This document shows, piece after piece, positions 1 through 64,000 of a stretch of 64,000 bases of DNA (position 1 is the first letter of the stretch; each line of letters begins with the position of its first letter). The DNA comes from a virus, in the IMG/VR virus record IMGVR_UViG_3300042691_042003, positions 62,001 to 126,000 of that record; one strand, 5' to 3'. The notes under the pieces are model-generated. The model was given only the letters and a program-made list of their open reading frames with translations. It had not been told where the DNA came from and did not search any database. The position numbers and the translations under genes were made by a program.

Positions 1-1
1 A

Positions 2-1351
2 GATGGAGTAGTTCCTTTTTGTAAAATTTACGATTCAACAATTCTTGCAACTAGTCAAGGTTCAGTAAGAAGAGGTGCCGCTTCTGTTAATATTGATATC
101 GAACATGGAGATTTTTGGGAATGGTTAGAAATTCGTGAACCAAAAGGTGATGTTAATAGACAATCTTTAAATCTTCATCAATGTGTTGTAGTTTCTGATT
201 CATTTATGCAAAAAGTTGAAGCAGGTGATAAAGAAGCTAGAGCAAGATGGACAGCCGTTCTTCGTAAACGTAGAACAACTGGAGAACCTTATATTATGTT
301 TAAAGGAAATGTAAATAGAAATAATCCAGAACCTTATAAGAATTCAGGATTAAAAGTTTACATGACTAATATTTGTTCAGAAATTACTCTACATACTGAC
401 GAATCTCATTCTTTTGTTTGTTGTCTTTCTTCTATTAATCTAGCTAAGTATGATGAATGGAAAGACACAGATCTTATCTATACTTCTACTTGGTTTTTAG
501 ATGGTGTAATGGAAGAATTTATTCAGAAAGCAAAATATATGAGTGGTTTTGGTAATTCTGTTAGATCTGCTGAAAAAGGAAGAGCTTTAGGTTTAGGAGT
601 TCTAGGTTGGCATACTTATCTTCAAGAAAATGGAATTCCTTTTGAAGGACTTCTTGCTCAATATGAAACTCGTAAAATCTTTTCACAAATTAAGCTAGAA
701 TGTGAAAGGGCAAGTAGAGATATGGCAAGAGAATATGGTGAACCTCTTTGGTGTGTAGGAACCGGAATGAGAAATACACATACTCGAGCAATTGCACCTA
801 CAGTCTCTAATTCAAAGCTTTCAGGTAATATTTCACCTGGAATCGAACCTTGGGCAGCTAATGTATTTACTGAACAAACTGCAAAAGGAACTTTTATCCG
901 TAAAAATCCTACTTTGAAGAAATATCTTAAGAAAATGAAAATGGATAATGAAACTGTTTGGAATCAAATTCTTTCCGATGGAGGTTCTGTTCAAGGATTA
1001 GATTTTCTAGATAAATGGTTCTTTGTAGACGGTAAGCTAATTGAAATTATTGATGATTCTGTTAATTTCGATGATAAAATTCCTTTTAAAGAAGTTTTCA
1101 AAACATTCAAAGAAATTAATCAATTAGACCTTGTAAAACAAGCAGGATTAAGGCAACAATATGTAGATCAATCAGTTTCACTTAATTTAGCCTTTCCTAC
1201 AGAAGCTTCTCCTAAATTTATAAACCAAGTTCATATGGAAGCATATAAACAAGGAATTAAAACACTTTATTACATGAGAACTGAATCTGTTCTTCGAGGC
1301 GATATTGCTCAAAAAGCTCTCGATCCGGATTGTCTTTCATGTGATGGCTAA
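2..1351 (+). CDS. nrdA: Ribonucleotide reductase class I large subunit, 3' part
   Basis: The reading frame is open from the left edge, so the start lies outside the window. The protein reduces ribonucleoside diphosphates to deoxynucleotides for phage DNA synthesis. Visible landmarks are NICSEI (the active-site Cys and Glu of class I enzymes), the partner Cys in CCLSSINLA, the radical-transfer tyrosine pair in TLYYMRTE, and a C-terminal CLSC pair that would be re-reduced by thioredoxin or glutaredoxin. The tail is shorter than the CxxxxC tail of the E. coli enzyme. A strong terminator follows. The small subunit nrdB is not in the window. Family assignment is firm; subclass is inferred from the tyrosine pair and Cys-rich tail. 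Confidence 0.95.
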   Translation, partial: DGVVPFCKIYDSTILATSQGSVRRGAASVNIDIEHGDFWEWLEIREPKGDVNRQSLNLHQCVVVSDSFMQKVEAGDKEARARWTAVLRKRRTTGEPYIMFKGNVNRNNPEPYKNSGLKVYMTNICSEITLHTDESHSFVCCLSSINLAKYDEWKDTDLIYTSTWFLDGVMEEFIQKAKYMSGFGNSVRSAEKGRALGLGVLGWHTYLQENGIPFEGLLAQYETRKIFSQIKLECERASRDMAREYGEPLWCVGTGMRNTHTRAIAPTVSNSKLSGNISPGIEPWAANVFTEQTAKGTFIRKNPTLKKYLKKMKMDNETVWNQILSDGGSVQGLDFLDKWFFVDGKLIEIIDDSVNFDDKIPFKEVFKTFKEINQLDLVKQAGLRQQYVDQSVSLNLAFPTEASPKFINQVHMEAYKQGIKTLYYMRTESVLRGDIAQKALDPDCLSCDG

Positions 1352-1386
1352 GATATCCTTTCGCCGTATACGAAGGTATAAAAAAT

Positions 1387-1440
1387 GTTAATAATTTTTT
1401 ACCCGAGATTTTTTTATCTCGGGTTTTTTTATTATATTAG
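1387..1440 (+). promoter_or_regulatory. Early-type promoter (GTTAATAA ... TATATTAG)
   Basis: GTTAATAA at 1387-1394 is followed 46 bases later (start to start) by TATATTAG at 1433-1440. This is a variant of the TATATTTG box seen at 28306, 33731, 48617 and 62174, and it fits the Bacteroidota -7 consensus TAnnTTTG except for one base. The first gene starts 22 bases downstream of the box. Confidence 0.6.
1401..1430 (+). terminator. Intrinsic terminator after nrdA
   Basis: A perfect 9-bp inverted repeat (ACCCGAGAT / ATCTCGGGT) with a six-T loop is followed by a T run. It lies between the GTTAATAA box and the TATATTAG box of the next promoter, so termination and re-initiation are packed together. 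Confidence 0.9.
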
Positions 1441-1461
1441 CTTATCAAACATATAATATAT

Positions 1462-1866
1462 ATGACTACAAACGAAAAATATGCAATGAATCGTACCATT
1501 GGTATATTCATGGGAGGTGAAATTATCGGTACAGAATCTTATGATAGAGGAGGATCCGAACTTGTTATTGAAAGATGGAAAGTTCCTCAAGGAATTGCTG
1601 CTTATGATGATAGTGCAAAAATAGGATATTTTCATTATGATCTTCATTGGGATCGTTTAATGTCGGTTATAGAAAAAATTGAAGAAATGGGACATTCAGT
1701 TATAATTTCTAGAACCACATGTAAAATTGTAGAAGATTTTAAAATCTATCCTATAATTGATAAGACTTCCGATGAGAAAATAGATGCTGTTTATTTAGCA
1801 ATCTGTGAATTTGTTAAGAAACATAACCATGAGCAATTTTTAGAAGATTTAAAAAATGAAAAATAG
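1462..1866 (+). CDS. Hypothetical protein, 134 aa
   Basis: I do not recognise this protein. It is the first gene after the early-type promoter at 1387-1440, which suggests early expression. It is soluble and mixed alpha/beta in composition, with no membrane segment or signal peptide. The first Met gives MTTNEKYAMNRTIG, and a second Met at codon 9 is an alternative start. Its end overlaps the start of the next small gene by 11 bases, so the two are probably co-translated. The following small genes lead directly into the sliding clamp gene, so it may be a regulatory or replication accessory gene; that is only a guess from position. Confidence 0.6.
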   Translation: MTTNEKYAMNRTIGIFMGGEIIGTESYDRGGSELVIERWKVPQGIAAYDDSAKIGYFHYDLHWDRLMSVIEKIEEMGHSVIISRTTCKIVEDFKIYPIIDKTSDEKIDAVYLAICEFVKKHNHEQFLEDLKNEK

Positions 1867-2017
1867 AATAACTCTTTCTGATATAATTCTAATGGATCGA
1901 AAAATCCGTAGAGATATTGAAATAGAAGCAGGAATGAATCGATCTTCCCTTCGAATTCATCGTTCTAAGAAAACTTATACAAGGAAAAACAAACATAAAT
2001 ATGGCGAAGCGATTTGA
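1856..2017 (+). CDS. Small basic protein, 53 aa
   Basis: This short frame (ATG 1856, TGA 2015-2017) encodes a very basic protein rich in Arg and Lys, ending RKNKHKYGEAI. It bridges an otherwise empty 134-base stretch, overlapping both the preceding gene (11 bases) and the following gene (17 bases), which is the spacing pattern of real genes here. The N-terminal part (TLSDIILMDRKIRRDIEIEAG) could form a small helix-turn-helix-like fold, but nothing is recognised. A nucleic-acid-binding role is plausible from charge alone. Confidence 0.5.
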   Translation: MKNRITLSDIILMDRKIRRDIEIEAGMNRSSLRIHRSKKTYTRKNKHKYGEAI

Positions 2018-2249
2018 ATTTTACGTAGGAATTAGTAAAAGTGAAGAAAGTAAATTTTTTGATCTTTTAGAAGATATTAATCTAGATTCAGAATATTCTA
2101 TAGCTAAAATGATCGGATTTTTTGATGATCCTGATTCTTATTATACATTTGTTGTTGAAGGAACAATGGATGCTTATAAAAGATTCTATAGAGTGACTAA
2201 GGAAGGTAACTTAAGTTGGGTAAAATCTCTATATCATTATGAAGAGTGA
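2001..2249 (+). CDS. Hypothetical protein, 82 aa
   Basis: Unrecognised small soluble acidic protein. It overlaps the genes on both sides (17 bases upstream, 11 bases downstream), so it sits inside a tightly packed run leading to the sliding clamp. Two beta-rich stretches (RFEFYVGISK and YYTFVVEGT) and several aromatic residues suggest a compact alpha/beta fold. No catalytic motif, membrane segment or metal site is visible. Confidence 0.6.
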   Translation: MAKRFEFYVGISKSEESKFFDLLEDINLDSEYSIAKMIGFFDDPDSYYTFVVEGTMDAYKRFYRVTKEGNLSWVKSLYHYEE

Positions 2250-2496
2250 AAAAATTTTACATATCTTAGAAAAGCCTAAAGCTAAAACCTATTATAAAAT
2301 CGTCGAGGATAAAGATGATCCTTGGTTTATATACATTCAGAAAATTGATAAAAAAACCAAAGAGATTCAAAAAAATTCAATGATAATTGCAAAAGATCTT
2401 GAAAGTCAATTAAAACTTATCAAATCCGATGGATGGGAGGAAACTTCCGAAGAACAACTTACATATAATATTAAAAATCAACAAGATAGAAAATGA
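2239..2496 (+). CDS. Hypothetical protein, 85 aa
   Basis: Unrecognised small soluble Lys-rich protein. It begins 11 bases before the previous gene ends and overlaps the start of the clamp gene by 4 bases (ATGA), suggesting translational coupling to the clamp. The sequence DPWFIYIQKIDKKTKEIQ looks like a beta-hairpin. No known motif was found. Confidence 0.6.
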   Translation: MKSEKILHILEKPKAKTYYKIVEDKDDPWFIYIQKIDKKTKEIQKNSMIIAKDLESQLKLIKSDGWEETSEEQLTYNIKNQQDRK

Positions 2497-3239
2497 AAAT
2501 ACAAGTAAAGAAAGTTTCTGTTCCTCATTTATCTTCTTTAATTAGAAGAATGTTGCTAATGGACACTTCAGTTTATCTGAACGTAGATTCAGAAAGAATT
2601 TGGTCCGATGTTTATACGCCAACAAAAGATGTAGTAAAATCAATATCTCTTCCTATTGATAATGTTCTACAATTTGATAAACCTCTTACCGAAACAATTA
2701 AGCTATCATTCTTTTCAGGCCAAAGACTTCTTGCTTGTTTAGGTTATTTTGATCCTCATAATCTTTCTGCTGAAATTAATGTTTTTAAAGATGAAGATGA
2801 TGGAATCCTTTATGCAGAAAAGATTATTTTTAAAGACAATCAGTTAAAAATTGAATTACATTGTCAAGATATTTCTCTTGGATTTACTTCAATGACTTCT
2901 GAACAAGTAAAACGAGCATTTGATCTTTCTACAAAAAATTATGAATTTAAGCTTTCTTCAGAAAATTTCTCTAAAGTTCTTTCTTTACAAACTCTCGATA
3001 AATCTGAATTGTTTACAATATACTCAGATAAATCAGGCGTACATATTAAATCGGATTCTTTCGACATTATTATAGACGACAATTATAAAAAAGTAGAAGA
3101 ACCAAGATCAATTTTTAAATCTTTCCTTCAAAGGATCGATAAAGAAACTTATACTGTTACCGTTTGTGAAAATAAAATGATTCTTGTTTCTGACGAATCA
3201 AATACGAATGTCGCATTAAATCTTGCAATCACAGAATGA
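2493..3239 (+). CDS. 45: Sliding clamp (T4 gp45-like)
   Basis: At 248 aa it is close to T4 gp45 (228 aa), and it directly precedes and overlaps (ATGA) the polymerase gene. The beta-strand-rich, weakly repetitive sequence and the C-terminal end MILVSDESNTNVALNLAI look like a processivity clamp. In T4, gp45 tethers DNA polymerase and also activates late promoters together with gp55, which matters here because a gp55-like protein is encoded at 14031. The identification rests on length, position and general sequence character; clamps diverge strongly, so a profile comparison would be needed for certainty. Confidence 0.65.
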   Translation: MKIQVKKVSVPHLSSLIRRMLLMDTSVYLNVDSERIWSDVYTPTKDVVKSISLPIDNVLQFDKPLTETIKLSFFSGQRLLACLGYFDPHNLSAEINVFKDEDDGILYAEKIIFKDNQLKIELHCQDISLGFTSMTSEQVKRAFDLSTKNYEFKLSSENFSKVLSLQTLDKSELFTIYSDKSGVHIKSDSFDIIIDDNYKKVEEPRSIFKSFLQRIDKETYTVTVCENKMILVSDESNTNVALNLAITE

Positions 3240-4432
3240 TTAACGTAGAAAATCTCTCTTTAGATGAAATAAAAAACCTCGATTTAGCATCTCTTTCAGA
3301 TGAAGATATTAAAAACCTAAAGGAAGAATCTCTAAAATGTTATACTACCGAGCAAGCAATTAAGCTTGCGATTAATTCAATCTATGGTGCATTTGCAAAT
3401 GAATATTTTCACTTCTATAACGTCGCAATTGCAGAAACAGTAACTCTACAAGGTCAAGATGCCATTCGATTCACTGAAAAGATGGTTGACAAATACTTTA
3501 AGGAATTCTTCCATAAAGATAAACAACTTCATCAAGCTTTGAATGTAAAAGAAGATTGGGAAGTTAAACCAATCAAAGGCCAAGTTTGGAAATATACCGA
3601 TACCGATTCAGGTTACTTAATCTTTGAAGAAGTAATGGAATCAGTTAATTGGCAAGGATCCGTAAAAGATTTCGTTCTTGCTATTAATTCAAATCGACTT
3701 GCTTCTTATATTAAGAAGGTTTTAGATGATTATGCAAAACAAAGACATACCGACAATTATCTAGATTTTGAATTAGAAACTATTGCAGAAAACGCCATTT
3801 GGGTAGCAAAGAAAAAATATATTCAAAATATTATATGGAAAGATGGAAAAGATTATGACAATCTTTCTTATATTAAGACAACAGGTCTAGAAATTATTCA
3901 GTCTTCGACTCCTCCTTTCTGTCGACAAAAACTTATCGATGCTGTAAAATATATCTTTTCAAAAGTAAAAATTACAGCAAAGGATAATTCGGATTTAGTT
4001 AAATTGATTAAAGAAATCAAACGAGAATTTAAAGTTTCAAATATCGAAAAGATTTCTATGACTCGTAGTATTTCTGAATATTCTAAATTTATCATTAACG
4101 ATACTGATAAATTTGAAATGAAAGGTGGTTGTCCAATTCATGTTCGTGCAGGTGGATATCATAATTACCTTCTTAATCAAGAAACGAAGCTAAAAGGAAA
4201 ATACGAAATGATTCGTTCAGGTGATAAAATTAAATGGTATCATGCTTCAGATTCTTTTTGTGATGTATTTGCTTATAAAGCTGGAAATTATCCTTTCGAA
4301 TTTGCACCTAAAATGGATTTAGAAGTTCAATTTCAAAAAACAATTCTAGATCCTCTTAATCGAATTATTGTCCCTGCAGGTCTTCCTGCTCTACATCCTT
4401 CATTAGCTTATACTAGTGGAGCTCTATTTTAA
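3236..4432 (+). CDS. 43: DNA polymerase family B, C-terminal part (split gp43)
   Basis: This 398-residue protein starts just before polymerase motif B (KLAINSIYG, residues 43-51). It contains motif C (YTDTDS, near 121-126), then a thumb region with TTGLEIIQSSTPPFCRQKL, similar to the T4 gp43 segment around IMGMETQQSSTP. The exonuclease domain and motif A (DxxSLYPS) are missing. Nothing resembling them is present upstream, where the clamp gene occupies the DNA. The start overlaps the clamp stop (ATGA), so the short form is a real gene and not a frameshift product. The N-terminal part must be encoded elsewhere. Polymerases split between motifs A and B are known in some Aeromonas T4-like phages (43A/43B, from memory). 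Confidence 0.88.
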   Translation: MINVENLSLDEIKNLDLASLSDEDIKNLKEESLKCYTTEQAIKLAINSIYGAFANEYFHFYNVAIAETVTLQGQDAIRFTEKMVDKYFKEFFHKDKQLHQALNVKEDWEVKPIKGQVWKYTDTDSGYLIFEEVMESVNWQGSVKDFVLAINSNRLASYIKKVLDDYAKQRHTDNYLDFELETIAENAIWVAKKKYIQNIIWKDGKDYDNLSYIKTTGLEIIQSSTPPFCRQKLIDAVKYIFSKVKITAKDNSDLVKLIKEIKREFKVSNIEKISMTRSISEYSKFIINDTDKFEMKGGCPIHVRAGGYHNYLLNQETKLKGKYEMIRSGDKIKWYHASDSFCDVFAYKAGNYPFEFAPKMDLEVQFQKTILDPLNRIIVPAGLPALHPSLAYTSGALF

Positions 4433-4443
4433 AAATAAAAATT

Positions 4444-5628
4444 ATGTCAAAAGAATTTTCAATTAATGAATTACAAAAGGAGTTGAAGAAAGTAAACCCT
4501 TTTGGAGATGTAATCAGTAAATCTGATTTCTCAAAAATTACTGAATGGATTGACACTGGAAATTATCATCTGAATGCAGTATTTTCAGGTGATCTTTTTG
4601 GTGGTATACCTAACAATCGTACAATCTGTCTTGCAGGTGAATCAGGTACAGGTAAAACATTCCTTCTTCTAAATATGTGTCGAGAAGCACAAAGAAAAGG
4701 ATATTATGTAATTTACTACGATACCGAAGGCGCAGTTGATGTAGATAATGTACAAAATTTTGGAATTGATCCAGAAAAATTTGACCATCAACCTATGTCT
4801 GATCTTGCAAAATTTAGAACTTCAGTTACAACTCTTTGTAAGAAAATGATGGAAGCCAAAGAAAAAGGTTATAAAACACCTAAAATTATGGTTTGTCTTG
4901 ATTCTCTAGGTATGCTTGCCACAACAAAAGAGATTGATGATGCTATGAGTGGTAATACAGCTGCAGATATGACTCGTGCTAAAATGGTTCGTTCTCTTTT
5001 CCGTATTATCACTTCGGATCTTACAGGTCTTGGAATTCCTTTTATTTTTACGAATCATACATATGCTTCTACTGGAATGTTTCCAACAATTAATCTTTCA
5101 GGAGGAGGTGGTCTTGTTTATTCTGCTTCTGTAATTCTTGCTCTTTCCAAAGCACAAATTAAAGAAGGAACTGTTCAAACAGGAATTATTGTATCGGTTA
5201 AAACCCTTAAAAATCGTTTCGGTAAACCTATTCCTATTAAGTTTCATATTCGTTGGGATCGAGGAATGAATCCTTACATTGGTATGGAAGAATACATTTC
5301 ATGGGACACTTGTGGAATTCAAAAAGGCAATATTATTTCTCAAAAAGATTATGATAAGCTTTCAGATAAAGATAAAGCTGAAGCAAGTCCTTTTCAAGCA
5401 AATGGAAATACTGTTTACTTCGTTCCTAAAGAAACAGCAAGGAATTTTATTGTAAAACATCTTGGTCGTGGAGTTTCACCTCAAGAATTCTTCACCCCTG
5501 AAGTATTTTCTACTGAAGTTTTAGAACAAATTAACGAAAAGAAAATTAAGCCGAGATTTAGTTACGGAACTGAACAATCCGATGTAGAAGAAATCGAAGC
5601 ATTCTTAATTGGTGGAGATGATGAATAA
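4444..5628 (+). CDS. uvsX: UvsX recombinase (RecA family)
   Basis: At 394 aa it matches T4 UvsX (391 aa). It catalyses ATP-dependent strand invasion for recombination-dependent replication and repair. The Walker A motif GESGTGKT is at residues 65-72 and the Walker B-like IMVCLDSLG at about 148-156. The segment IPFIFTNHTYASTGMF is typical of the RecA core, and the Gly-rich LSGGGGLVYSAS loop matches DNA-binding loop 2. It lies 11 bases after the polymerase gene and before gp41, forming a replication/recombination operon. Confidence 0.93.
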   Translation: MSKEFSINELQKELKKVNPFGDVISKSDFSKITEWIDTGNYHLNAVFSGDLFGGIPNNRTICLAGESGTGKTFLLLNMCREAQRKGYYVIYYDTEGAVDVDNVQNFGIDPEKFDHQPMSDLAKFRTSVTTLCKKMMEAKEKGYKTPKIMVCLDSLGMLATTKEIDDAMSGNTAADMTRAKMVRSLFRIITSDLTGLGIPFIFTNHTYASTGMFPTINLSGGGGLVYSASVILALSKAQIKEGTVQTGIIVSVKTLKNRFGKPIPIKFHIRWDRGMNPYIGMEEYISWDTCGIQKGNIISQKDYDKLSDKDKAEASPFQANGNTVYFVPKETARNFIVKHLGRGVSPQEFFTPEVFSTEVLEQINEKKIKPRFSYGTEQSDVEEIEAFLIGGDDE

Positions 5629-5935
5629 AGATTCGATTAAGATTAAATATCTTATCGGCTCTTTTCGTGATGAACCAAATTATCCAACTTATGAAGATTT
5701 TCTTTTTCTAATGGAAAATTGGTTTTATCATGAAGATGGAAAACATTTTATTCACACATATAGAGCCGTAGAAGAAACAGGTAATCCTTGTTTTACGAAT
5801 AATATCCTTCAGGAAAAGCTAAACGGAGACGAGAAGATCACAAAAGATCTTCTCGATTCTCTATTAAATGAAGGTAAAATTAGAGTAATTAAAGAGACTC
5901 GTTTCACGACATATTATGAAATCCTAAAAAATTGA
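5618..5935 (+). CDS. Hypothetical protein between uvsX and gp41
   Basis: About 105 aa; ATG at 5618 or 5621 both fit, and an upstream TTG (5609) is less likely. A GGTGGAG sequence just upstream, inside the end of uvsX, may help initiation. The first part (PNYPTYEDFLFLMENWF) and the last part (LLDSLLNEGKIRVIKETRFTTYYEIL) resemble a small winged-helix fold. The position between recombinase and helicase suggests a replication accessory role, but nothing is recognised with confidence. Confidence 0.55.
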   Translation: MMNKDSIKIKYLIGSFRDEPNYPTYEDFLFLMENWFYHEDGKHFIHTYRAVEETGNPCFTNNILQEKLNGDEKITKDLLDSLLNEGKIRVIKETRFTTYYEILKN

Positions 5936-5952
5936 TCTTACATATAAAAAAT
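5936..5952 (+). promoter_or_regulatory. Candidate middle-type promoter before gp41
   Basis: TCTTACATATAAAAAAT lies 15-31 bases before the gp41 start. The same TCTTACATAT core occurs before the clamp loader (28972) and the topoisomerase gene (49602, TTCTTACATATTATAAA). All three precede DNA replication genes, which suggests a shared promoter class. Confidence 0.45.
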
Positions 5953-5966
5953 AATCTAAATAAAAT

Positions 5967-7265
5967 ATGGTTGGATCTACAGAATTTGAAAAAATATTCT
6001 ATCTTTATACAAGACAGAATCCAAAATATCTTAAAACAGTAAATGAAGATTATTATGAAAATTCTGAAATAGGAACACTTCATTCGGTAACAAAACAATT
6101 CTTCGATAGATTTAATCAAGTTCCTTCTAAAGAACAACTTAAAGTTGTTTCGAAACAAGATAAATTTAAAGAAAGAATTTCTGATTCGATTATCGATATT
6201 ATTTTCGATGAACCTATCGAATCTTATGATACTGAATGGATTGAAGAAACCTGCCAATCTTGGATTCTTTGGAAATCTTTAGATAAATCTCTTGTAGATA
6301 CTCTTGAATACGTAAAGACTGTAAAAGTTACTCCTAACAATGTTAAAGATATTATTAATAAGGTTAAATCTCTTATTAATGATCGAAATAATATCACATT
6401 TAATCAAAACTTAGGAAAGAATTTTTTTGAAGTCGAATCACATATCCCAGAACAAAATTCTAAAATTACAACAGGACATCGATTTGTAGATCAATTCACA
6501 GGTGGATATCGAACAAAATCTCTTGTTGTTTATGCAGGTGAACAAAATATTGGTAAATCTATTTGGTTATCAAACGATGCAGTAAATTATGTTCGTGCTG
6601 GATTAGATGTTGCAGTCATTACTGCTGAAATGGCAGATATTGATTTTATTCATCGTATCGGTTCTAATTTGCTTAATATTCGACTTACTGAATATGAAAA
6701 GCTAAGTAAACAACCTAATTTTATTAAGACTCGTCTTTCATCTATAACCGATGGAATTATTCCTCCAGGGAATCTTTTTGTTAAAGAATATCCAACTTCA
6801 CAAGCAACAGTTCCTGATATCGAATCTTATTTAAAAGAGCTAGAAACTGTAAATGGGATAAAATTAAAAGTTATCGTCATTGACTATATAAATATTCTAT
6901 CGAATCATAGAAATCCAAATTCGGAAAATACTTATATGAAGATTAAGCAAATTGCAGAAGATCTTCGTGCTATGGCTGTTAGAAATGAATGGGTTGTTAT
7001 AACAGCAACTCAAATTAATCGAGGTGGATATGATTCAACAGAAATTACAATGAACCATATTGCTGAATCTGCAGGTCTTTCACATACTGCGGATATTATT
7101 TATGGAATTATACAAGACACTAATATGCATATGAATAATGAATATTGGTTAAAAATACTTAAAGTCAGAAACGGAACCGGTAAAAATAGTCGATGCATGT
7201 ATAATATCGATTATAATTACATGAGATTGATCGAATCCGATACAATCATAAACTCAACAATTTAA
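5967..7265 (+). CDS. 41: Replicative DNA helicase (gp41, DnaB family)
   Basis: The 432-residue protein is close to T4 gp41 (475 aa). It would unwind DNA ahead of the fork as a hexamer with primase. The C-terminal RecA-like core has Walker A GEQNIGKS (191-198), a Walker B strand ending VIVIDYINIL (about 303-312), and the DnaB-type motif VITATQINRGGYDST with the conserved Gln. The N-terminal 150 residues are helical, as in the DnaB N-terminal domain. It is followed two bases later by a small gene and then gp47. Confidence 0.9.
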   Translation: MVGSTEFEKIFYLYTRQNPKYLKTVNEDYYENSEIGTLHSVTKQFFDRFNQVPSKEQLKVVSKQDKFKERISDSIIDIIFDEPIESYDTEWIEETCQSWILWKSLDKSLVDTLEYVKTVKVTPNNVKDIINKVKSLINDRNNITFNQNLGKNFFEVESHIPEQNSKITTGHRFVDQFTGGYRTKSLVVYAGEQNIGKSIWLSNDAVNYVRAGLDVAVITAEMADIDFIHRIGSNLLNIRLTEYEKLSKQPNFIKTRLSSITDGIIPPGNLFVKEYPTSQATVPDIESYLKELETVNGIKLKVIVIDYINILSNHRNPNSENTYMKIKQIAEDLRAMAVRNEWVVITATQINRGGYDSTEITMNHIAESAGLSHTADIIYGIIQDTNMHMNNEYWLKILKVRNGTGKNSRCMYNIDYNYMRLIESDTIINSTI

Positions 7266-7266
7266 T

Positions 7267-7731
7267 ATGAATGAAAATATAGAAGAATTCGAAGAAGAAG
7301 ATTACAGTGAAAAAAGAGATAAAATCTTCCAAAATCTATACGATGAAATTGAACTAGATTCAAGTGATATAACTTTTAAAGTAGATCCTTCATTTGAAGT
7401 AAAATCTTACGAATATACCTTAGATGAAAAAATGATTCTTGAAAAAATAGAAGAAATCATTTGTGATGTCGAAAGATTTGAAAGATTTAGAAATCCAGAT
7501 GAAAGTGGAACCTACATAAAAATGAGTAAAAGTGATATAAATGATGTTTATTTTCACGTAATCGAAAGGCTACCTAAAGAACCTAGAATAGAAATATTTT
7601 CGGTAATATCTTCTATGTTTGATATATCAGCGGATAAATTTTATGAATGTCTTTCAAATACATTTAAAACAGAATTGATTACTGAACTAAAATCAAGAGG
7701 ATATTTGTCGAATCGTAATTCCCTTTTTTAA
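7267..7731 (+). CDS. Hypothetical acidic protein, 154 aa
   Basis: I do not recognise this protein. It starts two bases after the gp41 stop, and its last base is the first base of gp47, so it is certainly part of the replication/recombination operon. The first 60 residues are very acidic (EEFEEEDYSEKRDKIF). The C-terminal half looks helical, with FKTELITELKSRGYL near the end. A helicase loader or recombination mediator would fit the position, but no gp59 or UvsY similarity could be seen by eye. Confidence 0.6.
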   Translation: MNENIEEFEEEDYSEKRDKIFQNLYDEIELDSSDITFKVDPSFEVKSYEYTLDEKMILEKIEEIICDVERFERFRNPDESGTYIKMSKSDINDVYFHVIERLPKEPRIEIFSVISSMFDISADKFYECLSNTFKTELITELKSRGYLSNRNSLF

Positions 7732-8819
7732 TGGAAATAAAAGCAAAAAGAGCTTTCATTGTATCTGATACTCATTTTGGTGCTAGATCTAATTCGGTAG
7801 AATGGTTAGATGTAATGAAAGATTGGTTTTATTCAGATTTTATTCCTAAAGTAAAATCTGAATATCAACCAGGTGATATACTTATTCATTGTGGAGATGT
7901 ATTTGATAATAGACAATCTGTAAATCTACTTGTTTTACATGAAGGGATACGTCTTTTTGAAGAGCTTTCTAAGATTTTTGTAGACGGGATATATGTAATT
8001 GCCGGAAATCATGACGTAATGAGAAAAACTTCTAATGATGTTTCTTCTCTTGATTGCTTAAAATATATTCCTAAGGTCAATATTTTAAAAGAACCTGTTA
8101 TTGCTGAAATAGGCAATACAAAATCTCTATTTATGCCATGGAGAACCGATACTGAAGAAGAACGTAAATGCCTATCTGAATTTAAAATAAAAAATCTTCA
8201 TTATCTTTTTTGTCATACTAATATCTCTCATCTTAAATTTGATAATAGTAGAGAAGTAGAAGAAGGAATTTCTATAAAAGAATTAAATAAATTTAGAAGA
8301 GTTTATTCAGGACATATTCATTGGGGACAAAGAAAGAAAAATGTTACAATGGTCGGTAATCCTTATCAAATGACTCGTTCGGATGCAGGAAATGAAAAGG
8401 GTTGGTATATTCTTGATTTTGAAAGTGGTGAAGAAAGATTTATAGAAAATACATATTCTCCTAAATTTGTTAGAATTTATTTAAATAAATTTTTAGATAA
8501 AACTATAGATGATCTAAAGAATGTATGCACGAATAACAGGGTTGACCTCTATGTGCCTTCTAGTTTTCTTTTAAGGTATCATATTAATCCTATTATTGAT
8601 GTCTTAAGTGAAATTACGAAGAAACTAGAAGTGATTCCTTTTGAAGATGATATAGATTCTAATGAAGATTACGTCGATGGAGATGAATCATTTAATATTT
8701 ACGGACTTTGTGAAAGATATGTAAAAAATCTTTCTTCTATGGATTCTATTTCTAAAGAAAAAGTCCTCACAAAAATTAATAACATTTATAACAATATCAT
8801 TAAAGAATCTAGAGAATGA
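7731..8819 (+). CDS. 47: Recombination endonuclease subunit gp47 (Mre11/SbcD family)
   Basis: Calcineurin-like nuclease that acts with gp46 to resect DNA ends for recombination-dependent replication. All metal-binding motifs are present: SDTHFG (12-17), GDVFDNR (55-61), AGNHDVM (91-97), CHTNISH and GHIHWG. Length 362 aa versus 339 in T4. It overlaps gp46 by 4 bases (ATGA), as expected for a two-subunit complex. Confidence 0.93.
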   Translation: MEIKAKRAFIVSDTHFGARSNSVEWLDVMKDWFYSDFIPKVKSEYQPGDILIHCGDVFDNRQSVNLLVLHEGIRLFEELSKIFVDGIYVIAGNHDVMRKTSNDVSSLDCLKYIPKVNILKEPVIAEIGNTKSLFMPWRTDTEEERKCLSEFKIKNLHYLFCHTNISHLKFDNSREVEEGISIKELNKFRRVYSGHIHWGQRKKNVTMVGNPYQMTRSDAGNEKGWYILDFESGEERFIENTYSPKFVRIYLNKFLDKTIDDLKNVCTNNRVDLYVPSSFLLRYHINPIIDVLSEITKKLEVIPFEDDIDSNEDYVDGDESFNIYGLCERYVKNLSSMDSISKEKVLTKINNIYNNIIKESRE

Positions 8820-10486
8820 GAATAATCGATGTTCAATGGAAAAATTTTAATAGCTATGGAAATATTCTACAGCATATTAATTTTGAAGAAAATAAAGGAG
8901 ATCTTTATTTACTTTTAGGTTCAAATGGGAATGGGAAAAGTACTATTGCTGAAGTTATAACTTTTGCACTTTATGGAAGGATCGAAAGAAAAAATAAATC
9001 AGATCTTCCAAATCGTTTAAATAAAAATCTTTGGTGTAGAATTGTATTTAAATCTAAAAATAAAAAGATTGAAATCGTAAGAGGAGTTTCTCCTGGTCTA
9101 TTTGAAGTTATGATAGATGGAGTTCCTTACGAAACTGCAGGTAATTCTAATGTTCAAGATTATTTAGAAAACGAAATTTTTGACATTCCGTATCAGGTTT
9201 TTAAAAATATTATTGTTCTTTCAATTAATGATTTTCGATCTTTTCTTACTATGTCTCCAGGAGATAAAAGAAATATTATAGATAGACTTTTTGGATTTAC
9301 TATCATAAATCAAATGAAAGATCAAATCAAAAATGAAAGAAAAGAGATTAAAGATCAAATCAAAACTATAAACGATGAATTAGGAATTATCGAAGAATCT
9401 ATAATCTCTATAAATTCAAAAATAAAAAATTTGGAAGATTCTAAGAAAGAAGATAAAAGCAAGCTAATTCAAGAGTATAAAGAAAAGATTCTCGATCTTC
9501 TAAAAACAAAAAAGAGCACTGAAGAAAATCTAAATAAAATAAAAGAATTAGAGAAGAAAATACACACTTCCTTTGATGAAAAGAAAGAAGAATATTCTAA
9601 ATTAGGATATGAAATAAAAGGAATTGAAGAAAAAATTGATCTTTATAACAATTCTCAATGTCCTACATGTGGTTCTGATTTAGATACGGAACATCACCAT
9701 ACTGAAAAAAGTAATCTTTGTACAAAAAGAGATGAAATAAAAGAAACGATAGAGACCTTAAAAAATTATCTTTCAGAAAATCAATCTAAAATTAAATCAA
9801 TAGGCGATAAAATAAAAGAAACAGAAAATTCTATTATTCGAATTAATCTAACGGTAGGACAATATAAAAATGAGATAGAGAAAGCCGTTAATGAAAATAA
9901 AGAAATGGATTCTAATTATCTTCAAGACTTAATAAATGAAAATGTTAAGAAGAAAGAGGAAAGGAAAAAATCTCATACTGAAAAAAGCTTAGAAGATACA
10001 TTTTTAGATGTAGTAGAAAATGTTTTAGGAGAAGATGGAGTTAAAAATCTTGCAGTAAAAACTATCCTTCCTTCTCTTAATCAAAATATTTCTAATATGT
10101 CTAAACAAATGCATCTTCCTTATTCAATTAAATTTAACGATAAATTTGATTGTGTAATAAATGCTTTAGGGGAAGAAATAAATCCTCGAACTATGTCAAC
10201 TGGAGAAAGAAAAAAAGCAGATTTTATTATTATCATTGCTCTTCTTAAACTTCTAAAAATTCGTTATCCTTCTCTAAATATTCTTTTTCTTGACGAAATA
10301 TTTTCTTCTGTAGATTCAGGAGGAGTTTATGAAATTATTAAGATTTTAAGAGAAATTTCTAAAGAAAATTTATTGAATACCTGGGTAATTAATCATACCG
10401 AGCTACCAATGGAACTTTTTGATAAAAAAGTTGAAGTTCAAAAAGAAGGAGGATTTTCTAGAATAACTTTAGAAAACATAACGTAA
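8816..10486 (+). CDS. 46: Recombination endonuclease subunit gp46 (Rad50/SbcC family)
   Basis: SMC-like ATPase of 556 aa (T4 gp46 is 560). Walker A GSNGNGKST is at 35-43. A long Lys/Glu-rich coiled coil is interrupted by a zinc hook CPTCGS near residue 282. The C-terminal half carries the ABC signature (STGERKKAD) and Walker B (NILFLDEIFSSVD), followed by a D-loop and a switch His in VINHTELP. It works with the overlapping gp47 at DNA ends. It is the last gene of the replication block; a late-type promoter follows. Confidence 0.94.
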   Translation: MRIIDVQWKNFNSYGNILQHINFEENKGDLYLLLGSNGNGKSTIAEVITFALYGRIERKNKSDLPNRLNKNLWCRIVFKSKNKKIEIVRGVSPGLFEVMIDGVPYETAGNSNVQDYLENEIFDIPYQVFKNIIVLSINDFRSFLTMSPGDKRNIIDRLFGFTIINQMKDQIKNERKEIKDQIKTINDELGIIEESIISINSKIKNLEDSKKEDKSKLIQEYKEKILDLLKTKKSTEENLNKIKELEKKIHTSFDEKKEEYSKLGYEIKGIEEKIDLYNNSQCPTCGSDLDTEHHHTEKSNLCTKRDEIKETIETLKNYLSENQSKIKSIGDKIKETENSIIRINLTVGQYKNEIEKAVNENKEMDSNYLQDLINENVKKKEERKKSHTEKSLEDTFLDVVENVLGEDGVKNLAVKTILPSLNQNISNMSKQMHLPYSIKFNDKFDCVINALGEEINPRTMSTGERKKADFIIIIALLKLLKIRYPSLNILFLDEIFSSVDSGGVYEIIKILREISKENLLNTWVINHTELPMELFDKKVEVQKEGGFSRITLENIT

Positions 10487-10496
10487 AATTGAGATA

Positions 10497-10510
10497 GATA
10501 TATAATAAAT
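10497..10510 (+). promoter_or_regulatory. Late-type promoter (GATATATAATAAAT)
   Basis: This matches the box repeated before most structural genes (for example 23584 and 42980) and resembles the T4 late -10 sequence TATAAATA. It lies 21 bases upstream of the next start, with no recognisable -35 element. Confidence 0.6.
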
Positions 10511-10517
10511 CTCAATT

Positions 10518-11618
10518 ATGGCTGTATACGATTTACATTTTAATAAGGATGATGTAGCAATTAGAAACATCATTATCGGTCTTTTAGCAACTTTATCTGA
10601 TAACATCTATTGGTATAATCAAATAGGAACAAAAAAAGATGAAGTAAGAAAAATAAACGTCCCTTTTTATTTTAGTACTACAGGAACAGAAAGATATTTA
10701 CAAGATAATTTCTTGAATAATATCGATTTTGATCCTGAAATGCTTCAGGCTGAAACTTTTTATAATAAGATTCCGAGAGGAATCGTTAATTTTGAAGCTT
10801 TTTCTATTGAAACACAAGCCATAGTTAATAAGTATGTTAGAATGAATCATTTAAAGCAAGAGCTTGATGGTACACTTAATACTTATAATTCAGAAGCTTT
10901 TATGGTCCCTATTATTATGGACATAAATACAGAAATTCATGTTGATTCTATTCTAGATCAAATGAAATGTTCTGAGGCTATAATCCGAACCTTCTATAAA
11001 GCGAAAGCTTATCAAGTCGATATAGCATATACTAGAATTCCTTGCCTTATAACATTTCCGGATGATTATACTAGTGAAAGGACTGTTGAATTTTCCTTTA
11101 GTGATAAAAAGGAATTTAAAGTTAATTTTTCTCTACAAGTTAAATCCCATATACCTGTATTTAAAGAAGGAACTGAAATATTTGCAGGAACTAATATGGG
11201 AGCTTTTCAAGCAGGAACTTTTATTCCTCCTTCAATAGGTAATGTTTCTAAATCTACTAATTCTTCTGCCAAAGTAGGAGTAGATGGAAGTCCTATTAAT
11301 AACTCTAATACAGGATCTAATACAGGATCTAATACAGGGTCTGGTAATGGATCTGATAATGGATCCAGTAATGGATCAAATAATTCTAATCAAGGAATAT
11401 CACCAAATACAGGTTTAGGGGGTGGAGGAGATTCTATGTATTCAAATACTAATTCTTCTGTTTCATCCTTATCTGCTCCAAGAGGAGAAACCGGATCTTC
11501 TAGTACTGTAGGTTATAATCCAGGAAAGACTGGATCCACTTATGATGGTATATCCGGTAACGATCCTTCATGGCCTATAAATCCTAGGACCGATTTTCCT
11601 CCTAGGCCTTCTAATTAA
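10518..11618 (+). CDS. Probable tail terminator / sheath stabiliser (gp15-like) with Ser/Asn/Gly-rich tail
   Basis: Residues 1-220 resemble T4 gp15 in layout: a short helix, a segment of the type (V)PFYFSTTGTERYLQ, then PIIMDINTEIHVDSILDQMKC-like strands, where gp15 has a similar PIKMIYELSIFTR region. The domain ends in FSLQVKSHIPVF, comparable to the gp15 end. gp15 caps the finished tail and joins it to the head. Residues beyond 240 form a low-complexity extension with SNTG and xNGS repeats that T4 gp15 lacks. The gene opens the late region behind a late-type promoter. The gp15 identity is inferred from pattern only; a baseplate or other structural protein is the alternative. Confidence 0.45.
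   Translation: MAVYDLHFNKDDVAIRNIIIGLLATLSDNIYWYNQIGTKKDEVRKINVPFYFSTTGTERYLQDNFLNNIDFDPEMLQAETFYNKIPRGIVNFEAFSIETQAIVNKYVRMNHLKQELDGTLNTYNSEAFMVPIIMDINTEIHVDSILDQMKCSEAIIRTFYKAKAYQVDIAYTRIPCLITFPDDYTSERTVEFSFSDKKEFKVNFSLQVKSHIPVFKEGTEIFAGTNMGAFQAGTFIPPSIGNVSKSTNSSAKVGVDGSPINNSNTGSNTGSNTGSGNGSDNGSSNGSNNSNQGISPNTGLGGGGDSMYSNTNSSVSSLSAPRGETGSSSTVGYNPGKTGSTYDGISGNDPSWPINPRTDFPPRPSN
11306..11392 (+). repeat. In-frame short repeats (SNTG and xNGS units)
   Basis: Three near-identical 12-base units (TCTAATACAGGA) are followed by four degenerate 12-base units ending in AATGGATC. They encode the Ser/Asn/Gly linker of the gp15-like protein and look like replication-slippage expansion. Confidence 0.8.
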
Positions 11619-11623
11619 AACAA

Positions 11624-11640
11624 GATATATAAATTAAATA
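11624..11640 (+). promoter_or_regulatory. Late-type promoter (GATATATAAATTAAATA)
   Basis: GATATATAA box 29 bases before the next start codon, matching the late-type class. A T4-like TATAAATT sits inside it. Confidence 0.6.
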
Positions 11641-11652
11641 AAATTTTAGTCG

Positions 11653-12441
11653 ATGGGACTTATTAAATCGTACGATGAATTTATTAATGAGAATTTGTAT
11701 GGACAATATTCATATTATGGTGCAGGTTCTCTTTATCCAATCGTTAGTAAATTAGCAACTGAAGGAAAAAATCCTCAACAAATTTATCTTTATCTTACTA
11801 CTTTAGGTATTGATGAAGAAAGAAAAAGAAAAGTTATTACTCAAGTTTTTTTAAATGAATCTATAGATTTCGATTCTATTCAAGAAAAGGGAGGACTTTA
11901 TGAGGATGATGTAGAAGATATTCTTAAGGCAGATACAAAAGATCTTGAAAAGGGTATTGAACCTTCAAAAGCTAAATCTGAAAAAGATGAAGAAATAAAG
12001 AAAATTTTAGATACTTCTAAGTCTGATGAAGATGATGAAGAGAAAGAAGAAGAGAATGTAGAAAAGGATAAAGAAGACGTTTCTACGAAAGTTTCTGCTA
12101 TACAATCAGTTCTTAAAGATGCTCAAAAATTAGAAAAAATTAAGAAAATCCTTTCTGAATCTATGGGATTCGATATAGATGGAGTTGATGATGAAGTTTT
12201 AATGAATATTTTTAATTATCATAAAGTTATTGAAGCTCTTACTCCAGCAGAAAAAGATAAATTAAAACCTTCTGATTTTATATTTCCTGATAAAAGATCT
12301 TGGCCAATCCATGATGAAAAGCATGCTAAAACTGCTTTAGTTTGGGCTACTTGGCCTCAATATAAAAATATAAAAAATGAGGTAGTTTCTGCAGTTATTA
12401 AAAGATATCCACAACTAAAAGGAATAGGAGCTTCTAAATAA
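11653..12441 (+). CDS. Head-targeted internal protein candidate, 262 aa
   Basis: The protein begins MGLIKSYDEFINE followed by N, the first of a series of N-terminal tags that resemble the T4 internal-protein capsid-targeting sequence. Cleavage by the gp21-like protease would be expected after Glu13. The body has a helical domain (residues 20-75), a strongly acidic Lys/Glu/Asp linker (about 85-150), and a C-terminal domain ending PDKRSWPIHDEKHAKTALVWATWPQY... with conserved-looking Trp residues. That C-terminal part resembles small DUF-type domains in phage structural proteins (SFPDKRSYPIHD-like), a guess from memory. It follows a late-type promoter. Confidence 0.7.
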   Translation: MGLIKSYDEFINENLYGQYSYYGAGSLYPIVSKLATEGKNPQQIYLYLTTLGIDEERKRKVITQVFLNESIDFDSIQEKGGLYEDDVEDILKADTKDLEKGIEPSKAKSEKDEEIKKILDTSKSDEDDEEKEEENVEKDKEDVSTKVSAIQSVLKDAQKLEKIKKILSESMGFDIDGVDDEVLMNIFNYHKVIEALTPAEKDKLKPSDFIFPDKRSWPIHDEKHAKTALVWATWPQYKNIKNEVVSAVIKRYPQLKGIGASK

Positions 12442-12469
12442 AAAGATTATAATAAAAAAATCCATAAAA

Positions 12470-14029
12470 ATGTCTAAACTTAAAACAAGTTACAGTACAA
12501 TCTCTTTAAGAGATAATCTTTCTAATCTATACAAAGATTTAGATAAAAACACTTTGTACTCTTCTATTTTATCACTTCGCCTTAATACAGTTTTAGAAAT
12601 GCAAAAAAATGAAATACATTCTTCTATTTTTTCTGATTCTGACGAAGATAAAGGATTTATTTCTCGTCTTTCTATTGTAGAAAATTTGATTAAAGATTTG
12701 AAGATGTATAATTTTGTTCCTTCTATTAAGAAATTTATAGAAGAAAATGAACAAATCTTAGAAGAAAATAAATTAGAAATAGCTGTAGAGAAAACTTTGC
12801 ATTCTCTTAAAAATGATAAAAATACAAAATTCTACGAAAAAGCTATAATTGATCTAAAGGAATCTTTTGAAACAGAAAATCCTTTATTTTCTATCGTAGA
12901 AAATATGAAACAGCACGTTTGGATTCCTTCTATTAAAAATCTTTATGAATTTGCTAAATTTCAAAAAGGATCTATTACTGAAGTAAACCCTAATTTTAGA
13001 GTAACTAAAATTTATTCTCCAGTAGAACCTATAAATGAAAATTCATTTAATTTTTATTCTTCAGGAAAGGTTCTTAATTATAATGACGGTGAAATTACTG
13101 AATCAGAATCTAAAACTTCGGAAGATTTTAATTTCTTAGTTTCTATTGTTGAATCTGCTAAAATTACAGATAATAATATTAGATTCCTATTTAATAATTC
13201 AATTCTTGATATTAAATTAGGAGAGGATAAAAAAGCCTTAGTAAATCATAAAATTGTTGAATCTAAAAATTTAAGAGATTATCTTCTTTCAACTGCTTTA
13301 GTTCCTTATTCAGAAAAAAATAAAGTAGCTATTTTCGAAAGAGCTCTCGAAAAAGGATCAGATATTAAAGAAATCGATCTTGGATATAAAGTTACTTCTA
13401 ATATATATGAAGGTCTTTCTTGTTCTATATTTAATTCAAATAACAGAATTTTTATTCAGAAAGTAAATAAAGGAATGAAAGAAAATTCTATAGTTGAAGC
13501 TGAATCTCCTTCTGATGCAGTTAATATTGTTAAGAATTTTATGAATTTTGATATTTCTGAATCTATTAAGGATTTAATTGTAACAGAATCTATTGAAATT
13601 GCTAAAAGAAAAGAAGAAACTGAAAAAATTAAAAATCGAATTGCTTTCTTAATGGAAAAGCTTGCTGAAGTAGAATCAGTTGAATCAGAAATTGGGAAGA
13701 ATCCTAGAATTTTAGAAGCTAAAAAACTTCTTGAAGATCAAATAATTGCTCAAAATAAAAAATTAAGTGTAATTGAAGGTGTAGAAATTCCTTTCACTCC
13801 TTCTATGGGAGGTCCTAAAGTAGGAACCGCTAAGATTGCAACAAAAAATGATTTAAAAGCTGGCAAAGAATACACATTAAATGGAAAAGGAGGATATATT
13901 TTCCAGGGTGTTGCCGATGATATTTATATTTTTAATCATAAAGATGAAACCGATCCTTCACCTATTCATATGAATAATGTAGAGGTAGAAAATTCTATCT
14001 CAAAAGGAGAAATCACTGAATGTTATTAA
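12470..14029 (+). CDS. Probable virion protein, 519 aa
   Basis: Not recognised. The N-terminal 120 residues are helical. The middle is mixed, with many Glu/Ser-rich segments. A coiled coil lies at about 375-440. The last 65 residues (TKNDLKAGKEYTLNGKGGYI to the end) form a small beta domain that is clearly related to the C-terminal domain of the protein at 16620 (SDMKPGKEYVL..., YQGVTDGVHIF..., SVISKGGVVEV). Possible L/I-x-E cleavage sites are numerous. The location beside tagged proteins and the late sigma gene suggests a head or scaffold component. GATTATAATAAAAAAAT upstream (12445) may be a weak late-type promoter. Confidence 0.6.
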   Translation: MSKLKTSYSTISLRDNLSNLYKDLDKNTLYSSILSLRLNTVLEMQKNEIHSSIFSDSDEDKGFISRLSIVENLIKDLKMYNFVPSIKKFIEENEQILEENKLEIAVEKTLHSLKNDKNTKFYEKAIIDLKESFETENPLFSIVENMKQHVWIPSIKNLYEFAKFQKGSITEVNPNFRVTKIYSPVEPINENSFNFYSSGKVLNYNDGEITESESKTSEDFNFLVSIVESAKITDNNIRFLFNNSILDIKLGEDKKALVNHKIVESKNLRDYLLSTALVPYSEKNKVAIFERALEKGSDIKEIDLGYKVTSNIYEGLSCSIFNSNNRIFIQKVNKGMKENSIVEAESPSDAVNIVKNFMNFDISESIKDLIVTESIEIAKRKEETEKIKNRIAFLMEKLAEVESVESEIGKNPRILEAKKLLEDQIIAQNKKLSVIEGVEIPFTPSMGGPKVGTAKIATKNDLKAGKEYTLNGKGGYIFQGVADDIYIFNHKDETDPSPIHMNNVEVENSISKGEITECY

Positions 14030-14030
14030 A

Positions 14031-14387
14031 ATGTACGTAAAACCTAAAGAATTCTATGAGGAAATTTGTATTTCCCTAGAACAAAAAAAGTTAACCAAAA
14101 AGGCACAGGATATGCTTATCCTTATTGCCTATAGAGCTAATACTAAGCTGACTTATGAAAACCCTATGGATAGGGAAGATTGTATTTCTTTTGCCCTTTT
14201 GGACCTTTTTAAATATTGGGATCGATTTAAACCTGAAAAAACAAAAAATGCGTTTGCTTTTTTTACACAAGTAGCAAAGAATGGTTATGCTAAAGGTTGG
14301 AATAAATTAAGACCTGGAAAATACAAAGGAACCATTTCTCTTAGTGGAAAAAGCAATGCAGATTCCGATGGAATATATTCTGTATAA
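14031..14387 (+). CDS. 55: Late sigma factor (T4 gp55-like)
   Basis: 118 aa (T4 gp55 is 185). The stretch from about 48 to 95, including DREDCISFALLDLFKYWDRF and then KPEKTKNAFAFFTQVAKNGY, closely follows the gp55 core, which reads roughly EMIADGIEASIKGLHNFD, then KNPHAYITQACFNAF. This is the sigma region-2-like domain that recognises the late TATAAATA box. The C-terminal clamp-binding tail of T4 gp55 is shorter here, ending SDGIYSV. With the gp45-like clamp (2493) and the GATATATAA boxes it forms a plausible late-transcription system. It starts one base after the previous gene and overlaps the next by one base. Confidence 0.65.
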   Translation: MYVKPKEFYEEICISLEQKKLTKKAQDMLILIAYRANTKLTYENPMDREDCISFALLDLFKYWDRFKPEKTKNAFAFFTQVAKNGYAKGWNKLRPGKYKGTISLSGKSNADSDGIYSV

Positions 14388-14839
14388 TGAAGAATCTTCT
14401 TACATACGATCAATTTAATGAACAATACCTTCCTTATTTTGGAGTAAAACAAGCCTTAGATGATTCTAAGAATTTCATTACGAATGAGGAAAAAATGTCT
14501 GATTTTCATAGAATTTATACTATGAGTCCTACTTGGTGGATTGCTTGGAAAAGAGAAAATGGAGAAGATTATGGAATTAAACAAGATGCATTTTCTAAAA
14601 CTTATTCGGTTTCTAAAGGAGGAAAAGTTTCTTTTATTTTTGATTATGGTAGAAATAAAGTTTTTACTAATGAATCTCCTGAAATTTTAAAGTTAAAAAA
14701 AGATTTATCTCAAAAAGAATTCGATAAAATAAAAGATAAAGCCGAAGGGGTTGGAAAACCCAAAGAAGATAAAGGAGAAAAGAAAGAAAAAAAGAAAGAA
14801 AAAGGAGCAGATGACATCATGTCATCATTAGGAATATAA
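14387..14839 (+). CDS. Tagged internal protein candidate, 150 aa
   Basis: Begins MKNLLTYDQFNEQYLP, a weaker version of the tag in which the cut would follow FNE. Residues 40-95 look like a globular domain (SPTWWIAWKRENGEDYGIKQ; KVSFIFDYGRNKVFTNES). The C-terminal 40 residues are a Lys/Glu-rich tail ending DDIMSSLGI. Its ATG overlaps the stop of the gp55-like gene (TAATG), so the two are translationally coupled. Function is unknown. Confidence 0.65.
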   Translation: MKNLLTYDQFNEQYLPYFGVKQALDDSKNFITNEEKMSDFHRIYTMSPTWWIAWKRENGEDYGIKQDAFSKTYSVSKGGKVSFIFDYGRNKVFTNESPEILKLKKDLSQKEFDKIKDKAEGVGKPKEDKGEKKEKKKEKGADDIMSSLGI

Positions 14840-14860
14840 AAAAAAATAAAAAAATAAAAA

Positions 14861-15778
14861 ATGAAAAATATTTTAACATTTGAAAACTTTATTAATGAAT
14901 CTTCGGATTTTAATGGCTTCGATAAAGACGACAATGATTTAATTTATGAATTAAATTACATGTATAATTTATTTGGATCCGGAAGGGATAACAGAAAAAC
15001 CAGGACATATGAATCTAATTTATTGTCTATTTATGAGTACTTTATGGAAAGTAACGAAGAATTTAGTCAATCTATCCTTGATAATTTACTTTTTGAAGCA
15101 GATGAAGAGAAAGAATTAAAAAAAGATATGCAAGCTAGAGATGAATTGGAAATGGGAGATAAATCACTTCCTATGAAAGTAGCTAGACTTATAACATGGA
15201 TTCCCCCTTTTACTCCAGTTAGAATAGGTTATGAACTTCTTAAAATTGTTGATAAAAAAGAAAAGATTAAGAAGCTTTTGAAAAATGTTCCTGAAGGTCC
15301 AAAAAAAGAAAAATTAAGAGCAGAATTAAATAATCTAAAACATAGTCAAGTTAATGCAGTTGCTCAATTAAAGAAAGCTAGAGTAACTAAAGAAGTAGGA
15401 ATTAGATATTCAAAACCTGATCAAGTTGTTCGTCAAGAAGTTAAACAAGTAAAGGATTCTTACAATTATGAAAACGACGAGGATATTCTAGAAAATATTT
15501 ATTTTGAAGGTCTTTCTAAGATTGTTAATATACTTGAAGCAAAAGGAAAAATTAGTGCTGAACAGAAAGAGAAAATTATGAAGCAAGCTGAATCTAAAGG
15601 TAAGGCCGAAGGAAAATCTTTAGCTTCAAAAGCTCAAAGTATTGCAAAGAAAATTTCTCAAAACCCTGATAAAAAGGCTGAAGCTTTAGACTCTTTAAAA
15701 CAAAAAGCAGAATCTGAAAAGGAAGCTTGGAAGAAATTAAAGCAAAAAGCAGAAGAAAAAGGAATTACTTTAGGATAA
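14861..15778 (+). CDS. Tagged internal protein candidate, 305 aa
   Basis: Begins MKNILTFENFINE followed by S. The tag would be removed after Glu13. The remainder is highly charged and mostly helical. A hydrophobic stretch near residues 105-128 (KVARLITWIPPFTPVRIGYE) might contact membrane. Long Lys/Ala/Glu-rich coiled-coil segments (about 125-180 and 225-300) follow. Additional possible protease sites occur (for example FLESNEE and LLFE). No enzyme motif is seen. Its stop overlaps the next ATG. Confidence 0.65.
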   Translation: MKNILTFENFINESSDFNGFDKDDNDLIYELNYMYNLFGSGRDNRKTRTYESNLLSIYEYFMESNEEFSQSILDNLLFEADEEKELKKDMQARDELEMGDKSLPMKVARLITWIPPFTPVRIGYELLKIVDKKEKIKKLLKNVPEGPKKEKLRAELNNLKHSQVNAVAQLKKARVTKEVGIRYSKPDQVVRQEVKQVKDSYNYENDEDILENIYFEGLSKIVNILEAKGKISAEQKEKIMKQAESKGKAEGKSLASKAQSIAKKISQNPDKKAEALDSLKQKAESEKEAWKKLKQKAEEKGITLG

Positions 15779-16593
15779 TGAAGAATTTGAAAACATACGA
15801 AGAATTTTTAAATGAATCGATTCCTTCTTACTCTTTTGATGGAAATCAAATTGAAGTGGGATCTTCGGTTCAGTCTTTGGATGGATTTTCAGGCATTATA
15901 ATTTCAAAAGAAATTTCTAACGGTAAAGTTTCTTTTAGAGATAATAAAGGAATTATTCACATCTGTGAATCAAAAGATCTTATTATCGATGATTTAAATG
16001 AGGGATTAAAATGGTGGGATATAGCTAAAGGTATTGTTGCTTCAGATGCTATTAAAACCGGACCTAATTTTAAGAACGGAAGTATTCTTTCTACTTTAAT
16101 TTCTTTAGCATGGAGAGATAAAATTACAAATAAAATTGAATCTATAAGAAATAAGCCAGGTTATGATGAAATGAAAGATGTTGCTTTTACTCTAGCTGAT
16201 AAATTAAGTAACGATCCTAGAATGTATGGGTTAGTTAACAAATTAGCTAGTCATCCTAGAATAACTACAATTTTTACTCCTTCTCAAAAAGAAAAAATAA
16301 AAGCTGCTAAAGTTAATTTAGAAAGACAACAAATTATTAAAGATATTTCTAGTTATATCAATGATTCTTTAACTCCTGAAGAAAAGAAATTTTTTGATGA
16401 TATAAATAATTTAATTAAAATAAAAAACCCAGAATCCGAAGAAATAGAAGAAGATGTTACAACCGATCCTAACAGAACAGTCGGAACCGGAACATACACA
16501 ACTACACATTCGGATCCAAATGTTTTAACTAAAGGATATTCTAATACTACCGATTCTGGATCTAATGGAAGCTATCCGGTTTATATAGGCTAA
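15778..16593 (+). CDS. Tagged internal protein candidate, 271 aa
   Basis: The start at 15778 (TAATG overlap) gives MKNLKTYEEFLNE followed by S; an in-frame extension upstream is possible but would bury the tag, so it is rejected. After the tag comes an SH3/KOW-like beta stretch (IEVGSSVQSLDGFSGIIISK). A helical middle with GLKWWDIAKGIVASDAIKTG follows, then a Thr/Ser/Gly-rich low-complexity end. Function unknown; probably packaged with the DNA. Confidence 0.65.
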   Translation: MKNLKTYEEFLNESIPSYSFDGNQIEVGSSVQSLDGFSGIIISKEISNGKVSFRDNKGIIHICESKDLIIDDLNEGLKWWDIAKGIVASDAIKTGPNFKNGSILSTLISLAWRDKITNKIESIRNKPGYDEMKDVAFTLADKLSNDPRMYGLVNKLASHPRITTIFTPSQKEKIKAAKVNLERQQIIKDISSYINDSLTPEEKKFFDDINNLIKIKNPESEEIEEDVTTDPNRTVGTGTYTTTHSDPNVLTKGYSNTTDSGSNGSYPVYIG

Positions 16594-16610
16594 GATAAAT
16601 ATAAAAAAAT
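16594..16610 (+). promoter_or_regulatory. Late-type promoter (GATAAATATAAAAAAAT)
   Basis: GATAAATATAAA lies 26 bases before the next ATG. It deviates from GATATATAA at one position, as do the boxes at 29953 and 46389. Confidence 0.45.
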
Positions 16611-16619
16611 AAATTTTAA

Positions 16620-17015
16620 ATGAAAAATTTACTCTCTTTTGAAGAATACATTAATGAAAATTACATCCAAGAAGCCACAGATGCTGATGGGTTTGATCCT
16701 GCTAAAGGAAATGTAACAGATCCTGAAAAAGGTGATATTAAAGCAACTACTGGGAAAAATAATGACCCTGGATTTACTTCGGATCAAGCTCCTGATAAAA
16801 TTGCAAGTCCTGTTTCTACTATTTCTGATATGAAACCAGGTAAAGAATATGTTCTTACCGTAGATGGTAAAAAACATACTGATATGCTTTATCAAGGTGT
16901 TACTGATGGAGTTCATATTTTTAACGGAGAAGATAAGGCTCATGATATCACTTTTACCGATTCTGATTTATCCTCTGTTATCTCTAAAGGTGGTGTAGTA
17001 GAAGTTGCCGAATAA
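16620..17015 (+). CDS. Tagged internal protein candidate, 131 aa
   Basis: Begins MKNLLSFEEYINE followed by N, with a second possible cut a few residues later (IQE before A). A Pro/Lys/Asp-rich linker leads to a C-terminal beta domain of about 65 residues. That domain shares KPGKEYVL, YQGVTDGVHIFN and SVISKG with the end of the 519-aa protein at 12470, so the domain has been copied or exchanged. Function unknown. Confidence 0.65.
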   Translation: MKNLLSFEEYINENYIQEATDADGFDPAKGNVTDPEKGDIKATTGKNNDPGFTSDQAPDKIASPVSTISDMKPGKEYVLTVDGKKHTDMLYQGVTDGVHIFNGEDKAHDITFTDSDLSSVISKGGVVEVAE

Positions 17016-17033
17016 TTTCTACTTATATTACTT

Positions 17034-17513
17034 ATGCATTCAATAAAGAATAATAAACCTTCTAAGAAATCAGGATTTCAACAAGGTTATTTTCCTATAA
17101 ACGAATGTAAGAAATATCAAGGTAAAGGTCCTATAATTTATAGATCTTCTTGGGAGAAAAAATTTTGTTTATATTGTGAAAGGAATCCGGCGATCGTATC
17201 TTGGTCGTCGGAATCTTTCGTTATAAGGTATTTTAATCCTCTTGATAATAAATATCATAATTATTTCCCTGATTACGTTTTAAAATTAGAAAGCGGAGAA
17301 ATTTTTATAGTTGAAGTAAAACCTAAAGCTCAATTAATAAAACCGGATCCTCCAAAGAAAAAAACTCCTAAGGCTTTAAAGTCTTATAAATGGCTTTATG
17401 AAACTTGGGTTACAAATATGTGTAAAAAGGCTGCTGCCGAAGAATTTGCTAAAGAAAGAGGATGGAAGTTTCTTCTCGTAACTGAAGATTTTTTTAAAGT
17501 TAGATCAGAATAA
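17034..17513 (+). CDS. 4: Head completion protein (T4 gp4-like)
   Basis: Very similar in plan to T4 gp4 (150 aa), which readies the filled head for tail joining. Landmarks are GPIIYRSSWEKKFC (36-45), IVSWSSESFVIRY, HNYFPDYVLK and the KPDPPKKK-type loop. The pattern E41, D80 (FPD) and E94-x-K96 (VEVKPKAQ) matches a PD-(D/E)XK nuclease fold, so a DNA-trimming role is possible. It overlaps the following gene by one base. Confidence 0.85.
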   Translation: MHSIKNNKPSKKSGFQQGYFPINECKKYQGKGPIIYRSSWEKKFCLYCERNPAIVSWSSESFVIRYFNPLDNKYHNYFPDYVLKLESGEIFIVEVKPKAQLIKPDPPKKKTPKALKSYKWLYETWVTNMCKKAAAEEFAKERGWKFLLVTEDFFKVRSE

Positions 17514-18259
17514 TGAAATTAATATCTAATTTTTTAGAATATATAATAGATCTTTTAAATCTTCAGCTTAGTACTTCTACTGAAGGAGAGAAAGAAGAAA
17601 TTATTACGGCAAAAAATGCTTATGAATGGTTTCTTAAAGAATCCGAAGATAAGAATAGTAAAAGAGTTGAAATAAATAAAGATCCTCTTTTATATCCTGG
17701 TAAAATTTATGTTTTTAAATATAATGCAAAATACAAAAACGTTTTAGATTATTGGGATAAACATCCAATAGTTCTAGTTTTAGGAAATTTACAAGGGGAA
17801 AAAGGGAAAATCGTTTTAGGTCTTAATATTAGTTGGTATCCTCCTGCAGCTAGAAAGTATATTGTTGAAACAATCAGGAAAATATATTCCTCAAAATATA
17901 AAGAGGCTATTATGAAAAAAAGTTATCAAGCTAATTCTCAAGCCCCTGTTTATTTAGATTTATACCAACTTAAAAATTTTTTAGATCAATATGGATTTTC
18001 TTTTGCTTTGAGATCTTATATTCCTGGTCAGATAATAGCTCCTAAATATTGTATATGCTATGAAGATTGGGACAAAGCAGTTTTACTAGATCAACCTAGG
18101 ATTTTCCCTGAATTAGAAGTTAATGATCCTTTTTATTCTCTAAGAAATATTTATGAAGAATTTAAGAATCATATAAAATATCAAAGAAATAATAAATCTG
18201 ATTTAAAAATAAAAAGAGACGAAGCAAAAGCTAAAGGAAAATATAAATTTACTAAGTAA
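17513..18259 (+). CDS. Conserved phage structural protein candidate, 248 aa
   Basis: Contains PGKIYVFKYNAKYKNVLDYW, then KHPIVLVLGNLQGEKGKIVLG, then LNISWYPPAARKYI. I associate this pattern (FKY...P-Y-D-x-P-x-V-L...GLNxxxxPP) with a conserved protein of marine T4-like phages found among head/tail completion genes. It lies between the gp4-like gene and the portal. Candidate roles are DNA-end protector (gp2-like) or connector/baseplate component; none can be fixed from sequence alone. The basic C-terminus (KRDEAKAKGKYKFTK) could bind DNA. Confidence 0.6.
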   Translation: MKLISNFLEYIIDLLNLQLSTSTEGEKEEIITAKNAYEWFLKESEDKNSKRVEINKDPLLYPGKIYVFKYNAKYKNVLDYWDKHPIVLVLGNLQGEKGKIVLGLNISWYPPAARKYIVETIRKIYSSKYKEAIMKKSYQANSQAPVYLDLYQLKNFLDQYGFSFALRSYIPGQIIAPKYCICYEDWDKAVLLDQPRIFPELEVNDPFYSLRNIYEEFKNHIKYQRNNKSDLKIKRDEAKAKGKYKFTK

Positions 18260-18271
18260 GTTTTTTATTCG

Positions 18272-18289
18272 AATATATAATATAATAAT
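18272..18289 (+). promoter_or_regulatory. Late-type promoter before portal gene
   Basis: AATATATAATATAATAAT, 26 bases before the portal start, matches the late-type class apart from the leading base. Confidence 0.5.
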
Positions 18290-18297
18290 AGAAAAAT

Positions 18298-19911
18298 ATG
18301 GCCGGTTTTGTAAATCGAGACGAAACTTCACAAGGAGCACCGACTCCTGCTGCAAGAAATTTAGTCAGTAAAGCATTAAAATCTCTTTCATCATTTGGAA
18401 TGATGTATGATGATATGGTGCTTAAAAATTCTAAAGCTATTGGTATTAATGAAGATCGATATGGTTGGAGGATGGATCCTCGAAATGTTGCAGGAGGAGA
18501 ATATGACGATTATGCACTTTTTGCTAATCTTTCAATGACTGATATCAATCTTAGAAAATCGATTTCTATTTTTGATAAATCATATCCAAAGAAAAGAGAA
18601 GATTTAAGAAAATTCGCTATCCAAGATGAAATTGAAGAAATTCTAGATACCCTTTGTGATGAAGCAATTGTTTATGACGATAAAAATTATTTTTGTTTCC
18701 CTCTCGCTTTTGATGATGAAACTCTTGAACCTGGAACTCTTGAAGCAATAAAAATTGCTCTTGATACTAATTTTAAAAGAATTTATCAGTATTTTGGATT
18801 TAATAATGATATAGCTGGATGGTCTTATTTCCGTAAATGGTTAGTTGATGGTTATCTTGCTTTTGAAATTATCTACAATAAAGATCAAACAAGAATTATT
18901 GGATTTAAAGAACTTGATCCTATTTATCTTGAGCCGGGTCTCGATAAAGAAGGAAAGAAAATTTGGAAACAATTTAAAGGTCAACCTAACAAAGAAAGAC
19001 TTATTTATGATTCACAAGTAATTTATATTTCATATGCAAACGTAAATACTGTTAATCGAGTTTCTTATGTTGAAAGATTAATTCGTTCTTTTAACCTTTT
19101 AAGGATTATGGAACATTCTAGAGTTATTTGGGCAACTGTTAACTCTTCATTTAAGACTAAATTTGTTATTCCAGTTGGAGGAAAATCAAAAACTCGAGCT
19201 AAACAATCTCTTGGAGTTCTTATGCAGAATTACAGAGAACAAATTGATTTTGATACTGATTCAGGAGAACTAAAAGTTAATGGTAAACCAATGATGCCTT
19301 TCAATAAAGAATATTGGTTACCTTCCGGTGAAGCTGGAGAACCAACTATTGAAACAATCGGCAATGATGGACCTGATCTTTCAGATACTGAAGCTCTTAA
19401 ATATTTTAGAGAGAAGCTGATTAAGGTTTCTAAAATCCCCCTTTCAAGATTTGATATGGAATCTCCTCCTTCTTGGGAAATGAATGCTGAAGGGATGACT
19501 AGAGATGAAATTAAATTTGGTCGTTTTATTACTCGTCTTCGTTCTGTATTCCAAGAAATTCTAGTAAAACCTCTTTGGATTCAAATGTGTTTAGATTTCC
19601 CTGAATTGAAAGATGATGATGCGTTTAAAGCACAAATTGGAGTAAAATATCATAAATATAATATTTTTGAAGAAATGAAAGAAATTGAAATTCTTCAAAA
19701 AAGATTAGATTTTGTAACTTCAATGAAAGATGGCCTAGTTGAAACCGATGCAAATATGAATGAAATTAAATATTTTGCTTCTGAATTCTTAATACAAAGA
19801 TTCTTAGGTCTTACTCCGGATGATCTAAGAGTTAATAGAAAACTTAAAGAAATTGAAGATCGAGAAAAGATAGAATTAGCTAAAAAATCAGCTGAAGCTA
19901 CTGGAATATAA
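18298..19911 (+). CDS. 20: Portal vertex protein (gp20)
   Basis: 537 aa (T4 gp20 is 524). Forms the dodecameric ring through which DNA enters and leaves the head and on which head assembly starts. Recognisable segments include YDDYALFANLSMTDINLRKS near the N-terminus and ILDTLCDEAIVYDD. In the C-terminal half, MESPPSWEMNAEGMTRDEIK and FGRFITRLRSVFQEILVKPL match T4 portal motifs of the type EMTRDEIKFTKFI. It is followed by the protease gene, as in T4. Confidence 0.93.
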   Translation: MAGFVNRDETSQGAPTPAARNLVSKALKSLSSFGMMYDDMVLKNSKAIGINEDRYGWRMDPRNVAGGEYDDYALFANLSMTDINLRKSISIFDKSYPKKREDLRKFAIQDEIEEILDTLCDEAIVYDDKNYFCFPLAFDDETLEPGTLEAIKIALDTNFKRIYQYFGFNNDIAGWSYFRKWLVDGYLAFEIIYNKDQTRIIGFKELDPIYLEPGLDKEGKKIWKQFKGQPNKERLIYDSQVIYISYANVNTVNRVSYVERLIRSFNLLRIMEHSRVIWATVNSSFKTKFVIPVGGKSKTRAKQSLGVLMQNYREQIDFDTDSGELKVNGKPMMPFNKEYWLPSGEAGEPTIETIGNDGPDLSDTEALKYFREKLIKVSKIPLSRFDMESPPSWEMNAEGMTRDEIKFGRFITRLRSVFQEILVKPLWIQMCLDFPELKDDDAFKAQIGVKYHKYNIFEEMKEIEILQKRLDFVTSMKDGLVETDANMNEIKYFASEFLIQRFLGLTPDDLRVNRKLKEIEDREKIELAKKSAEATGI

Positions 19912-19929
19912 TATTCTCAGTTAACCCTT

Positions 19930-19946
19930 GATATATATAAAAAAAT
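19930..19946 (+). promoter_or_regulatory. Late-type promoter before protease gene
   Basis: GATATATATAAAAAAAT lies 27 bases before the start, the same spacing as other late-type boxes. Confidence 0.55.
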
Positions 19947-19956
19947 AGAAGCCTAA

Positions 19957-21801
19957 ATGAGCAATTATTTACTTGTACTAGAAAGATCTGAAGGTAATCT
20001 TGCAGTTTCGAAAGAAGGCGATAAGTATGTCCTAGAAGGAATTTTTACTGAAATCGGAGTAAAGAATAAAAATAATAGAATTTACGACGAAAAAGAATTA
20101 CTTCCACATATTGAAGAGCTACAAACAAAATTAAAAGGAAATAAACTTCTTGGAGAACTAGATCATCCTAAATCTTTTGATATTTCTCTTAGAAATGCAT
20201 CACATGTAATAGAAGATATTAGCTATGATAAAGGGTCTAAGAAAGTTACTGGTAGAATTCGTTTACTTAATACGGATGCCGGTAAACAAGCTATGGCTCT
20301 TGTTGACGCTGGAGTTCCTCTTCATATTTCTAGTAGAGCTGCTGGTGTTGTTGAAGGTAATGGTCATGTAAAAATTAAGAAAATGTTTACTTATGATTTA
20401 GTTGCAGATCCTGGATTTGCTAACGCTGAATTAAAAAGAGTAAACGAATCTTTTGGATTTTCTGATGACGATTTAATTCAAATATTTGAAATTCCTAGCA
20501 CAATAGACGAATCATTTGTTGATGATAAATATACAAAACAAACAAAAAAAGAAGAAATGGATTCTAATCAATACATCAAGGTTGAGGATTTCAATGAATA
20601 TACCAAGCATTTAAAAGAAGAAATCGACGGATTGAAAAAATCTTTAACCGAATCTAAAAATTCAAACGATTCTGAAATCAATGAAGGTTTAGTTCGTTAT
20701 GCTGAAGAAACAGCAAAGAGAGTAAATCAAATCCAAGAATATGTTGGAAAACTTGCCGAATCGGTTGATGGTCTTATTTCACATAACGATTATATCGTTG
20801 AAAATCTAGAAAAAGTTAAAGATTATGCTGAAATGGTTGGAGAAAGATCTAATCAAGGTATTAATTATGCTGAGAAGCTTGCTGAATCGGTAGATCATCT
20901 TATCGAATATACCAAGATAATTGCTGAGAAAGCTGATCAAGGTATCGAATACACTAAGCATATTGCTGAAATGACAGATAATAATATCGAATACACAAAG
21001 CACGTTGCTTTAAAAGCTGATCAAGGTATCGAATACACTAAGTATATCGCTAATGAAAATTCTAATCGTTGGAATTATCAAACCTATATGAATGAGCAAC
21101 TTGATAATGTAATTTCTCATAACGATTATATCGTTGAAGGAACTTCTTCTATTATTGAATATACTGAATATCTCAAAGAACAAACCGAAAATCTTGCTAA
21201 TTACATGAACCATGTGGTTGAAAAGATTAATGAAGGATTTGTTCCTAATTCTTTTGAACCTAAAGATGATTTTGAAAAAGAAATTTCTGAAAAAATCGGA
21301 TCTATTTTAGAATCAGTTAAAGAAGAGGTTTCTTTTGAAAAGAAAGATAATAATTTGAATTTCTTAAATTTCCTTTCTGAAAGTAAAAGAAATCAATTCC
21401 ATTCTCTTAACGATGATATGAAAGAAAGAGTTATTTCTACATTTGAATCTAATAAATATTATGGTTCTGCTGATGCAGAAAAGCTTTTCGAATCTATCTT
21501 TATTATTCAAGCCCCTGTAATGAATTGGCTATCTAATATGCCTTCTAAATACAGAGAAGCATGGAACGGACTTAATGAATCTCAGAAAAATGCAATCAAA
21601 GCTCAAGCTTCTGTTAGAAATCTTGATACTCAATACAAAATTGACGATTTCTGGTCTACAAGAGATTTAAGAACTGTTAAAGTTGAAACTCCTCTTACTG
21701 AATCTAATGAAACAGTAATTGAAGAATCCCCTAAATATGTAACTCCTTCTACATATATGCAAACAGTTGAAGACGAATTAAGAAGGAGATTTAAAAGATA
21801 A
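19957..21801 (+). CDS. 21: Prohead protease fused to scaffold core (gp21-gp22-like)
   Basis: Residues 1-165 form a gp21-type prohead protease with catalytic His70 (GELDHPKSF) and Ser125/126 (PLHISSRAAG). It would cut head proteins after L/I-x-E type sites during maturation. Residues 170-614 are a long, charged coiled coil. This includes five 14-residue repeats (302-371) of the type IEYTKxIAEKADQG, a pattern expected of a scaffold such as T4 gp22. In T4 these are separate genes. An internal site, LKRVNE before SFGF (about residue 164), would let the protease release itself from the scaffold. Several later sites (EINE/G, LTE/S) could dismantle the core. It lies between portal and capsid genes. 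Confidence 0.85.
   Translation: MSNYLLVLERSEGNLAVSKEGDKYVLEGIFTEIGVKNKNNRIYDEKELLPHIEELQTKLKGNKLLGELDHPKSFDISLRNASHVIEDISYDKGSKKVTGRIRLLNTDAGKQAMALVDAGVPLHISSRAAGVVEGNGHVKIKKMFTYDLVADPGFANAELKRVNESFGFSDDDLIQIFEIPSTIDESFVDDKYTKQTKKEEMDSNQYIKVEDFNEYTKHLKEEIDGLKKSLTESKNSNDSEINEGLVRYAEETAKRVNQIQEYVGKLAESVDGLISHNDYIVENLEKVKDYAEMVGERSNQGINYAEKLAESVDHLIEYTKIIAEKADQGIEYTKHIAEMTDNNIEYTKHVALKADQGIEYTKYIANENSNRWNYQTYMNEQLDNVISHNDYIVEGTSSIIEYTEYLKEQTENLANYMNHVVEKINEGFVPNSFEPKDDFEKEISEKIGSILESVKEEVSFEKKDNNLNFLNFLSESKRNQFHSLNDDMKERVISTFESNKYYGSADAEKLFESIFIIQAPVMNWLSNMPSKYREAWNGLNESQKNAIKAQASVRNLDTQYKIDDFWSTRDLRTVKVETPLTESNETVIEESPKYVTPSTYMQTVEDELRRRFKR
20860..21069 (+). repeat. Five 42-base tandem repeats in the scaffold region
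   Basis: Units start at 20860, 20902, 20944, 20986 and 21028, each encoding 14 residues that begin INYAEK, IEYTKI, IEYTKH, IEYTKH and IEYTKY. Fourteen residues is two heptads, as expected for a coiled-coil rod that can lengthen by duplication. Confidence 0.85.
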
Positions 21802-21813
21802 TCTAATCAAATA

Positions 21814-21829
21814 GATATATACTATAACG
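21814..21829 (+). promoter_or_regulatory. Late-type promoter before capsid gene
   Basis: GATATATACTATAACG is a late-type variant, with an 81-base distance to the capsid start that is longer than usual and gives the capsid mRNA a real leader. The leader is A-rich (AAAACAAACAAAAATAAAAT) near the start codon. Confidence 0.5.
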
Positions 21830-21894
21830 CAAAATCTGCTAAGACACAAAAAGCAAAAGGCGTAAATTAAAAACAAACAAAAATAAAATTAATT

Positions 21895-23529
21895 ATGTAT
21901 TTAATTAACGAACAAGAAGTTTTCGGTAAATGGGCTCCAATTATCGAATCAACTACCGGCATTCAGGATCGTTCTAAAGTTGAATGGATGTCTAAGTACT
22001 GTCATTATCATGAATTGTACGAAAATAATAACCTCGCTCAACTTGGTGCTGTAAATGGCATGGGAGCTACTCGTTTCCCTGGAGATCCAGGAACTCAAAG
22101 TCAGTTCTTCTCTCAAGAAACTGGTTCTGGTGATAAGGCTCACACTCTTCTTCCTCTTGCTATGCAAGTTGCAGCTCAGACTGTAGGTCTTGATCTAGTT
22201 CCTGTTGTACCTATGCCTGGTCCTATGGGTGTTCTTACCTATCTTGACTTCGTATATGGTGGTGGTAAAACTAATGGTACTGGTGCTAACATTCCTCTCC
22301 TTGTAAAAGTTGATGTAGGATCTACTGCTGCTCCTGGTGCTGCTGGAACTACTGGAGGTATTACTTATACTTATGTAGGACCTTCTCGTATTGACGGTAA
22401 TGCTATATTCCATATTACTGGTTCTCTTACTACTGGTACTATTCTTTCTAATATGTATGCTTCTGCTGGTTCTACTAACCTTAACAATGTTAAATATACT
22501 GGAGCTGTTACTAAGGTTGAATTAGTTAAAGCTCTCGAAGATCATATTACTGGTTTCTCTGGAGATTCTCTTCGTGCTGGAATTTATGCAGATACTGCTA
22601 ATAATGGTGTTAATGATCCTCTTTCTCGTTTTGATGGTGAAGGAACTCAAGATAACATCATGAACTTAAGCCTTTTCAACAAATCTGTTGAAGCTAAAAC
22701 TTTCCAAGTTGCTGCTGCTGTTACTCGTGAGCAAGTTCAGGATCTTAAGCAATTTGGAGTTGATGCTGTTTCTCAGGTTGAATCTGTTCTTATTAACGAA
22801 CTTACTCAATCTATCAACAAGAACATTCTTTCTAGAATCTTCGCTCTTGGTGAAAGAAACCACTCTCAAGTTATTTCTACTCAAGGTCTTAACTTCTTCT
22901 TGAACCTTGGTTCTATTCCTAGATTAGTATCTTATGCTTCTGTTACTAACGCTCCTTATACTGCTTTTGCTTCTTATCTTAGCAGCAATTACAGTAATTT
23001 AACAGGTGCTACAATGAACGCAACTGAAAATTCTTCTTCACCTGCTGAAAACCTTTCTACTCGTCAGCGTAAGATCATGTCTAAGATCCTTGCAATTGCT
23101 AACCTAATTGCTATCCGTGGTCGTCGTGGTCCTGCTACTTTCGTAGTAACTAACGGTCAAGTATGTTCTGCTCTTCAGGATGTAGCTGGTTTCGTACCTG
23201 CTCCTATGGCTAACACCATCAATCAGATGAGCGGTTCTCTTTACCCAATCGGTACCCTTGCTGGTCTTGCTATCTACAACGATCCTAACATGGCTTGGAA
23301 CGATACTCGTTTCTGTGTAGGTCGTAAAGGTGATGGTAATTCTCCAGGACTCGTATTTATGCCTTACTTGATGGCTGAATCTGTTCAGACTATCGCTGAA
23401 GGTACTATGGCTCCTAAGGTTGCTGTTAAGTCTCGTTATGCTCTCGTTGAAGCTGGTTTCCACCCACAAACCATGTATTTAACTTCCGGAGTTCATATCG
23501 ATTCTCTTATCGCTGGAGGTTTAGTATAA
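21895..23529 (+). CDS. 23: Major capsid protein (gp23)
   Basis: 544 aa (T4 gp23 is 521). Builds the prolate or isometric head shell. The N-terminus MYLINEQEVFGKWAPIIEST resembles the T4 gp23 start, whose first 65 residues are removed by gp21. A likely cut here is after LYE43. Later motifs include ITREQVQDLKQFG-like (VTREQVQDLKQFGVDAVSQV) and RGRRGPATFVVTNGQV, which match the T4 capsid fold. Codon use is more biased to C-ending codons in the second half, as expected for a very highly expressed gene. A strong terminator follows. Confidence 0.95.
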   Translation: MYLINEQEVFGKWAPIIESTTGIQDRSKVEWMSKYCHYHELYENNNLAQLGAVNGMGATRFPGDPGTQSQFFSQETGSGDKAHTLLPLAMQVAAQTVGLDLVPVVPMPGPMGVLTYLDFVYGGGKTNGTGANIPLLVKVDVGSTAAPGAAGTTGGITYTYVGPSRIDGNAIFHITGSLTTGTILSNMYASAGSTNLNNVKYTGAVTKVELVKALEDHITGFSGDSLRAGIYADTANNGVNDPLSRFDGEGTQDNIMNLSLFNKSVEAKTFQVAAAVTREQVQDLKQFGVDAVSQVESVLINELTQSINKNILSRIFALGERNHSQVISTQGLNFFLNLGSIPRLVSYASVTNAPYTAFASYLSSNYSNLTGATMNATENSSSPAENLSTRQRKIMSKILAIANLIAIRGRRGPATFVVTNGQVCSALQDVAGFVPAPMANTINQMSGSLYPIGTLAGLAIYNDPNMAWNDTRFCVGRKGDGNSPGLVFMPYLMAESVQTIAEGTMAPKVAVKSRYALVEAGFHPQTMYLTSGVHIDSLIAGGLV

Positions 23530-23550
23530 TATACTTCATTCCTTATCAAA

Positions 23551-23580
23551 AAAGAGCTCTCTTTGGAGAGCTCTTTTTTT
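23551..23580 (+). terminator. Strong terminator after the capsid gene
   Basis: Perfect 11-bp stem (AAAGAGCTCTC / GAGAGCTCTTT) with a TTTG loop and a T run. Confidence 0.95.
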
Positions 23581-23583
23581 GTA

Positions 23584-23600
23584 GATATATAATTAAATTA
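23584..23600 (+). promoter_or_regulatory. Late-type promoter after capsid terminator
   Basis: GATATATAATTAAATTA directly follows the terminator and lies 29 bases before the next start. It is among the cleanest copies of the late-type box. Confidence 0.6.
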
Positions 23601-23612
23601 GTCTAACTAAAT

Positions 23613-24179
23613 ATGGTATTTGTACAACCTATTAACGTTCTTCGTATACAAGAAGAGCTTAAAAAATATCAAGATCTTTGTAATCAATATAATCATACTC
23701 CTATAAAGAAGGAATTTGAAGATATTGTAAATTTTATTCTTCTTCATAGCGGTACTTCAGGGGATATATTTGAATGTAATTCTTCTACAATAGATTTCCT
23801 ATATGAAGATTTTATCCAAAAAATAAATGAAGCTCACGCTGAAGCAGGTGGAGAAGCTCAATGGGACAATGCAGTAGATGCTGCTACAAACGTTGCAAAA
23901 GGAGTAATGAAAGGTTTAGCAGTAGGAGCTGCTTTAACTGCAGTTTATATTGCATTTCTTTTTAAAAGAGGTAAATTAAAAGCTTCTTTAGATAATGAAA
24001 AGAAAATAGAAATGGATAAACTTAATGCATTTAAGAAAATTATTGATCTTTCTATTCAAGTTTCAAAAATAAAAGGAGAACCACCTCCTAAATTAACATC
24101 TTTAACCCAACCTTCTACAACAGAAGAGCCGGGAATGCCTGAAAAACCTGATAGTCCAGGATCATCTGATCAAAACTAA
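23613..24179 (+). CDS. Membrane-anchored or internal head protein candidate, 188 aa
   Basis: Not recognised. One hydrophobic segment (about 99-117, GLAVGAALTAVYIAFLF) is followed by the positive KRGKLK. A site INE before AHAEAG (residue 73) fits the prohead protease rule, so it might be processed in the head, with DFIQKINE acting as a variant targeting segment. The last 30 residues are Pro/Glu-rich. It is expressed from a late-type promoter and followed by an acidic coiled-coil protein. Confidence 0.55.
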   Translation: MVFVQPINVLRIQEELKKYQDLCNQYNHTPIKKEFEDIVNFILLHSGTSGDIFECNSSTIDFLYEDFIQKINEAHAEAGGEAQWDNAVDAATNVAKGVMKGLAVGAALTAVYIAFLFKRGKLKASLDNEKKIEMDKLNAFKKIIDLSIQVSKIKGEPPPKLTSLTQPSTTEEPGMPEKPDSPGSSDQN

Positions 24180-24187
24180 TCATCAAT

Positions 24188-25285
24188 ATGAAAGATTTAA
24201 ATTCTATAAAAGATTTATATTTGTATAAATTATACGAAGAAAATCTAATAAGTTCATTAGAAGAAATTTTAAATGAAGAAGATTCTAAGGAAGGAGAAAA
24301 AAAATCTCTTATCGATAAGATAAGAGATAAGATAAGGTCTTTGAGAGAAAAGATGCCAGAAAATCCTGATAATAAACCTGCTATTACTAAAAAAAGAGAA
24401 GCTATTTCAAATAAAATTGATACTCTTAAAGACCAAGTAGAAAAAGAGGAAAAAAAGGAGGAATCTAATGATAAAAAAATTAAAAGATTAGAAGAAGAAT
24501 ACAAAAAGGCTAAAGAAAATTATGAATCTCAGTATGCCGATTTAGTAGAAGCTGGTAAAAGTGCTAGAGAAGCTACTCATAAAATTCTTGAAAGTGGATT
24601 TTTTGGAAGAGTGAATTTTTTTGCTTGGTTATTTGTTAGTAGTAGAAGAGCTAAAACTAGGGTTGAATTTCTAGAAGGTCTTTCTAAAATGATTCCTAAT
24701 CAAGAAAAAGCTAAAATGGTTGATGATCAGCTTAATAAAGCTAAAGAAATCGCTGATTCTTTAACAAAACAAATGGATGAAGCTGAAGAAAGGGGAGAAG
24801 AATCTGCTAAGAAAACAGATCCAAAAAAATTAGAAAAAGCACAATCTTCTGAAACTCCTGAAGAAACTCCTGAAGAAACTCCTGAAGAAACTCCTGAAGA
24901 AACTCCAGAAAAAGGAGATGAAGAAAGGCAAAATTTAATGGGTTCCGGAAGTTCAGAAGAACCTAAAGAAGATGATCTAAAAAAAGAAGAACCTAAAGAA
25001 GATACAGAAGATGAGAAGAAAAAAATTGAATCTCAAATAGACGAATTAAAATCTAAATTAGAAGATGTTAAAAAATCGGCTGAAGAGAAAAAATCAGAAG
25101 GTGATGAAGAATCTTATAAATCAATAATGGATAACGTTGAAAAAATTCAAAATGTTATTAAAGAATTAGAAGATAAAAAATCAACATTAGAATCTTTTGA
25201 TGAAGATAGCTCTAAAATTTGGGCAATTAATTGGTTATTAAATGATCTTCAAAATAGAATTAATCTAGGAGAACTAAATGGTTGA
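24188..25285 (+). CDS. Acidic coiled-coil protein with TPEE repeats, 365 aa
   Basis: Highly charged, predicted almost entirely helical, with coiled coils at about 35-120 and 275-345. A moderately hydrophobic patch (RVNFFAWLFVSSRRAK, near residue 140-155) may be a membrane or partner contact. Five TPEE repeats form an extended linker near residue 223-242. The N-terminal segment SSLEEILNEEDSK contains a possible protease site (ILNE). It overlaps the next gene by 8 bases. Probably a virion internal or scaffold-like protein; no homologue recognised. Confidence 0.55.
   Translation: MKDLNSIKDLYLYKLYEENLISSLEEILNEEDSKEGEKKSLIDKIRDKIRSLREKMPENPDNKPAITKKREAISNKIDTLKDQVEKEEKKEESNDKKIKRLEEEYKKAKENYESQYADLVEAGKSAREATHKILESGFFGRVNFFAWLFVSSRRAKTRVEFLEGLSKMIPNQEKAKMVDDQLNKAKEIADSLTKQMDEAEERGEESAKKTDPKKLEKAQSSETPEETPEETPEETPEETPEKGDEERQNLMGSGSSEEPKEDDLKKEEPKEDTEDEKKKIESQIDELKSKLEDVKKSAEEKKSEGDEESYKSIMDNVEKIQNVIKELEDKKSTLESFDEDSSKIWAINWLLNDLQNRINLGELNG
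24852..24911 (+). repeat. 12-base tandem repeat (ACTCCTGAAGAA), about five copies
   Basis: Exact 12-base units encode TPEE repeats in the acidic coiled-coil protein. The last unit has one third-base change. Likely recent slippage expansion. Confidence 0.9.
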
Positions 25286-25766
25286 AATTCGTAGACAAAA
25301 TGCAGGCAAAACACCTACAAAATACGGAATAGTTACAAAAGGTCTAAAACCTAGATATAAAAAAGTTCTTAATGAAAATCCGGTTATTAAGAAATATTCG
25401 GATGATGATAGGTTCATACAGGCCATCTTCAGGATTGAAGATGAGAAGATAAGATTATCCCATTTACAAAGGCCGTTTGTTCACCCTGTGTCAAAAGAGA
25501 TATACACGTTTGAATGTATTAAAGACTCTTATAAAATATTTAATTGGGAATGTGCTTATTGTAAAATTCCAATACAATCGAGAATAGATAGATTTAGTCC
25601 TGATAATTTTACATGTGAAAAATGCTATAAGTACTATATTAAAGATTCTAAAAAAATAAATCAAAGAATTATTGAGTCTTCACTTTCTTTTACCGAAAAA
25701 TGTAAGAGGATGATGATAGATAATCAGAAATCATTCTTAAAATATCTAAAGAAAAATGAAAAATAG
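25278..25766 (+). CDS. Small zinc-ribbon-like protein, 162 aa
   Basis: Basic protein with a four-Cys cluster: C92 and C95 (CAYC), then C113 and C116 (CEKC). This spacing fits a zinc ribbon. A further Cys occurs at 80. The basic N-terminal region (GLKPRYKKVLNENPVIKKYS) could contact nucleic acid. It overlaps the preceding gene by 8 bases and the RimK-like gene by 11 bases. Base composition in 25400-25510 is a little less AT-rich than its surroundings. A late-transcription co-activator or a structural zinc protein are both possible; unproven. Confidence 0.6.
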   Translation: MVEIRRQNAGKTPTKYGIVTKGLKPRYKKVLNENPVIKKYSDDDRFIQAIFRIEDEKIRLSHLQRPFVHPVSKEIYTFECIKDSYKIFNWECAYCKIPIQSRIDRFSPDNFTCEKCYKYYIKDSKKINQRIIESSLSFTEKCKRMMIDNQKSFLKYLKKNEK

Positions 25767-27231
25767 GTTCGATTATTTTGATCAATTTGTTTTAAATGAA
25801 GCTAAGAAAAATAAAACCCCTAAGATTAAGGTTCTTATGCTCTCAAATATTAGTGAAGAATCTTATACTGTTCCTGCAGTTGAAGCCGAATGTAAAAAGA
25901 GGGGGATAGTTTTCCGTATTATCGATATTAACACTTGCTCTTTAATTAAAGATAAGAAAGGAGACGGTTATATTATAAATGATAAAACTAAGGTTCCTTT
26001 TAAAATAGATTCTGAAGACACAGCTATACTTACTAGAAGAGGAGTCGTTAGAAGTACTATGACGAGAGATCTTATTTCTCAATTAGAGGATGCCAATTTC
26101 TTTGTTGTTAATACTCTTGAATCTATTCTTGCTTGTGAGAATAAATTTGTCACTTCAAAAATTCTTATGAATGCTGGAATTCCAGTTCCTAAAATGGCAA
26201 TTGTTGATGGTGAAGAATCTATCGATTCAGCTCTAAAAGAAATAGGTGGTCAATTTCCTATAGTTCTTAAAATGCTTTCAGGATCTCATGGTATTGGAGT
26301 TTCTATTATTGAATCTCTCGCTTCTCTTAAATCGGTTTTACAAACTATGTGGAAAATCGATCCAAATATCGAAACTCTTATTCAAGAAAAAATTGATTCT
26401 GATTACGATCTAAGAATCCACGTTCTTACTAAAAGATTTAATTCTCCTTCTCCGGATGAAACCGATTCAGTTCTCCTTGGTTATATGAGACGTAATAGAG
26501 TTAAAAAAGATTTCAGAACTAATTATTCTCTTGGAGGAACGGTTGAAAAAACTAAGGTTACTCCTGAACAAGAAAAAATTGCGATTGAGGCTGCTAAAGC
26601 TGTAGGTTGTAATTGGTGCGGTGTTGATCTGATCGTTGATAAGAAAACGAAGAAAAATTATGTTCTTGAAGTTAATTCTTCTCCAGGAACACAAGGTTTG
26701 AAAAAAGCTACAGGAGTCGACGTAGTAAAAGATATAGTTGATTTTCTTTCGGATAAAAAGAATTGGATTAGATCTCGTAGAGTTATAGGTTTTAGAGAGG
26801 TAATAACAATTCCAGAAATAGGTGATGTTATTGCTAAATTTGATACTGGTAACGGAGCTATGTCTTGCTCATTAACTTACGATACTGCAGAATTAATTGA
26901 TGGAGATAAATTTATCGAATGGGAATTAGGAGGTAAAAAATTCAAAAGTAAAGTAGTAGGATTTTCTACTGCTGAAGTCGGTCCTAAAACACACGAAAGG
27001 CCTACTATTCTTATGGACATATCTTTTGCAGGTAAAACTTATAAAGATGTTGAAGTTTCTCTAGTAGACCGTAAAGAAAAATCTACTAAATTCTTAGTAA
27101 ATAGAAAATTCATGGAAAGAATAGGATGTTCTGTTTCTCCTTATAAAACATTTATGATTACTTCTTTTGATGGAGAATATTCAGCAAGAGATGCAAAAGG
27201 AGATCCACATGCAGGAATAAAATTTATATAA
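25756..27231 (+). CDS. Tagged RimK-like ATP-grasp ligase fused to a retropepsin-like (PF05618-type) domain
   Basis: Begins MKNRFDYFDQFVLNE before AKKNK, a head-targeting tag with a cut after Glu15. Residues 23-340 match RimK: the ATP-grasp loop VLKMLSGSHGIGVS (about 171), EKIDSDYDLRIHVL, KKDFRTNYSLGGTVEK, GVDLIVDKKTKKNYVLEV and NSSPG (metal-binding Glu and Asn, about 303-311). RimK enzymes add glutamate residues to protein C-termini, classically ribosomal protein S6. Residues 345-491 resemble the RimK-associated retropepsin-like domain (so-called ATP-dependent zinc protease). They carry FDTGNGAMSC with candidate catalytic Asp363, then ERPTILMDISFAGKTYKDVE and FLVNRKFMERIGCSV. A packaged, injected protein-modifying enzyme is inferred, analogous to the T4 Alt strategy but with different chemistry. 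Confidence 0.85.
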   Translation: MKNRFDYFDQFVLNEAKKNKTPKIKVLMLSNISEESYTVPAVEAECKKRGIVFRIIDINTCSLIKDKKGDGYIINDKTKVPFKIDSEDTAILTRRGVVRSTMTRDLISQLEDANFFVVNTLESILACENKFVTSKILMNAGIPVPKMAIVDGEESIDSALKEIGGQFPIVLKMLSGSHGIGVSIIESLASLKSVLQTMWKIDPNIETLIQEKIDSDYDLRIHVLTKRFNSPSPDETDSVLLGYMRRNRVKKDFRTNYSLGGTVEKTKVTPEQEKIAIEAAKAVGCNWCGVDLIVDKKTKKNYVLEVNSSPGTQGLKKATGVDVVKDIVDFLSDKKNWIRSRRVIGFREVITIPEIGDVIAKFDTGNGAMSCSLTYDTAELIDGDKFIEWELGGKKFKSKVVGFSTAEVGPKTHERPTILMDISFAGKTYKDVEVSLVDRKEKSTKFLVNRKFMERIGCSVSPYKTFMITSFDGEYSARDAKGDPHAGIKFI

Positions 27232-27233
27232 AT

Positions 27234-27485
27234 ATGAAAAAGCTAAAAAATATTCAATCAATTGAAGAATATTTAGGAGAAGCAGCAGGTTCTCCTAATA
27301 CAGAAAATTATATGTTTTTTGAAAATCTAAAAACTATAAAACAAAGTATAGAAGAACTTATGACCCTTGATCCTATTATGGTAGATCAAATTCTTCAAGA
27401 TGGTCATGATTGGGCAGAAGATCATATTGCAACTGCTAAGGAATCAATCGATCAGGTTACTCACTTTTTTATGAACAAAAAATAA
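27234..27485 (+). CDS. Tagged small protein, 83 aa
   Basis: Begins MKKLKNIQSIEEYLGE before AAGS, a variant tag in which the cut would follow LGE. The rest is helical and acidic (ENLKTIKQSIEELMTLDPIM; DQILQDGHDWAEDHIATAKE). It starts two bases after the RimK-like gene and could be its partner or simply another packaged protein. A terminator that can serve both strands follows at once. Confidence 0.65.
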   Translation: MKKLKNIQSIEEYLGEAAGSPNTENYMFFENLKTIKQSIEELMTLDPIMVDQILQDGHDWAEDHIATAKESIDQVTHFFMNKK

Positions 27486-27508
27486 AGGTCAATTTATCGA
27501 CCTTTTTT
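27484..27508. terminator. Bidirectional terminator between convergent units
   Basis: AAAGGTC (27484-27490), eight-base loop, GACCTTT (27499-27505), followed by T residues on the + strand. On the minus strand the stem is followed by a T-rich stretch too. It closes both the + strand unit and the two-gene minus-strand unit. Confidence 0.75.
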
Positions 27509-27802
27509 CATTTTTATAATCATTAGAATTGATAGAAGAATCGAAGTGCTCATAAATCCATATGCAATGAATTTTGGAATTTGTGAATGAAATTCATGAA
27601 GCATCCAAAATATATTCATAAAAATCCAAGAAGTAACGGTTAAATTTTCTAATCTATTTTCTTTCTCGGTCCATAACATATAAAGAGAGAAAAAGATTGT
27701 TGGAACCGTCATTATTTTTGCAAGGAGAGATAATTGAAGGCACCATAATGAATCTTTAATTACCCAAGAAATAATATGCAGCTTATTAGAAATTTCTTTC
27801 AT
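27494..27802 (-). CDS. Small membrane protein, 102 aa
   Basis: Three hydrophobic segments are visible (about 27-45 IMTVPTIFFSLYMLW, 53-72 NLTVTSWIFMNIFWMLHEF, 78-97 FIAYGFMSTSILLSILMII), ending with basic KMKKGR. Its start overlaps the stop of the speD homologue (TAATG on the minus strand), so it is the second gene of the only minus-strand unit in the window. It could be an inner-membrane transporter-like or holin-like protein; nothing specific is recognised. Confidence 0.65.
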   Translation of the reverse strand: MKEISNKLHIISWVIKDSLWCLQLSLLAKIMTVPTIFFSLYMLWTEKENRLENLTVTSWIFMNIFWMLHEFHSQIPKFIAYGFMSTSILLSILMIIKMKKGR

Positions 27803-28227
27803 TAGTATTCAGAATTATTATAGCTGCTATGATCTCTTTCAATAGTTTCAGATCCATTAGACACTACATGTAAACCTTTATTTCGATCGATCATCATCCA
27901 ATCATAACTAACAAGTTCCATCATATCTAAATGATCTATAACTGTTTGAAGTTCATATTTTTTACATGAATAAATATCAAATTGTAACATAGGAACTTCT
28001 AAAGCATCCCATATATGAATTGAAGCATGAGATGTTGCTAAGGTAACAGTTCCAGTGATTCCTTCATTACCTTCTTCATCAACATAAACCGATGTAGGTC
28101 CAGCAACTACGACCATTCCAACTTTTTCTACTAAATCTCTAAACCATTTATTTAAGATTTCTTCTGATTTAATAGGTTTTTTACAAAAAGCTTTTACCAA
28201 CAAATGTTGATGATAGGGTATGAACAT
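27802..28227 (-). CDS. speD: S-adenosylmethionine decarboxylase homologue (SpeD-like)
   Basis: 141 aa, the size of bacterial class 1b AdoMet decarboxylase proenzymes. The core LATSHASIHIWD matches the LAESHISIHTWPE motif. Ser66 would be the autocleavage residue that becomes the pyruvoyl group, and His71 and Cys88 (FDIYSCK) match the processing His and catalytic Cys. The Glu normally before the serine is Thr here. The enzyme would make decarboxylated AdoMet for spermidine synthesis, or deplete AdoMet; SpeD relatives acting on ornithine or arginine are also known. Genes of this type occur in cyanophages. It lies on the minus strand, divergent from an early-type promoter. Confidence 0.8.
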   Translation of the reverse strand: MFIPYHQHLLVKAFCKKPIKSEEILNKWFRDLVEKVGMVVVAGPTSVYVDEEGNEGITGTVTLATSHASIHIWDALEVPMLQFDIYSCKKYELQTVIDHLDMMELVSYDWMMIDRNKGLHVVSNGSETIERDHSSYNNSEY

Positions 28228-28259
28228 TTCTTTAAATTTTTGTTTATTTATTCTTAAAT

Positions 28260-28313
28260 GTTAATAAAAAATGTAAAAAAATTTTTTTATTTAGAGATTT
28301 TTTATTATATTTG
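28260..28313 (+). promoter_or_regulatory. Early-type promoter (GTTAATAA ... TATATTTG)
   Basis: GTTAATAA at 28260-28267 and TATATTTG at 28306-28313 (46 bases start to start), separated by an A/T-rich run. TATATTTG fits the Bacteroidota -7 box TAnnTTTG exactly. The next gene starts 21 bases after the box. Confidence 0.75.
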
Positions 28314-28334
28314 TATAAATCAAATTAGTAAAAT

Positions 28335-28532
28335 ATGATAAAAATTCCTAAGTACTTGCTTCACATTCTTGGTGCTCTGTTTTTTGCTGCACTTTCCATC
28401 ACAACTATGTTTGGAATTCTTCAGCAATATCTCTACTTCGAAAATGTGTTTAGTGAAATTTTCTTTTGTTCTCTTATGGCAATGACAAGTTTCGTCTTTT
28501 CTATATCCGCTTACACACTTAAAATTCGTTAA
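28335..28532 (+). CDS. Small two-helix membrane protein, 65 aa
   Basis: Two hydrophobic helices (about 8-28 LLHILGALFFAALSITTMFG and 38-60 VFSEIFFCSLMAMTSFVFSI) with basic residues at both ends. It is the first gene behind an early-type promoter, a position typical of host-takeover or superinfection-exclusion proteins in phages, but no family is recognised. Confidence 0.6.
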   Translation: MIKIPKYLLHILGALFFAALSITTMFGILQQYLYFENVFSEIFFCSLMAMTSFVFSISAYTLKIR

Positions 28533-28533
28533 T

Positions 28534-28971
28534 ATGCAAATACAAAATTTATCATCTAGAAGGATTTCGGTTTATATCCGTAAAGCTAATCGTCTCCTTA
28601 AGAAAACAATCGAAGGAAAAGATCAAGATCTAAACGAAGTTCAAATTTCTTCTTATTCTCTTATTAAGAAGCTGATAAAGCATGACGATTCAGATTTGAT
28701 TTATTCTCCTATTTCAAACACATATTACATCGAAAATGGAGATTATTACGTTCGATTTACAAATAATTCTTTGACCGTCACGAATGGTAAATTTTCATAT
28801 TACGTTTGGTTACCGGACAAAAAAATGGAATCTCTACAATCCCTTTTTCATGCTAAACTTGAATCGAAAAAAGAAGTTTTAGATAAGAAGTACGATCGAA
28901 ATACTCTTAAAAGTTTCGAAGAAATTCATCAATCTCTTGAAAATAGAAGCTTCTTTGATACGGTGAAATAA
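28534..28971 (+). CDS. Hypothetical protein, 145 aa
   Basis: Unrecognised soluble protein starting one base after the previous stop. The N-terminus is basic (SSRRISVYIRKANRLLKK). A beta-rich centre (YSPISNTYYIENGDYYVRF) is followed by a helical end. It precedes the clamp loader gene, from which it is separated by a middle-type promoter. Role unknown, probably early. Confidence 0.6.
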   Translation: MQIQNLSSRRISVYIRKANRLLKKTIEGKDQDLNEVQISSYSLIKKLIKHDDSDLIYSPISNTYYIENGDYYVRFTNNSLTVTNGKFSYYVWLPDKKMESLQSLFHAKLESKKEVLDKKYDRNTLKSFEEIHQSLENRSFFDTVK

Positions 28972-28986
28972 TCTTACATATAATAA
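28972..28986 (+). promoter_or_regulatory. Candidate middle-type promoter before clamp loader
   Basis: TCTTACATATAATAA, 18 bases upstream of the gp44-like start and overlapping the previous gene's stop region. Shares the TCTTACATAT core with 5936 and 49602. Confidence 0.45.
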
Positions 28987-28989
28987 AAT

Positions 28990-29943
28990 ATGAATCCTAA
29001 AAAAGCACTTTGGACTGAAAGATATCGTCCTACTGATCTTGATGAACTTATAGTTCCTCAACGAGTTTACAATAAACTAAAAAATGGTGTTTATCAGAAT
29101 CTACTTCTTTATGGTGGTCCTGGTTCAGGTAAAACTTCTTCGGCTAAAATTCTAGCTAAAGATCATCCATCAATGTATATCAATTGTTCTTCTGAAACCG
29201 GTGTTGATACGGTAAGAACTAAAATTACAGAATTTTGTTCTTCTCTTTCTGTTATCGATGGTGAACGTAAACTTAAAGTTGTAATTCTTGATGAATTTGA
29301 TGGTGTTTCCGATGCTTATATGAAAGCACTACGTGGAACTATCGAACAATTTGAAAAAACTGCTCGTTTCGTAGCTACATGTAATTATTTTAATAAGATT
29401 CCAGATAATATTCAATCTCGTTTCGAATGTATTAATTTCGATTTCACTGAAGAAGAAGAAAAAGAAATCGAAGTAAAATACTTCAAACGAATCTATGAAA
29501 TCGTTAAAAACGAAGGAATGGAAATCGAAAAAGATGCTCTCGTTGAATTAGTTCGACGTAAATTTCCTGATCTTCGTTCTACAATTAATGTTCTTCAAGG
29601 ATACTTTGCCGAAGGAAAACTGAAAATTACTTCTGAAGATGTTAAAAAATTCCATGGTGTCTTTAAAGATCTTTATGAACATATTTTTAATCCTTCAAAC
29701 GACGAAGTAAAGAATTATCAATATCTCGTTTCAAATTATTCTTCTAAAGTCGAAGATGTTATTCAATCTTTAGGAACTGATTTTATCGAATATATTCAAA
29801 TGGAAAGACCTCAGCTTATGCGTAAAGTAGGTGAAATCTGTTACGAAGTAAACAAACATTCATTCGAATTACGTTTTGTAGTTGATCCTGTGATTACTAT
29901 GCTGTCTCTCGTTTATCGAATTCAAACAATCATCAGAAGCTAA
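28990..29943 (+). CDS. 44: Clamp loader large subunit (gp44, AAA+)
   Basis: 317 aa (T4 gp44 is 319). Loads the sliding clamp at primer ends. The N-terminus WTERYRPTDLDELIVP, Walker A GGPGSGKT (42-49), VVILDEFDGVSDAYMKALRG (Walker B) and FVATCNYFNKIPDNIQSRFE (sensor 1 and arginine finger) are all canonical for this AAA+ family. In T4 this gene lies beside the clamp gene; here it is about 26 kb away. Confidence 0.93.
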   Translation: MNPKKALWTERYRPTDLDELIVPQRVYNKLKNGVYQNLLLYGGPGSGKTSSAKILAKDHPSMYINCSSETGVDTVRTKITEFCSSLSVIDGERKLKVVILDEFDGVSDAYMKALRGTIEQFEKTARFVATCNYFNKIPDNIQSRFECINFDFTEEEEKEIEVKYFKRIYEIVKNEGMEIEKDALVELVRRKFPDLRSTINVLQGYFAEGKLKITSEDVKKFHGVFKDLYEHIFNPSNDEVKNYQYLVSNYSSKVEDVIQSLGTDFIEYIQMERPQLMRKVGEICYEVNKHSFELRFVVDPVITMLSLVYRIQTIIRS

Positions 29944-29952
29944 GTTATCGAA

Positions 29953-29968
29953 GATAAATAATAAAAAA
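29953..29968 (+). promoter_or_regulatory. Late-type promoter before the tagged-gene array
   Basis: GATAAATAATAAAAAA, 24 bases before the first gene of the tandem array. It has one base different from GATATATAA. Confidence 0.5.
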
Positions 29969-29976
29969 GTTTTCGC

Positions 29977-30231
29977 ATGAAAAATTTCCCTTCTTATGAA
30001 GAATTCTTAAATGAAGGAAATTGGTCTCAAATGATGAAAGGTGTAAGAACTGGTTCGGTCCCTTACACTATTGTTGCTATCGATAGAGTAGCTAAAAAAG
30101 TCGTAGGCCAAGAAATCGTTAGTATTCGTGATGCAGTTCCTGCTTATTACGAAGATATGAAACGTAGATTCTCTAAGTTTCATTTACATATTGAAGATTC
30201 TACTGGAAAGGTAGTTTGGTCAGAAAAATAA
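29977..30231 (+). CDS. Tagged internal protein candidate, 84 aa (array gene 1)
   Basis: Begins MKNFPSYEEFLNE before GNWS. The mature protein would be about 71 residues with a beta-alpha-beta look (VPYTIVAIDRVAKKVVGQEI; RRFSKFHLHIEDSTGKVVW). It opens a run of eight consecutive genes whose first 13 codons are related. Small and basic, it would fit the role of an injected internal protein. Function unknown. Confidence 0.7.
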   Translation: MKNFPSYEEFLNEGNWSQMMKGVRTGSVPYTIVAIDRVAKKVVGQEIVSIRDAVPAYYEDMKRRFSKFHLHIEDSTGKVVWSEK

Positions 30232-30239
30232 AATCAGAA

Positions 30240-30617
30240 ATGAACACACATATTAAATCATTTAATGAATTCCTTAATGAAAGTGTAAATGATCCTGTTC
30301 TCGTTGCTTTACGTGCTGCTAAAGAAGATCGTAAAAAGATGATGATGGATAAGAAAGAAAGAATGAAAAGGCGAGTTTACGGTGCAAAACGTGAACAAAT
30401 GGAAGCTGAGCTAGATAAAATCTGGCAAGAAATTAAGGATAATAAGCAGCAACAATCTGATCTTTGGAGAGAAATGGAAGCCGAGGCCGGTGATAAGAGC
30501 CCAAACTTTTCAGATGCAGATGGCAACCGTTATGGTCAAAAATTCAACGATCTTGATGATGAATTAGAAAAGCTTTATCGTCGTCGTTCTGAATTAGAAA
30601 CAAAATTAGCATATTAA
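30240..30617 (+). CDS. Tagged coiled-coil protein, 125 aa (array gene 2)
   Basis: The ATG at 30240 gives MNTHIKSFNEFLNE before SVND; an upstream in-frame TTG is ignored because it would bury the tag. The rest is a nearly continuous helix with basic clusters (KEDRKKMMMDKKERMKRR) and a Gln/Glu-rich second half. DNA binding inside the head is conceivable given the basic part. Confidence 0.7.
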   Translation: MNTHIKSFNEFLNESVNDPVLVALRAAKEDRKKMMMDKKERMKRRVYGAKREQMEAELDKIWQEIKDNKQQQSDLWREMEAEAGDKSPNFSDADGNRYGQKFNDLDDELEKLYRRRSELETKLAY

Positions 30618-30618
30618 G

Positions 30619-30870
30619 ATGAATCATATTCCTTCATTTGAAGAATTTTTAAACGAAAGTTCTCATTATAAAATTGACGATTTCCAAGTTGGAGATGTTA
30701 TTCACTTTAAAGATGGTGAAGCTTGGAAAGTTGTTAAAGTTAATAATATAAGAGATTTAATCTCAGTATTTCCTCATAATAAGTTAGCAAAAGATAAAAA
30801 CGTTAGCATAACGATAGAATTAAGACTTAAATATCTTAATGATAACGTAACAAAAATTGAAAAGTCTTAA
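30619..30870 (+). CDS. Tagged SH3/KOW-like protein, 83 aa (array gene 3)
   Basis: Begins MNHIPSFEEFLNE before SSHY. The following segment VGDVIHFKDGEAWKVVKVNN has the look of a small SH3-like or KOW barrel, comparable to the 57-residue protein at 51689. Starts two bases after the previous stop. Confidence 0.7.
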   Translation: MNHIPSFEEFLNESSHYKIDDFQVGDVIHFKDGEAWKVVKVNNIRDLISVFPHNKLAKDKNVSITIELRLKYLNDNVTKIEKS

Positions 30871-30871
30871 T

Positions 30872-31699
30872 ATGAAAAATATCCCTTCTTTTGAAGAATT
30901 CGTAAACGAAAGTTTGAACGAATCTCTTAGCTTAACTCTTAGGGATGTTCCTAAAATCGTTAAGGATTTCGTTTCGAGGACTAAATATATCAAAAATCTT
31001 AAAGAAAAAGATTGGTTAACTGCATCGGAAATTATCATAGTAACTGATAAAGATTTTGATATAAAAGGTAAATCAACAACTGGCAATTATATGTTGCTAG
31101 GACTTTATAAAACTTATGGACCTGTTTATAAAGTTGAATGGGCATCCGTAAGACCTGATATGAAATATCCTGCTAATGCTGGAATCTATAATAAAGAGAT
31201 TGATAAAGCCACATGGGAAAAACTAAAAAATGCCCATGAAAGAAAAATGATCGATCCAAAAAGTCTTACGGCTAATGATATTAAAAACACAGGAGATCTT
31301 TTAGGTAAATTCATAACCGATGAAATTAATACATCTTCGGTTCCTGTTAAAGGTCAATTTGATCCAACAAATTCAGGATCAATTAAAATGGAAATTGAAA
31401 GTGCTTATAAAGATTCAGAAGTTAGTATCGTTAGAGGAGATAATGTAAGAGTAGATTTCTACTTTAAACGTGCTGGTGATGGCCGTAATGTTGCTAAAAC
31501 TAATCTATTCTTTATCATAGATCCTTCTCAACAATCGGTAGAATTTAAAAATCCTGATGTTAGTGGTCTTAGTAGAGCAAACTACAGAAATATGAGAGAT
31601 ATTTCAGCATTCTTTAAGAGTTCTATTCAAGCTTGGAAGGATGAAGATAAGAGAAGATCAGATGCTATGCAACAAACAGCATTTAGTCAAGATAGATAA
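30872..31699 (+). CDS. Tagged internal protein candidate, 275 aa (array gene 4)
   Basis: The start chosen at 30872 (one base after the previous stop) gives MKNIPSFEEFVNE before SLNES, so two cuts six or so residues apart are possible (VNE and LNE). The mature part is alpha/beta with NYMLLGLYKTYGPVYKVEWA and a second domain from about 165 (VRVDFYFKRAGDGRNVAKTN). No enzyme motif is recognised. It is among the largest members of the array. Confidence 0.7.
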   Translation: MKNIPSFEEFVNESLNESLSLTLRDVPKIVKDFVSRTKYIKNLKEKDWLTASEIIIVTDKDFDIKGKSTTGNYMLLGLYKTYGPVYKVEWASVRPDMKYPANAGIYNKEIDKATWEKLKNAHERKMIDPKSLTANDIKNTGDLLGKFITDEINTSSVPVKGQFDPTNSGSIKMEIESAYKDSEVSIVRGDNVRVDFYFKRAGDGRNVAKTNLFFIIDPSQQSVEFKNPDVSGLSRANYRNMRDISAFFKSSIQAWKDEDKRRSDAMQQTAFSQDR

Positions 31700-31714
31700 A
31701 AAAATAAAACAATA

Positions 31715-32014
31715 ATGAATAATCATATTCCATCATTTGATGAATTTTTAAATGAAAGTTCTCTTCAAGGAACTCCTAAATTTCTTCCAGGTAAAGCTGC
31801 TATTGCTTATGGTGATGAAGAAGGTAAAATCGTAGCTGCTGAATTTGCTAAAGATTGGAAGAAACTTAAGAAATACGACGAAACCGGTTGGTTAGATCCT
31901 ACTGAAATGAAAAACATGGGAATCGAACCTACAGATATTCTCGTAGCCTTCAAAGATTCTGAAGGAGGAATTAATGTATACACTTACGGTGAAGGAGGTG
32001 TAGAGCTAAAATAA
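31715..32014 (+). CDS. Tagged internal protein candidate, 99 aa (array gene 5)
   Basis: Begins MNNHIPSFDEFLNE before SSLQ. Acidic body with KFLPGKAAIAYGDEEGKIVA and a C-terminal beta segment (DILVAFKDSEGGINVYTYGE). Function unknown. Confidence 0.7.
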   Translation: MNNHIPSFDEFLNESSLQGTPKFLPGKAAIAYGDEEGKIVAAEFAKDWKKLKKYDETGWLDPTEMKNMGIEPTDILVAFKDSEGGINVYTYGEGGVELK

Positions 32015-32025
32015 AAAATTAAAAA

Positions 32026-32583
32026 GTGAAACATATACAATCGTTCGACGAATTCATTAATGAATCAGAAGATCAGAATCTTCCTCTTAATGAAAATAAT
32101 TTAGTTTATATTAAAGATAAGAAATTTAAATCTTCACAAGATATTATGAATTTCTTTCAGAAAAATGCAGGTTCCGCTTTTGAAAAATTTATTTCTGATA
32201 AAATGGGAGTGAAAGCTAAAGCTGTAACTGGAGTTTCCAGAAGAGGTGATGCTGTTAATATTTCTACACAACCAATTTCTAAAAAAGATTTAGGAATTTT
32301 TGGATTTGTTTTTAGTGAAGTATCTATCGATTCTTTTGGTGGAGGTATAATTGAACATCAAATGGTAAATAATATGCAATTTGAATTTTGTCCTGCTATC
32401 TTCTTTAGATTACATGTTAGTTATAAACATATAGGAGGTGGTTCTAACGGTGCCGATATTGTACTTCCTAGTAATGATCCTTACAATACTCTTATTATGT
32501 ACGATATCGTAGAAAATCGTTTTCTAGATCAGGCCGAAGCTAAAGCTTCTAAAACTAAATATTGGGTCGAAGGATCTTGGTAA
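32026..32583 (+). CDS. Tagged internal protein candidate, 185 aa (array gene 6)
   Basis: Starts at a GTG: the tag reads MKHIQSFDEFINE before SEDQ. The body is beta-rich (DAVNISTQPISKKDLGIFGF; FEFCPAIFFRLHVSYKHIGG) and ends TKYWVEGSW. The GTG start is supported by the conserved tag, which begins exactly at this codon. Function unknown. Confidence 0.7.
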   Translation: MKHIQSFDEFINESEDQNLPLNENNLVYIKDKKFKSSQDIMNFFQKNAGSAFEKFISDKMGVKAKAVTGVSRRGDAVNISTQPISKKDLGIFGFVFSEVSIDSFGGGIIEHQMVNNMQFEFCPAIFFRLHVSYKHIGGGSNGADIVLPSNDPYNTLIMYDIVENRFLDQAEAKASKTKYWVEGSW

Positions 32584-32599
32584 AAATAAAATTTAAATA

Positions 32600-33427
32600 G
32601 TGAAACATATAAAATCATTTGACGAATTTTTAAACGAAGGTCTTAACGAGGCTAATATCTCATTCTATAAAAATGTAGTTCAGCAAGCTATTAAAGATGC
32701 TTTAGGGCATGATGTAAAACAATCTGATGTTAAAGTAGGAGCAAAAAAGCAAAGTGGAGGATATGATTTGATTACTCTTAATGGAAAACTTCTTTGCTCT
32801 TCTTCTCAACACGATGAAATGCTTCGTTCTGCAACTAATGCAATTAAAGAAGATCCTGCTAAGTATGGTTTGAAAGAATCTGCAATGAACGAAGCAATGA
32901 CTTTCGATGATGCTGTAAAGCAATTTACTGCAAATCCTTATGGAATTGGTGCTAGTCGAGTTCATGTTGTAGGAGATGAAGAACATCATGTTAAAGGTCA
33001 TAGAATTCTTAAATTCTTTCATTCAACTGCTTTCGATAGAGATAAAACTATGGCTAAACTAAAAACTCTAGGTTTTAGCGCAAAGAACATGACAAAGAAC
33101 ATGACCGATAAAGGATATATGTTCAGATATTATATAAGCCTTTTTGAAGGAGCAGTAAATGAAGATTCTATTGATGAAGCTGCTAAATGGCCTCTAACCG
33201 ATAAAATTGACAGTAAAACTTTTTATGATATGTGGGCTTCTTTAGATGTTGCTACTCAAAATCTCAGTGATTATATGGATGAAGCAAATAAAGGAAAAGA
33301 AAGTGATGCTCTATTCTCTTTGAAAGTTGCTTATGATGAGCTAACTGATTTAATGAAAAGTAAGACAATCGAAAAGCAGCTAAAAGCTATTGCAGAAGAG
33401 CTAAAAGATAAAAATGCACTTAAATAA
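32600..33427 (+). CDS. Tagged multi-site protein, 275 aa (array gene 7)
   Basis: GTG start giving MKHIKSFDEFLNE before GLNEA. Several additional x-N-E sites occur: GLNE/A (17), AMNE/A (near 97) and AVNE/D (near 183). They would divide it into three roughly equal globular pieces, so it may be a polyprotein. Pieces: residues 18-97 (small alpha/beta domain), 98-183 (basic, FDRDKTMAKLKTLGFSAKNM) and 184-275 (helical). Function unknown. Confidence 0.65.
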   Translation: MKHIKSFDEFLNEGLNEANISFYKNVVQQAIKDALGHDVKQSDVKVGAKKQSGGYDLITLNGKLLCSSSQHDEMLRSATNAIKEDPAKYGLKESAMNEAMTFDDAVKQFTANPYGIGASRVHVVGDEEHHVKGHRILKFFHSTAFDRDKTMAKLKTLGFSAKNMTKNMTDKGYMFRYYISLFEGAVNEDSIDEAAKWPLTDKIDSKTFYDMWASLDVATQNLSDYMDEANKGKESDALFSLKVAYDELTDLMKSKTIEKQLKAIAEELKDKNALK

Positions 33428-33429
33428 TT

Positions 33430-33669
33430 ATGAAGAATATTCCCTCTTTCGAAGAATTCTTAAATGAAGCTGCAAGAGTCGATACATTTCCTTACAAAGC
33501 TTCACATTCTAAAGATCCTAAAGGTTTTGGACTTTGGTATTTTAGTTTCAGTAAAGATGGTTCCGATTCCTTTTCCCCTGAAAAATCTATGAGTTACGGA
33601 GATGCTTTGAAATGGGCACAAGCTCAAGCAAAAGAAAAGAAACAATCTGTTATTTATGTAATGGGATAA
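33430..33669 (+). CDS. Tagged internal protein candidate, 79 aa (array gene 8)
   Basis: Begins MKNIPSFEEFLNE before AARV, identical in the tag to genes 3-4 of the array over most positions. The mature part includes FGLWYFSFSKDGSDSFSPEK and SYGDALKWAQAQAKEKKQSV. Last gene before the terminator at 33699. Confidence 0.7.
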   Translation: MKNIPSFEEFLNEAARVDTFPYKASHSKDPKGFGLWYFSFSKDGSDSFSPEKSMSYGDALKWAQAQAKEKKQSVIYVMG

Positions 33670-33683
33670 AAAAATTTAAAATT

Positions 33684-33738
33684 GTTAATAATTTTTTGGC
33701 TCGGCATTTTTTTATGTCGAGCTTTTTTATTATATTTG
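33684..33738 (+). promoter_or_regulatory. Early-type promoter (GTTAATAA ... TATATTTG)
   Basis: GTTAATAA at 33684-33691 and TATATTTG at 33731-33738 (47 bases start to start), enclosing a terminator hairpin. The next gene (RNase H) starts 45 bases after the box. Confidence 0.75.
33699..33728 (+). terminator. Terminator inside the early-type promoter
   Basis: GCTCGGCAT / ATGTCGAGC stem (one G-T pair) with a six-T loop, then six T residues that run into the TATATTTG box. Same architecture as at 1401-1430. Confidence 0.9.
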
Positions 33739-33783
33739 TACTATACTCATTTAAAAAGCATATAATTAAAAAATCATTGTATA

Positions 33784-35037
33784 ATGACTGGTAAGTACAC
33801 ATTAATCTTCGACGGTAACTTTTGGTTACACAAAACCTATTTTATAGGTCAAAAAATCAAGCAAGGCAAACCCTTCAATTTCATCGACGAACCGGATCAA
33901 GATAAAAATCTTCTTCTTTGGAAACTCTCTGTCGACTTCGCTGCTGAAATCAAACGCTTCGAAGGAATCACTAATCGAATTGTTTATACAGTCGATTCTT
34001 CTTCTTGGCGAAAAACATTTCATCCTGAATCCGAATATAAAGCTAATCGAGTAAAATCTTCGGAAATCAATTGGTCTCTTATTTACGATGTCCATAACGA
34101 ATTTATCCAATCTCTTGAAAAGATGGGCATCATTATTTCTCGTGTTCGAAATGCCGAAGCCGACGATCTTATCTTTGCTTGGTCTTCTCATCTAAATCAA
34201 CAAGGACAAAATGCACTTATTATCTCAGGTGATAACGATCTTCTACAACTCGTAAATCACGATAAATCTTCAGGTGCAAACACTCTTTATTACAATAAAT
34301 TCGATAAAGATCTACACGTTTTCTCGGGTTTTCAAAATTGGCTCGATATCGAAGAAATCACTAACGATATCTTCAATCTTCCCGTCGATCTCGTTTCTAA
34401 TACAAAAACTCATCTTCGTCAAATTATTAAAACCAATAAAATGAAAATCGACGAAGTCAATACAAACGAATTTATTTTTAAGAAAATTCTTCTAGGTGAT
34501 TCAGGCGATAACGTTTCTCCTCTTCATGTTACTATTAAAGAAACAAAATCAGGTCCTAAACGATTTGCCGTAACAGAAAATCATTCTAATCTAATTCTTA
34601 ATGAATTTAAAACCGATAAGGTTTTCGTAAATCAATCTCATCTATTCAACGAAGAATACATCAATCAAATCTGCGAAATTGCTAAGCGAGTAATTAAAAT
34701 CGAAAAGCCTATCGAAGAAATTCGTACTAAATGGGAACTTAATCGTAATCTTGTCTTTCTTCATAAAAAATGTATTCCTGAATCAGTTCTTACTTCAATG
34801 TTCGAACAAATCGAAGGATGTAATTTAACTCATTTTTCTGCTCTTGAATTACATAATCTTATGAATAAGGACGAAATTCTTAAAGGAACCACTTACGTAA
34901 AAGAAAAAGTCGATTCTTTTAATGAATCAGGAATTTTTAAATCTTCTATGAAGAAAGAATCTCCAATTGAAAATGTAAAAATAGTCGAAAAACAAAGTGG
35001 ATTCGATGATTCATTTTGGAAAGACCTCTTAAAATAA
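33784..35037 (+). CDS. rnh: RNase H / 5'-3' exonuclease (flap endonuclease family)
   Basis: 417 aa (T4 Rnh is 305). Removes RNA primers from lagging-strand fragments. Metal-binding features: D10 (LIFDGNFWLHK), EADDLIFAWSSHL, LIISGDNDLLQLV and ILLGDSGDNVSPL, the last being the H3TH entry. An extension of about 100 residues relative to T4 is mainly C-terminal. Expressed from the early-type promoter upstream; its codons favour ATC, GAC and CGA more than those of the structural genes. Confidence 0.9.
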   Translation: MTGKYTLIFDGNFWLHKTYFIGQKIKQGKPFNFIDEPDQDKNLLLWKLSVDFAAEIKRFEGITNRIVYTVDSSSWRKTFHPESEYKANRVKSSEINWSLIYDVHNEFIQSLEKMGIIISRVRNAEADDLIFAWSSHLNQQGQNALIISGDNDLLQLVNHDKSSGANTLYYNKFDKDLHVFSGFQNWLDIEEITNDIFNLPVDLVSNTKTHLRQIIKTNKMKIDEVNTNEFIFKKILLGDSGDNVSPLHVTIKETKSGPKRFAVTENHSNLILNEFKTDKVFVNQSHLFNEEYINQICEIAKRVIKIEKPIEEIRTKWELNRNLVFLHKKCIPESVLTSMFEQIEGCNLTHFSALELHNLMNKDEILKGTTYVKEKVDSFNESGIFKSSMKKESPIENVKIVEKQSGFDDSFWKDLLK

Positions 35038-35038
35038 T

Positions 35039-35263
35039 ATGTTAGAATTCTCAAAAACTCGAACAGGCAAGAAATTTATCGAAAACGATATTCCTGCTTT
35101 AGTCCTAGCTTTAAGTAAGCTTACTGAATCAATTAACGAATCGAATAAAATCGAAGAAAAAAAATTAGTCTTAGAACAGAAACGTTATATAACAGAAAAA
35201 AATGCCGGAATTACCAGAAGTAGCGAGGACGACAATATCGCTGAACAATCGATTACAGAATAA
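35039..35263 (+). CDS. Small hypothetical protein, 74 aa
   Basis: Starts one base after the RNase H stop and overlaps the glycosylase gene by 62 bases in a different frame. Lys/Glu-rich helix (LALSKLTESINESNKIEEKK). The last 20 codons are constrained by the overlapping Fpg start, so only the first part may be under selection. Unrecognised. Confidence 0.45.
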   Translation: MLEFSKTRTGKKFIENDIPALVLALSKLTESINESNKIEEKKLVLEQKRYITEKNAGITRSSEDDNIAEQSITE

Positions 35264-36020
35264 GGAAATTTCTGAAGTTATCATACATTCGGGTCGCTAT
35301 ATGAGACATGGCGACCCGATTGGTTTAGATAGGTTTCGATTAGATCTTCCTGCAAAAGTAGACTCTGTAAATTTCTATGGAAAATTTATTCTTTTCGAAT
35401 TAACTAGTAGAGAAGGAAAAAAATGGTGGATTTGGAATACTTTAGGAATGTCAGGTGGATGGAGAAATGAACATTCTAAGCATGGACATGTCGAATTAAA
35501 ATCAGAAGGATTCTCTGTATTTTTTACCGATGCAAGGAATTTCGGAACAATGAAATTTATAGATTCAAAATCTTTAACTGAAAGAAAAATTTCTTCAATA
35601 GGACCAAATCATCTCGCTAATGATATTTCAGATGAACTTTTCGAACAAAGATTAATGAAATATCCTGAATCTACTATGCCTCAGGTTTTAATGAATCAAA
35701 ATCTTATTGGAGGGATAGGTAATTATATTAAAGCTGAAATCCTTTACAGAGCAGGTGTTTCCCCTCATCGGAAAGTAAAAGAACTTACTAAAGAAGAATT
35801 TTCAAAATTAAATAAAGCTACTGCTGAAGTTGTTAGAAGCTCTTTCGTTAATGGAGGAGCTTCTTTTCATTCTTACTTTGGAATGGATTGGGAAGAAGGT
35901 AAATTTCCTTTTTATTTTAAGGTTTATGGAAGAGATGTTTGCGAACGAGGATATAAAGTCGTAAGAGAAAATACTCTTGATGGAAGAGCAACTTGGTGGG
36001 TTCCTGAAATACAAAAATAA
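35202..36020 (+). CDS. Formamidopyrimidine/endonuclease VIII-type DNA glycosylase
   Basis: Begins MPELPEV, the hallmark of Fpg/Nei with catalytic Pro2 and Glu3; K61 (FYGKFILFEL) matches the conserved catalytic-site Lys. It excises oxidised bases and nicks the strand. GGIGNYIKAEILYRAGVSPH is the helix-two-turn-helix. The C-terminal finger FKVYGRDVCERGYKVV followed by GRATWWVPEIQ keeps the active-site Arg but has only one Cys, so it is probably a zincless finger like NEIL1. 272 aa, normal length. Confidence 0.92.
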   Translation: MPELPEVARTTISLNNRLQNKEISEVIIHSGRYMRHGDPIGLDRFRLDLPAKVDSVNFYGKFILFELTSREGKKWWIWNTLGMSGGWRNEHSKHGHVELKSEGFSVFFTDARNFGTMKFIDSKSLTERKISSIGPNHLANDISDELFEQRLMKYPESTMPQVLMNQNLIGGIGNYIKAEILYRAGVSPHRKVKELTKEEFSKLNKATAEVVRSSFVNGGASFHSYFGMDWEEGKFPFYFKVYGRDVCERGYKVVRENTLDGRATWWVPEIQK

Positions 36021-36021
36021 A

Positions 36022-36351
36022 ATGAAAAGAACAAAAGCTCTACATAGAAAAATCATTAAAGAATATAAAGACGCTACACCATTTGAAATATGGGAAGGAC
36101 TAAGAGATAATTTTACTTTTGGATTTATCGGTGCTACTCTTGTAGTTTTTATCTCTACAAAAACAGATTTAGGAGTTTTATTTGGTTATTTAGCTTATTA
36201 CTTCTTTATGGGAAAAATAGTAAATAGGCCTAAGTATGTTACGGATTTAGGAAAATTAATTGTTTTTCCGATTCCTTCGGCTTTAGGAGCATTTACCGGA
36301 TATAAGGTCTCTTCATATCTGATAGAAACATTCATTCACAGTTTAAAATAA
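36022..36351 (+). CDS. Small membrane protein, 109 aa
   Basis: Start at 36022, one base after the glycosylase stop; a longer in-frame version reaching into that gene is unlikely. After a basic amphipathic N-terminus (KRTKALHRKIIKEYKD) there are three hydrophobic segments (about 31-47, 49-62 and 76-103). Function unknown. Confidence 0.6.
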   Translation: MKRTKALHRKIIKEYKDATPFEIWEGLRDNFTFGFIGATLVVFISTKTDLGVLFGYLAYYFFMGKIVNRPKYVTDLGKLIVFPIPSALGAFTGYKVSSYLIETFIHSLK

Positions 36352-36366
36352 TAGCATATAATATTT

Positions 36367-36777
36367 ATGGAACTATTCGATTTTACAAAAGTAATTTTTA
36401 CAAACCCAAAGGAATATACTAAAACAAAAAATTCTGAAAAGGCTAAACATTTTTTTATGATTCAAAGGTTTTTTAGTATAAAATTTCCTACAACCGCACA
36501 GTCTCTTAATAGAAATGGAATTAATCCTTGGGCTGTTATGGATCTTTGGCATATTGTAGGATCTCGTTTCCAGAAAGTGCCAGGGTGGATATATACAAAG
36601 ACAAAAAAAGTACAAACAGAAAAAACTTGGAAACCTAATCCAGAAATTTCTAGAATTTGGAAAGAAAGAAATGGATTAGGAGAAAGAGAACTTCAATTTG
36701 CAATTAAGTTTAATCCAGAAGAAATGAAGAAAAGTTTTTCACTGTTGGAAAAACAAATTATTATGGATGATAAGTGA
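36367..36777 (+). CDS. Possible clamp loader small subunit (gp62-like), 136 aa
   Basis: The plan LFDFTKVIFTNPKEYTKTKN, FFMIQRFFSIKFPTTAQSLN, then WAVMDLWHIVGSRFQKVPGW is reminiscent of clamp-loader small subunits of marine T4-like phages. Those carry a D-Y-x-x-x-I-x-x-T-K start followed by F(I/M)(V/I)NRxxS and a hydrophobic helix (from memory). The clamp loader large subunit at 28990 needs such a partner and no better candidate is present. The ATPase lid would not be expected in this subunit. Tentative. Confidence 0.4.
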   Translation: MELFDFTKVIFTNPKEYTKTKNSEKAKHFFMIQRFFSIKFPTTAQSLNRNGINPWAVMDLWHIVGSRFQKVPGWIYTKTKKVQTEKTWKPNPEISRIWKERNGLGERELQFAIKFNPEEMKKSFSLLEKQIIMDDK

Positions 36778-37438
36778 TGAGAATGAAGAGCTTGGAGAAT
36801 ACTTTTTTATGATAGAACCAATAATTTTAGAGATATACCTAAATAAGAATAATTATAAGGAAAGACTTCTGATAAATGATTTAAAGAAAAGTGCTAGAAC
36901 TATTAAAATAGATCATATTACTGAAGATTCTTCTTTCTTTGTTAACGCTTCAGAGGTAGAAGATATTCTTTATTCTAAGTATAAAAAAGAAATAAATAAT
37001 TTCGATTCTACTCATCCTAATCGTCTTTTAAATACTACAAATTCTATTTTCTTCTTAGAATCTGCTATTAGGGGATTTCAAAATCTAAGATATTTTAGAA
37101 TTCATGTTTCAGAAGATGAAGAGTTAGCAAAATCTAAGGGATCTATAGATTATAAAATAATGCATTCAAAAATAGATTTAGGAAAAAATCTAACTCCTGA
37201 ATTTTACGAAAAATGTATTTATGTTTTTAAGAAAATAGGTCTTTACGATCCTTCATTTTTAAATCCAAAACCTTATGTAGAAATTAATACAAGAGAGTTA
37301 TTCTTTCATCTTTATAAATACCAATCAGAATTTGAAGAAGAAGAGGAAGAATTTCATATTGTAGAAGACATTATTTCAATTTTTGGTCCTAAATTAGAAG
37401 CAGATAATTCTATGATATTAATTATTCTAGAAAAGTAG
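36767..37438 (+). CDS. Hypothetical acidic protein, 223 aa
   Basis: Not recognised. Starts 11 bases before the previous gene ends. An internal Met (36810) is an alternative start, giving MIEPIILEIYLNKNNYKERL. Acidic C-terminal patch (SEFEEEEEEFHIVED). Mixed alpha/beta, no membrane segment. It immediately precedes the late neck/terminase block. Confidence 0.55.
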   Translation: MISDENEELGEYFFMIEPIILEIYLNKNNYKERLLINDLKKSARTIKIDHITEDSSFFVNASEVEDILYSKYKKEINNFDSTHPNRLLNTTNSIFFLESAIRGFQNLRYFRIHVSEDEELAKSKGSIDYKIMHSKIDLGKNLTPEFYEKCIYVFKKIGLYDPSFLNPKPYVEINTRELFFHLYKYQSEFEEEEEEFHIVEDIISIFGPKLEADNSMILIILEK

Positions 37439-37442
37439 AATA

Positions 37443-37457
37443 AATATATAAATATAG
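37443..37457 (+). promoter_or_regulatory. Late-type promoter (TATAAATA present)
   Basis: AATATATAAATATAG, 23 bases before the next start, contains the exact T4 late box TATAAATA. Confidence 0.55.
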
Positions 37458-37465
37458 TATTTTTA

Positions 37466-37858
37466 ATGGCTTTAGATGAAAAGAGGATTGAAGAAATTTT
37501 TAATACCCTAGAGGTAATTAAAACCAAGCTTCCTAATGGAGAATTAGAGAGCATTAAAATATCCATAGATTCTTTAAGATCCGATCAAAAAATTATTAAA
37601 GAAGATTTAGAATATTTTAAGAAAAGACTATTTAATCCCGATGATGGTATTATTGTTAAAGTAAATAAAAATACCGATCTAATAAATCAATTTAACGACG
37701 AATTAGAAGAAATTCCTGATCTAATTAATCGGATAGAGACTTTAGAAAGATGGAAAGCCTCGGTAAATAAAGCTTCTTGGTTTATATTCACTACTATAGG
37801 TGGTCTCGTTGCTGCTTTATTGACCTCTTTATTTCAAGGAATAAAGTTGATAAAATAA
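37466..37858 (+). CDS. Coiled-coil protein with C-terminal membrane anchor, 130 aa
   Basis: A Lys/Glu/Asp-rich helical region ends in RIETLERWKASVNKASWFIF, leading into one membrane helix (about 103-125 WFIFTTIGGLVAALLTSLFQ). The layout resembles XhlA-type haemolysin/holin accessory proteins of phages, in which a coiled coil precedes a single C-terminal helix. It could take part in lysis, but it sits in the neck gene block, so a structural role is possible. Confidence 0.5.
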   Translation: MALDEKRIEEIFNTLEVIKTKLPNGELESIKISIDSLRSDQKIIKEDLEYFKKRLFNPDDGIIVKVNKNTDLINQFNDELEEIPDLINRIETLERWKASVNKASWFIFTTIGGLVAALLTSLFQGIKLIK

Positions 37859-37868
37859 AGAATTATGA

Positions 37869-39710
37869 ATGAGATTCGATTACCAAATTATTTCTAATAA
37901 TATCACTTATAATACAGGTGATACTCTACTTATAGATTTTTCAAATCATTTTCCTTATGTAAAATCTATTGATTCTATAGATTTAGATTTTTCTCCTTTA
38001 GAGACGGATTTAGATGGACATGATATCTACATAAGATGGTCTTATGATATAGAACAGATAGATCGAGCAACAGGAAAACCTCATGTTATTTGGTCTGCTT
38101 GGGTACAATTACCTGGAGAAAAAATTACAGATTCTTCAGTATTTTCTAAAATAATCAGAAACGAATCCGATTCTTTCGATCTACAATTTAAGCTAGTTAG
38201 AAGAGGATCTCTATCAGGAGCTAGAAGAGTAGAAAGAATTGTTATCGAATATACTGAAGGAACTATTCCTGAATCGGTATCGGTTCCTCCTATAAAAAGA
38301 GAGCTATGTAAAGCCAATGCTTGTCCTACTACTAATTTTGCAACAGGGATTACAGTTAAATGTGATTCGAATCTTTTTAGACCTTATGATGTAATTAATC
38401 CTGCGATAAAGCTTTATCAAGAAATTTCTTGTGCAGTTTCCGATATGTTTGGACATTGCGTTAGATATTTTAAAACTCAAGCAAAAATTGAATCTGCAGA
38501 TCCAGTTCTTAAAGAATATTCTCTTTTTGATGTTACCGCGGTAAAAGACATTAAAGTTCTTGTTCCAGATAATCAATTTCCAGATAATGCTATTCGATTT
38601 CTTCCTTATGATATGGATTTTGGTGATGGTCTAGAAGTTCATATAGTTAAAGAACATTTCGAAAGAGCTTTTGGATATGATGATCTTCCTGAACAGAAAG
38701 ATTATATTTATTTTCCTCTTATAGATCGTATATTCGAAGTTAATTCTGCTTATCTTTTTAGGGATTTTATGGCTAACGAATCTTATTATAAAGTTATGCT
38801 TTATAAATGGCAAGATAAGCTTAACGTTATGCGTGAAAATCCTGAAATTGATGAGTATGTTAATAATTTACATGAAAGTCTTGATGAGGTTTTAGGTCCT
38901 GAAATTCAAAAAGAATACATTGAAATAACAAAACCTATGCAATATCAAACTATTGCTATCGGAGGTTACGATCATGTTAGAAGTCATATTAATCAAAATC
39001 TTGTTATAGAGAATAGAGATCTAACAAATTATTTTACGATAGTTGGAAAATATTTTTATGATATGACTAAAGGGATGAATTGGAATGATATTGCTGTACA
39101 ATATAAACTTAAAGTTAATAGAGATTCAAATTCTAATACAGCATTTACTATGTGGTTTAAACCCCAACATACTACAACTAGCACAAATGTTTATGATACC
39201 CTTCTTGACGGATATGATTTACAAAATCAAAAAGGTTTTCATCTTTCTTTAGATTATGTTAGTGCTACAGGACCTTCTAAATCAATAACATTAAGATCCA
39301 ATTCACAAGTTCTAACTTTTGATAAGAATTTTCCGATTCTTTCTAATAATGATTGGTATGCTCTTGTTGTTAATCATATGAATGAATTCGGTCAAGCTTC
39401 AGTTCATATTTGGAAAATGAAATATAATTCTTCTCTTCCACCTAACGGTCAACAGAGAACAACAGATCTCCAACTTATATTTAGTCAAGTTCTTAATATG
39501 AATTCAGAAGCTATTAATCCTACCGATACTATATTCCAATTAAGAGCCGGAACTCTTTATCAAACAAATATTAGAATATGGTCAGAATCTATGGAAGAAG
39601 AAGTACAACCTGTAACACTTAATCAATACGTTGTTAGAGAACAAGACTTAGCACTTCTCATTGATAATGCTGTCAATCCTTTGCGTCTCGTGAAGGAATA
39701 TGTAAGATAA
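37869..39710 (+). CDS. Virion structural protein, possibly neck (gp14-like core with lectin-like end)
   Basis: 613 aa at the place where T4 has neck genes, just upstream of the terminase genes. Residues around 260-310 (DYIYFPLIDRIFEVNSAYLF and MANESYYKVMLYKWQDKLNV) resemble the gp14 motif type: planar strand, I-x-x-P-x-x-x-x-x-F-E-(V/I), then a Y/W-rich strand. The N-terminal 120 residues are beta-rich (IYIRWSYDIEQIDRATGKPH). The C-terminal 200 residues (TAFTMWFKPQHTTTSTNVYD; WYALVVNHMNEFGQASVHIW) look like a LamG/concanavalin-type domain, which could bind sugars. Assignment to gp14 is tentative. Confidence 0.5.
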   Translation: MRFDYQIISNNITYNTGDTLLIDFSNHFPYVKSIDSIDLDFSPLETDLDGHDIYIRWSYDIEQIDRATGKPHVIWSAWVQLPGEKITDSSVFSKIIRNESDSFDLQFKLVRRGSLSGARRVERIVIEYTEGTIPESVSVPPIKRELCKANACPTTNFATGITVKCDSNLFRPYDVINPAIKLYQEISCAVSDMFGHCVRYFKTQAKIESADPVLKEYSLFDVTAVKDIKVLVPDNQFPDNAIRFLPYDMDFGDGLEVHIVKEHFERAFGYDDLPEQKDYIYFPLIDRIFEVNSAYLFRDFMANESYYKVMLYKWQDKLNVMRENPEIDEYVNNLHESLDEVLGPEIQKEYIEITKPMQYQTIAIGGYDHVRSHINQNLVIENRDLTNYFTIVGKYFYDMTKGMNWNDIAVQYKLKVNRDSNSNTAFTMWFKPQHTTTSTNVYDTLLDGYDLQNQKGFHLSLDYVSATGPSKSITLRSNSQVLTFDKNFPILSNNDWYALVVNHMNEFGQASVHIWKMKYNSSLPPNGQQRTTDLQLIFSQVLNMNSEAINPTDTIFQLRAGTLYQTNIRIWSESMEEEVQPVTLNQYVVREQDLALLIDNAVNPLRLVKEYVR

Positions 39711-39863
39711 TTATCTACATATTATGTCTCTCATTTATAATAGTTTTTTCATTTATTTGAAACTCATCCCTTTTAAAAGTCATATAACCATTACAAGGAT
39801 TTCAGGTAAAGAAGAATATAGTAATTCAAGCCTCTTCTGAGATCATCCCAAAAAAATCAATTT

Positions 39864-40490
39864 ATGGATTCAGAGAACAAAGATAATCCTGCAAGAAGAT
39901 CTATAGAAGATCTACTTAATGAAGAAAACAATTTACCTACTCAATCAAGTAGTCTCCCTGCCTTTCAATTGAATGAGCCAGTAGATTATGATGAAATGAA
40001 AGCTTCTTCGATAAATAAATCAAAGAAGCTAATGAATTCTCTTCTTAAATTTTATCTCTCTCAAGAGCTAATAGATAATAATGAATATATTCAAGCTAAA
40101 GCAAAGCTTGAGATGATGACTCTTTCTAATTTAGTCAATCAAATGCAAATTGCTGAAAGAGCTATTACAACATTAATGAGAACTATCGATACAGGAGAAG
40201 TTACTCCTCGAATGTTTGAGGTTCTTGCAGGTCTTCAAAAGACAATGCTAGATATTATGAAACATCAAACTCTTCATATGATGGCTGCTGAAGAAAATAT
40301 GAAGAAGCTAAAAAGAGATATTGATGTTTATTCAAATACAATAGAAATTAAACCGAACCAAAAAATAGAATCAGGAAACGTTTCAAGAGGAACAAGAAAT
40401 TTAATGAAAGAGATTCAAGCTGAATTAGGAAATGAAGAAGACTCGGATGATCCTAATGATTTTGATTCTGATTCTCAAAATGAACTATGA
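39864..40490 (+). CDS. 16: Terminase small subunit candidate (gp16-like)
   Basis: 208 aa, mostly helical, two genes before the large terminase. The centre (LINQMQIAERAITTLMRTID-like, with ITTLMRTIDTGEVTPRMFEV and LAGLQKTMLDIMKHQTLHMM) fits the T4 gp16 oligomerising core. The N- and C-termini are acidic and flexible. gp16 recognises DNA and stimulates gp17. Identification relies on gene order plus helical character. Confidence 0.65.
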   Translation: MDSENKDNPARRSIEDLLNEENNLPTQSSSLPAFQLNEPVDYDEMKASSINKSKKLMNSLLKFYLSQELIDNNEYIQAKAKLEMMTLSNLVNQMQIAERAITTLMRTIDTGEVTPRMFEVLAGLQKTMLDIMKHQTLHMMAAEENMKKLKRDIDVYSNTIEIKPNQKIESGNVSRGTRNLMKEIQAELGNEEDSDDPNDFDSDSQNEL

Positions 40491-41173
40491 AAAATATAAA
40501 TACTTCTTTTAAATTTTTAAAATTTGGAGATTTTCAAAGAAAAGGACATAACGATAAAGAAATGGATCCTAGACATATAAAAAGAATAGAAGGGGAAAAA
40601 GTCATATATTTAACTTTCGATATGTGTCCTTCTTCTAAATTAGATTCTGATATTATTGATTATCTTAAGAAGAGTAGATATGAAGCTTCATTTTTTGTTT
40701 GTGTAGATTGGATCGAAAAAAATCAAGGAGGAGTTGATTTTTCATTTTTAGATGATCCTTCTTTTACGATAGGAGGGCATGGATATCATCACGTAGATCC
40801 TTTAAAGCAATCTGATGATGAGCAATTAGAAGATTTAAATAAAGCTCTTAATTATTGGATTGATTCTGGTAAAAAAATTCATTGGTATAGAACACCTTTC
40901 GGACATCCTACTGAAACAACTTTTTCTTTTTTGAAAAAGAATGGAATTAAATGTGCTTCTTGGTCAGGTCCAGTTTTTGATAAAAAAGACGGAGGTGTTA
41001 ATTATAATCCAAACGATGCAGCTAAATTTTATATCGAAAATTCTTTAAGAGATGGAGATATTGTTTTAATGCATGCTAATGGACAAGGAATTAATACTCT
41101 TAAAATCCTAAAAGAATTTACTTACGAATTATCTAAGCAAGGATATAAATTCAAAAAACTACCTAATGTTTAA
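40487..41173 (+). CDS. Polysaccharide deacetylase (NodB/CE4 family)
   Basis: 228 aa. CE4 motifs in order: motif 1 YLTFDMCPS (43-49; canonical TFDD, here the second Asp is Met), motif 2 GGHGYHHVDP (96-105; metal-binding His), motif 3 WYRTPFGHP (about 138-146), and motif 5-like DIVLMHANG. It would remove acetyl groups from N-acetylglucosamine in peptidoglycan or surface polysaccharide. No signal peptide is visible. It overlaps the terminase small subunit by 4 bases and the large subunit by 8, an unusual position for an accessory enzyme. Activity is uncertain because of the altered motif 1. Confidence 0.82.
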   Translation: MKNINTSFKFLKFGDFQRKGHNDKEMDPRHIKRIEGEKVIYLTFDMCPSSKLDSDIIDYLKKSRYEASFFVCVDWIEKNQGGVDFSFLDDPSFTIGGHGYHHVDPLKQSDDEQLEDLNKALNYWIDSGKKIHWYRTPFGHPTETTFSFLKKNGIKCASWSGPVFDKKDGGVNYNPNDAAKFYIENSLRDGDIVLMHANGQGINTLKILKEFTYELSKQGYKFKKLPNV

Positions 41174-42971
41174 AGTAAAGGAATATCAAGAAGAAAAAGA
41201 AGAAGATGATGGTAAGGTAATTTGGACCTCTAAAAAAGTAGAAGATCTTCTTCGATCGATGGAAGAAGGATATCAAGCCGTACATCATCCTTTCTATGAA
41301 GGAGATCCTAATTATAAGAAAGGAAATATAGTTTTTGAATATACAGATCACGAATTTTCAGAAATAAAACGTTGTGCGAAAGATATTATTTATTTTGCAA
41401 ATACTTATTGTCAAGTAATGACCGATGAAGGTTATCAAAAAATAACACTTCGTCCTTATCAAGAAAGAGTTCTTAAATCTTATCAAGAGAATCGATGGAA
41501 TATATTTATGGCATCGAGACAGATCGGTAAAACAATTACTTCTTCTATTTTTCTCACTTGGTATCTTCTTTTCCATTTCGATAAAAACGTTCTCCTTATG
41601 GCTAATAAAGGTGCTACTACAAAGGAGATAATGGATAAAATCAAAGCAGTTGTAGAAGGTCTTCCTTTCTTCCTAAAACCTGGAGTTGCAAAGAAAGATG
41701 TAATGACTATGATATTCGATAATCGTTGTCGAATTATAGGACAAAACACAACTAAAACAGGAGGTATCGGTTTTACAATACACCTTTTATTCCTAGACGA
41801 ATTTGCACATATTCAAGAAAATATTAAGAGACCTTTTTACGAAAACGTTTATCCTACACTTTCTTCTTCTAAGATTTCGAGAGTAATTATTACAAGTACT
41901 CCAAACGGATATGATCTTTTTCACGATCTCTATCAAGGTGCTGTTGATGGAATGAATGAATATACACCTATTCGAGTCGATTGGTGGGAAGTCCCTGGAA
42001 GAGATGAAGAATGGAAATTGAGAGAAATAGCTAATTTAGGTTCTGAAGAGGCATTTAATCAACAATATGGTTGTCAATTCCTTAATTCATCTTCTCTTCT
42101 CCTTTCATCTGAACATATACTTAGATTAGAAGGAGATCAAAAAGATTTTATTTTTCAGGAAATAGATGATTTAGATGACCTTTTTATTGATTATTCTCAG
42201 CTTAAATGGGATCCAGATTTTGATCTTTTAGAAATAGAGGATGAAAAGAATTTTTTCCTTCTTTCTGTAGATCTTGCAGAAGGAATAGGTCGAGATTTCT
42301 CAATAATCAATATATTTAAGATAAAAACTATTAAAGATTATGATATAGAGAAACTTACATCTCCTGGAAATATATCAGAATTTTTTGGTATAGAGCAAAT
42401 AGGTATTTTCAGATCTAATGTTCATAATTTAGATGATTTTTCTAAAATTTTATACACTTTATGTGTAAAAGTTTTTGATCAAGAAAATTTAAGAATGGTA
42501 GTTGAATATAACACTTATGGATCAGAATTAATTAAAAATCTTATTTCTCTATATCCAGCTAGTAACGATTTTGATGAAGAAGTTATTGTTCGATATCATC
42601 ATAGAATAACATCAAAAATTAAAAGTTTAGGTCTTCGTCTTAATAAAGAAAATAAAATTCTTTATTGTGAAAAAATGAAAAAATGTGTAGGAGCCGGTCA
42701 AATTTTAATTAAAGATCGAAGAACAGTTGATGAAGCAAAAACTTTTTCTAGAAATCCTAATGGATCTTATTCAGCTCAATCGGGTAATGATGATTGTATT
42801 ATGTCATGTATTACTGCTTCTTCATTTTTTGATACTTTAGATTTTATAGAAATAGTCGAAGAACTTTTTGATAATATTGATACTGACACTCAAAAGCTAA
42901 TTGATAAAATGATAGAAAGTTCCGATACAGGAGATTCAACCGATTATTCTAGTTATGATTATATTTTTTAA
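41166..42971 (+). CDS. 17: Terminase large subunit (gp17)
   Basis: 601 aa (T4 gp17 is 610). DNA-packaging motor ATPase and headful nuclease. Walker A ASRQIGKT (116-123), Walker B LLFLDE (207-212), coupling motif VIITSTPNGYDLF, and a nuclease domain with acidic motifs FFLLSVDLAEGIGRDFSI and MVVEYNTYGSELI. GNDDCIMSCITA near the C-terminus supplies the third acidic motif. All essential residues appear intact. Confidence 0.95.
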   Translation: MFKVKEYQEEKEEDDGKVIWTSKKVEDLLRSMEEGYQAVHHPFYEGDPNYKKGNIVFEYTDHEFSEIKRCAKDIIYFANTYCQVMTDEGYQKITLRPYQERVLKSYQENRWNIFMASRQIGKTITSSIFLTWYLLFHFDKNVLLMANKGATTKEIMDKIKAVVEGLPFFLKPGVAKKDVMTMIFDNRCRIIGQNTTKTGGIGFTIHLLFLDEFAHIQENIKRPFYENVYPTLSSSKISRVIITSTPNGYDLFHDLYQGAVDGMNEYTPIRVDWWEVPGRDEEWKLREIANLGSEEAFNQQYGCQFLNSSSLLLSSEHILRLEGDQKDFIFQEIDDLDDLFIDYSQLKWDPDFDLLEIEDEKNFFLLSVDLAEGIGRDFSIINIFKIKTIKDYDIEKLTSPGNISEFFGIEQIGIFRSNVHNLDDFSKILYTLCVKVFDQENLRMVVEYNTYGSELIKNLISLYPASNDFDEEVIVRYHHRITSKIKSLGLRLNKENKILYCEKMKKCVGAGQILIKDRRTVDEAKTFSRNPNGSYSAQSGNDDCIMSCITASSFFDTLDFIEIVEELFDNIDTDTQKLIDKMIESSDTGDSTDYSSYDYIF

Positions 42972-42979
42972 GATTCGAA

Positions 42980-42999
42980 GATATATAATTAAAAAATTA
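42980..42999 (+). promoter_or_regulatory. Late-type promoter before sheath gene
   Basis: GATATATAATTAAAAAATTA, 28 bases before the start codon; near-identical to 23584. Confidence 0.6.
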
Positions 43000-43007
43000 G
43001 ACAAAAA

Positions 43008-46000
43008 ATGGCAATTTCTCCTAGTCTACAACAATTTAAGTCTTCTGGTGTCTATCGATTAGAATTCGATAAAAGTCAGATTACTAATATCCCTTCAGAG
43101 ACTATCCGATTGATTATTGGATTTTCTAAAAAGGGACCTTTTAACACTCCTGTATTTGTTCAGGATAATGTCTTTTTTAAGGCTGTTTTCGGTGATATCG
43201 ATCCAGTATTAGAAAGAAAAGGATCTTTCTTCCATAGAACTGCTTTAACATGCTTAACAAGAGGTCCTGTTATCGTTCTAAATCTTCTTAATTTAGATGA
43301 CGATCAAGATACTTCTCAATACGTTTCTGTATCTACTTCTGCAACTGAAATAAATTCTCCTGTAGATTCTGCTCCAGTTTCTAAATATTTTAATACAGAT
43401 AAATTCTGGTTCGTTGATCCTAATGAATTATTAAATGTTGCTAATTTAGGAGCTTATCAATCTGCTTTTGCTACTAGATTAATTAATTTTGCTAATGTAG
43501 GAAGGAAACCAGTTTCAGTTATTACAAGAAGATCTGATCTTCTTGGTTATGATGTACTTGCTAAAGAATGGTTTAGTGCAGGAGCAGTACCTTTCTTTAT
43601 GAATGAAAATGATTACATTTCTGATTATTTAATTGATGTAATTATTCTTGAAGGTGATTTTACTAATTATACTAATCTTTCAATCGATCCTATTTTTGGT
43701 AATTATTTTAATACTACTGGTCTTAAAAAGACAATTATCGACGAATATGGCTTTGAAAGAGATGGTTTAAATACTTTCCTTGCTCTTCCTCAAGTAAATG
43801 TTTTAGGTGTTTATTCAGGTTCTATAATTCCTGATTTCCAAGATCAAAATAATAATAATATTTTTGTTCAGGATCTAGTTAATCTTGAAACTTCTAAAAC
43901 TGGTGTTCTTATGGCTATCAATAGAGATGCCTTCGACAATGATACTTATCAAATGGGAGGAGTAGCTGGAAGAGTTATTTCAGCTGATATCGTTGATTTA
44001 GTAGGACATACCGTAGAATCTGAACAACCAGGTATAATTAATTTCCTTTCTTATTATGGATCTATTATACAAGATTTAAATTATGCAAATAAATCCGGTA
44101 ATCCTTCTATCTATGCTACTAGTATCGTAGGATCTCCTGTTGCGGGAACTACTGCTAATGCACTTCTTCAAGCTTCTACTTCTCTTCAAGGAGTTGCTGG
44201 ATATACTACTGTAGGAGCTACTGGATATTTCGATAAAATTATAATTTACGGTCCTTCTGCAACTAGACCAGCAACCTTTACTTCTGCTTTCGCAACTAAG
44301 GCTGATCTTACTACTTTTGCAGATTCTATTTCTGCCGGTAATTCTTTTATTAAAGTAGATTTAAAGAGAACTTCTGGACCTACAGGTTCTGTTAATTTTG
44401 CAGCTGTAACTTCTAAAGATTATGATTCTACAGCTGAAACTTTAACTCTTCAAACTCAGTTAATATTAGATCCTTCTTCTACTTATTCTAATTTTATAAC
44501 AGGACCTACTAATGCTGATTATGCATTCTTCCATATTTCTGCTCCAGGAGTTTCTGCTAATGGAGGAACTTCTACAATAGGAATCATTAAAAATAATGAT
44601 TGGATTTTCCAAGAAGGAGGTTTAGTATATGGAGGACCTAATTCTGGAGTAAATACTGCATTTTTAGATGGTATAATTTCTGATGGTGATAGAATTTCTA
44701 TAAACGGTTTAACTGGATCTTCAGGAGTTTATAAATACATAGATTTTACTAATTCTATCACTAATGATTTTTCAGGAAGTACATTTAATGGAAGTACTAA
44801 AGCATTTCCTTCTGGATTAGCTCCAATTTTTAATAAAAATCTAAGCTATACTTTTATTAGTGCTTATGATACTGCTGATTTCATTGGATTTACTGCAATT
44901 TCTGCAACTGCTTCATTCCCTATTAAAACCTTAACTGATAATATTAATGAATCGTTAGAAGTAGATTCATCTATCACTCCTAATAATCCTACTAATGTTG
45001 TTTACTTTGATAATTCAGCTGCTGGTCCTTTAGGATTAGCTGGATTCTTAAGTTCTACTGAGAAAAAAATAATCAAAGGAGATTATTTAGTACAAAATTT
45101 CGGAGGAACTGATGCCCCTAACTATTTAGATACTTCTAAAACCGGTAAATCTAGATTAACTAAAGTTACTTCAGTTATAGAATTTACCGATCCTCTTTCA
45201 CCTTATTATCAAAAAATTAAGGTAACCACTAACGATCCTATTTATATAGATCCTGTAGATGGTACTGTAGAAAGATATAAGGATATCAGAAGCTTCTTCT
45301 CTTATTATCGTCCTGTAGCCCTTAACGGATATTCTTTAAGAGATGCTCAAATGCCAAATGGATCAGTTACTAGACAAAATCAGATTCTAGATGTAATGTA
45401 TAATTCTAATCTTGCTAACGCACTTACTGATAGAGAATTAATTACATTCCGTTATATTATCGATTCCTTTGAAGGAACTATTGAACCAGGAACTAAGGTT
45501 CGTCTTTCTAGACTTGCTAAAAATCGTCAGTCAGCATTAGCAATTTGCAATATGCCTTCGGTTAAACAATTCAAGAATAGTTCTAACCCAATATTTAAGT
45601 TCACTCCTACTTCATCTTTCGATGCAAAATATATTGCTACTGGAGGTAATCTTGATCTAGCTCCTTCTAACATATTCTCTTTACCAGGAATCGCTGATGG
45701 ATCTAACTTTGCCGCTTACTATGGACCTAATTTGATAATTAGAGAAAATGGTGCAAATGTTTCAGTTCCTCCTGCAGCTCACGTTTCTAATTTGTACATT
45801 GATAAGTATAATTTAGCACTTCCTTATTCAATCGTTGCAGGTCCACGTAGAGGAGTTGTAACTGGAACTGGATTAGTTGGAGTTGAATTTGCATTCGATA
45901 GAAATGATCTTGATTCAATCGAACCATTTGGTTATAATGCAATTCTTAATAAGAGAGGATTTGGATTAGTTATTAACGCTAATCAAACTGCTCAACAGAA

Positions 46001-46343
46001 TGTTAAATCTGCTCTTTCTCAAATACATGTTCGTGAATTAGTAATTTACATCCAAGACGGTATCGAGGCAATTCTTAAGAATTATCGTTGGGAATTCAAT
46101 AATGCTCAAAATCGTCTTGAAATTAAGACTCTTGCAGATAATTTCTTATCTCAGATTCTTACTGATGGAGGACTCTATGATTATCAAAACATCATGGATA
46201 CCACTAATAATACAAACGAAATTATTGATAGTAACATAGGTATTCTCGATACTTACATCGAGCCTGCTAGAGGAATGGGTATACTTGTACATCGTACAAC
46301 TATTCTTAGAACTGGAACTATCGCTACTGGTAATTTCCTATAA
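43008..46343 (+). CDS. 18: Tail sheath protein (gp18), enlarged
   Basis: 1111 aa versus 659 in T4. The contractile sheath drives the tube through the envelope. The N-terminus (SSGVYRLEFDKSQITNIPSE; GFSKKGPFNTPVFVQDN) and the C-terminus (ALSQIHVRELVIYIQDGIEA; LDTYIEPARGMGILVHRTTI) match the sheath fold. The extra about 450 residues lie in the middle, rich in Ser, Thr, Ala and Gly. They probably form domains exposed on the outer surface of the tail. Followed by a terminator and the tube gene, as in T4. Confidence 0.9.
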   Translation: MAISPSLQQFKSSGVYRLEFDKSQITNIPSETIRLIIGFSKKGPFNTPVFVQDNVFFKAVFGDIDPVLERKGSFFHRTALTCLTRGPVIVLNLLNLDDDQDTSQYVSVSTSATEINSPVDSAPVSKYFNTDKFWFVDPNELLNVANLGAYQSAFATRLINFANVGRKPVSVITRRSDLLGYDVLAKEWFSAGAVPFFMNENDYISDYLIDVIILEGDFTNYTNLSIDPIFGNYFNTTGLKKTIIDEYGFERDGLNTFLALPQVNVLGVYSGSIIPDFQDQNNNNIFVQDLVNLETSKTGVLMAINRDAFDNDTYQMGGVAGRVISADIVDLVGHTVESEQPGIINFLSYYGSIIQDLNYANKSGNPSIYATSIVGSPVAGTTANALLQASTSLQGVAGYTTVGATGYFDKIIIYGPSATRPATFTSAFATKADLTTFADSISAGNSFIKVDLKRTSGPTGSVNFAAVTSKDYDSTAETLTLQTQLILDPSSTYSNFITGPTNADYAFFHISAPGVSANGGTSTIGIIKNNDWIFQEGGLVYGGPNSGVNTAFLDGIISDGDRISINGLTGSSGVYKYIDFTNSITNDFSGSTFNGSTKAFPSGLAPIFNKNLSYTFISAYDTADFIGFTAISATASFPIKTLTDNINESLEVDSSITPNNPTNVVYFDNSAAGPLGLAGFLSSTEKKIIKGDYLVQNFGGTDAPNYLDTSKTGKSRLTKVTSVIEFTDPLSPYYQKIKVTTNDPIYIDPVDGTVERYKDIRSFFSYYRPVALNGYSLRDAQMPNGSVTRQNQILDVMYNSNLANALTDRELITFRYIIDSFEGTIEPGTKVRLSRLAKNRQSALAICNMPSVKQFKNSSNPIFKFTPTSSFDAKYIATGGNLDLAPSNIFSLPGIADGSNFAAYYGPNLIIRENGANVSVPPAAHVSNLYIDKYNLALPYSIVAGPRRGVVTGTGLVGVEFAFDRNDLDSIEPFGYNAILNKRGFGLVINANQTAQQNVKSALSQIHVRELVIYIQDGIEAILKNYRWEFNNAQNRLEIKTLADNFLSQILTDGGLYDYQNIMDTTNNTNEIIDSNIGILDTYIEPARGMGILVHRTTILRTGTIATGNFL

Positions 46344-46350
46344 AAAATTA

Positions 46351-46378
46351 AGAGCCGGTCTTACGGCCGGCTCTTTTT
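46351..46378 (+). terminator. Terminator after sheath gene
   Basis: 10-bp stem (AGAGCCGGTC / GGCCGGCTCT, one T-G pair) with TTAC loop and T run. Confidence 0.95.
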
Positions 46379-46388
46379 AATGACTTTA

Positions 46389-46405
46389 GATAAATAATTA
46401 AATTA
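46389..46405 (+). promoter_or_regulatory. Late-type promoter before tube gene
   Basis: GATAAATAATTAAATTA, 34 bases before the tube start and ten bases after the terminator's T run. Confidence 0.55.
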
Positions 46406-46422
46406 AAAAAAGAAGATAAAAA

Positions 46423-46974
46423 ATGCCAGGTTTACCTCATTTTCTAAACAGTAAAGCAGCTACTAAGTTTTACGAACCGTATTATCAAAACCTATTTGAG
46501 GTTACTGTAATTCCTCCAGCAGTTGTTTCCGGAGGATCTATCCTCATCGAACATGTTAATAAGATTTCTGGTCTTAATCAAGACAGAGGAACCGAAATAA
46601 TTACTCAGAAATTTAAATTTGCTGAAAGGAATTATGCTTCTGGTGTTCCTACTGGTACTAGTACTGATTTAAAGATAGAATTCTCTATGAACTTTAACGA
46701 TGCAAATGAATTCTATGTTTATAAAACTCTTAGAGATTGGTGGAGATTAGTTTATAATCCTCTTACTGGTGAGCAAGGATTAAAGAAAGATTATATCGGT
46801 ACTGTTGTTGTTACAAACTTCAATCGTAAAGGAGATATTTGGTGGCAGAGAACTTTCTATAATTGCATTCCTATGTCAGATATTCCTGAATTAACTCACG
46901 ATTACGGTGGTGGTGAAACTCAAGCTCTAGAATTTGGATGGAAATCCGACTACTGGTCTGAGAATATAGTATAA
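46423..46974 (+). CDS. 19: Tail tube protein (gp19)
   Basis: 183 aa (T4 gp19 is 163). Forms the inner tube. Features seen in the family include FYEPYYQNLFEVTVIPP near the start, TSTDLKIEFSMNFNDANEFY, LRDWWRLVYNPLTGEQG and WWQRTFYNCIPMSDIPELTH. It has its own promoter and terminator, consistent with the high copy number of the product. Confidence 0.93.
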   Translation: MPGLPHFLNSKAATKFYEPYYQNLFEVTVIPPAVVSGGSILIEHVNKISGLNQDRGTEIITQKFKFAERNYASGVPTGTSTDLKIEFSMNFNDANEFYVYKTLRDWWRLVYNPLTGEQGLKKDYIGTVVVTNFNRKGDIWWQRTFYNCIPMSDIPELTHDYGGGETQALEFGWKSDYWSENIV

Positions 46975-46991
46975 TTCTAAAATGATAATAT

Positions 46992-47017
46992 AAAAGGACT
47001 CTCTCGAGTCCTTTTTT
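46992..47017 (+). terminator. Terminator after tube gene
   Basis: 10-bp stem AAAAGGACTC / GAGTCCTTTT with TCTC loop, followed by T residues. Confidence 0.95.
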
Positions 47018-47045
47018 CTTTTTAAATCATATAAAAAAGAAAATA

Positions 47046-48170
47046 ATGAAACCAAATCCAAAACCGGTCACTGGATATAGATTGCTTGTTTCTGAACCTT
47101 CGATGAATGATAGCACTGAACAATTCATTCAGGATATAAATGAAGTTTGGAATTCAAGATATCTTACAAATGGCGGACCTAAAGTAATACAATTCCAAGA
47201 AAGATTAAAAGAAAAATATGGATTTCCTAATATATCAGTAGTTGTAAATGGAACTGTAGCTTTACAATCTGCTATTAGATCTCTAAATCTCCCTAAAGGA
47301 GGGAATATTATTACAACACCTTTTACTTGGATATCTACAACATCTTCTATTATTTGGGAAGGATATAAACCTAGATTTGTTGATATAGATCCTTTTACTT
47401 TTAATATTGATCCTAAAAAAATAGAAGAAGCAATTGATGAAGATACGGTTGCTATTCTTGCTGTTCATGTTTTCTCTAATCCTTGTGCTATAGAAGAAAT
47501 TCGTACAATAGCTAATAAGCATGATCTGAAAGTTATATATGATGCCGCTCATGCCTTTGGTGTTCAATATAAAGGAAAAGATGTTTCTCTTTATGGAGAT
47601 ATTTCTATCCATTCTTATCATGCAACAAAAGTTTTTAATACAGGAGAAGGAGGAGCTGTAATTACTTCTGATCGTAAACTATGGGAAAGAATTGAACAAA
47701 TTAAAACTTGTGGTCTTAATGAAAAGAAAGAAATTGTAAGAATTGGTACTAATGCAAAAATTCATGAAATCACTGCTTGTATAGGACTAACTAATTTAGA
47801 AATTGTAGATAAATCAATTCAATACAGAAAAGAACTTTTCGAAAAATATTACGAAAATCTTAAAGACCTTGAAAAAGAAGGAAAAATACAATTTCAAAAA
47901 TTTAATAAAAGCTCTTATAATTTTTCTTATTTACCTATTGTTTTCAAAGATGAAGAAACCGTTATTAAGATAGATAAATCTCTACGAGAAGAACTAATTA
48001 TGTGTAGGAGATATTTTTATCCTTCTTTAAGTAGTCTTAAATGGGCTTATGGACAATCATGTCCTATATCTGAGGATATTTCAAAAAGAATCCTTTGTTT
48101 TCCTTCTCATGATAGAGTTACAAATGAAGATATAAAAATAATTTGTTCAAAAATTAAAGAATGTTTATGA
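47046..48170 (+). CDS. DegT/DnrJ/EryC1/StrS-type sugar aminotransferase
   Basis: 374 aa, PLP-dependent. Transfers an amino group to a nucleotide-linked keto-sugar. Family landmarks: WNSRYLTNGGPKVIQFQERL, VVVNGTVALQSAIRSL, ITTPFTWISTTSSIIW, VIYDAAHAFGVQYKG and the PLP-binding Lys195 in YHATKVFNTGEGGAV. It begins a short accessory group after the tube gene. Together with the PglD-like acetyltransferase at 53202 it could build an acetamido sugar. ATATAAAAAAGAAAATA upstream may be a weak late promoter. Confidence 0.92.
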   Translation: MKPNPKPVTGYRLLVSEPSMNDSTEQFIQDINEVWNSRYLTNGGPKVIQFQERLKEKYGFPNISVVVNGTVALQSAIRSLNLPKGGNIITTPFTWISTTSSIIWEGYKPRFVDIDPFTFNIDPKKIEEAIDEDTVAILAVHVFSNPCAIEEIRTIANKHDLKVIYDAAHAFGVQYKGKDVSLYGDISIHSYHATKVFNTGEGGAVITSDRKLWERIEQIKTCGLNEKKEIVRIGTNAKIHEITACIGLTNLEIVDKSIQYRKELFEKYYENLKDLEKEGKIQFQKFNKSSYNFSYLPIVFKDEETVIKIDKSLREELIMCRRYFYPSLSSLKWAYGQSCPISEDISKRILCFPSHDRVTNEDIKIICSKIKECL

Positions 48171-48589
48171 AAAAATTTTTATTTCTACTTCTCTTCTTAA
48201 TTCCTTTTTCTTCTTTTTCACAAGAAAAAACAGATTCGATTCTAAAGGGATTTTATTCTAGGGTTGATCCAAATAGAACTCTTCAATGTTGTGATAGCTC
48301 AAAAACTCTAGAAGAGATTAAAGTTTCTTTTCTTCTCCCTGAAGGAGTTTATCCTAAACATGATTTTAGCCTTAATCGATATTATGAAGAAAATTTAAGT
48401 CCTTCAATCATCGATGAAGTTACTACAAAATTGGTTTCTACTTATTATCGTAAATTTTCAGATAAAAAAACAAAAAAATTTAAAAATAGTTGTTATAACG
48501 TTTTTATCTCTAATAATGTACAAGATGATATTACTTGTGATGTAATATTTATTGTAGGGAGAGTTCATATTGAAATAAAATTTGAATAA
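48167..48589 (+). CDS. Secreted protein with Bacteroidota-type signal peptide
   Basis: Start at 48167 gives MKKFLFLLLFLIPFSSFSQE; an ATG two codons earlier is possible. The hydrophobic core followed by SFSQ and a charged residue is a signal peptidase I site typical of Flavobacteriia. The mature part has Cys pairs (CCDSS, and single C residues later) that could form disulphides in the periplasm. No family recognised. It overlaps the aminotransferase by 4 bases. Confidence 0.7.
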   Translation: MKKFLFLLLFLIPFSSFSQEKTDSILKGFYSRVDPNRTLQCCDSSKTLEEIKVSFLLPEGVYPKHDFSLNRYYEENLSPSIIDEVTTKLVSTYYRKFSDKKTKKFKNSCYNVFISNNVQDDITCDVIFIVGRVHIEIKFE

Positions 48590-48616
48590 AAATTTTTTTC
48601 TTTGCGAAATTTTTAT

Positions 48617-48624
48617 TATATTTG
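48617..48624 (+). promoter_or_regulatory. Early-type promoter (TATATTTG)
   Basis: Exact TATATTTG box 18 bases before the GMP reductase start, preceded by an A/T-rich stretch. The upstream GTTAATAA box is absent or degenerate here (TTGAAATAA near 48570). Confidence 0.65.
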
Positions 48625-48642
48625 TAATATCATCAATCTAAA

Positions 48643-49587
48643 ATGAAATTTGATTATCAAGACATTAATTTAGTACCTAGGAAGTGTTCAGTTAACTCAC
48701 GAAATGAATGTGATACTTCTTGCACTTTAGGGAATCATACATTTAAACTTCCTATAGTCCCTGCAAATATGGAATGTGTAATAACTCCTGCAATGGCTAT
48801 TGAATTTTCAAAAAGAGGATATTTTTATATCTTACACAGGTTCATCTCTTCTAATGAAATTATCCATTTCGTTAGATATATGAATGAAAATCGACTTATT
48901 TCTTCAATTTCTTTAGGAGTTAATGATGATTCAAAACAATTAGTTGAAGATTTAATAACAGAAGGATTAACAGTTGATTTTATTACTGTAGATATTGCTC
49001 ATGGTCATTCTATTAAAATGGAAAAGATGCTTAAATTTCTAAAGAAAAGAATGCCAGAATCTTTTATTATTGCAGGTAATATTTCTACCGAAGATGCAGT
49101 ATACGATTTAGAAGAATGGGGAGCTGATGCAATAAAAGTAGGAATAGGTCCGGGATCTGCTTGTACAACATATCCTTCAACCGGTTTTGGGTCAAGAAAT
49201 TGTCAAGCTTCTATCGTTCAAGAATGTTCTAATGTTTCAAATATTCCTATTATAGCAGATGGAGGAATATCTAATCCAGGAGATATTTCTAAAGCCCTTG
49301 TTTTAGGAGCTTCAATGGTTATGATTGGTGGTATGCTCTCTGGTTTCACTGATTCACCAGGAGACACTGTAGAAAAAGAAAATGGATTATATAAGCAATT
49401 TTGGGGCAGTGCATCTAGTTATCAATCTGGAAAAAGTTCGAGAATTGAAGGGAAATTAAATCTTATTCCTTTAAAAAATCGATCTATTTTTGATGAACTT
49501 GTATATATTGAAGAATGTTTACAATCTTCAATTTCTTATGCAGGAGGAAAAGATTTAAGTGCCTTTTTACAAGTCGATTGGATTTGA
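48643..49587 (+). CDS. guaC: GMP reductase / IMP dehydrogenase family enzyme
   Basis: 314 aa TIM-barrel enzyme. The catalytic loop VGIGPGSACTT (Cys174) has the GMP-reductase form GPGSxCTT. Other landmarks are FDYQDINLVPRKCSVNSR, LPIVPANMECVITPAMA, VDIAHGHS, IIAGNISTEDAVYDLEEWGA, IIADGGISNPGDISKALVLG and the flap-type RIEGKL near 275. No CBS domains are present, which also favours GuaC over GuaB. It would convert GMP to IMP (or the reverse branch) and shift purine pools for phage DNA synthesis. Confidence 0.85.
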   Translation: MKFDYQDINLVPRKCSVNSRNECDTSCTLGNHTFKLPIVPANMECVITPAMAIEFSKRGYFYILHRFISSNEIIHFVRYMNENRLISSISLGVNDDSKQLVEDLITEGLTVDFITVDIAHGHSIKMEKMLKFLKKRMPESFIIAGNISTEDAVYDLEEWGADAIKVGIGPGSACTTYPSTGFGSRNCQASIVQECSNVSNIPIIADGGISNPGDISKALVLGASMVMIGGMLSGFTDSPGDTVEKENGLYKQFWGSASSYQSGKSSRIEGKLNLIPLKNRSIFDELVYIEECLQSSISYAGGKDLSAFLQVDWI

Positions 49588-49601
49588 TCCAAAATTTCAA
49601 T

Positions 49602-49618
49602 TCTTACATATTATAAAT
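49602..49618 (+). promoter_or_regulatory. Candidate middle-type promoter before topoisomerase gene
   Basis: TCTTACATATTATAAAT, about 15-31 bases before the start; third member of the TCTTACATAT class. It also contains TATAAATA in overlap, so late recognition cannot be excluded. Confidence 0.45.
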
Positions 49619-49632
49619 AATCAATTCAATAG

Positions 49633-51468
49633 ATGGAGACTGTAGAAATAAGTAAGAAGTATTCTCTACTAAACGAAATAGAACACGTTCTTAAAAGGCC
49701 AGGAATGTATGTGGGATCAACAAAACCACATGCTTCTTCTGAATTTCTTTTTAATAGAGAACGATTTGAAAAGAAAGAAGTTCAATACAATCCAGGATTC
49801 CTTAAACTTTTCGACGAAATTGTTTCTAATTCAGTAGATGAATCAAAAAGAAATTCTAATCTAAATTACATTCATGTAACTCTTAATGAGAAAACAGGAG
49901 AAATTTCAGTATGGGATAACGGTGGAATTCCTGTTATTATTCATACTGAACATAATATTTGGATTCCAGAACTGATTTTTTCTAATCTACGAGCAGGTTC
50001 TAATTTTGATGATACTCAATCAAGGACAGTTGCAGGAACAAATGGTGTAGGTGCTTCTCTTACTAATATTTTTTCTAAAAGATTTACAATTAAAACTGCA
50101 GACGGTAAAAATCAATTTGTTCAAACATTTTCAGAAAATATGTCTGAAAGAACAAAACCGAAAATTATCGAATCTGATAAAAAATTCACAGAAATTTCTT
50201 ATATAACCGATTTTAAACAATTCGGTATGGATCAAATCGATGAAACCCATATCGATATGATTCGTAAAAGACTTATAGATATTGCAGCTTGCAATCCTCA
50301 TCTAAAAGTACAATTTAATAACGAGAAATTTCGATTTAAAACATTTAAAGAATATGCTGATCTTTATGGTGAAGGCACATTCTATGAAAGATCTGAAAAT
50401 TGGGAAATTGCCTTTTGCCCGTCTAATTCAGGATTTCAATCAATTTCATTTGTAAATTCGATTGAGACAAAAGATGGTGGGACTCATGTAAACTTTATCA
50501 TGGGTCAGACAATTGATAAACTTCGTCATATGATTTGGAAAAAACATAAGGTTGATATTAAGCCTTCTGATATTAAAAATCACATAACGATTTTTATCAA
50601 TTGTACCGTCATCAATCCTTCTTTTTCTTCTCAAACTAAAGAAAAACTTATTACTGAAGTAAAAGATTTTGGATCTACTCATGTTATTTCTGATAAGCTA
50701 ATTAAAATTCTTTTTCAATCAGAAATTGTTGCTTCTATACTCGATTGGATTGAAAGAAAAAAACTTGCAGAAGAACGAGCTCAGTTAAGAAAATTAAATA
50801 AAGATCTTAATACAAGCAAGATTTTAAAGCTAATCGATGCAAAATCTAGAACAGAACGAGATAAATGTGTTTTAGGTATATTTGAAGGTGATTCAGCTAA
50901 ATCAGCAGTAAGACAATATCGAGATCCTCAAATATTTGGTGCTTTTCCTCTTAAAGGAAAATTTCTAAATGTTTCGGAAATGAAAAATACTGATGTAATA
51001 AAAAACGAAGAAGTTGTTAATCTTATGGGTTCTATAGGTCTTCGATTAGGTGAAGAACCTACAAATCTTCGTTATGGTAAAATTCTTATATTTACTGATG
51101 CTGATCCCGATGGTGATGCTATCGCTGCTCTTCTTCTAAATTTTTTCAATCGTTATTGGCCTGAACTTTTCGATCGAGGAATGATTTATCGAGTTCTTAC
51201 TCCTCTTGTTGTTGCAAAGAAAGGTAAATCAGTACAACAATTCTATTCAAAAGAAGAATATGTAGAATGGGAAAAGAAAACCGATACAAAAGGTTGGAAT
51301 GTAGAATACAAGAAAGGACTCGCTGCTCTTGAAGATGACGAGTATCAACAAATCATAACAAATCCTAAAACCGTTCAAATAAAGAATGATCCTCTTTTTA
51401 GAGAATCCCTTGATGCATGGTTTGGTGGAGATTCAAATAAACGTAAAACAAGACTTCTTAAATTTTAA
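49633..51468 (+). CDS. 39: DNA topoisomerase II large subunit (gp39 + gp60 in one chain)
   Basis: 611 aa. ATPase and TOPRIM parts of a type II topoisomerase, which relieves supercoils ahead of phage forks. GHKL motifs: FDEIVSNSVDES, VWDNGGIPV and GTNGVGASLTNIFS. TOPRIM: CVLGIFEGDSAKSAV, GAFPLKGKFLNV and ILIFTDADPDGDAIAALLL. In T4 these are separate genes 39 and 60; here they are continuous. It overlaps the next gene by one base. Confidence 0.93.
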   Translation: METVEISKKYSLLNEIEHVLKRPGMYVGSTKPHASSEFLFNRERFEKKEVQYNPGFLKLFDEIVSNSVDESKRNSNLNYIHVTLNEKTGEISVWDNGGIPVIIHTEHNIWIPELIFSNLRAGSNFDDTQSRTVAGTNGVGASLTNIFSKRFTIKTADGKNQFVQTFSENMSERTKPKIIESDKKFTEISYITDFKQFGMDQIDETHIDMIRKRLIDIAACNPHLKVQFNNEKFRFKTFKEYADLYGEGTFYERSENWEIAFCPSNSGFQSISFVNSIETKDGGTHVNFIMGQTIDKLRHMIWKKHKVDIKPSDIKNHITIFINCTVINPSFSSQTKEKLITEVKDFGSTHVISDKLIKILFQSEIVASILDWIERKKLAEERAQLRKLNKDLNTSKILKLIDAKSRTERDKCVLGIFEGDSAKSAVRQYRDPQIFGAFPLKGKFLNVSEMKNTDVIKNEEVVNLMGSIGLRLGEEPTNLRYGKILIFTDADPDGDAIAALLLNFFNRYWPELFDRGMIYRVLTPLVVAKKGKSVQQFYSKEEYVEWEKKTDTKGWNVEYKKGLAALEDDEYQQIITNPKTVQIKNDPLFRESLDAWFGGDSNKRKTRLLKF

Positions 51469-51710
51469 TGAAAACTTACGTACCAGATAAATCTATGAGA
51501 TCTAATCCTCTTTCTAGAACTGAAGGAGGATCTACAATTAAAGTAGTATATCAACATATGGATAAAAATCCTTTTGAAGTGATTTACGAAAATATCAAAT
51601 ATCCACAAAAATATATTGATAGAATAATGAAAGAAAATGTAGGAAACGGGAAAAGTATTTTACAAATTTTTATAAACAACGAAATAACATGGGAAGCAAA
51701 TTCAAAATAG
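51468..51710 (+). CDS. Hypothetical protein, 80 aa
   Basis: Unrecognised basic protein whose ATG shares one base with the topoisomerase stop. It includes TEGGSTIKVVYQHMDKNPFE and YPQKYIDRIMKENVGNGKSI. Located within the topoisomerase operon, so co-expressed. Confidence 0.6.
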   Translation: MKTYVPDKSMRSNPLSRTEGGSTIKVVYQHMDKNPFEVIYENIKYPQKYIDRIMKENVGNGKSILQIFINNEITWEANSK

Positions 51711-51862
51711 GTGATAAAGTATTTAAACCAAAAGGATATAAATTTCCAGGAATTGTTGTTTCTGTTTTTACAAACACTTCAGGTGATATCCGAATTGTAG
51801 CAGAAATGGAAGATAATGGAATGTTACATATTTTTAGTGAATCCCAGTTAGAATTAAGATAA
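51689..51862 (+). CDS. Small SH3/KOW-like protein, 57 aa
   Basis: Short frame from ATG 51689 to TAA 51860-51862 beginning MGSKFKIGDKVFKPKG, followed by two further strands (FPGIVVSVFT; IRIVAEMEDNGMLHIF). The pattern suits a small beta barrel. It overlaps the previous gene by 22 bases and its stop overlaps the gp52 start, filling the gap precisely. Confidence 0.6.
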   Translation: MGSKFKIGDKVFKPKGYKFPGIVVSVFTNTSGDIRIVAEMEDNGMLHIFSESQLELR

Positions 51863-53205
51863 TGCAAAAAACTGTTACTGAATATTTAGATAATGAATAT
51901 GCCGCTTATGGCATGTATACTATCGAAAACCGTGCTATTCCTTCCGTGATCGATGGATTTAAACCAACACAAAGGAAAATTATTCACGTTGCAAATAACG
52001 TTTGGAAAGGTTCAAATGATAAACCTACTAAAGTTTTTCAATTTGCAGGTAGAATTGCAGCCGATGCACATTATCATCATGGTGATGCTAGTCTTAATGC
52101 TGCAATTATCGGAATGGCACAATCATTTAAAAATTCAATGCCTCTTCTTGATGGTATAGGACAATTTGGTTCTCTCAGATCTCCTGAACCAGGTGCAGCT
52201 CGTTATATTTCAACAAAATTAAATGGAAACTTTAGGCTATTATACAAAGATTTTGAACTACTCGAAAAGCAAGAGGAAGAGGGTAATGAAATTGAACCGA
52301 GATTTTTTCTACCAATCATTCCTACCGTTTTGCTCAACGGTTCTTCCGGCATTGCTGTGGGCTTTGCTACTAACATACTTAATCGTAACCCAATAGATCT
52401 TATTGATGCTTGTCTTCTTTCTTTAGAAGGTAAAAAATTCGAAGAACCCCTTCCTTGGTGGAAAGATTTTAACGGTATTGTTCAAAAAGTTGAAGGATCT
52501 AATTCATATCTAATTAGTGGATCTTATAATGTTGCAAATACAACTACGGTAGAAATATCAGAATTACCTCCTTCAATGACATATCAAAAATTCGAAGGAC
52601 TTCTTAATTCTCTGCAAGAAAAAGGTCATATTCAGTATTACGACGATAACTGTACGAAGAATGAAATTAAATATATTGTAAAATTTCAAAGAGCAATCCT
52701 TGCAGAAAAGATTAAAAGAGAAATTCTTGAAAATATGTTTAAGATTAATGAATCTGAAACAGAAAATCTTACTTGTCTCGATGAAAAAGGAAAGCTAATT
52801 ATATTTAAAAATGTTACAGAGCTAATTCAATATTTCGTTAAATTTCGTCTTTCATTTTACGATAAGAGAAAAGAATTCATTCTTTCTGATTTACAAAGAC
52901 AATCTAATATCCTAGATAATCGAGCCAAATTTATAAAGCTTATAGTTGAAAAGAAGATTCAAATCAATAATATCCCTAAATCTCAGATAATCGAATCAAT
53001 AGAGAGCCACAAGATTGATAAGAAAGATGGATCTTTTGATTATCTTCTTTCAATGCCAATTTATTCTCTAACAAAAGAAAAATACGAGGAAATACAAAAA
53101 CAATTGGAATCTATTCTTTCTGAAATAGAAAAGACGAAAAAAATCAAACCAATTGATATGTATAAAACCGATCTAAAAGACCTAAGAAAAAAGCTAGTAA
53201 AATGA
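51862..53205 (+). CDS. 52: DNA topoisomerase II medium subunit (gp52)
   Basis: 447 aa (T4 gp52 is 442). DNA breakage-reunion subunit with catalytic Tyr115 in GAARYISTKL. Other landmarks are AYGMYTIENRAIPSVIDGFK, HYHHGDASLNAAIIGMAQSF and FGSLRSPEPG. A coiled coil occupies the C-terminal third. It overlaps the acetyltransferase gene by 4 bases. Confidence 0.94.
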   Translation: MQKTVTEYLDNEYAAYGMYTIENRAIPSVIDGFKPTQRKIIHVANNVWKGSNDKPTKVFQFAGRIAADAHYHHGDASLNAAIIGMAQSFKNSMPLLDGIGQFGSLRSPEPGAARYISTKLNGNFRLLYKDFELLEKQEEEGNEIEPRFFLPIIPTVLLNGSSGIAVGFATNILNRNPIDLIDACLLSLEGKKFEEPLPWWKDFNGIVQKVEGSNSYLISGSYNVANTTTVEISELPPSMTYQKFEGLLNSLQEKGHIQYYDDNCTKNEIKYIVKFQRAILAEKIKREILENMFKINESETENLTCLDEKGKLIIFKNVTELIQYFVKFRLSFYDKRKEFILSDLQRQSNILDNRAKFIKLIVEKKIQINNIPKSQIIESIESHKIDKKDGSFDYLLSMPIYSLTKEKYEEIQKQLESILSEIEKTKKIKPIDMYKTDLKDLRKKLVK

Positions 53206-53798
53206 ATCATGTAGTAGTAGGTATTGGAGGACTTGCAAAGCAAGCTTTAAGCACTTTTAATAAAGAAAGGCCTCTTCTTTTTTATGTTAATATGGACATA
53301 GAAGATGATGAATTTTATGAGCACCCTATAATTAAATCTAAAGTAGATCTTCCTAAGACTTTTACTTTTTCCGTTTGTATAGGTGATCCTAAATGGCGTA
53401 AGAAATTCTATGAAGAAATGTCTTCTTTGGGAGGGGATCCTCTTAATACTTATGGAAATTATAATATAATTGAAAAGGTAGATATAGAGAAAGGTAATAT
53501 GTTTCTAAATTATGTTTTAGTAGAGCTAGGATCTAAAATAGGAAGTGGGAATCTTTTTAATTGTTATTCTTCGGTTTTTCATGATGTAGAAATAGGAGAT
53601 TTTAATGAAATAATGCCAGGAGCTAAAATTTTAGGTGGAGCTAAAATAGGTAATTCTTGTAGAATAGGAACTAATTCTGTAATTTTTCCTAAAGTCAAAA
53701 TTTGTGATAATGTTGTTATTGGTTCAGGATCAATTGTTAGAAAGGATATTAACGAATCAGGAACTTACGTAGGATCTCCTATAAGGAGGATAAAATAA
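53202..53798 (+). CDS. PglD/NeuD-type sugar acetyltransferase
   Basis: 198 aa. N-terminal Rossmann-like segment (NHVVVGIGGLAKQALSTFNK) followed from about 105 by a left-handed beta helix made of hexapeptide repeats (IGSGNLFNCYSSVFHDVEIG; PGAKILGGAKIGNSCRIGTN). His127 matches the catalytic His of PglD. The end ESGTYVGSPIRRIK is the usual G(N/S)PA(K/R) ending. It would acetylate an amino sugar, fitting the aminotransferase at 47046. Confidence 0.88.
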   Translation: MNHVVVGIGGLAKQALSTFNKERPLLFYVNMDIEDDEFYEHPIIKSKVDLPKTFTFSVCIGDPKWRKKFYEEMSSLGGDPLNTYGNYNIIEKVDIEKGNMFLNYVLVELGSKIGSGNLFNCYSSVFHDVEIGDFNEIMPGAKILGGAKIGNSCRIGTNSVIFPKVKICDNVVIGSGSIVRKDINESGTYVGSPIRRIK

Positions 53799-53826
53799 TC
53801 TAATATTAATTTATTATCTTATCATG

Positions 53827-53843
53827 GATATATAAAATAAAAT
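53827..53843 (+). promoter_or_regulatory. Late-type promoter before baseplate block
   Basis: GATATATAAAATAAAAT, 22 bases before the next start. The box is flanked by a 5-base inverted pair (CATGG and CCATG), which could be an operator for the adjacent ribbon-helix-helix protein. Confidence 0.55.
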
Positions 53844-53848
53844 AATCC

Positions 53849-54097
53849 ATGAACAAAGGGAACAAAGATGAAAAAATCCAAGTTCTCCTTTCTAATGAGG
53901 ATCATCATAAGCTAAAGAATATAATTCTTAATTATTCCATGATGAATGGAAAATTAATGACTTCATCAGCTTATGTTAGGGAATTAATACTTAATCACAT
54001 TAGAGAATATGAAGGAGAACAAAATTCTTTTGTAAACGAAAGGATAAAAGAAATAATACAAAAAACAAAATTTGAAAAAAATATAACACATGAGTAA
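53849..54097 (+). CDS. Ribbon-helix-helix-like DNA-binding protein candidate, 82 aa
   Basis: A beta strand (KIQVLLSNEDHHKLKNII) is followed by two helices (SSAYVRELILNHIREYE), the layout of CopG/Arc-type regulators in which the strand reads DNA as a dimer. It directly follows a late-type promoter and overlaps the baseplate gene by 8 bases. It may regulate its own unit. Alternatively it is a structural accessory protein; low similarity to known members. Confidence 0.55.
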   Translation: MNKGNKDEKIQVLLSNEDHHKLKNIILNYSMMNGKLMTSSAYVRELILNHIREYEGEQNSFVNERIKEIIQKTKFEKNITHE

Positions 54098-55049
54098 TTT
54101 TGAAGATGCTGCAAAAAAAGATTTAGAAAAAAGAGAATTTCCTCCTATCCCAGAACAGAATGTTGAATCTAATGAAAAGGTAACTTCTTTAGGTAAAGCT
54201 AGTATGTTTGATGGACCAGAAACTGATGAACCGGTATTACTTCCTGGATATCATGAAATTTGGTCAGAAAATTTTCCGTCTAAAGGAATTTTTTATGCTT
54301 CTAATACTAGATTTTTTATTAGGCCAGCTGAAGTAAAAGAAATTAGACACTTTTCAACAATAGATGAACAAAATCCATTTTCTGTAGATGAAGCTTTAAA
54401 TGAAATTCTTAAATCTTGTTTAATGATCAGACAGCCTAATAAGCAAATGTCTTTTAAAGATCTTAAAGAAGAAGATAGGATTCATGTTATTCTTTCTATA
54501 AGAGAACTTACATTTTCTAAAGGCGAAAATCAACTAGCAATTAAACATACATGTGAAGAATGTGGACATGATAATGAAATTAAGATTGAAAATCGTTCTT
54601 TCCAAAGTAATGATTTAGATCCTAAAATTATGAAATATTTCGACGAAGAAAGCAGGATATTTCATGTTCAAACTAAATCTAATGGGATTATTAAAATGTC
54701 TCCTCCGTCTATAGGAACTATGATGGAAATTACAAAATACATTCAAAAGAAACAACAGGAAAATAAAAAGATAGATCAATCTTTTATTAAAGTTCTTCCT
54801 TATTTAGTTCAAGAATGGAGAGGATTTACTGAATCTACTATCTCAAATTTGGAGGTAGAATTTTTACAATGGTCATCTTCAAAATATCAAACAATGTACA
54901 TGCTTTCTGATATGTGTCGTGTAGGTGTAAAAGAGAAATTATATTCTACTTGCGAAAAATGTCATTCCGGCCTAGAGAGCCCAATAACCTTTCCCGGAGG
55001 CATCAAAAGTCTTTTCGTTGTTTCAGATCTCTCTGGAGAACTTCTTTAA
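54090..55049 (+). CDS. 26: Baseplate hub / tail assembly protein (T4 gp26-like)
   Basis: 319 aa. The segment YHEIWSENFPSKGIFYASNT, then RFFIRPAEVKEIRHFSTID, is characteristic of the T4 baseplate hub family (gp26/PF12322). Two CxxC pairs (CEECGHDN and CEKCHSG) could bind zinc. It stands directly before a small overlapping frame and the tape-measure gene. That is the place of tail assembly chaperones in most tailed phages. The stop is in a possible frameshift context. Confidence 0.82.
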   Translation: MSNFEDAAKKDLEKREFPPIPEQNVESNEKVTSLGKASMFDGPETDEPVLLPGYHEIWSENFPSKGIFYASNTRFFIRPAEVKEIRHFSTIDEQNPFSVDEALNEILKSCLMIRQPNKQMSFKDLKEEDRIHVILSIRELTFSKGENQLAIKHTCEECGHDNEIKIENRSFQSNDLDPKIMKYFDEESRIFHVQTKSNGIIKMSPPSIGTMMEITKYIQKKQQENKKIDQSFIKVLPYLVQEWRGFTESTISNLEVEFLQWSSSKYQTMYMLSDMCRVGVKEKLYSTCEKCHSGLESPITFPGGIKSLFVVSDLSGELL

Positions 55050-55314
55050 GACTAAAACTTATCTTCTCTATCATCTTAGATTACAACCATCTGAGATTGA
55101 AAAAATGCCTTATTACGAGTACGAATTTATCGTACAGAATTTGATAGATATATTAAAAGAGAAGCAAGAAGCAGAAGAAGGACAATCTAAACAATATTCA
55201 GATATGAATCCGAATTCTATGATGAAAAATGCTCAAAAATCTATGCCTAACATGGGTAATTTCAAAGCTCCTTCATTTAGTTTTCCTTCAATGCCTTCAT
55301 CTCTAAAAATATAA
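55018..55314 (+). CDS. Tail/baseplate assembly protein (gp51-position), possibly made by frameshift
   Basis: Overlaps the gp26-like gene by 32 bases in the +1 frame. A TTG start at 55018 has no good ribosome site at normal spacing, and the first ATG (55106) would cut off the conserved-looking part LENFFKTKTYLLYHLRLQPS, EIEKMPYYEYEFIVQNLIDI. The last third is Met/Pro/Ser-rich. It sits between gp26-like and tape-measure genes, matching T4 gp51 or the T part of a G/GT chaperone pair. Confidence 0.6.
   Translation: MFQISLENFFKTKTYLLYHLRLQPSEIEKMPYYEYEFIVQNLIDILKEKQEAEEGQSKQYSDMNPNSMMKNAQKSMPNMGNFKAPSFSFPSMPSSLKI
55035..55050 (+). promoter_or_regulatory. Candidate +1 ribosomal frameshift site
   Basis: GGAGAACTTCTTTAAG: an SD-like GGAG is followed by CTT then the TAA stop of the gp26-like gene. 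Slipping from CTT to TTT would continue at AAG (55048) in the frame of the next protein. The arrangement resembles the RF2 (prfB) site, where an SD-like sequence precedes CTT-TGA. A shift would give a fusion of about 407 residues. Confidence 0.4.
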
Positions 55315-55322
55315 TCTTATGA

Positions 55323-58300
55323 ATGGCCGTAAGACAAGAAGATGTTAATAGCGCTATGTTGTCCATCCTTAAAAAGATGGACAAGATGGTGCAGGCTTCA
55401 GCCGAATCTTATAATAATCAAAATACTATATTAACTTCTATAGAAAAAACTTTTAAAGTTGAAGTTTCTGTAGAATTAAAGAAGCAGACTAAATTACTTA
55501 CTTCTATAAATTCTTCTTTTCTAAAAGAAGAAAAAAGAAGTGAAGCTAGTGTTTTCGATTTTTTTAAAAGAAAATCTTCTGAAGATAGATGGAAAGATAG
55601 CGTATTAAGAAATTTAGAACATCATACTAGATTATTAATTTTAATAAAAAATAAAGAATCCGGAGGAAAGGGAAGTACTAATTTTAATATCCAAACTAAT
55701 CTAGATAAAGTTTTGCTAGCTTTACCAGAGGCTTTATTAAAATTATTAAAAGTTGTTGGAACAGCTTTTTTATTAGGACCAATACTAGAAGAAGGAGCTT
55801 TAGTTTTAACTAAAGTACTTAAAACTTTACTTAATTTTTCTAAAGATGTAAAAATATCTACTGCTCTAAAATCTGTAGTTTTTATAGCAGTTTTAGAAGC
55901 TTCAAAATTAAGAGACTTATTAAAATTATTTAAAGAAGTAGGTGGTATTTTTTCTATATTTACTCTAGGTGATATAGATGGAGGAGCAAAAAGAATTTCT
56001 AGAGCAATTACACATTTACTTTCAATAGGATTACCTACAAAAGAAAATCCGAAAGGATTGAATGTAGTGGATGCTGTATTTTCTTCTTTCGCTATCAATT
56101 TATTAGCAAATGCACCACTTAAAAATTTAATAGACGCTTTAGCAGATCCAATAGATTTTTGGTCCTTAATTGGAGTAGAAAAGGGGACAAAAGCTACAAA
56201 AGCCATGGTAGATTCTATTAGAGGATTATTAAAAATTTCCGAAGGAATTAGATGGCAAGATGTTCTTTGGTCAGTTTTAGCTATAAAATATCTAGCAGAA
56301 TCTCCTATAGGAGATCTAATAAATGCTTTAAAACCTGGATTTTTTGCTACTATGTTCTCTGCTTCTGGAGGAGGAGCAAAAATACAAAGGAGAGCTGAAG
56401 GTTTTGCAGGAGCGATAAGATCACTACTACTAGTATCCGAAGGAATAGAACCAGAAACAATAATTAGTAGTATTGTTTCTATAGGGATTCTAGCTTATAG
56501 TGTAGATGTTTTAATTAGTGCTATGAAAAGCGCTGCTATTTGGAATCCACTTCTAATTATTGGAGTAAAAATAACTAGAAAAATTATTAATACTCTAGTA
56601 GGAGGAATGTCAGAGGTTCTAAAAGATGGAGAAAATTTAGTTTATGCAGGAATTTACCTTGTTCTACTTTCATTCTCTTTAGGAACTATTATGACTATGA
56701 CTGTTGTTGCTGCTCTTTTAGCACCTTTAGTTATGATAGGAGGATTAGTTATTAGATTTACTATTAATCAGCTTTTATCTATTAAAAGATCGGTAGATAA
56801 AGAAAATCTAGATCAAGCGGTAATAACTAAATTTGAAACTTTAGGATTAATAGTTTCTGCTGTTATAGGTGCTATAGCTCTTCTTATAGCTCTTGATAAT
56901 AAAGCTCCTTTAACCGATGTTCTAATAAAAATAGGATTTTTTCTTGTTATTAGTAATGTTTTAACTTTCACAACTCTATTTTTAAGTAAGAAATTATCTA
57001 CTGCAAAACAAGGAGATTTTGACAAATTTGCTTTGATGGCAACAGGTATAACTAATATGATGAATGCAATATCTATAGTTATTCTTTCTAAAGCTTTAGA
57101 AAATCCAGCAGAATCTTTTAAAAGAGTTATTATGTTTGTTGTTCTTTTTGCAGCAATTTCATTTTCAACAATGTATACTGTAAGTCTTTTAACTAAGACT
57201 AAAAAAGGAAATTTTGATTCTTTAGCTTTACTTTCTACCGGTATAACAAATATTCTTAATGCTATAGCTGTTGTTATACTTTCAAAAGCTTTAGAAAATC
57301 CTCCAGATTCTTTTGCTAAAGTATTTATGTTTATTTTAATATTTGGAGCTTTAGTTCTGACTACGAGTTTAGCAGTAAAACAAATACAAAATGTTAAATT
57401 CCATTCTATTATTGCTTTTGGAGTATTAGTTATTTCTATGGTTGCAACCGTTGCATTAGTTATTCTATTTATGAATGCATATGGAACAGGGTCTATCCAA
57501 AATATTATAATGTTTTCTCTCCTATTAGGAGCTATTGCCTATGCTGCTTCTTTCTTTTCTAAAAAATTAGGAACAAAAAATGCATTTAATCAAATTTTAA
57601 AAGCTTCATTAGCAATAGTCATATTTTCGACTGCTATTACTTTAGTAGCTTTAATGATTAATAATTTTGTTTCTATGGTAGATCCTTTATCGGTTTTATC
57701 TCTTTTAGTAACTATATCAGCAATTTCATATATAGCTATGCATATAGGGAAAAAAGAAAAAGATATAATGAAAGGAGCTAAAGCTTTTGGAGCTATATCT
57801 TTATCGTTAACTCTATTTATTGCTCCTCTATATCTTTTTGCTAAATCAGGATTTGGATTAATGGAAGCTTTATCTCTAGGATTAATTCTTTTAGGAGTTA
57901 CGGGAGTATTTTTCTTAGCAGGAAAAAAAGAAAAAGATATAAAAAGCGGAGCTCTAGCTTTAGGACTAGCAGGATTAGCATTAATACCTATCTCATTTTC
58001 TTTATCCATTTTTGCTAAATCAGGATTTAGTATTGAAAATTCTATAGCTCTTTCTTTATCACTTATAGGAATGGCTTATGGATTTGCTTTAGCAGGGAAA
58101 AAATGGAAAGATGTTCTGAAAGGTGCTCTAGCTTTAAGTATTGCAGGATTAGCATTATTTGCAATCACTCCTTCTCTAATGAATTTTGCTAAATCTGGTT
58201 TTAGTATTGAAAATTCTATAGCACTCTCGATATCACTTATAGGAATGGCATTCGGATTTGCTTTAGCAGGAAAAATGTGGGTAAATGTTTTGAAAGGTGC

Positions 58301-60443
58301 TCTAGCTTTAAGTATTGCAGGATTAGCATTATTTGCAATCACTCCTGGATTAGCAGTATTTGCTATGTCGGGATTTGGAATTATGAGTGCTCTTTCATTA
58401 ACTCTTGTTCTTTTAGGTATGTCAGTAGGATTTGGTTTTGCAGGTATAATGTGGAAATCTATCATGAAAGGTGCTCTAGCTTTAACTATTGCAGGAATAT
58501 CTTTATTGCTAATAACACCAGGATTAGCAGTATTTGCTATTTCAGGTTTTGATCCTATGAGTGCTCTTTCATTAACTCTGGTTTTAATTGGTATGTCAAT
58601 AGGTTTTGGATTTGCTGGAATGATGTGGAAATCTATTATGAAAGGTTCTATCGCCTTAATTATTGCAGGAATATCTTTATTGCTAATAACACCAGGATTA
58701 GCAGTATTTGCTATGTCAGGATTTGGAATTATGAATGCTTTATCCCTTACCGTTGCTTTAATAGGTATATCAATCGGTTTTGGATTAGCTGGAATGATGT
58801 GGACTTCTATCATTAAAGGAGCTATTGCTTTAACTATAGCAGGATTATCTCTATGGCTAATAACACCTCCTTTAGTACTTTTTGCTAAATCTGGATTTAC
58901 TATAATGGATGGATTAACTCTAGCAGGAACTTTAGGATTAATAGCGGTAGTTTTTGGATTAACTGGAGTTTTCTTTGCCCCTGTTGCTTTAGGAGCAGTT
59001 GCTTTAGGACTTTCTGCAATTGCTATATGGCTAATGACTTATGCTTTAAAAGAATTCCAATCTCTTAATTGGACCGAAAAAGATAGCGATAAATTAACTT
59101 ATACTATAAAATCCGTATTAGGTGCTCTTTCTGGTACGAGTGATAAAAAAGGTATAATGGATAATATAACAGGAGCTGTAGGACAAGGCTTACAAGCTAT
59201 TATGGCTCTTCTTTCTGCAGGACCTCTTCTAGTAGGATCTGCTGCAATTTGGTTAATGTCTGTAGCATTAGAAAAATTCCAATCAATTAATTGGGGATCT
59301 TCTGATAATGAACATTTAGCTTTAACTATATCTGCAGTACTAGGAGCTCTTTCTGGAAGTGCTCCAAACATACCAAAAGCTAATGTAGCAACAAGGATGT
59401 TAGATACGATAATAGCCTTTATGGGAGCAGGAGCTTTAGTTGTAGGATCCGCTGCAATTTGGCTAATGTCTGAAGCTTTAATTAAATTTAAAACTGTCGG
59501 TTGGGATAAAACACAAAATTCAGTATTAGGAGATACTATTAGTTTACTTTTAGGTACTCTTTCTGGTAGTTCTCCTAGTGGAGCAGGAGCTGCTTCAGGG
59601 AAACGTGATATATTGGATATAATTATTTCATTAATGTCAGCTGGAGTTTTAGTATTCGCTGCTGCATCTATATGGTTACTTTCTGAAGCTTTACTTAAGT
59701 TTAAATCAGTTAAATGGACTGCTAACGATACTAAACAACTATCATTCACTATGAATGAAATCCTTTCGGTAATGACAGGAGCAGAAAAAGATGGTGGACT
59801 TTTCGGTGCAATTACAGGTGCAGCAAAAAGTCTTATAGGTTCTGTAGGTAGTGCAGGTAATGCTACATCTTTAGGACTTGCTTCTTTATCGATAATTAAA
59901 TTATCTGATGCTTTACTTAAATGGAAGAATTTAGGATGGGATAAAAATCAAACTAGTAATTTAAGAAATGCAATAGATCAAATTCTGCTTGCATTTAAAT
60001 CCAGCACTCCAGATGGATTGGAATCAGTTGCAGATAATTTTGACAAAATTCAAAATTCTATGAAGCTTCTTAAAGGTCATATAAATGATATGGATCTTAA
60101 GAAACTTACACTTACTGATTCAATGATGAGATCCATTGCTATGCTTTCTAAATCTCCTGAAGCTATAGGACAAAAAATAGCAGAATCTATCGATAAAGCT
60201 TTTGAAGATCTCGCTAAAGCTATCGCTGAATCTATTGGAGAAATTAAATCCGAAGGAGGAGGAGCCGCAGGAGCTGTAGAAACTACAGCTGCACCAGCCA
60301 AAGGATCTCCTGCTCCAGGTGCACCAGCTAAAGGATCTCCTGCTCCTCCTCAAGGTAAAATGCCTACCGCTTCAGAAATAGGCAATGCAGTTTCTAATGC
60401 TCTATTAGCATCAACATTAAAAGTAAGAGTAGTTACTCCTTAA
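55323..60443 (+). CDS. Tape measure protein (gp29 functional analogue)
   Basis: 1706 aa, nearly three times T4 gp29 (590), which implies a long tail. The N-terminus is a coiled coil (MLSILKKMDKMVQASAESYN). From about 130 it is dominated by alternating hydrophobic helices. Residues 783-1188 are seven exact-length 58-residue repeats plus a diverged eighth. Later 85-residue type repeats carry LSAGPLLVGSAAIWLM, GAGALVVGSAAIWLM and SAGVLVFAAASIWLL. A Pro/Ala/Gly-rich hinge (KGSPAPGAPAKGSPAPP) precedes the C-terminus. It sets tail length and is likely ejected into the host membrane. Confidence 0.88.
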   Translation: MAVRQEDVNSAMLSILKKMDKMVQASAESYNNQNTILTSIEKTFKVEVSVELKKQTKLLTSINSSFLKEEKRSEASVFDFFKRKSSEDRWKDSVLRNLEHHTRLLILIKNKESGGKGSTNFNIQTNLDKVLLALPEALLKLLKVVGTAFLLGPILEEGALVLTKVLKTLLNFSKDVKISTALKSVVFIAVLEASKLRDLLKLFKEVGGIFSIFTLGDIDGGAKRISRAITHLLSIGLPTKENPKGLNVVDAVFSSFAINLLANAPLKNLIDALADPIDFWSLIGVEKGTKATKAMVDSIRGLLKISEGIRWQDVLWSVLAIKYLAESPIGDLINALKPGFFATMFSASGGGAKIQRRAEGFAGAIRSLLLVSEGIEPETIISSIVSIGILAYSVDVLISAMKSAAIWNPLLIIGVKITRKIINTLVGGMSEVLKDGENLVYAGIYLVLLSFSLGTIMTMTVVAALLAPLVMIGGLVIRFTINQLLSIKRSVDKENLDQAVITKFETLGLIVSAVIGAIALLIALDNKAPLTDVLIKIGFFLVISNVLTFTTLFLSKKLSTAKQGDFDKFALMATGITNMMNAISIVILSKALENPAESFKRVIMFVVLFAAISFSTMYTVSLLTKTKKGNFDSLALLSTGITNILNAIAVVILSKALENPPDSFAKVFMFILIFGALVLTTSLAVKQIQNVKFHSIIAFGVLVISMVATVALVILFMNAYGTGSIQNIIMFSLLLGAIAYAASFFSKKLGTKNAFNQILKASLAIVIFSTAITLVALMINNFVSMVDPLSVLSLLVTISAISYIAMHIGKKEKDIMKGAKAFGAISLSLTLFIAPLYLFAKSGFGLMEALSLGLILLGVTGVFFLAGKKEKDIKSGALALGLAGLALIPISFSLSIFAKSGFSIENSIALSLSLIGMAYGFALAGKKWKDVLKGALALSIAGLALFAITPSLMNFAKSGFSIENSIALSISLIGMAFGFALAGKMWVNVLKGALALSIAGLALFAITPGLAVFAMSGFGIMSALSLTLVLLGMSVGFGFAGIMWKSIMKGALALTIAGISLLLITPGLAVFAISGFDPMSALSLTLVLIGMSIGFGFAGMMWKSIMKGSIALIIAGISLLLITPGLAVFAMSGFGIMNALSLTVALIGISIGFGLAGMMWTSIIKGAIALTIAGLSLWLITPPLVLFAKSGFTIMDGLTLAGTLGLIAVVFGLTGVFFAPVALGAVALGLSAIAIWLMTYALKEFQSLNWTEKDSDKLTYTIKSVLGALSGTSDKKGIMDNITGAVGQGLQAIMALLSAGPLLVGSAAIWLMSVALEKFQSINWGSSDNEHLALTISAVLGALSGSAPNIPKANVATRMLDTIIAFMGAGALVVGSAAIWLMSEALIKFKTVGWDKTQNSVLGDTISLLLGTLSGSSPSGAGAASGKRDILDIIISLMSAGVLVFAAASIWLLSEALLKFKSVKWTANDTKQLSFTMNEILSVMTGAEKDGGLFGAITGAAKSLIGSVGSAGNATSLGLASLSIIKLSDALLKWKNLGWDKNQTSNLRNAIDQILLAFKSSTPDGLESVADNFDKIQNSMKLLKGHINDMDLKKLTLTDSMMRSIAMLSKSPEAIGQKIAESIDKAFEDLAKAIAESIGEIKSEGGGAAGAVETTAAPAKGSPAPGAPAKGSPAPPQGKMPTASEIGNAVSNALLASTLKVRVVTP
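57669..58886 (+). repeat. Seven tandem 174-base repeats in tape measure gene
   Basis: Units begin at 57669, 57843, 58017, 58191, 58365, 58539 and 58713, always exactly 174 bases apart, and an eighth diverged unit begins at 58887. Each encodes 58 residues of the form (K/M)SGF...ALSL...GxxxGFxxAGxxW...KGALAL...LA(V/L)FA. Units at 58017 and 58191 are nearly identical in DNA, pointing to recent duplication. Confidence 0.92.
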
Positions 60444-60462
60444 AAACTAAAATAAAAAATTT

Positions 60463-61218
60463 ATGGCTAGAAAATCCAAATCTCTTTCTCAAGAAGAACA
60501 ACAAGAAATTTTTGATTCTATTATGAATCAACCTAATCAATCTCTTAAAAATGCAAAAATCGATTTAAAATTTAAAAATCCTAATCAAAAACTTTTTGCT
60601 GAGTATATAGAAGAAAAGGAGGTTATAATTTGTTCTGGACCTGCAGGAACCGGTAAAACTTATATTGCTTGTGCTCAAGCACTTAAGCTTCTTAAAAATG
60701 ATGAACGTTTTAAAAAGATTTATATTGTAAAATCAGTTACAACTCTTAAGGATGAAGAAATTGGTTATTTAAAAGGCTCTATGGAAGAAAAGATGGAGCC
60801 TTTTGTGTATTCTTTTATTCATAATTTTGAAAAGATCGTAGGTAAATCGGTTATTAATTCTATGAAAGAAAATGGCACAATACAAATTATGCCGATTGCT
60901 TATTTAAGAGGGATAAATTTTGATGATTGTATAGTTCTTATTGACGAATGTCAAAACATTACACCTGATAATATGCATACAATTATGACTCGTTTAGGAT
61001 CTAATTGTAAGATGATTTTTATGGGAGATGCTGCTCAGATAGATCTCAGAAATAAAAGAAATTCTTCTCTTCAGCTAATTATGGATCGTTTTTCTAGATT
61101 AACAGAATTTGGATGTATGAATTTTTCTAATCATGATATTGTTAGAAATCCTCTAATCAAGAAAATAGAAGAAATATTTAATAACATTTCTGAAACTAGT
61201 AAAAAGCCACAATCATAA
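60463..61218 (+). CDS. phoH: PhoH-family ATPase
   Basis: 251 aa. Walker A GPAGTGKT (59-66), PhoH-specific segments IYIVKSVTTLKDEEIGYLKG and MEEKMEPFVYSF, IMPIAYLRGINFDDCIVLID (Walker B) and MIFMGDAAQIDL. Phage PhoH proteins are common in marine myoviruses; they are RNA helicase/ATPase-like, but their role in infection is unsettled. No PIN or KH domain is attached. Confidence 0.93.
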   Translation: MARKSKSLSQEEQQEIFDSIMNQPNQSLKNAKIDLKFKNPNQKLFAEYIEEKEVIICSGPAGTGKTYIACAQALKLLKNDERFKKIYIVKSVTTLKDEEIGYLKGSMEEKMEPFVYSFIHNFEKIVGKSVINSMKENGTIQIMPIAYLRGINFDDCIVLIDECQNITPDNMHTIMTRLGSNCKMIFMGDAAQIDLRNKRNSSLQLIMDRFSRLTEFGCMNFSNHDIVRNPLIKKIEEIFNNISETSKKPQS

Positions 61219-61230
61219 AATTAAAAAAGC

Positions 61231-61740
61231 ATGAAAACATTTTTTACGAGTGATACTCTATTTGGGAGAAATTATATAGCTCTTGAAAGAGGATTTGAAT
61301 CTGAAGAAGAAATGGCTGATGCTTATATCACAAATTGGAATGAAAAAATTTCTAAAGAAGATATTGTCTATCATCTAGGAAATTTTTCTTGGGATCCGAT
61401 TTCTTGTGAAAGTACTATGTCCGTTTTAAATGGTAAAATCCATTTTATTATGGGACCTTACGATACACATCTTCCTCAAATGTCTATGATTAAATTAAAT
61501 AGACATGTAATTGTTCAAAATCAAATTTCTTACATACATAATAAAAAAGCAATTATTTCTCATTGGCCTCTTTTAGATTGGCCAGGTAAAGAAGAAGGAA
61601 TAATACATGTACATGGAGGTAATTTTGAAACCGAAGCAAAACTAAATTCTTTCCGATTTAATGCTAACATTAGCTCTTGGAATAGTGGACCTATTGAACT
61701 AGATTTTCTTTTAGATATCGTTAAATCATACAATTCATGA
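61231..61740 (+). CDS. Degenerate calcineurin-like phosphoesterase
   Basis: 169 aa with the frame of small phage metallophosphoesterases (FFTSDTHFGH..., EEM...NWN..., D.VYHLGDF..., L.G..., GNHD, SHWP, HGH). Metal ligands are replaced: H to L10 in FFTSDTLFGRN, D to N51 in YHLGNFSWD, and GNHD to GPYD (75-78). The last His motif reads HVHGG. Overall fold residues are conserved, so it is probably catalytically dead but structurally intact. It overlaps the next gene by 4 bases. Confidence 0.75.
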   Translation: MKTFFTSDTLFGRNYIALERGFESEEEMADAYITNWNEKISKEDIVYHLGNFSWDPISCESTMSVLNGKIHFIMGPYDTHLPQMSMIKLNRHVIVQNQISYIHNKKAIISHWPLLDWPGKEEGIIHVHGGNFETEAKLNSFRFNANISSWNSGPIELDFLLDIVKSYNS

Positions 61741-62123
61741 AAAAAGATTTAATTCTTTTCCGAGGCTTACCTGGATCAGGTAAGTCTACTTTGGCATCTC
61801 TTCTTTGTGATGTTCATTATTCAGCTGATATGTTCTTCGAAAAAGACGGAGAATATAAATTTGATATTTCTCTTATTAAAGAAGCTCATGAATTTTGTAA
61901 AGAGAAAGTAGAAGAAGCTATGGCTGAAGGAGTAGGAACTATTGGTGTTGCTAATACATTTACTATGGATTGGGAAATGGATCCTTATTTCTTTCTAGCA
62001 GAATATTTCGGATATCAAATTCATACCGTAATAGTAGAAAATCGACACGGTTCCAAGAATATACATAATTGTCCTGAAGAAAAAATAAAGATGATGAAAG
62101 ACAGATTTAGCATTAATTTATAA
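61737..62123 (+). CDS. P-loop kinase (AAA_33 / polynucleotide-kinase-like)
   Basis: 128 aa. Walker A RGLPGSGKSTLASLLC (9-24), followed by HYSADMFFEKDGEYKFDISL, a substrate loop with the D-x-(F/Y) type found in T4 Pnk-like and related small phage kinases. TIGVANTFTMDWEMDPYFFL is the expected N-T-(N/F) element. Substrate unknown: RNA/DNA 5' ends or a small molecule. Followed by an early-type promoter. Confidence 0.82.
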   Translation: MKKDLILFRGLPGSGKSTLASLLCDVHYSADMFFEKDGEYKFDISLIKEAHEFCKEKVEEAMAEGVGTIGVANTFTMDWEMDPYFFLAEYFGYQIHTVIVENRHGSKNIHNCPEEKIKMMKDRFSINL

Positions 62124-62127
62124 AAAT

Positions 62128-62181
62128 GTTAATAACTTTTTCAAAACTATTTTTATTTTTGGAATATATTTATTATATTTG
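62128..62181 (+). promoter_or_regulatory. Early-type promoter before sigma gene
   Basis: GTTAATAA at 62128-62135 and TATATTTG at 62174-62181, spaced 46 bases start to start. The sigma gene starts 18 bases after the box. Confidence 0.75.
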
Positions 62182-62198
62182 TATATCTTAAAATTCAT

Positions 62199-62807
62199 AT
62201 GGCAAAAAAACAAAAAACAGATTCTCTCAAAGATCTCGGCTATCAGTTTAAGCAAACTCGATCCGAAAAAGTATTTACCGAGCTTTATAATCGAATCAGA
62301 CCAGGACTTTATAATTACATTTTCCAAATCGTTAAGAATAATGACGATACCGAAAATCTAATTTCTCACGTAATGTCTACTGTCTATAACAAGATCGATA
62401 CATACGACCCTAAATGGCATATTTCAACTTGGATTTATCGAATTGCTTATACATGCGCTTGCATGGAATTACGCTTCCGTAAAGCAAGAAAAATCACTCA
62501 TATGTCTCAATTAGAACAATCAGAAAACAAAAATCTGATCTCTAAAATCGAATTCGAATCTCTTGAAACTTATAAAGATGATCTAATTCTTAACGAAGAA
62601 ATTCAAGAGAAAGAAAACGATACGAATCGTCTACATTCTATTATCAAAAATCTACCTGAAGAATATCGAATCGTAATTGAAGAAAAATTCTTTAACGATA
62701 TGAAATATGATGAAATTGCACAAAAGCTAAACATACCTCTTCATACTGTTAAAAACCGAATCTCTCGAGGAAAAAGAATTATTAAAGAGAAGTACGGGAA
62801 TATATAA
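62199..62807 (+). CDS. ECF-type sigma factor
   Basis: 202 aa. Region 2 lies at about 24-95 (FTELYNRIRPGLYNYIFQIV; STWIYRIAYTCACMELRFRK) and region 4 at about 150-200 (LPEEYRIVIEEKFFNDMKYD; EIAQKLNIPLHTVKNRISRG), the complete layout of extracytoplasmic-function sigma factors. The N-terminal 20 residues are basic. It would redirect host RNA polymerase. It is expressed from an early-type (host-recognisable) promoter, so it may switch on the next class of phage promoters, for example TCTTACATAT. It is distinct from the gp55-like protein. Confidence 0.92.
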   Translation: MAKKQKTDSLKDLGYQFKQTRSEKVFTELYNRIRPGLYNYIFQIVKNNDDTENLISHVMSTVYNKIDTYDPKWHISTWIYRIAYTCACMELRFRKARKITHMSQLEQSENKNLISKIEFESLETYKDDLILNEEIQEKENDTNRLHSIIKNLPEEYRIVIEEKFFNDMKYDEIAQKLNIPLHTVKNRISRGKRIIKEKYGNI

Positions 62808-62820
62808 ATAAAAAGGATTC

Positions 62821-63117
62821 ATGAAAAATACAAAACTTCCTTCTTTCAAAGAATTTAATAAGACTTTTGAAGATGTAAAAGTTGAAGAAGCTATGGGTGT
62901 TGCTTCTAAAAAGCTACAAAAGGCAACTGAAGAATTCCATAGTGCTCAATTAGAACTTCAAAAGCTACAAAAACAATTTGTAGGTCTTGCTAAAGATGAT
63001 TCAAAAAGAGAAAGCATGAAACAAAGCATCCTTAATCAGCATAAAATAGTAAAACAAAAGGAAGCAATATTTGCTAAAGCTCTCGGTGATGAAGATATTG
63101 AAGACCTTGAAATCTAA
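62821..63117 (+). CDS. Tagged coiled-coil protein, 98 aa
   Basis: Begins MKNTKLPSFKEFNKTFEDVK; the tag is less regular than others and a cut could follow VEE before A (about residue 24). The rest is a heptad-rich helix (QKATEEFHSAQLELQKLQKQ) with an acidic end (GDEDIEDLEI). Probably packaged or a scaffold-like helper. Confidence 0.6.
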   Translation: MKNTKLPSFKEFNKTFEDVKVEEAMGVASKKLQKATEEFHSAQLELQKLQKQFVGLAKDDSKRESMKQSILNQHKIVKQKEAIFAKALGDEDIEDLEI

Positions 63118-63121
63118 ATTA

Positions 63122-63604
63122 ATGTGGTTTAATTTTTGGAAATGGCCTAAAGAACTAATTGACGATTATCGTCAATGGTCTGTAGTTAAAGAAGCTTTAC
63201 AAGAAGAAGATACAAAGCAGAAATTCGCAAATTTTAAATATGAAATGCGAATTGATAAAATAGGAAGAATATACACGGTTATTAATGTACCCGATGAACT
63301 TCTTCCTTTCGAATTTCGTAATCAAGTTTGGCCTTGGGTTTTAGATCAATTAAGAGAAATAGATGAACTTCTTCTTTCTTGTAGATTAAATGATTTAGTT
63401 TATCCTGAAGTACAAAAACTTGAAGAATATCCTGCATATTTAGTAGTTCTCACTCCTTCTACCGAATCTTTGGAGTGGGCCAAATTTTTTGGTTGGATTT
63501 TTAATTGTGTATTTACTTCTTCGTTTCTTTTCCTTACAAATAAGATAATTACAAAAACAACAGAAAAGTCTGCTATAGATTTTATTATATCTCTTTTTAA
63601 TTGA
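63122..63604 (+). CDS. Hypothetical protein with C-terminal membrane segment, 160 aa
   Basis: ATG at 63122 gives MWFNFWKWPKELIDDYRQW; an in-frame upstream start would overlap the previous gene by 47 bases and is less likely. The middle (IDKIGRIYTVINVPDELLPF) looks globular, and residues about 120-140 (FFGWIFNCVFTSSFLFL) are hydrophobic. Not recognised. Confidence 0.6.
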   Translation: MWFNFWKWPKELIDDYRQWSVVKEALQEEDTKQKFANFKYEMRIDKIGRIYTVINVPDELLPFEFRNQVWPWVLDQLREIDELLLSCRLNDLVYPEVQKLEEYPAYLVVLTPSTESLEWAKFFGWIFNCVFTSSFLFLTNKIITKTTEKSAIDFIISLFN

Positions 63605-64000
63605 AAACGACAGTTGGAGACCACGGCAAAGGACGTTACTACGTGGTTGATGAAGACAGGAACATTAAGCTCCCTTCCGTAACGACAATACTTACCGAAA
63701 CTTCGGATAAATCAGCATTGGATGCTTGGGTAAAGCGTATAGGACAAGCTGAAGCCGATAAAATATCCACATTTTCTGCAAATCGAGGAACGTTCATGCA
63801 TTCACTTCATGAACATTACCTTTCTGCTAGATTTATTGAAAATCTAGAAAATCCCTTACAAATTTGTTTTAAAAGAGCTATTGAAGAATGCTCTTCTCTT
63901 ACTAAAGAAGAAATGGAAGTAGGGAAAAATCTTTTTCTTAATTTCCATAATAGCTCAGATTTTTATGAAAATGTAAAAGAAATTGCATTTCAAGAAGAAC
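63601..64000 (+). CDS. PD-(D/E)XK exonuclease (RecB-like), 5' part
   Basis: TTG start at 63601 overlaps the previous stop (TTGA). The window ends after 133 codons. GRYYVVDEDRNIKLPSVTTI, then LTETSDKSALDAWVKRIGQA and NRGTFMHSLHEHYL, follow the start of a RecB-type nuclease family common in T4-like marine phages, with Y(x)PSVTTIL, LxxWxxRxGxxxA and RGTxxHxxxExYL. The catalytic D...ExK part lies beyond the right edge. Confidence 0.8.
   Translation, partial: MKTTVGDHGKGRYYVVDEDRNIKLPSVTTILTETSDKSALDAWVKRIGQAEADKISTFSANRGTFMHSLHEHYLSARFIENLENPLQICFKRAIEECSSLTKEEMEVGKNLFLNFHNSSDFYENVKEIAFQEE

Follow-up and report, generated by a model that had tools for sequence, protein, structure and literature searches.

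An N-terminal tag of approximately 13 residues is near-identical on about 33 proteins of a 246 kb T4-like phage contig, the bodies of which are mostly unrelated. With a probability of roughly 0.8, this tag acts as a capsid-targeting sequence like those of the T4 internal proteins, by which the tagged proteins would be loaded into the head and trimmed. The first half of the tag, with two aromatic residues and acidic residues between them, would anchor the protein in the prohead core as it grows, and a scaffold-borne gp21-type protease would cut the tag after [LIV]-N-E, freeing the body inside the head. It is plausible that the tagged proteins are then injected and act against host defences, and the odds that they serve as injected counter-defence cargo are about even.

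The tag and its selection at the peptide level

The window, i.e. the whole stretch of 64,000 nucleotides that was analysed, is part of this contig, and its relevant features are collected in Table 1. Tags were detected with a 9-residue profile against which the whole genome was scored, with a main threshold of 12 bits. The tag places aromatic residues at -6 and -3 from the glutamate, with acidic residues between them, and ends in [LIV]-N-E/[S/A/G/N]. By this profile 33 of approximately 345–393 genes encode tagged proteins, 15 within the window and 18 elsewhere in the genome. An earlier note on the window had described a large family of at least 15 such proteins with unrelated bodies; all 15 of its main starts do encode the tag, the 18 outside the window were missed, and the 33 bodies sort into 27 clusters that share no recognisable similarity with one another. 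The fit to the described pattern is partial at 14387, which retains the aromatic half (MKNLLTYDQFNEQ) without L-N-E, at 25756, where the tag YFDQFVLNE/A (MKNRFDYFDQFVLNEA) has one residue inserted ahead of the terminal LNE/A, and at 27234, where it is divergent (SIEEYLGEA). The weaker tag proposed at 62821 consists only of the aromatic half (MKNTKLPSFKEFNKTFEDVK) and is not counted. Profile matches attributed to chance or to other families were discounted or omitted (MPTSVP... and MISFSEFLFKK... in this genome, and L104 35693, which resembles an HNH-type protein).

Table 1. Features of the window discussed in the text, all on the + strand; profile scores in bits.
Position	Feature	Evidence or remark
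11653..12441	tagged head-module protein, tag MGLIKSYDEFINE/N	profile 24.0; homologues in relatives likewise tagged
12470..14029	untagged 519-aa protein	13 [LI]xE[SAGN] sites; second highest site density among proteins >100 aa
14387..14839	tagged protein, degenerate tag MKNLLTYDQFNEQ	homologue L046 has fuller MKNLPSYQEFLEEN
14861..15778	tagged protein, tag MKNILTFENFINE/S	profile 23.6
15778..16593	tagged head-module protein, tag MKNLKTYEEFLNE/S	profile 28.2
16620..17015	tagged protein, tag MKNLLSFEEYINE/N	profile 23.4; 34 homologue matches in relatives
17034..17513	head closure/completion protein (gp4-like)	phrog_218, E 2.3e-42
17513..18259	DNA end protector (gp2-like)	phrog_429, E 4.6e-27
18298..19911	portal protein (gp20-like)	PF07230, E 8e-71
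19957..21801	prohead protease fused to scaffold, 614 aa	PF03420 (Peptidase S77), E 3.6e-12
20689..21234	scaffold array of ~13 tandem, tag-like 14-aa units, xIxY[ST]E[YF][LIV]AE	same register as tag
21358..21381	near-invariant tag-like scaffold motif H-F-x-x-F-L-x-E, residues 468–475	F469, F472 invariant; H468, L473 near-invariant
21895..23529	major capsid protein (gp23-like)	PF07068, E 8.4e-36
22015..22026	predicted capsid propeptide cleavage site L-Y-E/N	L-x-E/[NS] conserved in core clade
25756..27231	tagged RimK-like ATP-grasp protein	PF08443, E 3.4e-35; tag retained in relatives
27234..27485	tagged small protein, tag MKKLKNIQSIEEYLGE/A	profile 17.4
28990..29943	putative clamp-loader large subunit (gp44-like), left border of cassette	syntenic marker in relatives
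29977..30231	tagged cassette protein 1	profile 26.8; one homologue, G001 133183
30240..30617	tagged cassette protein 2	profile 27.1; tagged homologues L027, L050, L054
30619..30870	tagged cassette protein 3, orphan	profile 29.8; no homologue found in search
30872..31699	tagged cassette protein 4, orphan	profile 28.0
31715..32014	tagged cassette protein 5, orphan	profile 28.6
32026..32583	tagged cassette protein 6, orphan, GTG start	profile 27.1
32600..33427	tagged cassette protein 7, orphan, GTG start	profile 26.8
33430..33669	tagged cassette protein 8	profile 29.4; body related to tagged protein at genome 183655, E 4e-6
33784..35037	putative RNase H-like nuclease, right border of cassette	syntenic marker in relatives

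The tag set cannot be explained by chance. With a score of at least 12 bits, the whole genome yields 28 N-terminal matches as opposed to 1 internal match, and column-permuted profiles yield a mean of 0.5 N-terminal matches across the genome. In the shuffling control, N-termini average 0.23 matches with a maximum of 2, compared to 29 in the real ones. When left out of training, 23 of the 25 training tags still score at least 12 bits.

Many of the tagged genes, which occur in clusters, start with the AT-rich ATG AAA AAT, as might be expected of a DNA-level feature (a recently duplicated leader, a recombination site or a translation-initiation element) without any function of the peptide. Such an origin is scarcely credible, however, because synonymous codons at shared tag residues vary to the extent expected from codon usage (identity 0.655 observed and 0.678 expected; 0.643 and 0.647 for the cassette tags alone), which argues for selection on the peptide rather than copied DNA and led to the rejection of leader duplication. 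Furthermore, Glu13 is invariant in 11 homologues of the 15778 protein, a family in which other tag residues vary, and tag-like motifs are also found within the scaffold. In the AlphaFold2 model of the 15778 protein, the tag is of low confidence and separate from the fold.

Protease motifs and scaffold repeats

Head targeting and trimming by the prohead protease, as proposed in the earlier note, are well supported by sequence evidence, namely the T4 spacing, the gp21-type protease and the presence of the motif in scaffold and capsid proteins. The protease forms the N-terminal part of the protease-scaffold polypeptide (Foldseek top match T4 gp21 5jbl, E 3e-7), and the scaffold half contains 13 [LI]xE[SAGN] sites compared to 1.7 expected. 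The likely protease motif, L/I-x-E followed by a small residue, is common to the tag, the scaffold and the end of the capsid propeptide. In addition, the untagged product of 12470..14029 is a candidate second prohead-core protein.

Tandem scaffold repeats in the register of the tag, together with the recovery of tagged genes by a repeat profile, are new here. Both aromatics are present at 15.1% of the [LIV]xE sites of the scaffold and at 1.3% of such sites elsewhere. A second profile, trained solely on the scaffold repeats, separates the tagged genes (AUC 0.90 here, 0.83 in the relative G001). Column-permuted controls do as well as the repeats or better in 2 and 7 of 300 trials, and the related sequences that enter these comparisons are non-independent. 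Over T4, the same profile ranks IPII and IPIII first. Scored with the tag profile, this genome's own repeats are low (best 5.0 bits), and those of relatives match more clearly. AlphaFold2 renders the repeats as a long helix of low confidence, therefore no structural claim is based on that model.

The tag probably imitates one 14-residue unit of the scaffold repeat, which would allow tagged proteins to assemble together with the scaffold and be exposed to the protease that acts on it. The odds that this mimicry is the docking mechanism are about even. The likeness could in part reflect a shared protease-site preference. It is conceivable, if somewhat doubtful, that this preference accounts for the resemblance completely and that targeting proceeds via another receptor. 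T4 gp22 yielded no significant match when searched for the repeat (P 0.14), so T4 itself provides no demonstration of scaffold mimicry, and the lone near-invariant scaffold site could be a mere cut site. Nevertheless, tag and repeat share both aromatics and not L-x-E alone, they coincide at a single register only, and other aromatic spacings in the scaffold are less enriched than that of the tag. A Lak phage stretch, read with TAG as Q, contained no convincing tags and no convincing repeats.

Some tagged genes (genome positions 150639, 153000, 231681 and 240364) lie far from the head genes, which would suit an address to a replication compartment or a host structure, with a merely convergent likeness to T4. 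This is highly improbable given that scaffold repeats co-occur with the tag, the protease motif matches, and both profiles recover T4 IPII and IPIII.

Tagged bodies and their possible roles

The tagged genes between 11653 and 17015 adjoin the portal gene and have homologues in many relatives. They may encode head-assembly proteins rather than cargo, and these conserved proteins would probably help to build the head. Extended to many of the tagged proteins, such a role would mean that the tag targets the core, but that its bearers are core or assembly components to be degraded or expelled, leaving no large injected cargo; T4 indeed has core proteins, gp67, gp68 and gp22, that are degraded by gp21 (PMC9958956). 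We regard this extension as unlikely, because internal protease motifs are sparse in the tagged bodies (0.41 per 100 aa, compared to 0.37 in untagged proteins and 2.4 in the scaffold), and the cassette orphans are missing from relatives with an otherwise kept gene order, which fits accessory cargo. The gap between the clamp loader and RNase H genes holds 0–8 tagged genes across genomes, whereas the two flanking replication genes are conserved. Variable tagged proteins such as those of the eight-gene cassette would probably be cargo delivered with the DNA, in part for counter-defence.

Across the clade of relatives, the tag is found on 82 unrelated body clusters. Tag-like N-termini also occur in cultured relatives such as Chryseobacterium phage MA9V-2, which has four tag-like proteins scoring at least 11 bits. 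The KTSC body has its own tag here, but in G001 it follows a different tagged body in a fusion, a rearrangement which shows that bodies exchange behind the tag. Recognisable tagged bodies include RimK-like ATP-grasp, cytidylyltransferase/NMNAT-like, glycosyltransferase, KTSC and DUF5856/Dps-like proteins, none of them proven to act in anti-defence. Most tagged bodies are without a known family. Searches against Pfam, PHROGs and PADLOC assigned a function to few of them, and neither Pfam nor the PHROGs matches listed include an IP family. PADLOC returned only six weak single matches, and no relation of the bodies to defence-associated families was encountered.

A broader proposal, which could fall either way, is that capsid targeting in giant T4-like phages relies on molecular mimicry of the scaffold. 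One scaffold-repeat unit at any N-terminus would recruit the protein to the prohead core and expose it to the scaffold-borne protease, and would thereby constitute an open address, through which a lineage could gather a huge, interchangeable repertoire of proteins for packaging and injection. The short N-terminal profile offers a tool to list probable injected proteins of giant T4-like phages. The listed proteins would be a rich source of anti-defence candidates, because each of the T4 proteins IP1-3 counters type IV restriction (PMC12373910).

Comparison with known systems

Over T4, the tag profile at 9 bits or more matches the N-termini of IPII, IPIII and gp61.1 only. IPIII carries a proven capsid-targeting sequence (Mullaney and Black 1996, as cited in PMC9026906 and PMC9958956), and the T4 sequence given in the earlier note is correct for both IPII and IPIII, which share with the tag the aromatics at -6/-3 and the L/I-x-E end. 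Residues 4 and 7 of the T4 sequence serve targeting and residues 8 and 10 processing (PMC9026906), and the tag has the same spacing at these positions. As here, T4 IPI, IPII, IPIII and Alt rely on a short N-terminal peptide and a gp21-type protease, with unrelated bodies behind one leader and variable gene hot spots. T4 has three IPs and Alt, as opposed to ~33 tagged proteins per genome here, so the great expansion over T4 noted earlier is approximately tenfold. Unlike in T4, the protease is fused to the scaffold, which carries tandem tag-like repeats not found in gp22. T4 IP1-3 are known type IV restriction inhibitors (PMC12373910), whereas any such function of the cargo proposed here is putative. 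T-even IP loci, with at least 10 different IPs across phages (Repoila 1994, as cited in PMC12373910), are likewise described as hot spots of non-homologous proteins with the leader alone in common; by that account one genome here has ~3x the T-even number, spread over several clusters.

The Dar proteins of phage P1 are head-loaded anti-restriction proteins, and the first 30 residues of DarB are enough for it to be packaged; unlike the tagged proteins, they have no common N-terminal consensus, and P1 has no known separate scaffold (PMC9024508). In phiKZ/SPN3US, many inner-body ejection proteins are cut behind a short Glu-ending motif by a protease related to gp21, but the SPN3US propeptides described are long (>100 residues), in contrast to the one common short tag (PMC7411985, PMC9026906). 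A literature search for the motif letters returned no matching paper, and the parts consulted of a jumbo-phage survey (PMC7824862) do not mention such a tag. A published account treats the positioning of internal proteins in the T4 core as a continuing mystery (PMC9958956). The likeness of tag and repeat suggests how head-loading tags are recognised, and the visible targeting-motif repeats in the present scaffold make the question of internal-protein placement directly testable.

N-terminal tag on unrelated proteins

The virus contig (246,081 bases, of which the window is 62001-126000) belongs to a T4-like phage, since it encodes proteins matching a portal (PF07230), a prohead protease (PF03420) and a major capsid protein (PF07068). 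By capsid protein the closest named record is an uncultured 462 kb phage (55% identity), followed by Lak, Tenacibaculum, Sphingomonas PAU and Chryseobacterium phages, and IMG/VR holds numerous close relatives. A nine-column profile built from 25 tags, [ST][FY][ED]EF[LIV]NE[SANG], defines 33 tagged proteins, 15 in the window and 18 outside, including two degenerate forms recognised by eye and through homology. With a cutoff of 12 bits it gives 28 N-terminal matches in the genome and one internal match, versus means of 0.5 N-terminal matches for column-permuted profiles and 0.23 for shuffled N-termini. The earlier note's claim that one tag precedes unrelated bodies holds, with 27 body clusters in the genome and 82 clade-wide (these sets are profile-selected, and their column statistics are to be read accordingly), while the start at 62821, proposed as a weaker member, keeps the aromatic half alone.

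Tag pairs sharing a residue use the identical codon in 65.5% of cases versus 67.8% expected from codon usage, which disfavours recent DNA copying, as this would make codon identity much higher; judged from the sequences, selection on the tag is at the peptide level. In an 11-member family the Glu at the presumed cleavage position is invariant and most other tag residues vary. The RimK-like protein has one additional residue between the aromatic half and L-N-E/A, and relatives retain both halves, which suggests two separable functions, as in T4 IPIII, in which targeting depends on residues 4 and 7 and processing on residues 8 and 10 (PMC9026906).

Predicted cleavage sites and scaffold repeats

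The gp21-type protease is fused to a scaffold, and its nearest solved fold is T4 gp21 (5jbl). The scaffold part contains 13 [LI]xE[SAGN] sites versus 1.7 expected, an excess found in all relatives sampled, and an untagged 519-aa protein, an outlier in site density with 13 such motifs, probably serves as a second protein of the scaffold or core. A conserved L-x-E/[NS], absent from some distant homologues, occurs some 43 residues into the major capsid protein, immediately ahead of the mature arm (LYE/N here, LNE/S or LNE/N elsewhere, FLNE/S in Chryseobacterium phage MA9V-2). These capsid and scaffold sites share their motif with the end of the tag. We put at roughly 80% the probability that the tagged proteins are loaded into the head and trimmed, as the earlier note proposed. 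Two giant phages carry a second, shorter prohead-protease-like match.

Scaffold residues 245-426 form 13 tandem units of 14 residues (spacing 14; clade consensus xIxY[ST]E[YF][LIV]AE[NK]), and a near-invariant H-F-x-x-F-L-x-E lies separately at 468-475. Tag and repeat fit at a single register (aromatic -6, Glu -4, aromatic -3, L/I/V -2, Glu 0), with a column correlation of 0.42 versus 0.24 at the next best and about zero at most others. Both aromatics accompany 15.1% of [LIV]xE sites in scaffolds versus 1.3% in other proteins. A profile trained on repeats only separates tagged from untagged genes (AUC 0.90 in this genome, 0.83 in the relative G001) and places IPII and IPIII above all other T4 N-termini, which counts as one event because they share a leader; column-permuted controls equalled these results in 2, 7 and 0 of 300 trials, respectively. 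Phages of this clade have the array, as do the 735 kb and 462 kb giants; it was not found in T4, PTm1, MA9V-2 or the examined stretches of PAU, pT24 and Lak. For this clade, the chances are about even that the tag works by imitating a scaffold repeat; since T4 gp22 gave no significant match to the repeat, extending this to T4 is only a suggestion.

Putative tagged cargo and its distribution

Between the clamp-loader and RNase H genes lie eight tagged genes here and 0, 1 or 2 in relatives, and in most more distant relatives the two genes almost adjoin. For most of the eight bodies no homologue was found in the sets searched. Outside this cassette, the RimK-like ATP-grasp protein keeps its tag in relatives, with varied spacing, and it would be unusual for an amino-acid ligase to be packaged. 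Other bodies include an NMNAT-type cytidylyltransferase, which could provide an NAD-related activity at an early stage of infection, a family 2 glycosyltransferase, a DUF5856 protein and a KTSC protein, whose body in G001 is fused behind a different tagged body. In an alignment of 82 tagged clade proteins, there are single-member hits to pentapeptide repeats (E 3.6e-47) and a weak one to a cysteine methyltransferase fold (E 7e-5).

Coordinates of the features discussed (window positions unless stated)
Feature	Location	Remark
Untagged 519-aa protein	12470-14029	
Protease-scaffold fusion	19957-21801	614 aa
RimK-like protein	25756-27231	tagged
Clamp-loader gene	28990	
Cassette	29977-33669	
RNase H gene	33784	
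NMNAT-like enzyme	genome 150639-151217	tagged; outside window
T4 gp61.1	AF158101 18966-19130	54 aa, uncharacterised; MKTFKEFIKED
MA9V-2 small gene	15645-15893 (MA9V-2)	after the portal; MKTFTYFINEA
MA9V-2 capsid protein	19815-21497 (MA9V-2)	tag-like own N-terminus MVDRWSEFINEA
Shorter protease-like match	LR756500 154846-155151	
Shorter protease-like match	LR756501 11437-11787	

Comparison with T4 and other phages

Tagged proteins number 29 (at 12 bits) in a 254 kb relative, 17 in the 390 kb examined of the 462 kb phage (in its own dialect, MKYIxxYxxFLxE), one in Tenacibaculum phage PTm1 and two in MA9V-2. The T4 genome yields three N-terminal matches, IPII, IPIII and gp61.1; IPI is unmatched because its cut site lies farther from the aromatics. 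The gp61.1 score exceeds those of IPII and IPIII, and this protein is a candidate for addition to the targeted set of T4. In T4, IP1-3 are injected and inhibit distinct GmrSD enzymes; they are encoded by hot-spot genes with only the leader in common (PMC12373910). The cassette looks alike in arrangement and is larger in scale. Injection and counter-defence are plausible for the variable tagged set. The system is of an already-known kind; within the literature searched, the novel elements are its scale and the scaffold repeats.

Follow-up and report, generated by a model that had tools for sequence, protein, structure and literature searches.

A protease-scaffold fusion gene with a predicted nested scaffold frame in a group of large tailed phages

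In the phage studied here the prohead protease and the internal head scaffold are one gene, and this fusion is a trait of a large group of phages, not a peculiarity of a single genome. Conservation and sequence context further indicate that the same gene very probably encodes a second, scaffold-only protein, predicted to be initiated at the internal Met201. We consider it probable that the gene works in the manner of the herpesvirus UL26/UL26.5 system, in which case a protease-scaffold protein and a Met201-started scaffold-only protein would both be made and would be freed by cuts at the junction of the two halves and near the C-terminus. We infer the cleavages, the internal initiation, the scaffold function and the ratio of the two proteins from sequences and models.

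The gene lies in what we call the window, the whole 64,000-nt stretch of DNA analysed, which is part of a virus record of 246,081 bases. As an earlier note on this DNA had stated, a single ORF (19957-21801, + strand) holds both a gp21-type domain and a long second half: it is complete and uninterrupted over 614 codons (614 aa), and it is open in all closed relatives. Its neighbours are a T4-type portal protein (gp20) gene upstream (18298-19911, +; Portal_T4, 8e-71) and a gp23-type major capsid protein gene downstream (21895-23529, +; Gp23, 8e-36), a place where T6 has 67-68-21-22. The protease family and fold, the position between portal and capsid genes and the phi-x-E type of Glu site are all as in T4 gp21 and gp22. 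Unlike T4, in which protease and scaffold are separate, as the earlier note says, and T6, which likewise carries 21 and 22 as two genes, the window has one fused gene whose scaffold half is not recognisably gp22, and no gene stands between those of portal and protease, the place of 67 and 68 in T6.

The distribution of the fusion is wide. All of the 80 loci fetched from IMG/VR with the fusion protein that were not cut by a contig end carry the whole fusion as one ORF, and it also occurs in huge-phage records of 462-735 kb, in Lak phages and in the cultured Tenacibaculum phages PTm1 and PTm5 (564 aa). The Lak-A1 homologue (595 aa) is open in code 11; that of Lak-B2 (locus 3376-4900) contains two in-frame TAG codons, read through as Gln with code 15, which leaves the fusion whole. 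PTm1 ORF-300 and the Lak homologues share the fused architecture and the junction phi-x-E, which in PTm1 is ISE, ending at residue 142, but in PTm1 the repeats differ and the internal Met is missing, and Lak has an acidic linker instead of the coil. Fusions of the window's relatives measure about 610 aa and those of the group with the 630-735 kb phages 700-860 aa, the increase coming from added 14-residue units; Lak phages (540 kb) depart from this trend, by which scaffold length might conceivably act as a ruler of head size. The PTm1 protein is annotated as 'prohead core scaffolding protein and protease', which is also the ordinary name of the unfused gp21 in T6, so annotations of this type are no sign that the fusion had been recognised. 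We found no description of a gp21-gp22 fusion or of a nested start in giant phages in the literature searched, a body of text outside which most subscription journals lie. Ribosomal protein S21, present in some freshwater Bacteroidota phages, had no match in the genome of the window phage.

The identity of the N-terminal half as a T4 gp21-type protease is well supported by profiles and by a predicted fold, and its activity, with phi-x-E specificity, is predicted from site enrichment. Within the domain (residues 5-160; 19969-20436, +), Pfam Peptidase_S77 matches residues 24-134 with 46.6 bits (cut-off 27), and the head maturation protease profile phrog_207 matches residues 13-272. AlphaFold, given 40 relatives, yields a model of the fusion that is poor as a whole (pLDDT 58); the first part of this model matches T4 gp21 (5jbl) in Foldseek with E 1.5e-9 and a TM of 0.78 of the target. 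His70, Ser125 and Ser126, which the earlier note had named in the gp21-type domain, are invariant among the 40 relatives. The 5jbl construct has Ala at the positions aligned to His70 (20164-20166, +) and Ser125 (20329-20331, +), as would be expected of an inactivated enzyme, and we therefore single out these two as catalytic. Asp147 (20395-20397, +), also invariant among the relatives aligned, is presumably the third member of the triad, by analogy with the family.

Directly behind this domain lies the candidate release site V-N-E/S (residues 162-165; 20440-20451, +). Across 55 distinct relatives N163 and E164 never vary, position 162 holds either Val or Ile, and 52 of the 55 have Ser or Ala directly after E164. 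The motif is kept in 16 of 16 lineages, these being clusters of relatives at 70% identity and not fully independent of one another. Separate gp21 proteins have a hydrophobic-x-E (phi-x-E) at the equivalent place, immediately past the final element of the protease domain: FLME/S in PAU, SIYE/S in CJLB-14, AVYE/A in Phosso, GIME/G in P-SSM3 and PLAE/N in Phynn. Autocleavage at the C-terminus has been shown for SPN3US gp245, after Glu203 (PMC5694885), and suggested for T4 gp21 (PMC9026906). Given the shared position and this known autocleavage, the junction is best seen as the protease's old autocleavage site, which would now join the protease to the scaffold.

It had also been pointed out that VNE/S follows the tag rule of the same phage, and indeed it agrees with the rule, F-[LIV]-N-E followed by S/N/G/A, of the window's eleven N-terminal tags. 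These capsid-targeting-like tags (F-[LIV]-N-E, in one case FNE, followed by S, N, G, A or Q) stand at ORF starts 11653, 14387, 14861, 15778, 16620, 29977, 30240, 30619, 30872, 31715 and 33430, all on the + strand, and the tagged ORFs probably make up a large set of internal head proteins. A 491-aa ORF (25756-27231, +) has a tag-like start, MKNRFDYFDQFVLNEA, and a DTGNGAMS motif; by eye it resembles an ATP-grasp ligase, and its product is possibly an enzyme packaged in the head.

The second half, about 450 residues long, is helical and scaffold-like, and it is by position, architecture and density of cleavage-type sites that we take it to be the scaffold. Where a 440-residue coiled coil had been described, the prediction gives a coil of about 217 residues (209-425; 20581-21231, +), modelled as long helices at low confidence (pLDDT ~50) and weakly matching chemoreceptor coils, then a separate conserved helical domain (437-567; 21265-21657, +), and finally a basic C-terminal helix (598-614, with the helix predicted over 598-612; 21748-21798, +), conserved and a candidate shell-binding tail. 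The reported 14-residue repeats are real as a periodicity (autocorrelation 0.23 at lag 14 vs ~0.05), but clear tandem units are confined to residues ~311-366 (20887-21054, +), and residues 321-360 are missing in most relatives; the periodicity is stronger still in the 735-kb phage, and the number of units varies. Folded alone, the domain 437-567 reaches a pLDDT of mostly 75-90. It has a match in PTm1; a structure search found no solved relative, and a BFVD search returned additional long entries that bear protease or scaffold annotations.

Sites of the phi-x-E type are 2.46 times as frequent in the family's scaffold part as in shuffled sequences, with spacings of one, three and four residues at or below expectation, and PTm1 has 30 against 12 expected (z 6.2). 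VNE/S, the one site named in the earlier note, is thus not the only site of cleavage type. A further candidate, L-T-E/S (580-583; 21694-21705, +), usually [LI]-N-E in the aligned relatives, lies about 32 residues from the C-terminus; phi-x-E/[SAGN] occurs near residue 582 in 12 of 16 lineages.

A variable linker of about 50 residues separates the junction from VEDF, the conserved beginning of the scaffold, and within it a Met is found in 55 of 55 relatives. In 14 of 16 lineages the distance from a Met to the F of VEDF is 9-14 residues, against an expectation of 8.2% each and 1.3 in total, the span having been set post hoc with the data in view. The same Met is present in 17 of 17 additional loci in which the linker is covered, all from one related group. 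On the other hand, the corresponding stretch of PTm1, whose fusion is more distant, lacks a Met, so the nested start is not universal. In the window this residue is Met201, the proposed internal start codon (20557-20559, +), which would open a nested scaffold-only frame of 414 aa (20557-21801, +).

The surroundings of this codon resemble those of a gene start. Bacteroidota initiate translation from A-rich, unstructured leaders (PMC6847099), and the host presumably belongs to this phylum, as the relatives PTm1 and Lak suggest. Gene starts of the window genome have A-rich leaders and no evident Shine-Dalgarno motif, and the 20 bases upstream of Met201 (20537-20556, +) reach 80% A, where the gene averages 39%. 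Its start-like score is the highest among the gene's internal ATGs and falls at the 96th percentile of the window's 354 internal ATGs; the linker Met is likewise the best-scoring internal ATG of its gene in 9 of 16 lineages vs 1.9 expected, and local folding at this ATG is among the weakest in the gene in 14 of 16. The stretch opened by Met201 is also tag-like, a property common to 2 of 440 internal Mets vs 11 gene starts. Positions -3 and -6, at which an adenine is helpful in Flavobacterium, do not always carry one. As a possible site of programmed frameshifting, the A7 run that precedes Met201 was rejected because it is not conserved.

There is also a strong synonymous signal. In the eight codons before the ATG, A occupies 76 third positions vs 49.3 expected from the usage of the same amino acids in the same genes (z 6.5; 0 of 300 random placements), and the excess stops at the ATG. 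The bias is mildly raised further upstream too (z 2.3-2.7, codons -48 to -37), is weak in the 735-kb phage and absent in Lak. Since a role of the Met at the protein level would not produce such a bias, it points to selection on the nucleotides before the internal ATG.

This bears on the strongest competing explanation, a strict fusion with no nested product, as the earlier note had it, in which every scaffold molecule would carry a protease and be cut at the junction as in P2 gpO, and Met201 would be kept for protein reasons, e.g., as the first hydrophobic residue before the coil. We regard it as unlikely, if far from negligible. In P2 the single protein gpO does both jobs (PMC7552001), PTm1 is a fusion that does without the internal Met, the junction site is invariant, and Met201 stands directly before the start of a conserved helix. 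What a strict fusion leaves unexplained is why a linker that varies elsewhere keeps a Met in preference to Leu, Ile or Val, and why a synonymous bias invisible to protein-level selection ends exactly at the ATG. It also sits poorly with the T4 prohead, where about 576 copies of gp22 accompany about 100 of gp21 (PMC5694885); a nested start would yield a T4-like excess of scaffold from one gene. The suggestion that the fusion fixes protease and scaffold at 1:1 is probably wrong, since a conserved internal ATG in a start-like context predicts extra scaffold-only protein.

The likeness to gp22 is one of place more than of sequence. Pfam and PHROG profiles in six frames found no gp22 in the 246-kb record, which may be incomplete, so that the separate gene the earlier note had asked for did not turn up. 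Of the alignments it had proposed, that with gp21 was borne out by profile and fold, whereas hhalign of the scaffold half with 22 gp22 sequences gave a probability of ~1%, and the gp22 profiles PF25623 and phrog_237 gave no family match. Reading the second half as gp22 is accordingly supported by architecture and by position, the scaffold coding region lying between the protease and the major capsid gene, but not by sequence. A resemblance of motifs to gp22 seen by eye was dropped, and tblastn matches that seemed to span gp21 and gp22 (Phynn, P-SSM3, CJLB-14) lie within gp21 and barely pass its end. A search for the C-terminal domain in another copy, as a scaffold gene of its own, found none, and the scaffold half showed no significant kinship to the genes that follow the protease gene in PAU, Phosso or CJLB-14. 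In the Sphingomonas phage PAU (fetched locus 2902-6037), the protease (gp151) and a coiled-coil-like ORF (gp155) are distinct and both precede the capsid gene; gp152, annotated as scaffolding, has the tag-like start MKTLTQLYEA.

The lack of gp22 kinship gives some room to a second alternative, that the C-terminal half serves to tether or target the protease to which it is attached and that the main scaffold is encoded elsewhere, e.g., by the coiled-coil ORF at 24188-25285 by the capsid gene or by ORF 12470-14029. The former is rich in coiled coil, the latter is also enriched in phi-x-E, and no gp22 counterpart has been confirmed in phiKZ-type giant phages (PMC5694885). Gene position, size, family-wide phi-x-E enrichment and the internal start nevertheless all suit a bulk scaffold, and ORF 24188-25285 is not enriched in phi-x-E, which makes this alternative quite improbable. 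ORF 12470-14029 (+; 519 aa), without known family, has 26 phi-x-E sites vs 13.7 (z 4.1), like the scaffold, and its product is possibly a head-core substrate of the protease.

If the gene does work in the herpesvirus manner, a minority of full-length molecules would co-assemble in the prohead with a majority of scaffold-only molecules via their common scaffold part, the C-terminal domain and basic tail contacting the shell. On completion of the prohead the protease would free itself by a cut after Glu164, release the shell by another near the C-terminus (~Glu582), and shred the coil at its many phi-x-E sites. In the herpesvirus system, an N-terminal protease is followed by a junction (R) site and a C-terminal (M) site 25 residues from the end, and UL26.5 is the scaffold-only product of a gene that starts inside UL26; in HSV-1, UL26 has 635 residues and is cut after 247 and 610, the long form making up ~10% of the scaffold (PMC12474303). 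The plan here is closely alike, with 614 residues, a junction at 164, a candidate C-terminal site at ~582 and a predicted start at 201, and the order of N-terminal protease, conserved junction motif and C-terminal scaffold is the same as far as architecture goes. Unlike in UL26/UL26.5, however, the nested start would be translational, on one message, cleavage is predicted after Glu and at many sites in the coil, and the genome is that of a tailed phage; the likeness drawn here is one of plan.

Related plans exist in other phages. Phage lambda has, in C and Nu3, a protease gene with a scaffold made from an internal in-frame start, the protease being of an unrelated family. P2 gpO combines an N-terminal self-cutting protease and a C-terminal scaffold in one protein (PMC7552001); it is much smaller, at 284 aa, and is likened here by organisation alone. 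Because P2 and lambda show such plans, the plan itself does not decide between inheritance and convergence with herpesviruses. The gp21 protease is reported to be structurally related to that of herpesviruses (PMC5694885). We think it improbable that the UL26/UL26.5 plan was inherited in common with this large phage group, with the split gp21 and gp22 of T4 then derived.

The cultured phage PTm1 makes the fusion and the predicted junction cut, though not the nested start, testable. More broadly, the jumbo and huge phages concerned, a large group known mostly from metagenomes, have no recognised gp22, and our analysis offers a candidate for their scaffold. An organisation best known from herpesviruses is now proposed, with the exact residues named, for tailed phages with a gp21-type protease.

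What the first reader, a model, noticed from the sequence alone, without database searches (positions are those of the whole stretch)
25756..27231. Packaged RimK-like ligase fused to a retropepsin-like domain
The protein joins three parts seldom seen together in a phage: a head-targeting tag ending FVLNE before A, a complete RimK-type ATP-grasp ligase and a C-terminal domain resembling the RimK-associated aspartic/zinc protease family. If injected, it could glutamylate or otherwise modify a host ribosomal or other protein at the first moment of infection, parallel to T4 Alt ADP-ribosylation. The fused protease-like domain could process or reverse the modification.
Basis: partly seen in the sequence, partly recalled or inferred. 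Interest (0 to 1): 0.88.

Follow-up and report, generated by a model that had tools for sequence, protein, structure and literature searches.

The report
Head-targeted phage polyglutamate ligase-protease fusion
A large phage that probably infects Bacteroidota makes a single protein that can in principle both add and remove chains of glutamate on proteins; it carries a sorting tag that should load it into the virus head, so it may be injected with the DNA to alter a host protein at once.

Summary
ORF 25756-27231 (+, 491 aa) has three parts: an N-terminal T4-type capsid-targeting peptide (MKNRFDYFDQFVLNE|A), a complete RimK-family ATP-grasp ligase, and a C-terminal RimB/RloA retropepsin. Models: full length pLDDT 85, best PDB match RimK; C-terminal domain pLDDT 89, best match RloA2, then HIV protease. 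Over 48 relatives all ATP-grasp residues checked, catalytic Asp363 and three poly-Glu-binding residues known from RloA (Lys361, Arg415, Arg439) are conserved. The tag occurs on about 28 of 318 ORFs of this phage, and on 38 of 50 distinct relatives against 16 of 647 neighbouring ORFs, even where the gene lies elsewhere; a remote relative (YerA41) is annotated as a structural protein. The fusion itself is not new: phage RimK-DUF785 was reported in 2008, bacterial RimBK hybrids in 2025, and 544 IMG/VR stretches encode relatives. New here are the head tag, its conservation and the intact poly-Glu site. Ribosomal protein S6 is doubtful as substrate: the likely hosts are Bacteroidia, whose S6 tails are basic. 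Likeliest function: a packaged, injected polyglutamylase with a built-in poly-Glu protease; substrate unknown.

The parts
25756..27231 (+). 491-aa fusion protein: capsid-targeting peptide, RimK-type ATP-grasp ligase, RimB/RloA-type retropepsin
25756..25800 (+). predicted capsid-targeting propeptide, residues 1-15 (MKNRFDYFDQFVLNE), cut predicted before Ala16
   Evidence: unstructured in the model; T4 rule L/I-X-E from PMC9026906. Cleavage itself not shown.
25825..26754 (+). RimK-type ATP-grasp ligase, residues about 24-333
   Evidence: PF08443, TIGR00768; fold match RimK 5zk6, 7qys
26626..26676 (+). codons of ATP-grasp metal-ligand residues Asp291 (26626-26628), Glu305 (26668-26670), Asn307 (26674-26676)
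   Evidence: aligned with RimK D, E and N; invariant in 48 of 48
26773..27228 (+). RimB/RloA-type retropepsin domain, residues about 340-491
26836..26850 (+). codons of active-site motif K361-F-D363-T-G365, catalytic Asp363 at 26842-26844
   Evidence: equivalent to K46 and D48 of RloA (PMC12239564)
26998..27072 (+). codons of Arg415 (26998-27000) and Arg439 (27070-27072), counterparts of the poly-Glu-contacting R114 and R137 of RloA
   Evidence: alignment to 9g59, conservation 47 and 48 of 48, residue roles from PMC12239564
27234..27485 (+). 83-aa protein directly downstream, leader MKKLKNIQSIEEYLGE|A, probably also head-targeted
   Evidence: conserved next to the fusion in close relatives
19957..21801 (+). 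prohead protease (gp21/S77 type), the presumed enzyme that removes the tag
   Evidence: PF03420 3.6e-12, phrog_207 1.3e-39
21895..23529 (+). major capsid protein (gp23 type)
   Evidence: PF07068 8.4e-36

Best explanation
A virion-packaged, bifunctional polyglutamylation enzyme. The tag directs the precursor into the prohead core, and the phage's gp21-type protease cuts after LNE15 (inferred). The mature RimK-RimB protein is packed with the DNA and enters the host at infection (inferred from the T4 IP and Alt precedents). Inside, the ATP-grasp half adds alpha-linked glutamates to the C-terminus of a host protein (or makes free poly-Glu) using cell ATP and glutamate. The dimerising retropepsin half trims or removes poly-Glu and probably stimulates or limits the ligase, as RimB does for RimK. 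The substrate is unknown; S6 is possible but not favoured in Bacteroidia. Step likelihoods: tag functional and protein in the head 0.85; ligase active as a Glu ligase 0.8; retropepsin cuts poly-Glu 0.7; injected and acting on a host target 0.6.
For: Tag; it follows the protein to different gene neighbourhoods and is unstructured in the model. T4 CTS and L/I-X-E rule: PMC9026906. Virion annotation of the YerA41 relative. Ligase. Protease; catalytic Asp and poly-Glu contacts conserved. RimB removes poly-Glu from S6 and stimulates RimK poly-Glu synthesis, and a RimBK hybrid keeps protease activity (PMC11957791).
Against: No direct proteomics for this phage; YerA41 gp66 lacks a T4-type tag and its peptide evidence was not read. 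A six-member sister clade lacks the tag, so packaging is not needed in all lineages. Gly of the RimB LLGR motif is Asn in the phage family, with unknown effect. No substrate is known; Bacteroidia S6 tails look unsuitable. PF05618 cut-off is not met by the window protein itself.
Confidence: 0.58

Rival explanations
1. It works inside the prohead on the phage's own products. The prohead protease leaves C-terminal Glu on each fragment it frees (L/I-X-E cut), which are natural RimK acceptors; the ligase would extend them and the retropepsin would clear poly-Glu during head maturation.
For: Tag and gene next to the capsid gene in the closest relatives; every predicted tag peptide ends in Glu.
Against: In many relatives the gene lies beside DNA polymerase, not the head genes; in T4 most freed peptides leave the head (PMC9026906). 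No poly-Glu in phage heads is known to me.
Confidence: 0.12
2. It is an ordinary cytoplasmic auxiliary gene, made during infection, that glutamylates ribosomal protein S6 as in the 2008 proposal; the leader is not a working packaging signal.
For: RimK-only proteins exist in cyanophages; six fusion relatives lack the tag; host translation was the earlier suggestion (PMC2530865).
Against: Tag conserved on 38 of 50 relatives against 16 of 647 neighbouring ORFs; unsuitable S6 tails in the likely host group.
Confidence: 0.17
3. It is a ligase for a small molecule or carrier protein (folate or F420 type, glutathione, LysW type) rather than for protein C-termini.
For: Those families score behind RimK; phage relatives are annotated as glutathione synthetase.
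Against: Among the ligase models compared only the RimK family model passes its cut-off; the fused domain has the poly-Glu site of RloA/RimB.
Confidence: 0.05

Closest known systems
Marine phage RimK homologs with C-terminal DUF785 (Monier et al. 2008, PMC2530865)
   Same: Same two domains in the same order, in T4-like phage contigs with clamp loader, sheath or terminase genes
   Different: No head-targeting tag was noted, DUF785 was then of unknown function, and sequences were short GOS contigs
RimBK hybrids of bacteria (Desulfotalea psychrophila DP2392; PMC11957791)
   Same: RimK ligase and RimB retropepsin in one chain; proteolysis of poly-Glu shown
   Different: RimB at the N-terminus there, C-terminal here; cellular, no tag; separate clade of ligase
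RloA/RloA2 of Pseudomonas (9g58, 9g59; PMC12239564)
   Same: Retropepsin fold, D-T-G, and Lys/Arg poly-Glu contacts
   Different: RloA is secreted and a separate protein; here fused to the ligase, with Asn after D-T-G and Asn for the LLGR Gly
Yersinia phage YerA41 gp66 and Pelagibacter phage Mosig gp5
   Same: Same fusion, 34% identical; YerA41 protein annotated as structural; Mosig has a LEE|A leader
   Different: YerA41 lacks a T4-type tag; different hosts; both shorter at the C-terminus
T4 internal proteins and Alt
   Same: N-terminal propeptide with L/I-X-E cut, head packaging; Alt modifies a host protein on entry (PMC9026906)
   Different: Alt is an ADP-ribosyltransferase; no relation in the enzyme part

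Membership tests
RimK family alpha-L-glutamate ligase | Family model TIGR00768 above its cut-off | tested here: met
   160.1 against 143.4 bits
RimK family alpha-L-glutamate ligase | ATP-grasp active-site residues (metal ligands D, E, N; ATP lysines) | tested here: met
   invariant in 48 of 48
RimK family alpha-L-glutamate ligase | Fold of RimK | tested here: met
   5zk6 E 2e-23, TM 0.86 on target
RimK family alpha-L-glutamate ligase | Ligation of Glu to a protein C-terminus | not testable with these tools
   needs an assay
S6--L-glutamate ligase equivalog (PRK10446) | Model above its cut-off of 331 bits | tested here: not met
   88.6 bits; not filed as the S6 ligase
RimB/RloA retropepsin (PF05618) | Pfam model above its cut-off of 27 bits | tested here: inconclusive
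   window protein 14.6; YerA41 29.0 and Mosig 28.0 relatives pass; profile-profile 99%
RimB/RloA retropepsin (PF05618) | Catalytic Asp in D-T-G and retropepsin fold | tested here: met
   Asp363 in 48 of 48; RloA2, then HIV protease by fold
RimB/RloA retropepsin (PF05618) | Conserved poly-Glu contacts K46, R114, R137 | tested here: met
   Lys361, Arg415, Arg439
RimB/RloA retropepsin (PF05618) | Homodimer and poly-Glu cleavage | not testable with these tools
   no multimer prediction or assay was available
T4-type head-packaged (CTS) protein | N-terminal leader shared with other proteins of the phage and ending in L/I-X-E | tested here: met
T4-type head-packaged (CTS) protein | Phage encodes a gp21-type prohead protease | tested here: met
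   19957-21801
T4-type head-packaged (CTS) protein | Presence in virions, cut at the tag | not testable with these tools
   only a remote relative annotated as a structural protein; its mass-spectrometry table not read

The most novel reading that the evidence does not exclude
A large, undescribed clade of environmental jumbo phages delivers a self-regulated write-and-erase polyglutamylation enzyme inside the virion, making protein polyglutamylation a first-minute host-takeover modification like T4 Alt's ADP-ribosylation, on a target other than S6.
Probability: 0.4. Interest if true: 0.8.

Novelty: new variant of a known kind. Interest (0 to 1): 0.62.

Why it matters
No injected phage enzyme known to me (from memory, not searched exhaustively) adds amino acids to host proteins. 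The family is common in environmental phages (544 matching stretches in IMG/VR), but in the isolate collection only YerA41, its close relative GN1 and Mosig match over most of their length, so it has escaped study. Because ligase and protease share one chain, two sets of point mutants (Asp363; Asp291/Glu305) would test writer and eraser separately, and any Glu ladder on a host C-terminus is readable by mass spectrometry. It could also point to a role for RimK/RimB in Bacteroidota, where S6 does not look like the acceptor.

Tried and rejected
1) PF05618 search over the whole record: no hit; the domain is too divergent for that single-sequence test and was shown instead by relatives, profile-profile comparison and fold. 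2) Link with phage-encoded ribosomal protein S21 (found in Mosig and the L064 phage): not general, 2 of 19 related records, none in this record. 3) Zn-ribbon-like gene upstream (25278-25766) as a LysW-like carrier: no family match and a tail ending KKNEK, unlike LysW; dropped. 4) Poly-Glu runs in phage proteins as protease substrates: a single EEEEEE run in the window, no link shown. 5) A YerA41 tag: none of the YerA41 structural proteins read shares a T4-type leader. 6) Bacteroidetes promoter motif count: not above chance, so the host inference rests on lack of Shine-Dalgarno motifs and on protein neighbours.

Full report
OBSERVATION. The ORF at 25756-27231 (+) is real and complete; it occurs once in the 246,081-base virus record from which the window comes. 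It lies downstream of a gp21-type prohead protease (19957-21801) and a gp23-type capsid protein (21895-23529). In the closest relatives the same order capsid - small genes - fusion - clamp loader is kept.

TAG. Residues 1-15, MKNRFDYFDQFVLNE, resemble the leaders of other proteins of this phage (MKNIPSFEEFLNEA, MKHIKSFDEFLNEG, MKNLKTYEEFLNES), with one extra residue. A regular expression for this form hits the first 40 residues of 13 of 77 ORFs in the window and only 12 places in 17,694 other residues (p = 1.5e-5), and 28 of about 318 ORFs over nearly all of the record. The L-N-E ending fits the T4 prohead protease rule L/I-X-E, and in T4 the first ten residues of IPIII suffice for head targeting (PMC9026906). 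The model leaves residues 1-19 unstructured (pLDDT below 50). Among 50 distinct relatives, 38 match the tag expression against 16 of 647 other ORFs in the same loci (the sequences are related, so the p value overstates independence). Four more relatives have an ITEA leader. In many relatives the gene lies directly downstream of DNA polymerase instead of near the capsid gene, so the tag travels with the protein and not with the locus. Six relatives forming one clade lack the tag, although neighbouring genes in three of them have it; all six have an L/I-X-E triplet in their first seven residues, a lead only.

LIGASE. PF08443 3.4e-35; TIGR00768 RimK family above its cut-off, while the S6-ligase equivalog PRK10446 is far below its own. 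The best solved structures by fold are RimK complexed with RpsF and Pseudomonas RimK. Lys130, Lys172, Glu211, Asp291, Glu305, Asn307 and the RimK R-x-N (254-256) are invariant in 48 sequences.

PROTEASE. By sequence the window protein meets the RloA2 model at 3.6e-8, below that model's cut-off, and the family profile meets RloA2 9g59 at 1.5e-9. Against bacterial RimB-type proteins encoded beside rimK it gives 99% probability, E 6e-18. Its own model (pLDDT 89) matches RloA2, Lpg0085, RloA and then HIV protease. PF05618 itself falls short for the window protein and is passed by two isolate relatives. The catalytic Asp363 is invariant. Of the four symmetric poly-Glu contacts described for RloA, three (K46, R114, R137) are shared with RimB (PMC12239564); they correspond to Lys361, Arg415 and Arg439, conserved in 48, 47 and 48 of 48. 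The correspondence of the two arginines rests on the alignment to 9g59 and on their spacing (23 residues in RloA, 24 here). One change is consistent: the Gly of the bacterial L(L/I)GR motif is Asn in the phage family.

VIRION EVIDENCE. Yersinia phage YerA41 gp66 (34% identical, same two domains) is annotated 'structural protein'; the YerA41 study found 63 virion-associated proteins by LC-MS/MS and proposed that enzymes among them are injected (PMC7354516). I could not open its table to confirm gp66 by peptide count, and YerA41 lacks a T4-type tag.

HOST AND SUBSTRATE. Upstream regions of 50 genes show no Shine-Dalgarno signal and are A-rich, as in Bacteroidia (PMC9976891). Best isolate matches of ribonucleotide reductase are Flavobacterium phages (58%), of terminase Tenacibaculum and Chryseobacterium phages with Sphingomonas phage PAU between them, of the capsid protein Prevotella Lak phages. 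The host is thus probably in Bacteroidia, but this is inference. In Bacteroidia, S6 ends in Asp/Glu in 3 of 34 genomes and is net basic over the last 12 residues; in Gammaproteobacteria 11 of 21, net acidic. S6 is therefore a weak candidate here. Bacterial RimBK is found mostly in Flavobacteriales and Rhodobacterales (PMC11957791), so another acceptor in this group is plausible.

KNOWN OR NEW. RimK with a C-terminal DUF785 domain in T4-like phage contigs was reported in 2008, with host translation suggested as target (PMC2530865). [quoted passage not shown] The phage proteins form one clade apart from cellular RimK (quick tree, long branches noted), and 544 IMG/VR stretches encode a relative. 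What I did not find described in the papers searched is the capsid-targeting tag, its conservation across gene positions, and the intact poly-Glu site in the phage domain. Hence 'new variant of a known kind'.

MECHANISM. Shown by sequence and models: tag, two intact active sites, family-wide conservation. Inferred: cleavage, packaging, injection, dimerisation, Glu ligation, poly-Glu cleavage, host target. The write-and-erase pairing in one chain, delivered at entry, is the most economical reading; action within the prohead on Glu-ended fragments, and plain late or cytoplasmic expression, are the main rivals and cannot be excluded.

Noticed in passing
window 29977-33669: Eight small genes in tandem, each with the capsid-targeting leader (MKNIPSFEEFLNEA type); six of them were tested and match no Pfam family. 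A probable store of unknown head-packaged proteins.
   Followed up: partly
L253:13111-14013 (record 237911-238813): A family 2 glycosyltransferase with a tag-like leader MFFKKFEEFVNENEE: possibly another packaged enzyme.
   Followed up: no
L084, L099, L102, L103, L104, L105: Sister clade of the fusion without the usual tag; all six have L/I-X-E within the first seven residues, like the 7-residue propeptide of T4 Alt.
   Followed up: partly
window 36767-37438: The only run of six glutamates in the window's proteins (EEEEEE), the shortest run that RimB cuts well in PMC11957791.
   Followed up: no
window 27802-28227 (-): S-adenosylmethionine decarboxylase (PF02675 3.6e-12) on the minus strand just downstream of the fusion, conserved in several close relatives: polyamine synthesis.
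   Followed up: no
L025:82-1131 (Melnitz-3): A phage RimK that groups with Mosig inside the fusion clade but lacks the retropepsin, perhaps a secondary loss (long branches).
   Followed up: partly
window 47046-48170 and 53202-53798: DegT-type sugar aminotransferase and hexapeptide acyltransferase genes, with a polysaccharide deacetylase at 40487-41173: possible sugar modification of DNA or surface.
   Followed up: no
window 35202-36020 and 48643-49587: Formamidopyrimidine-DNA glycosylase (MutM type) and an IMP dehydrogenase/GMP reductase domain protein.
   Followed up: no
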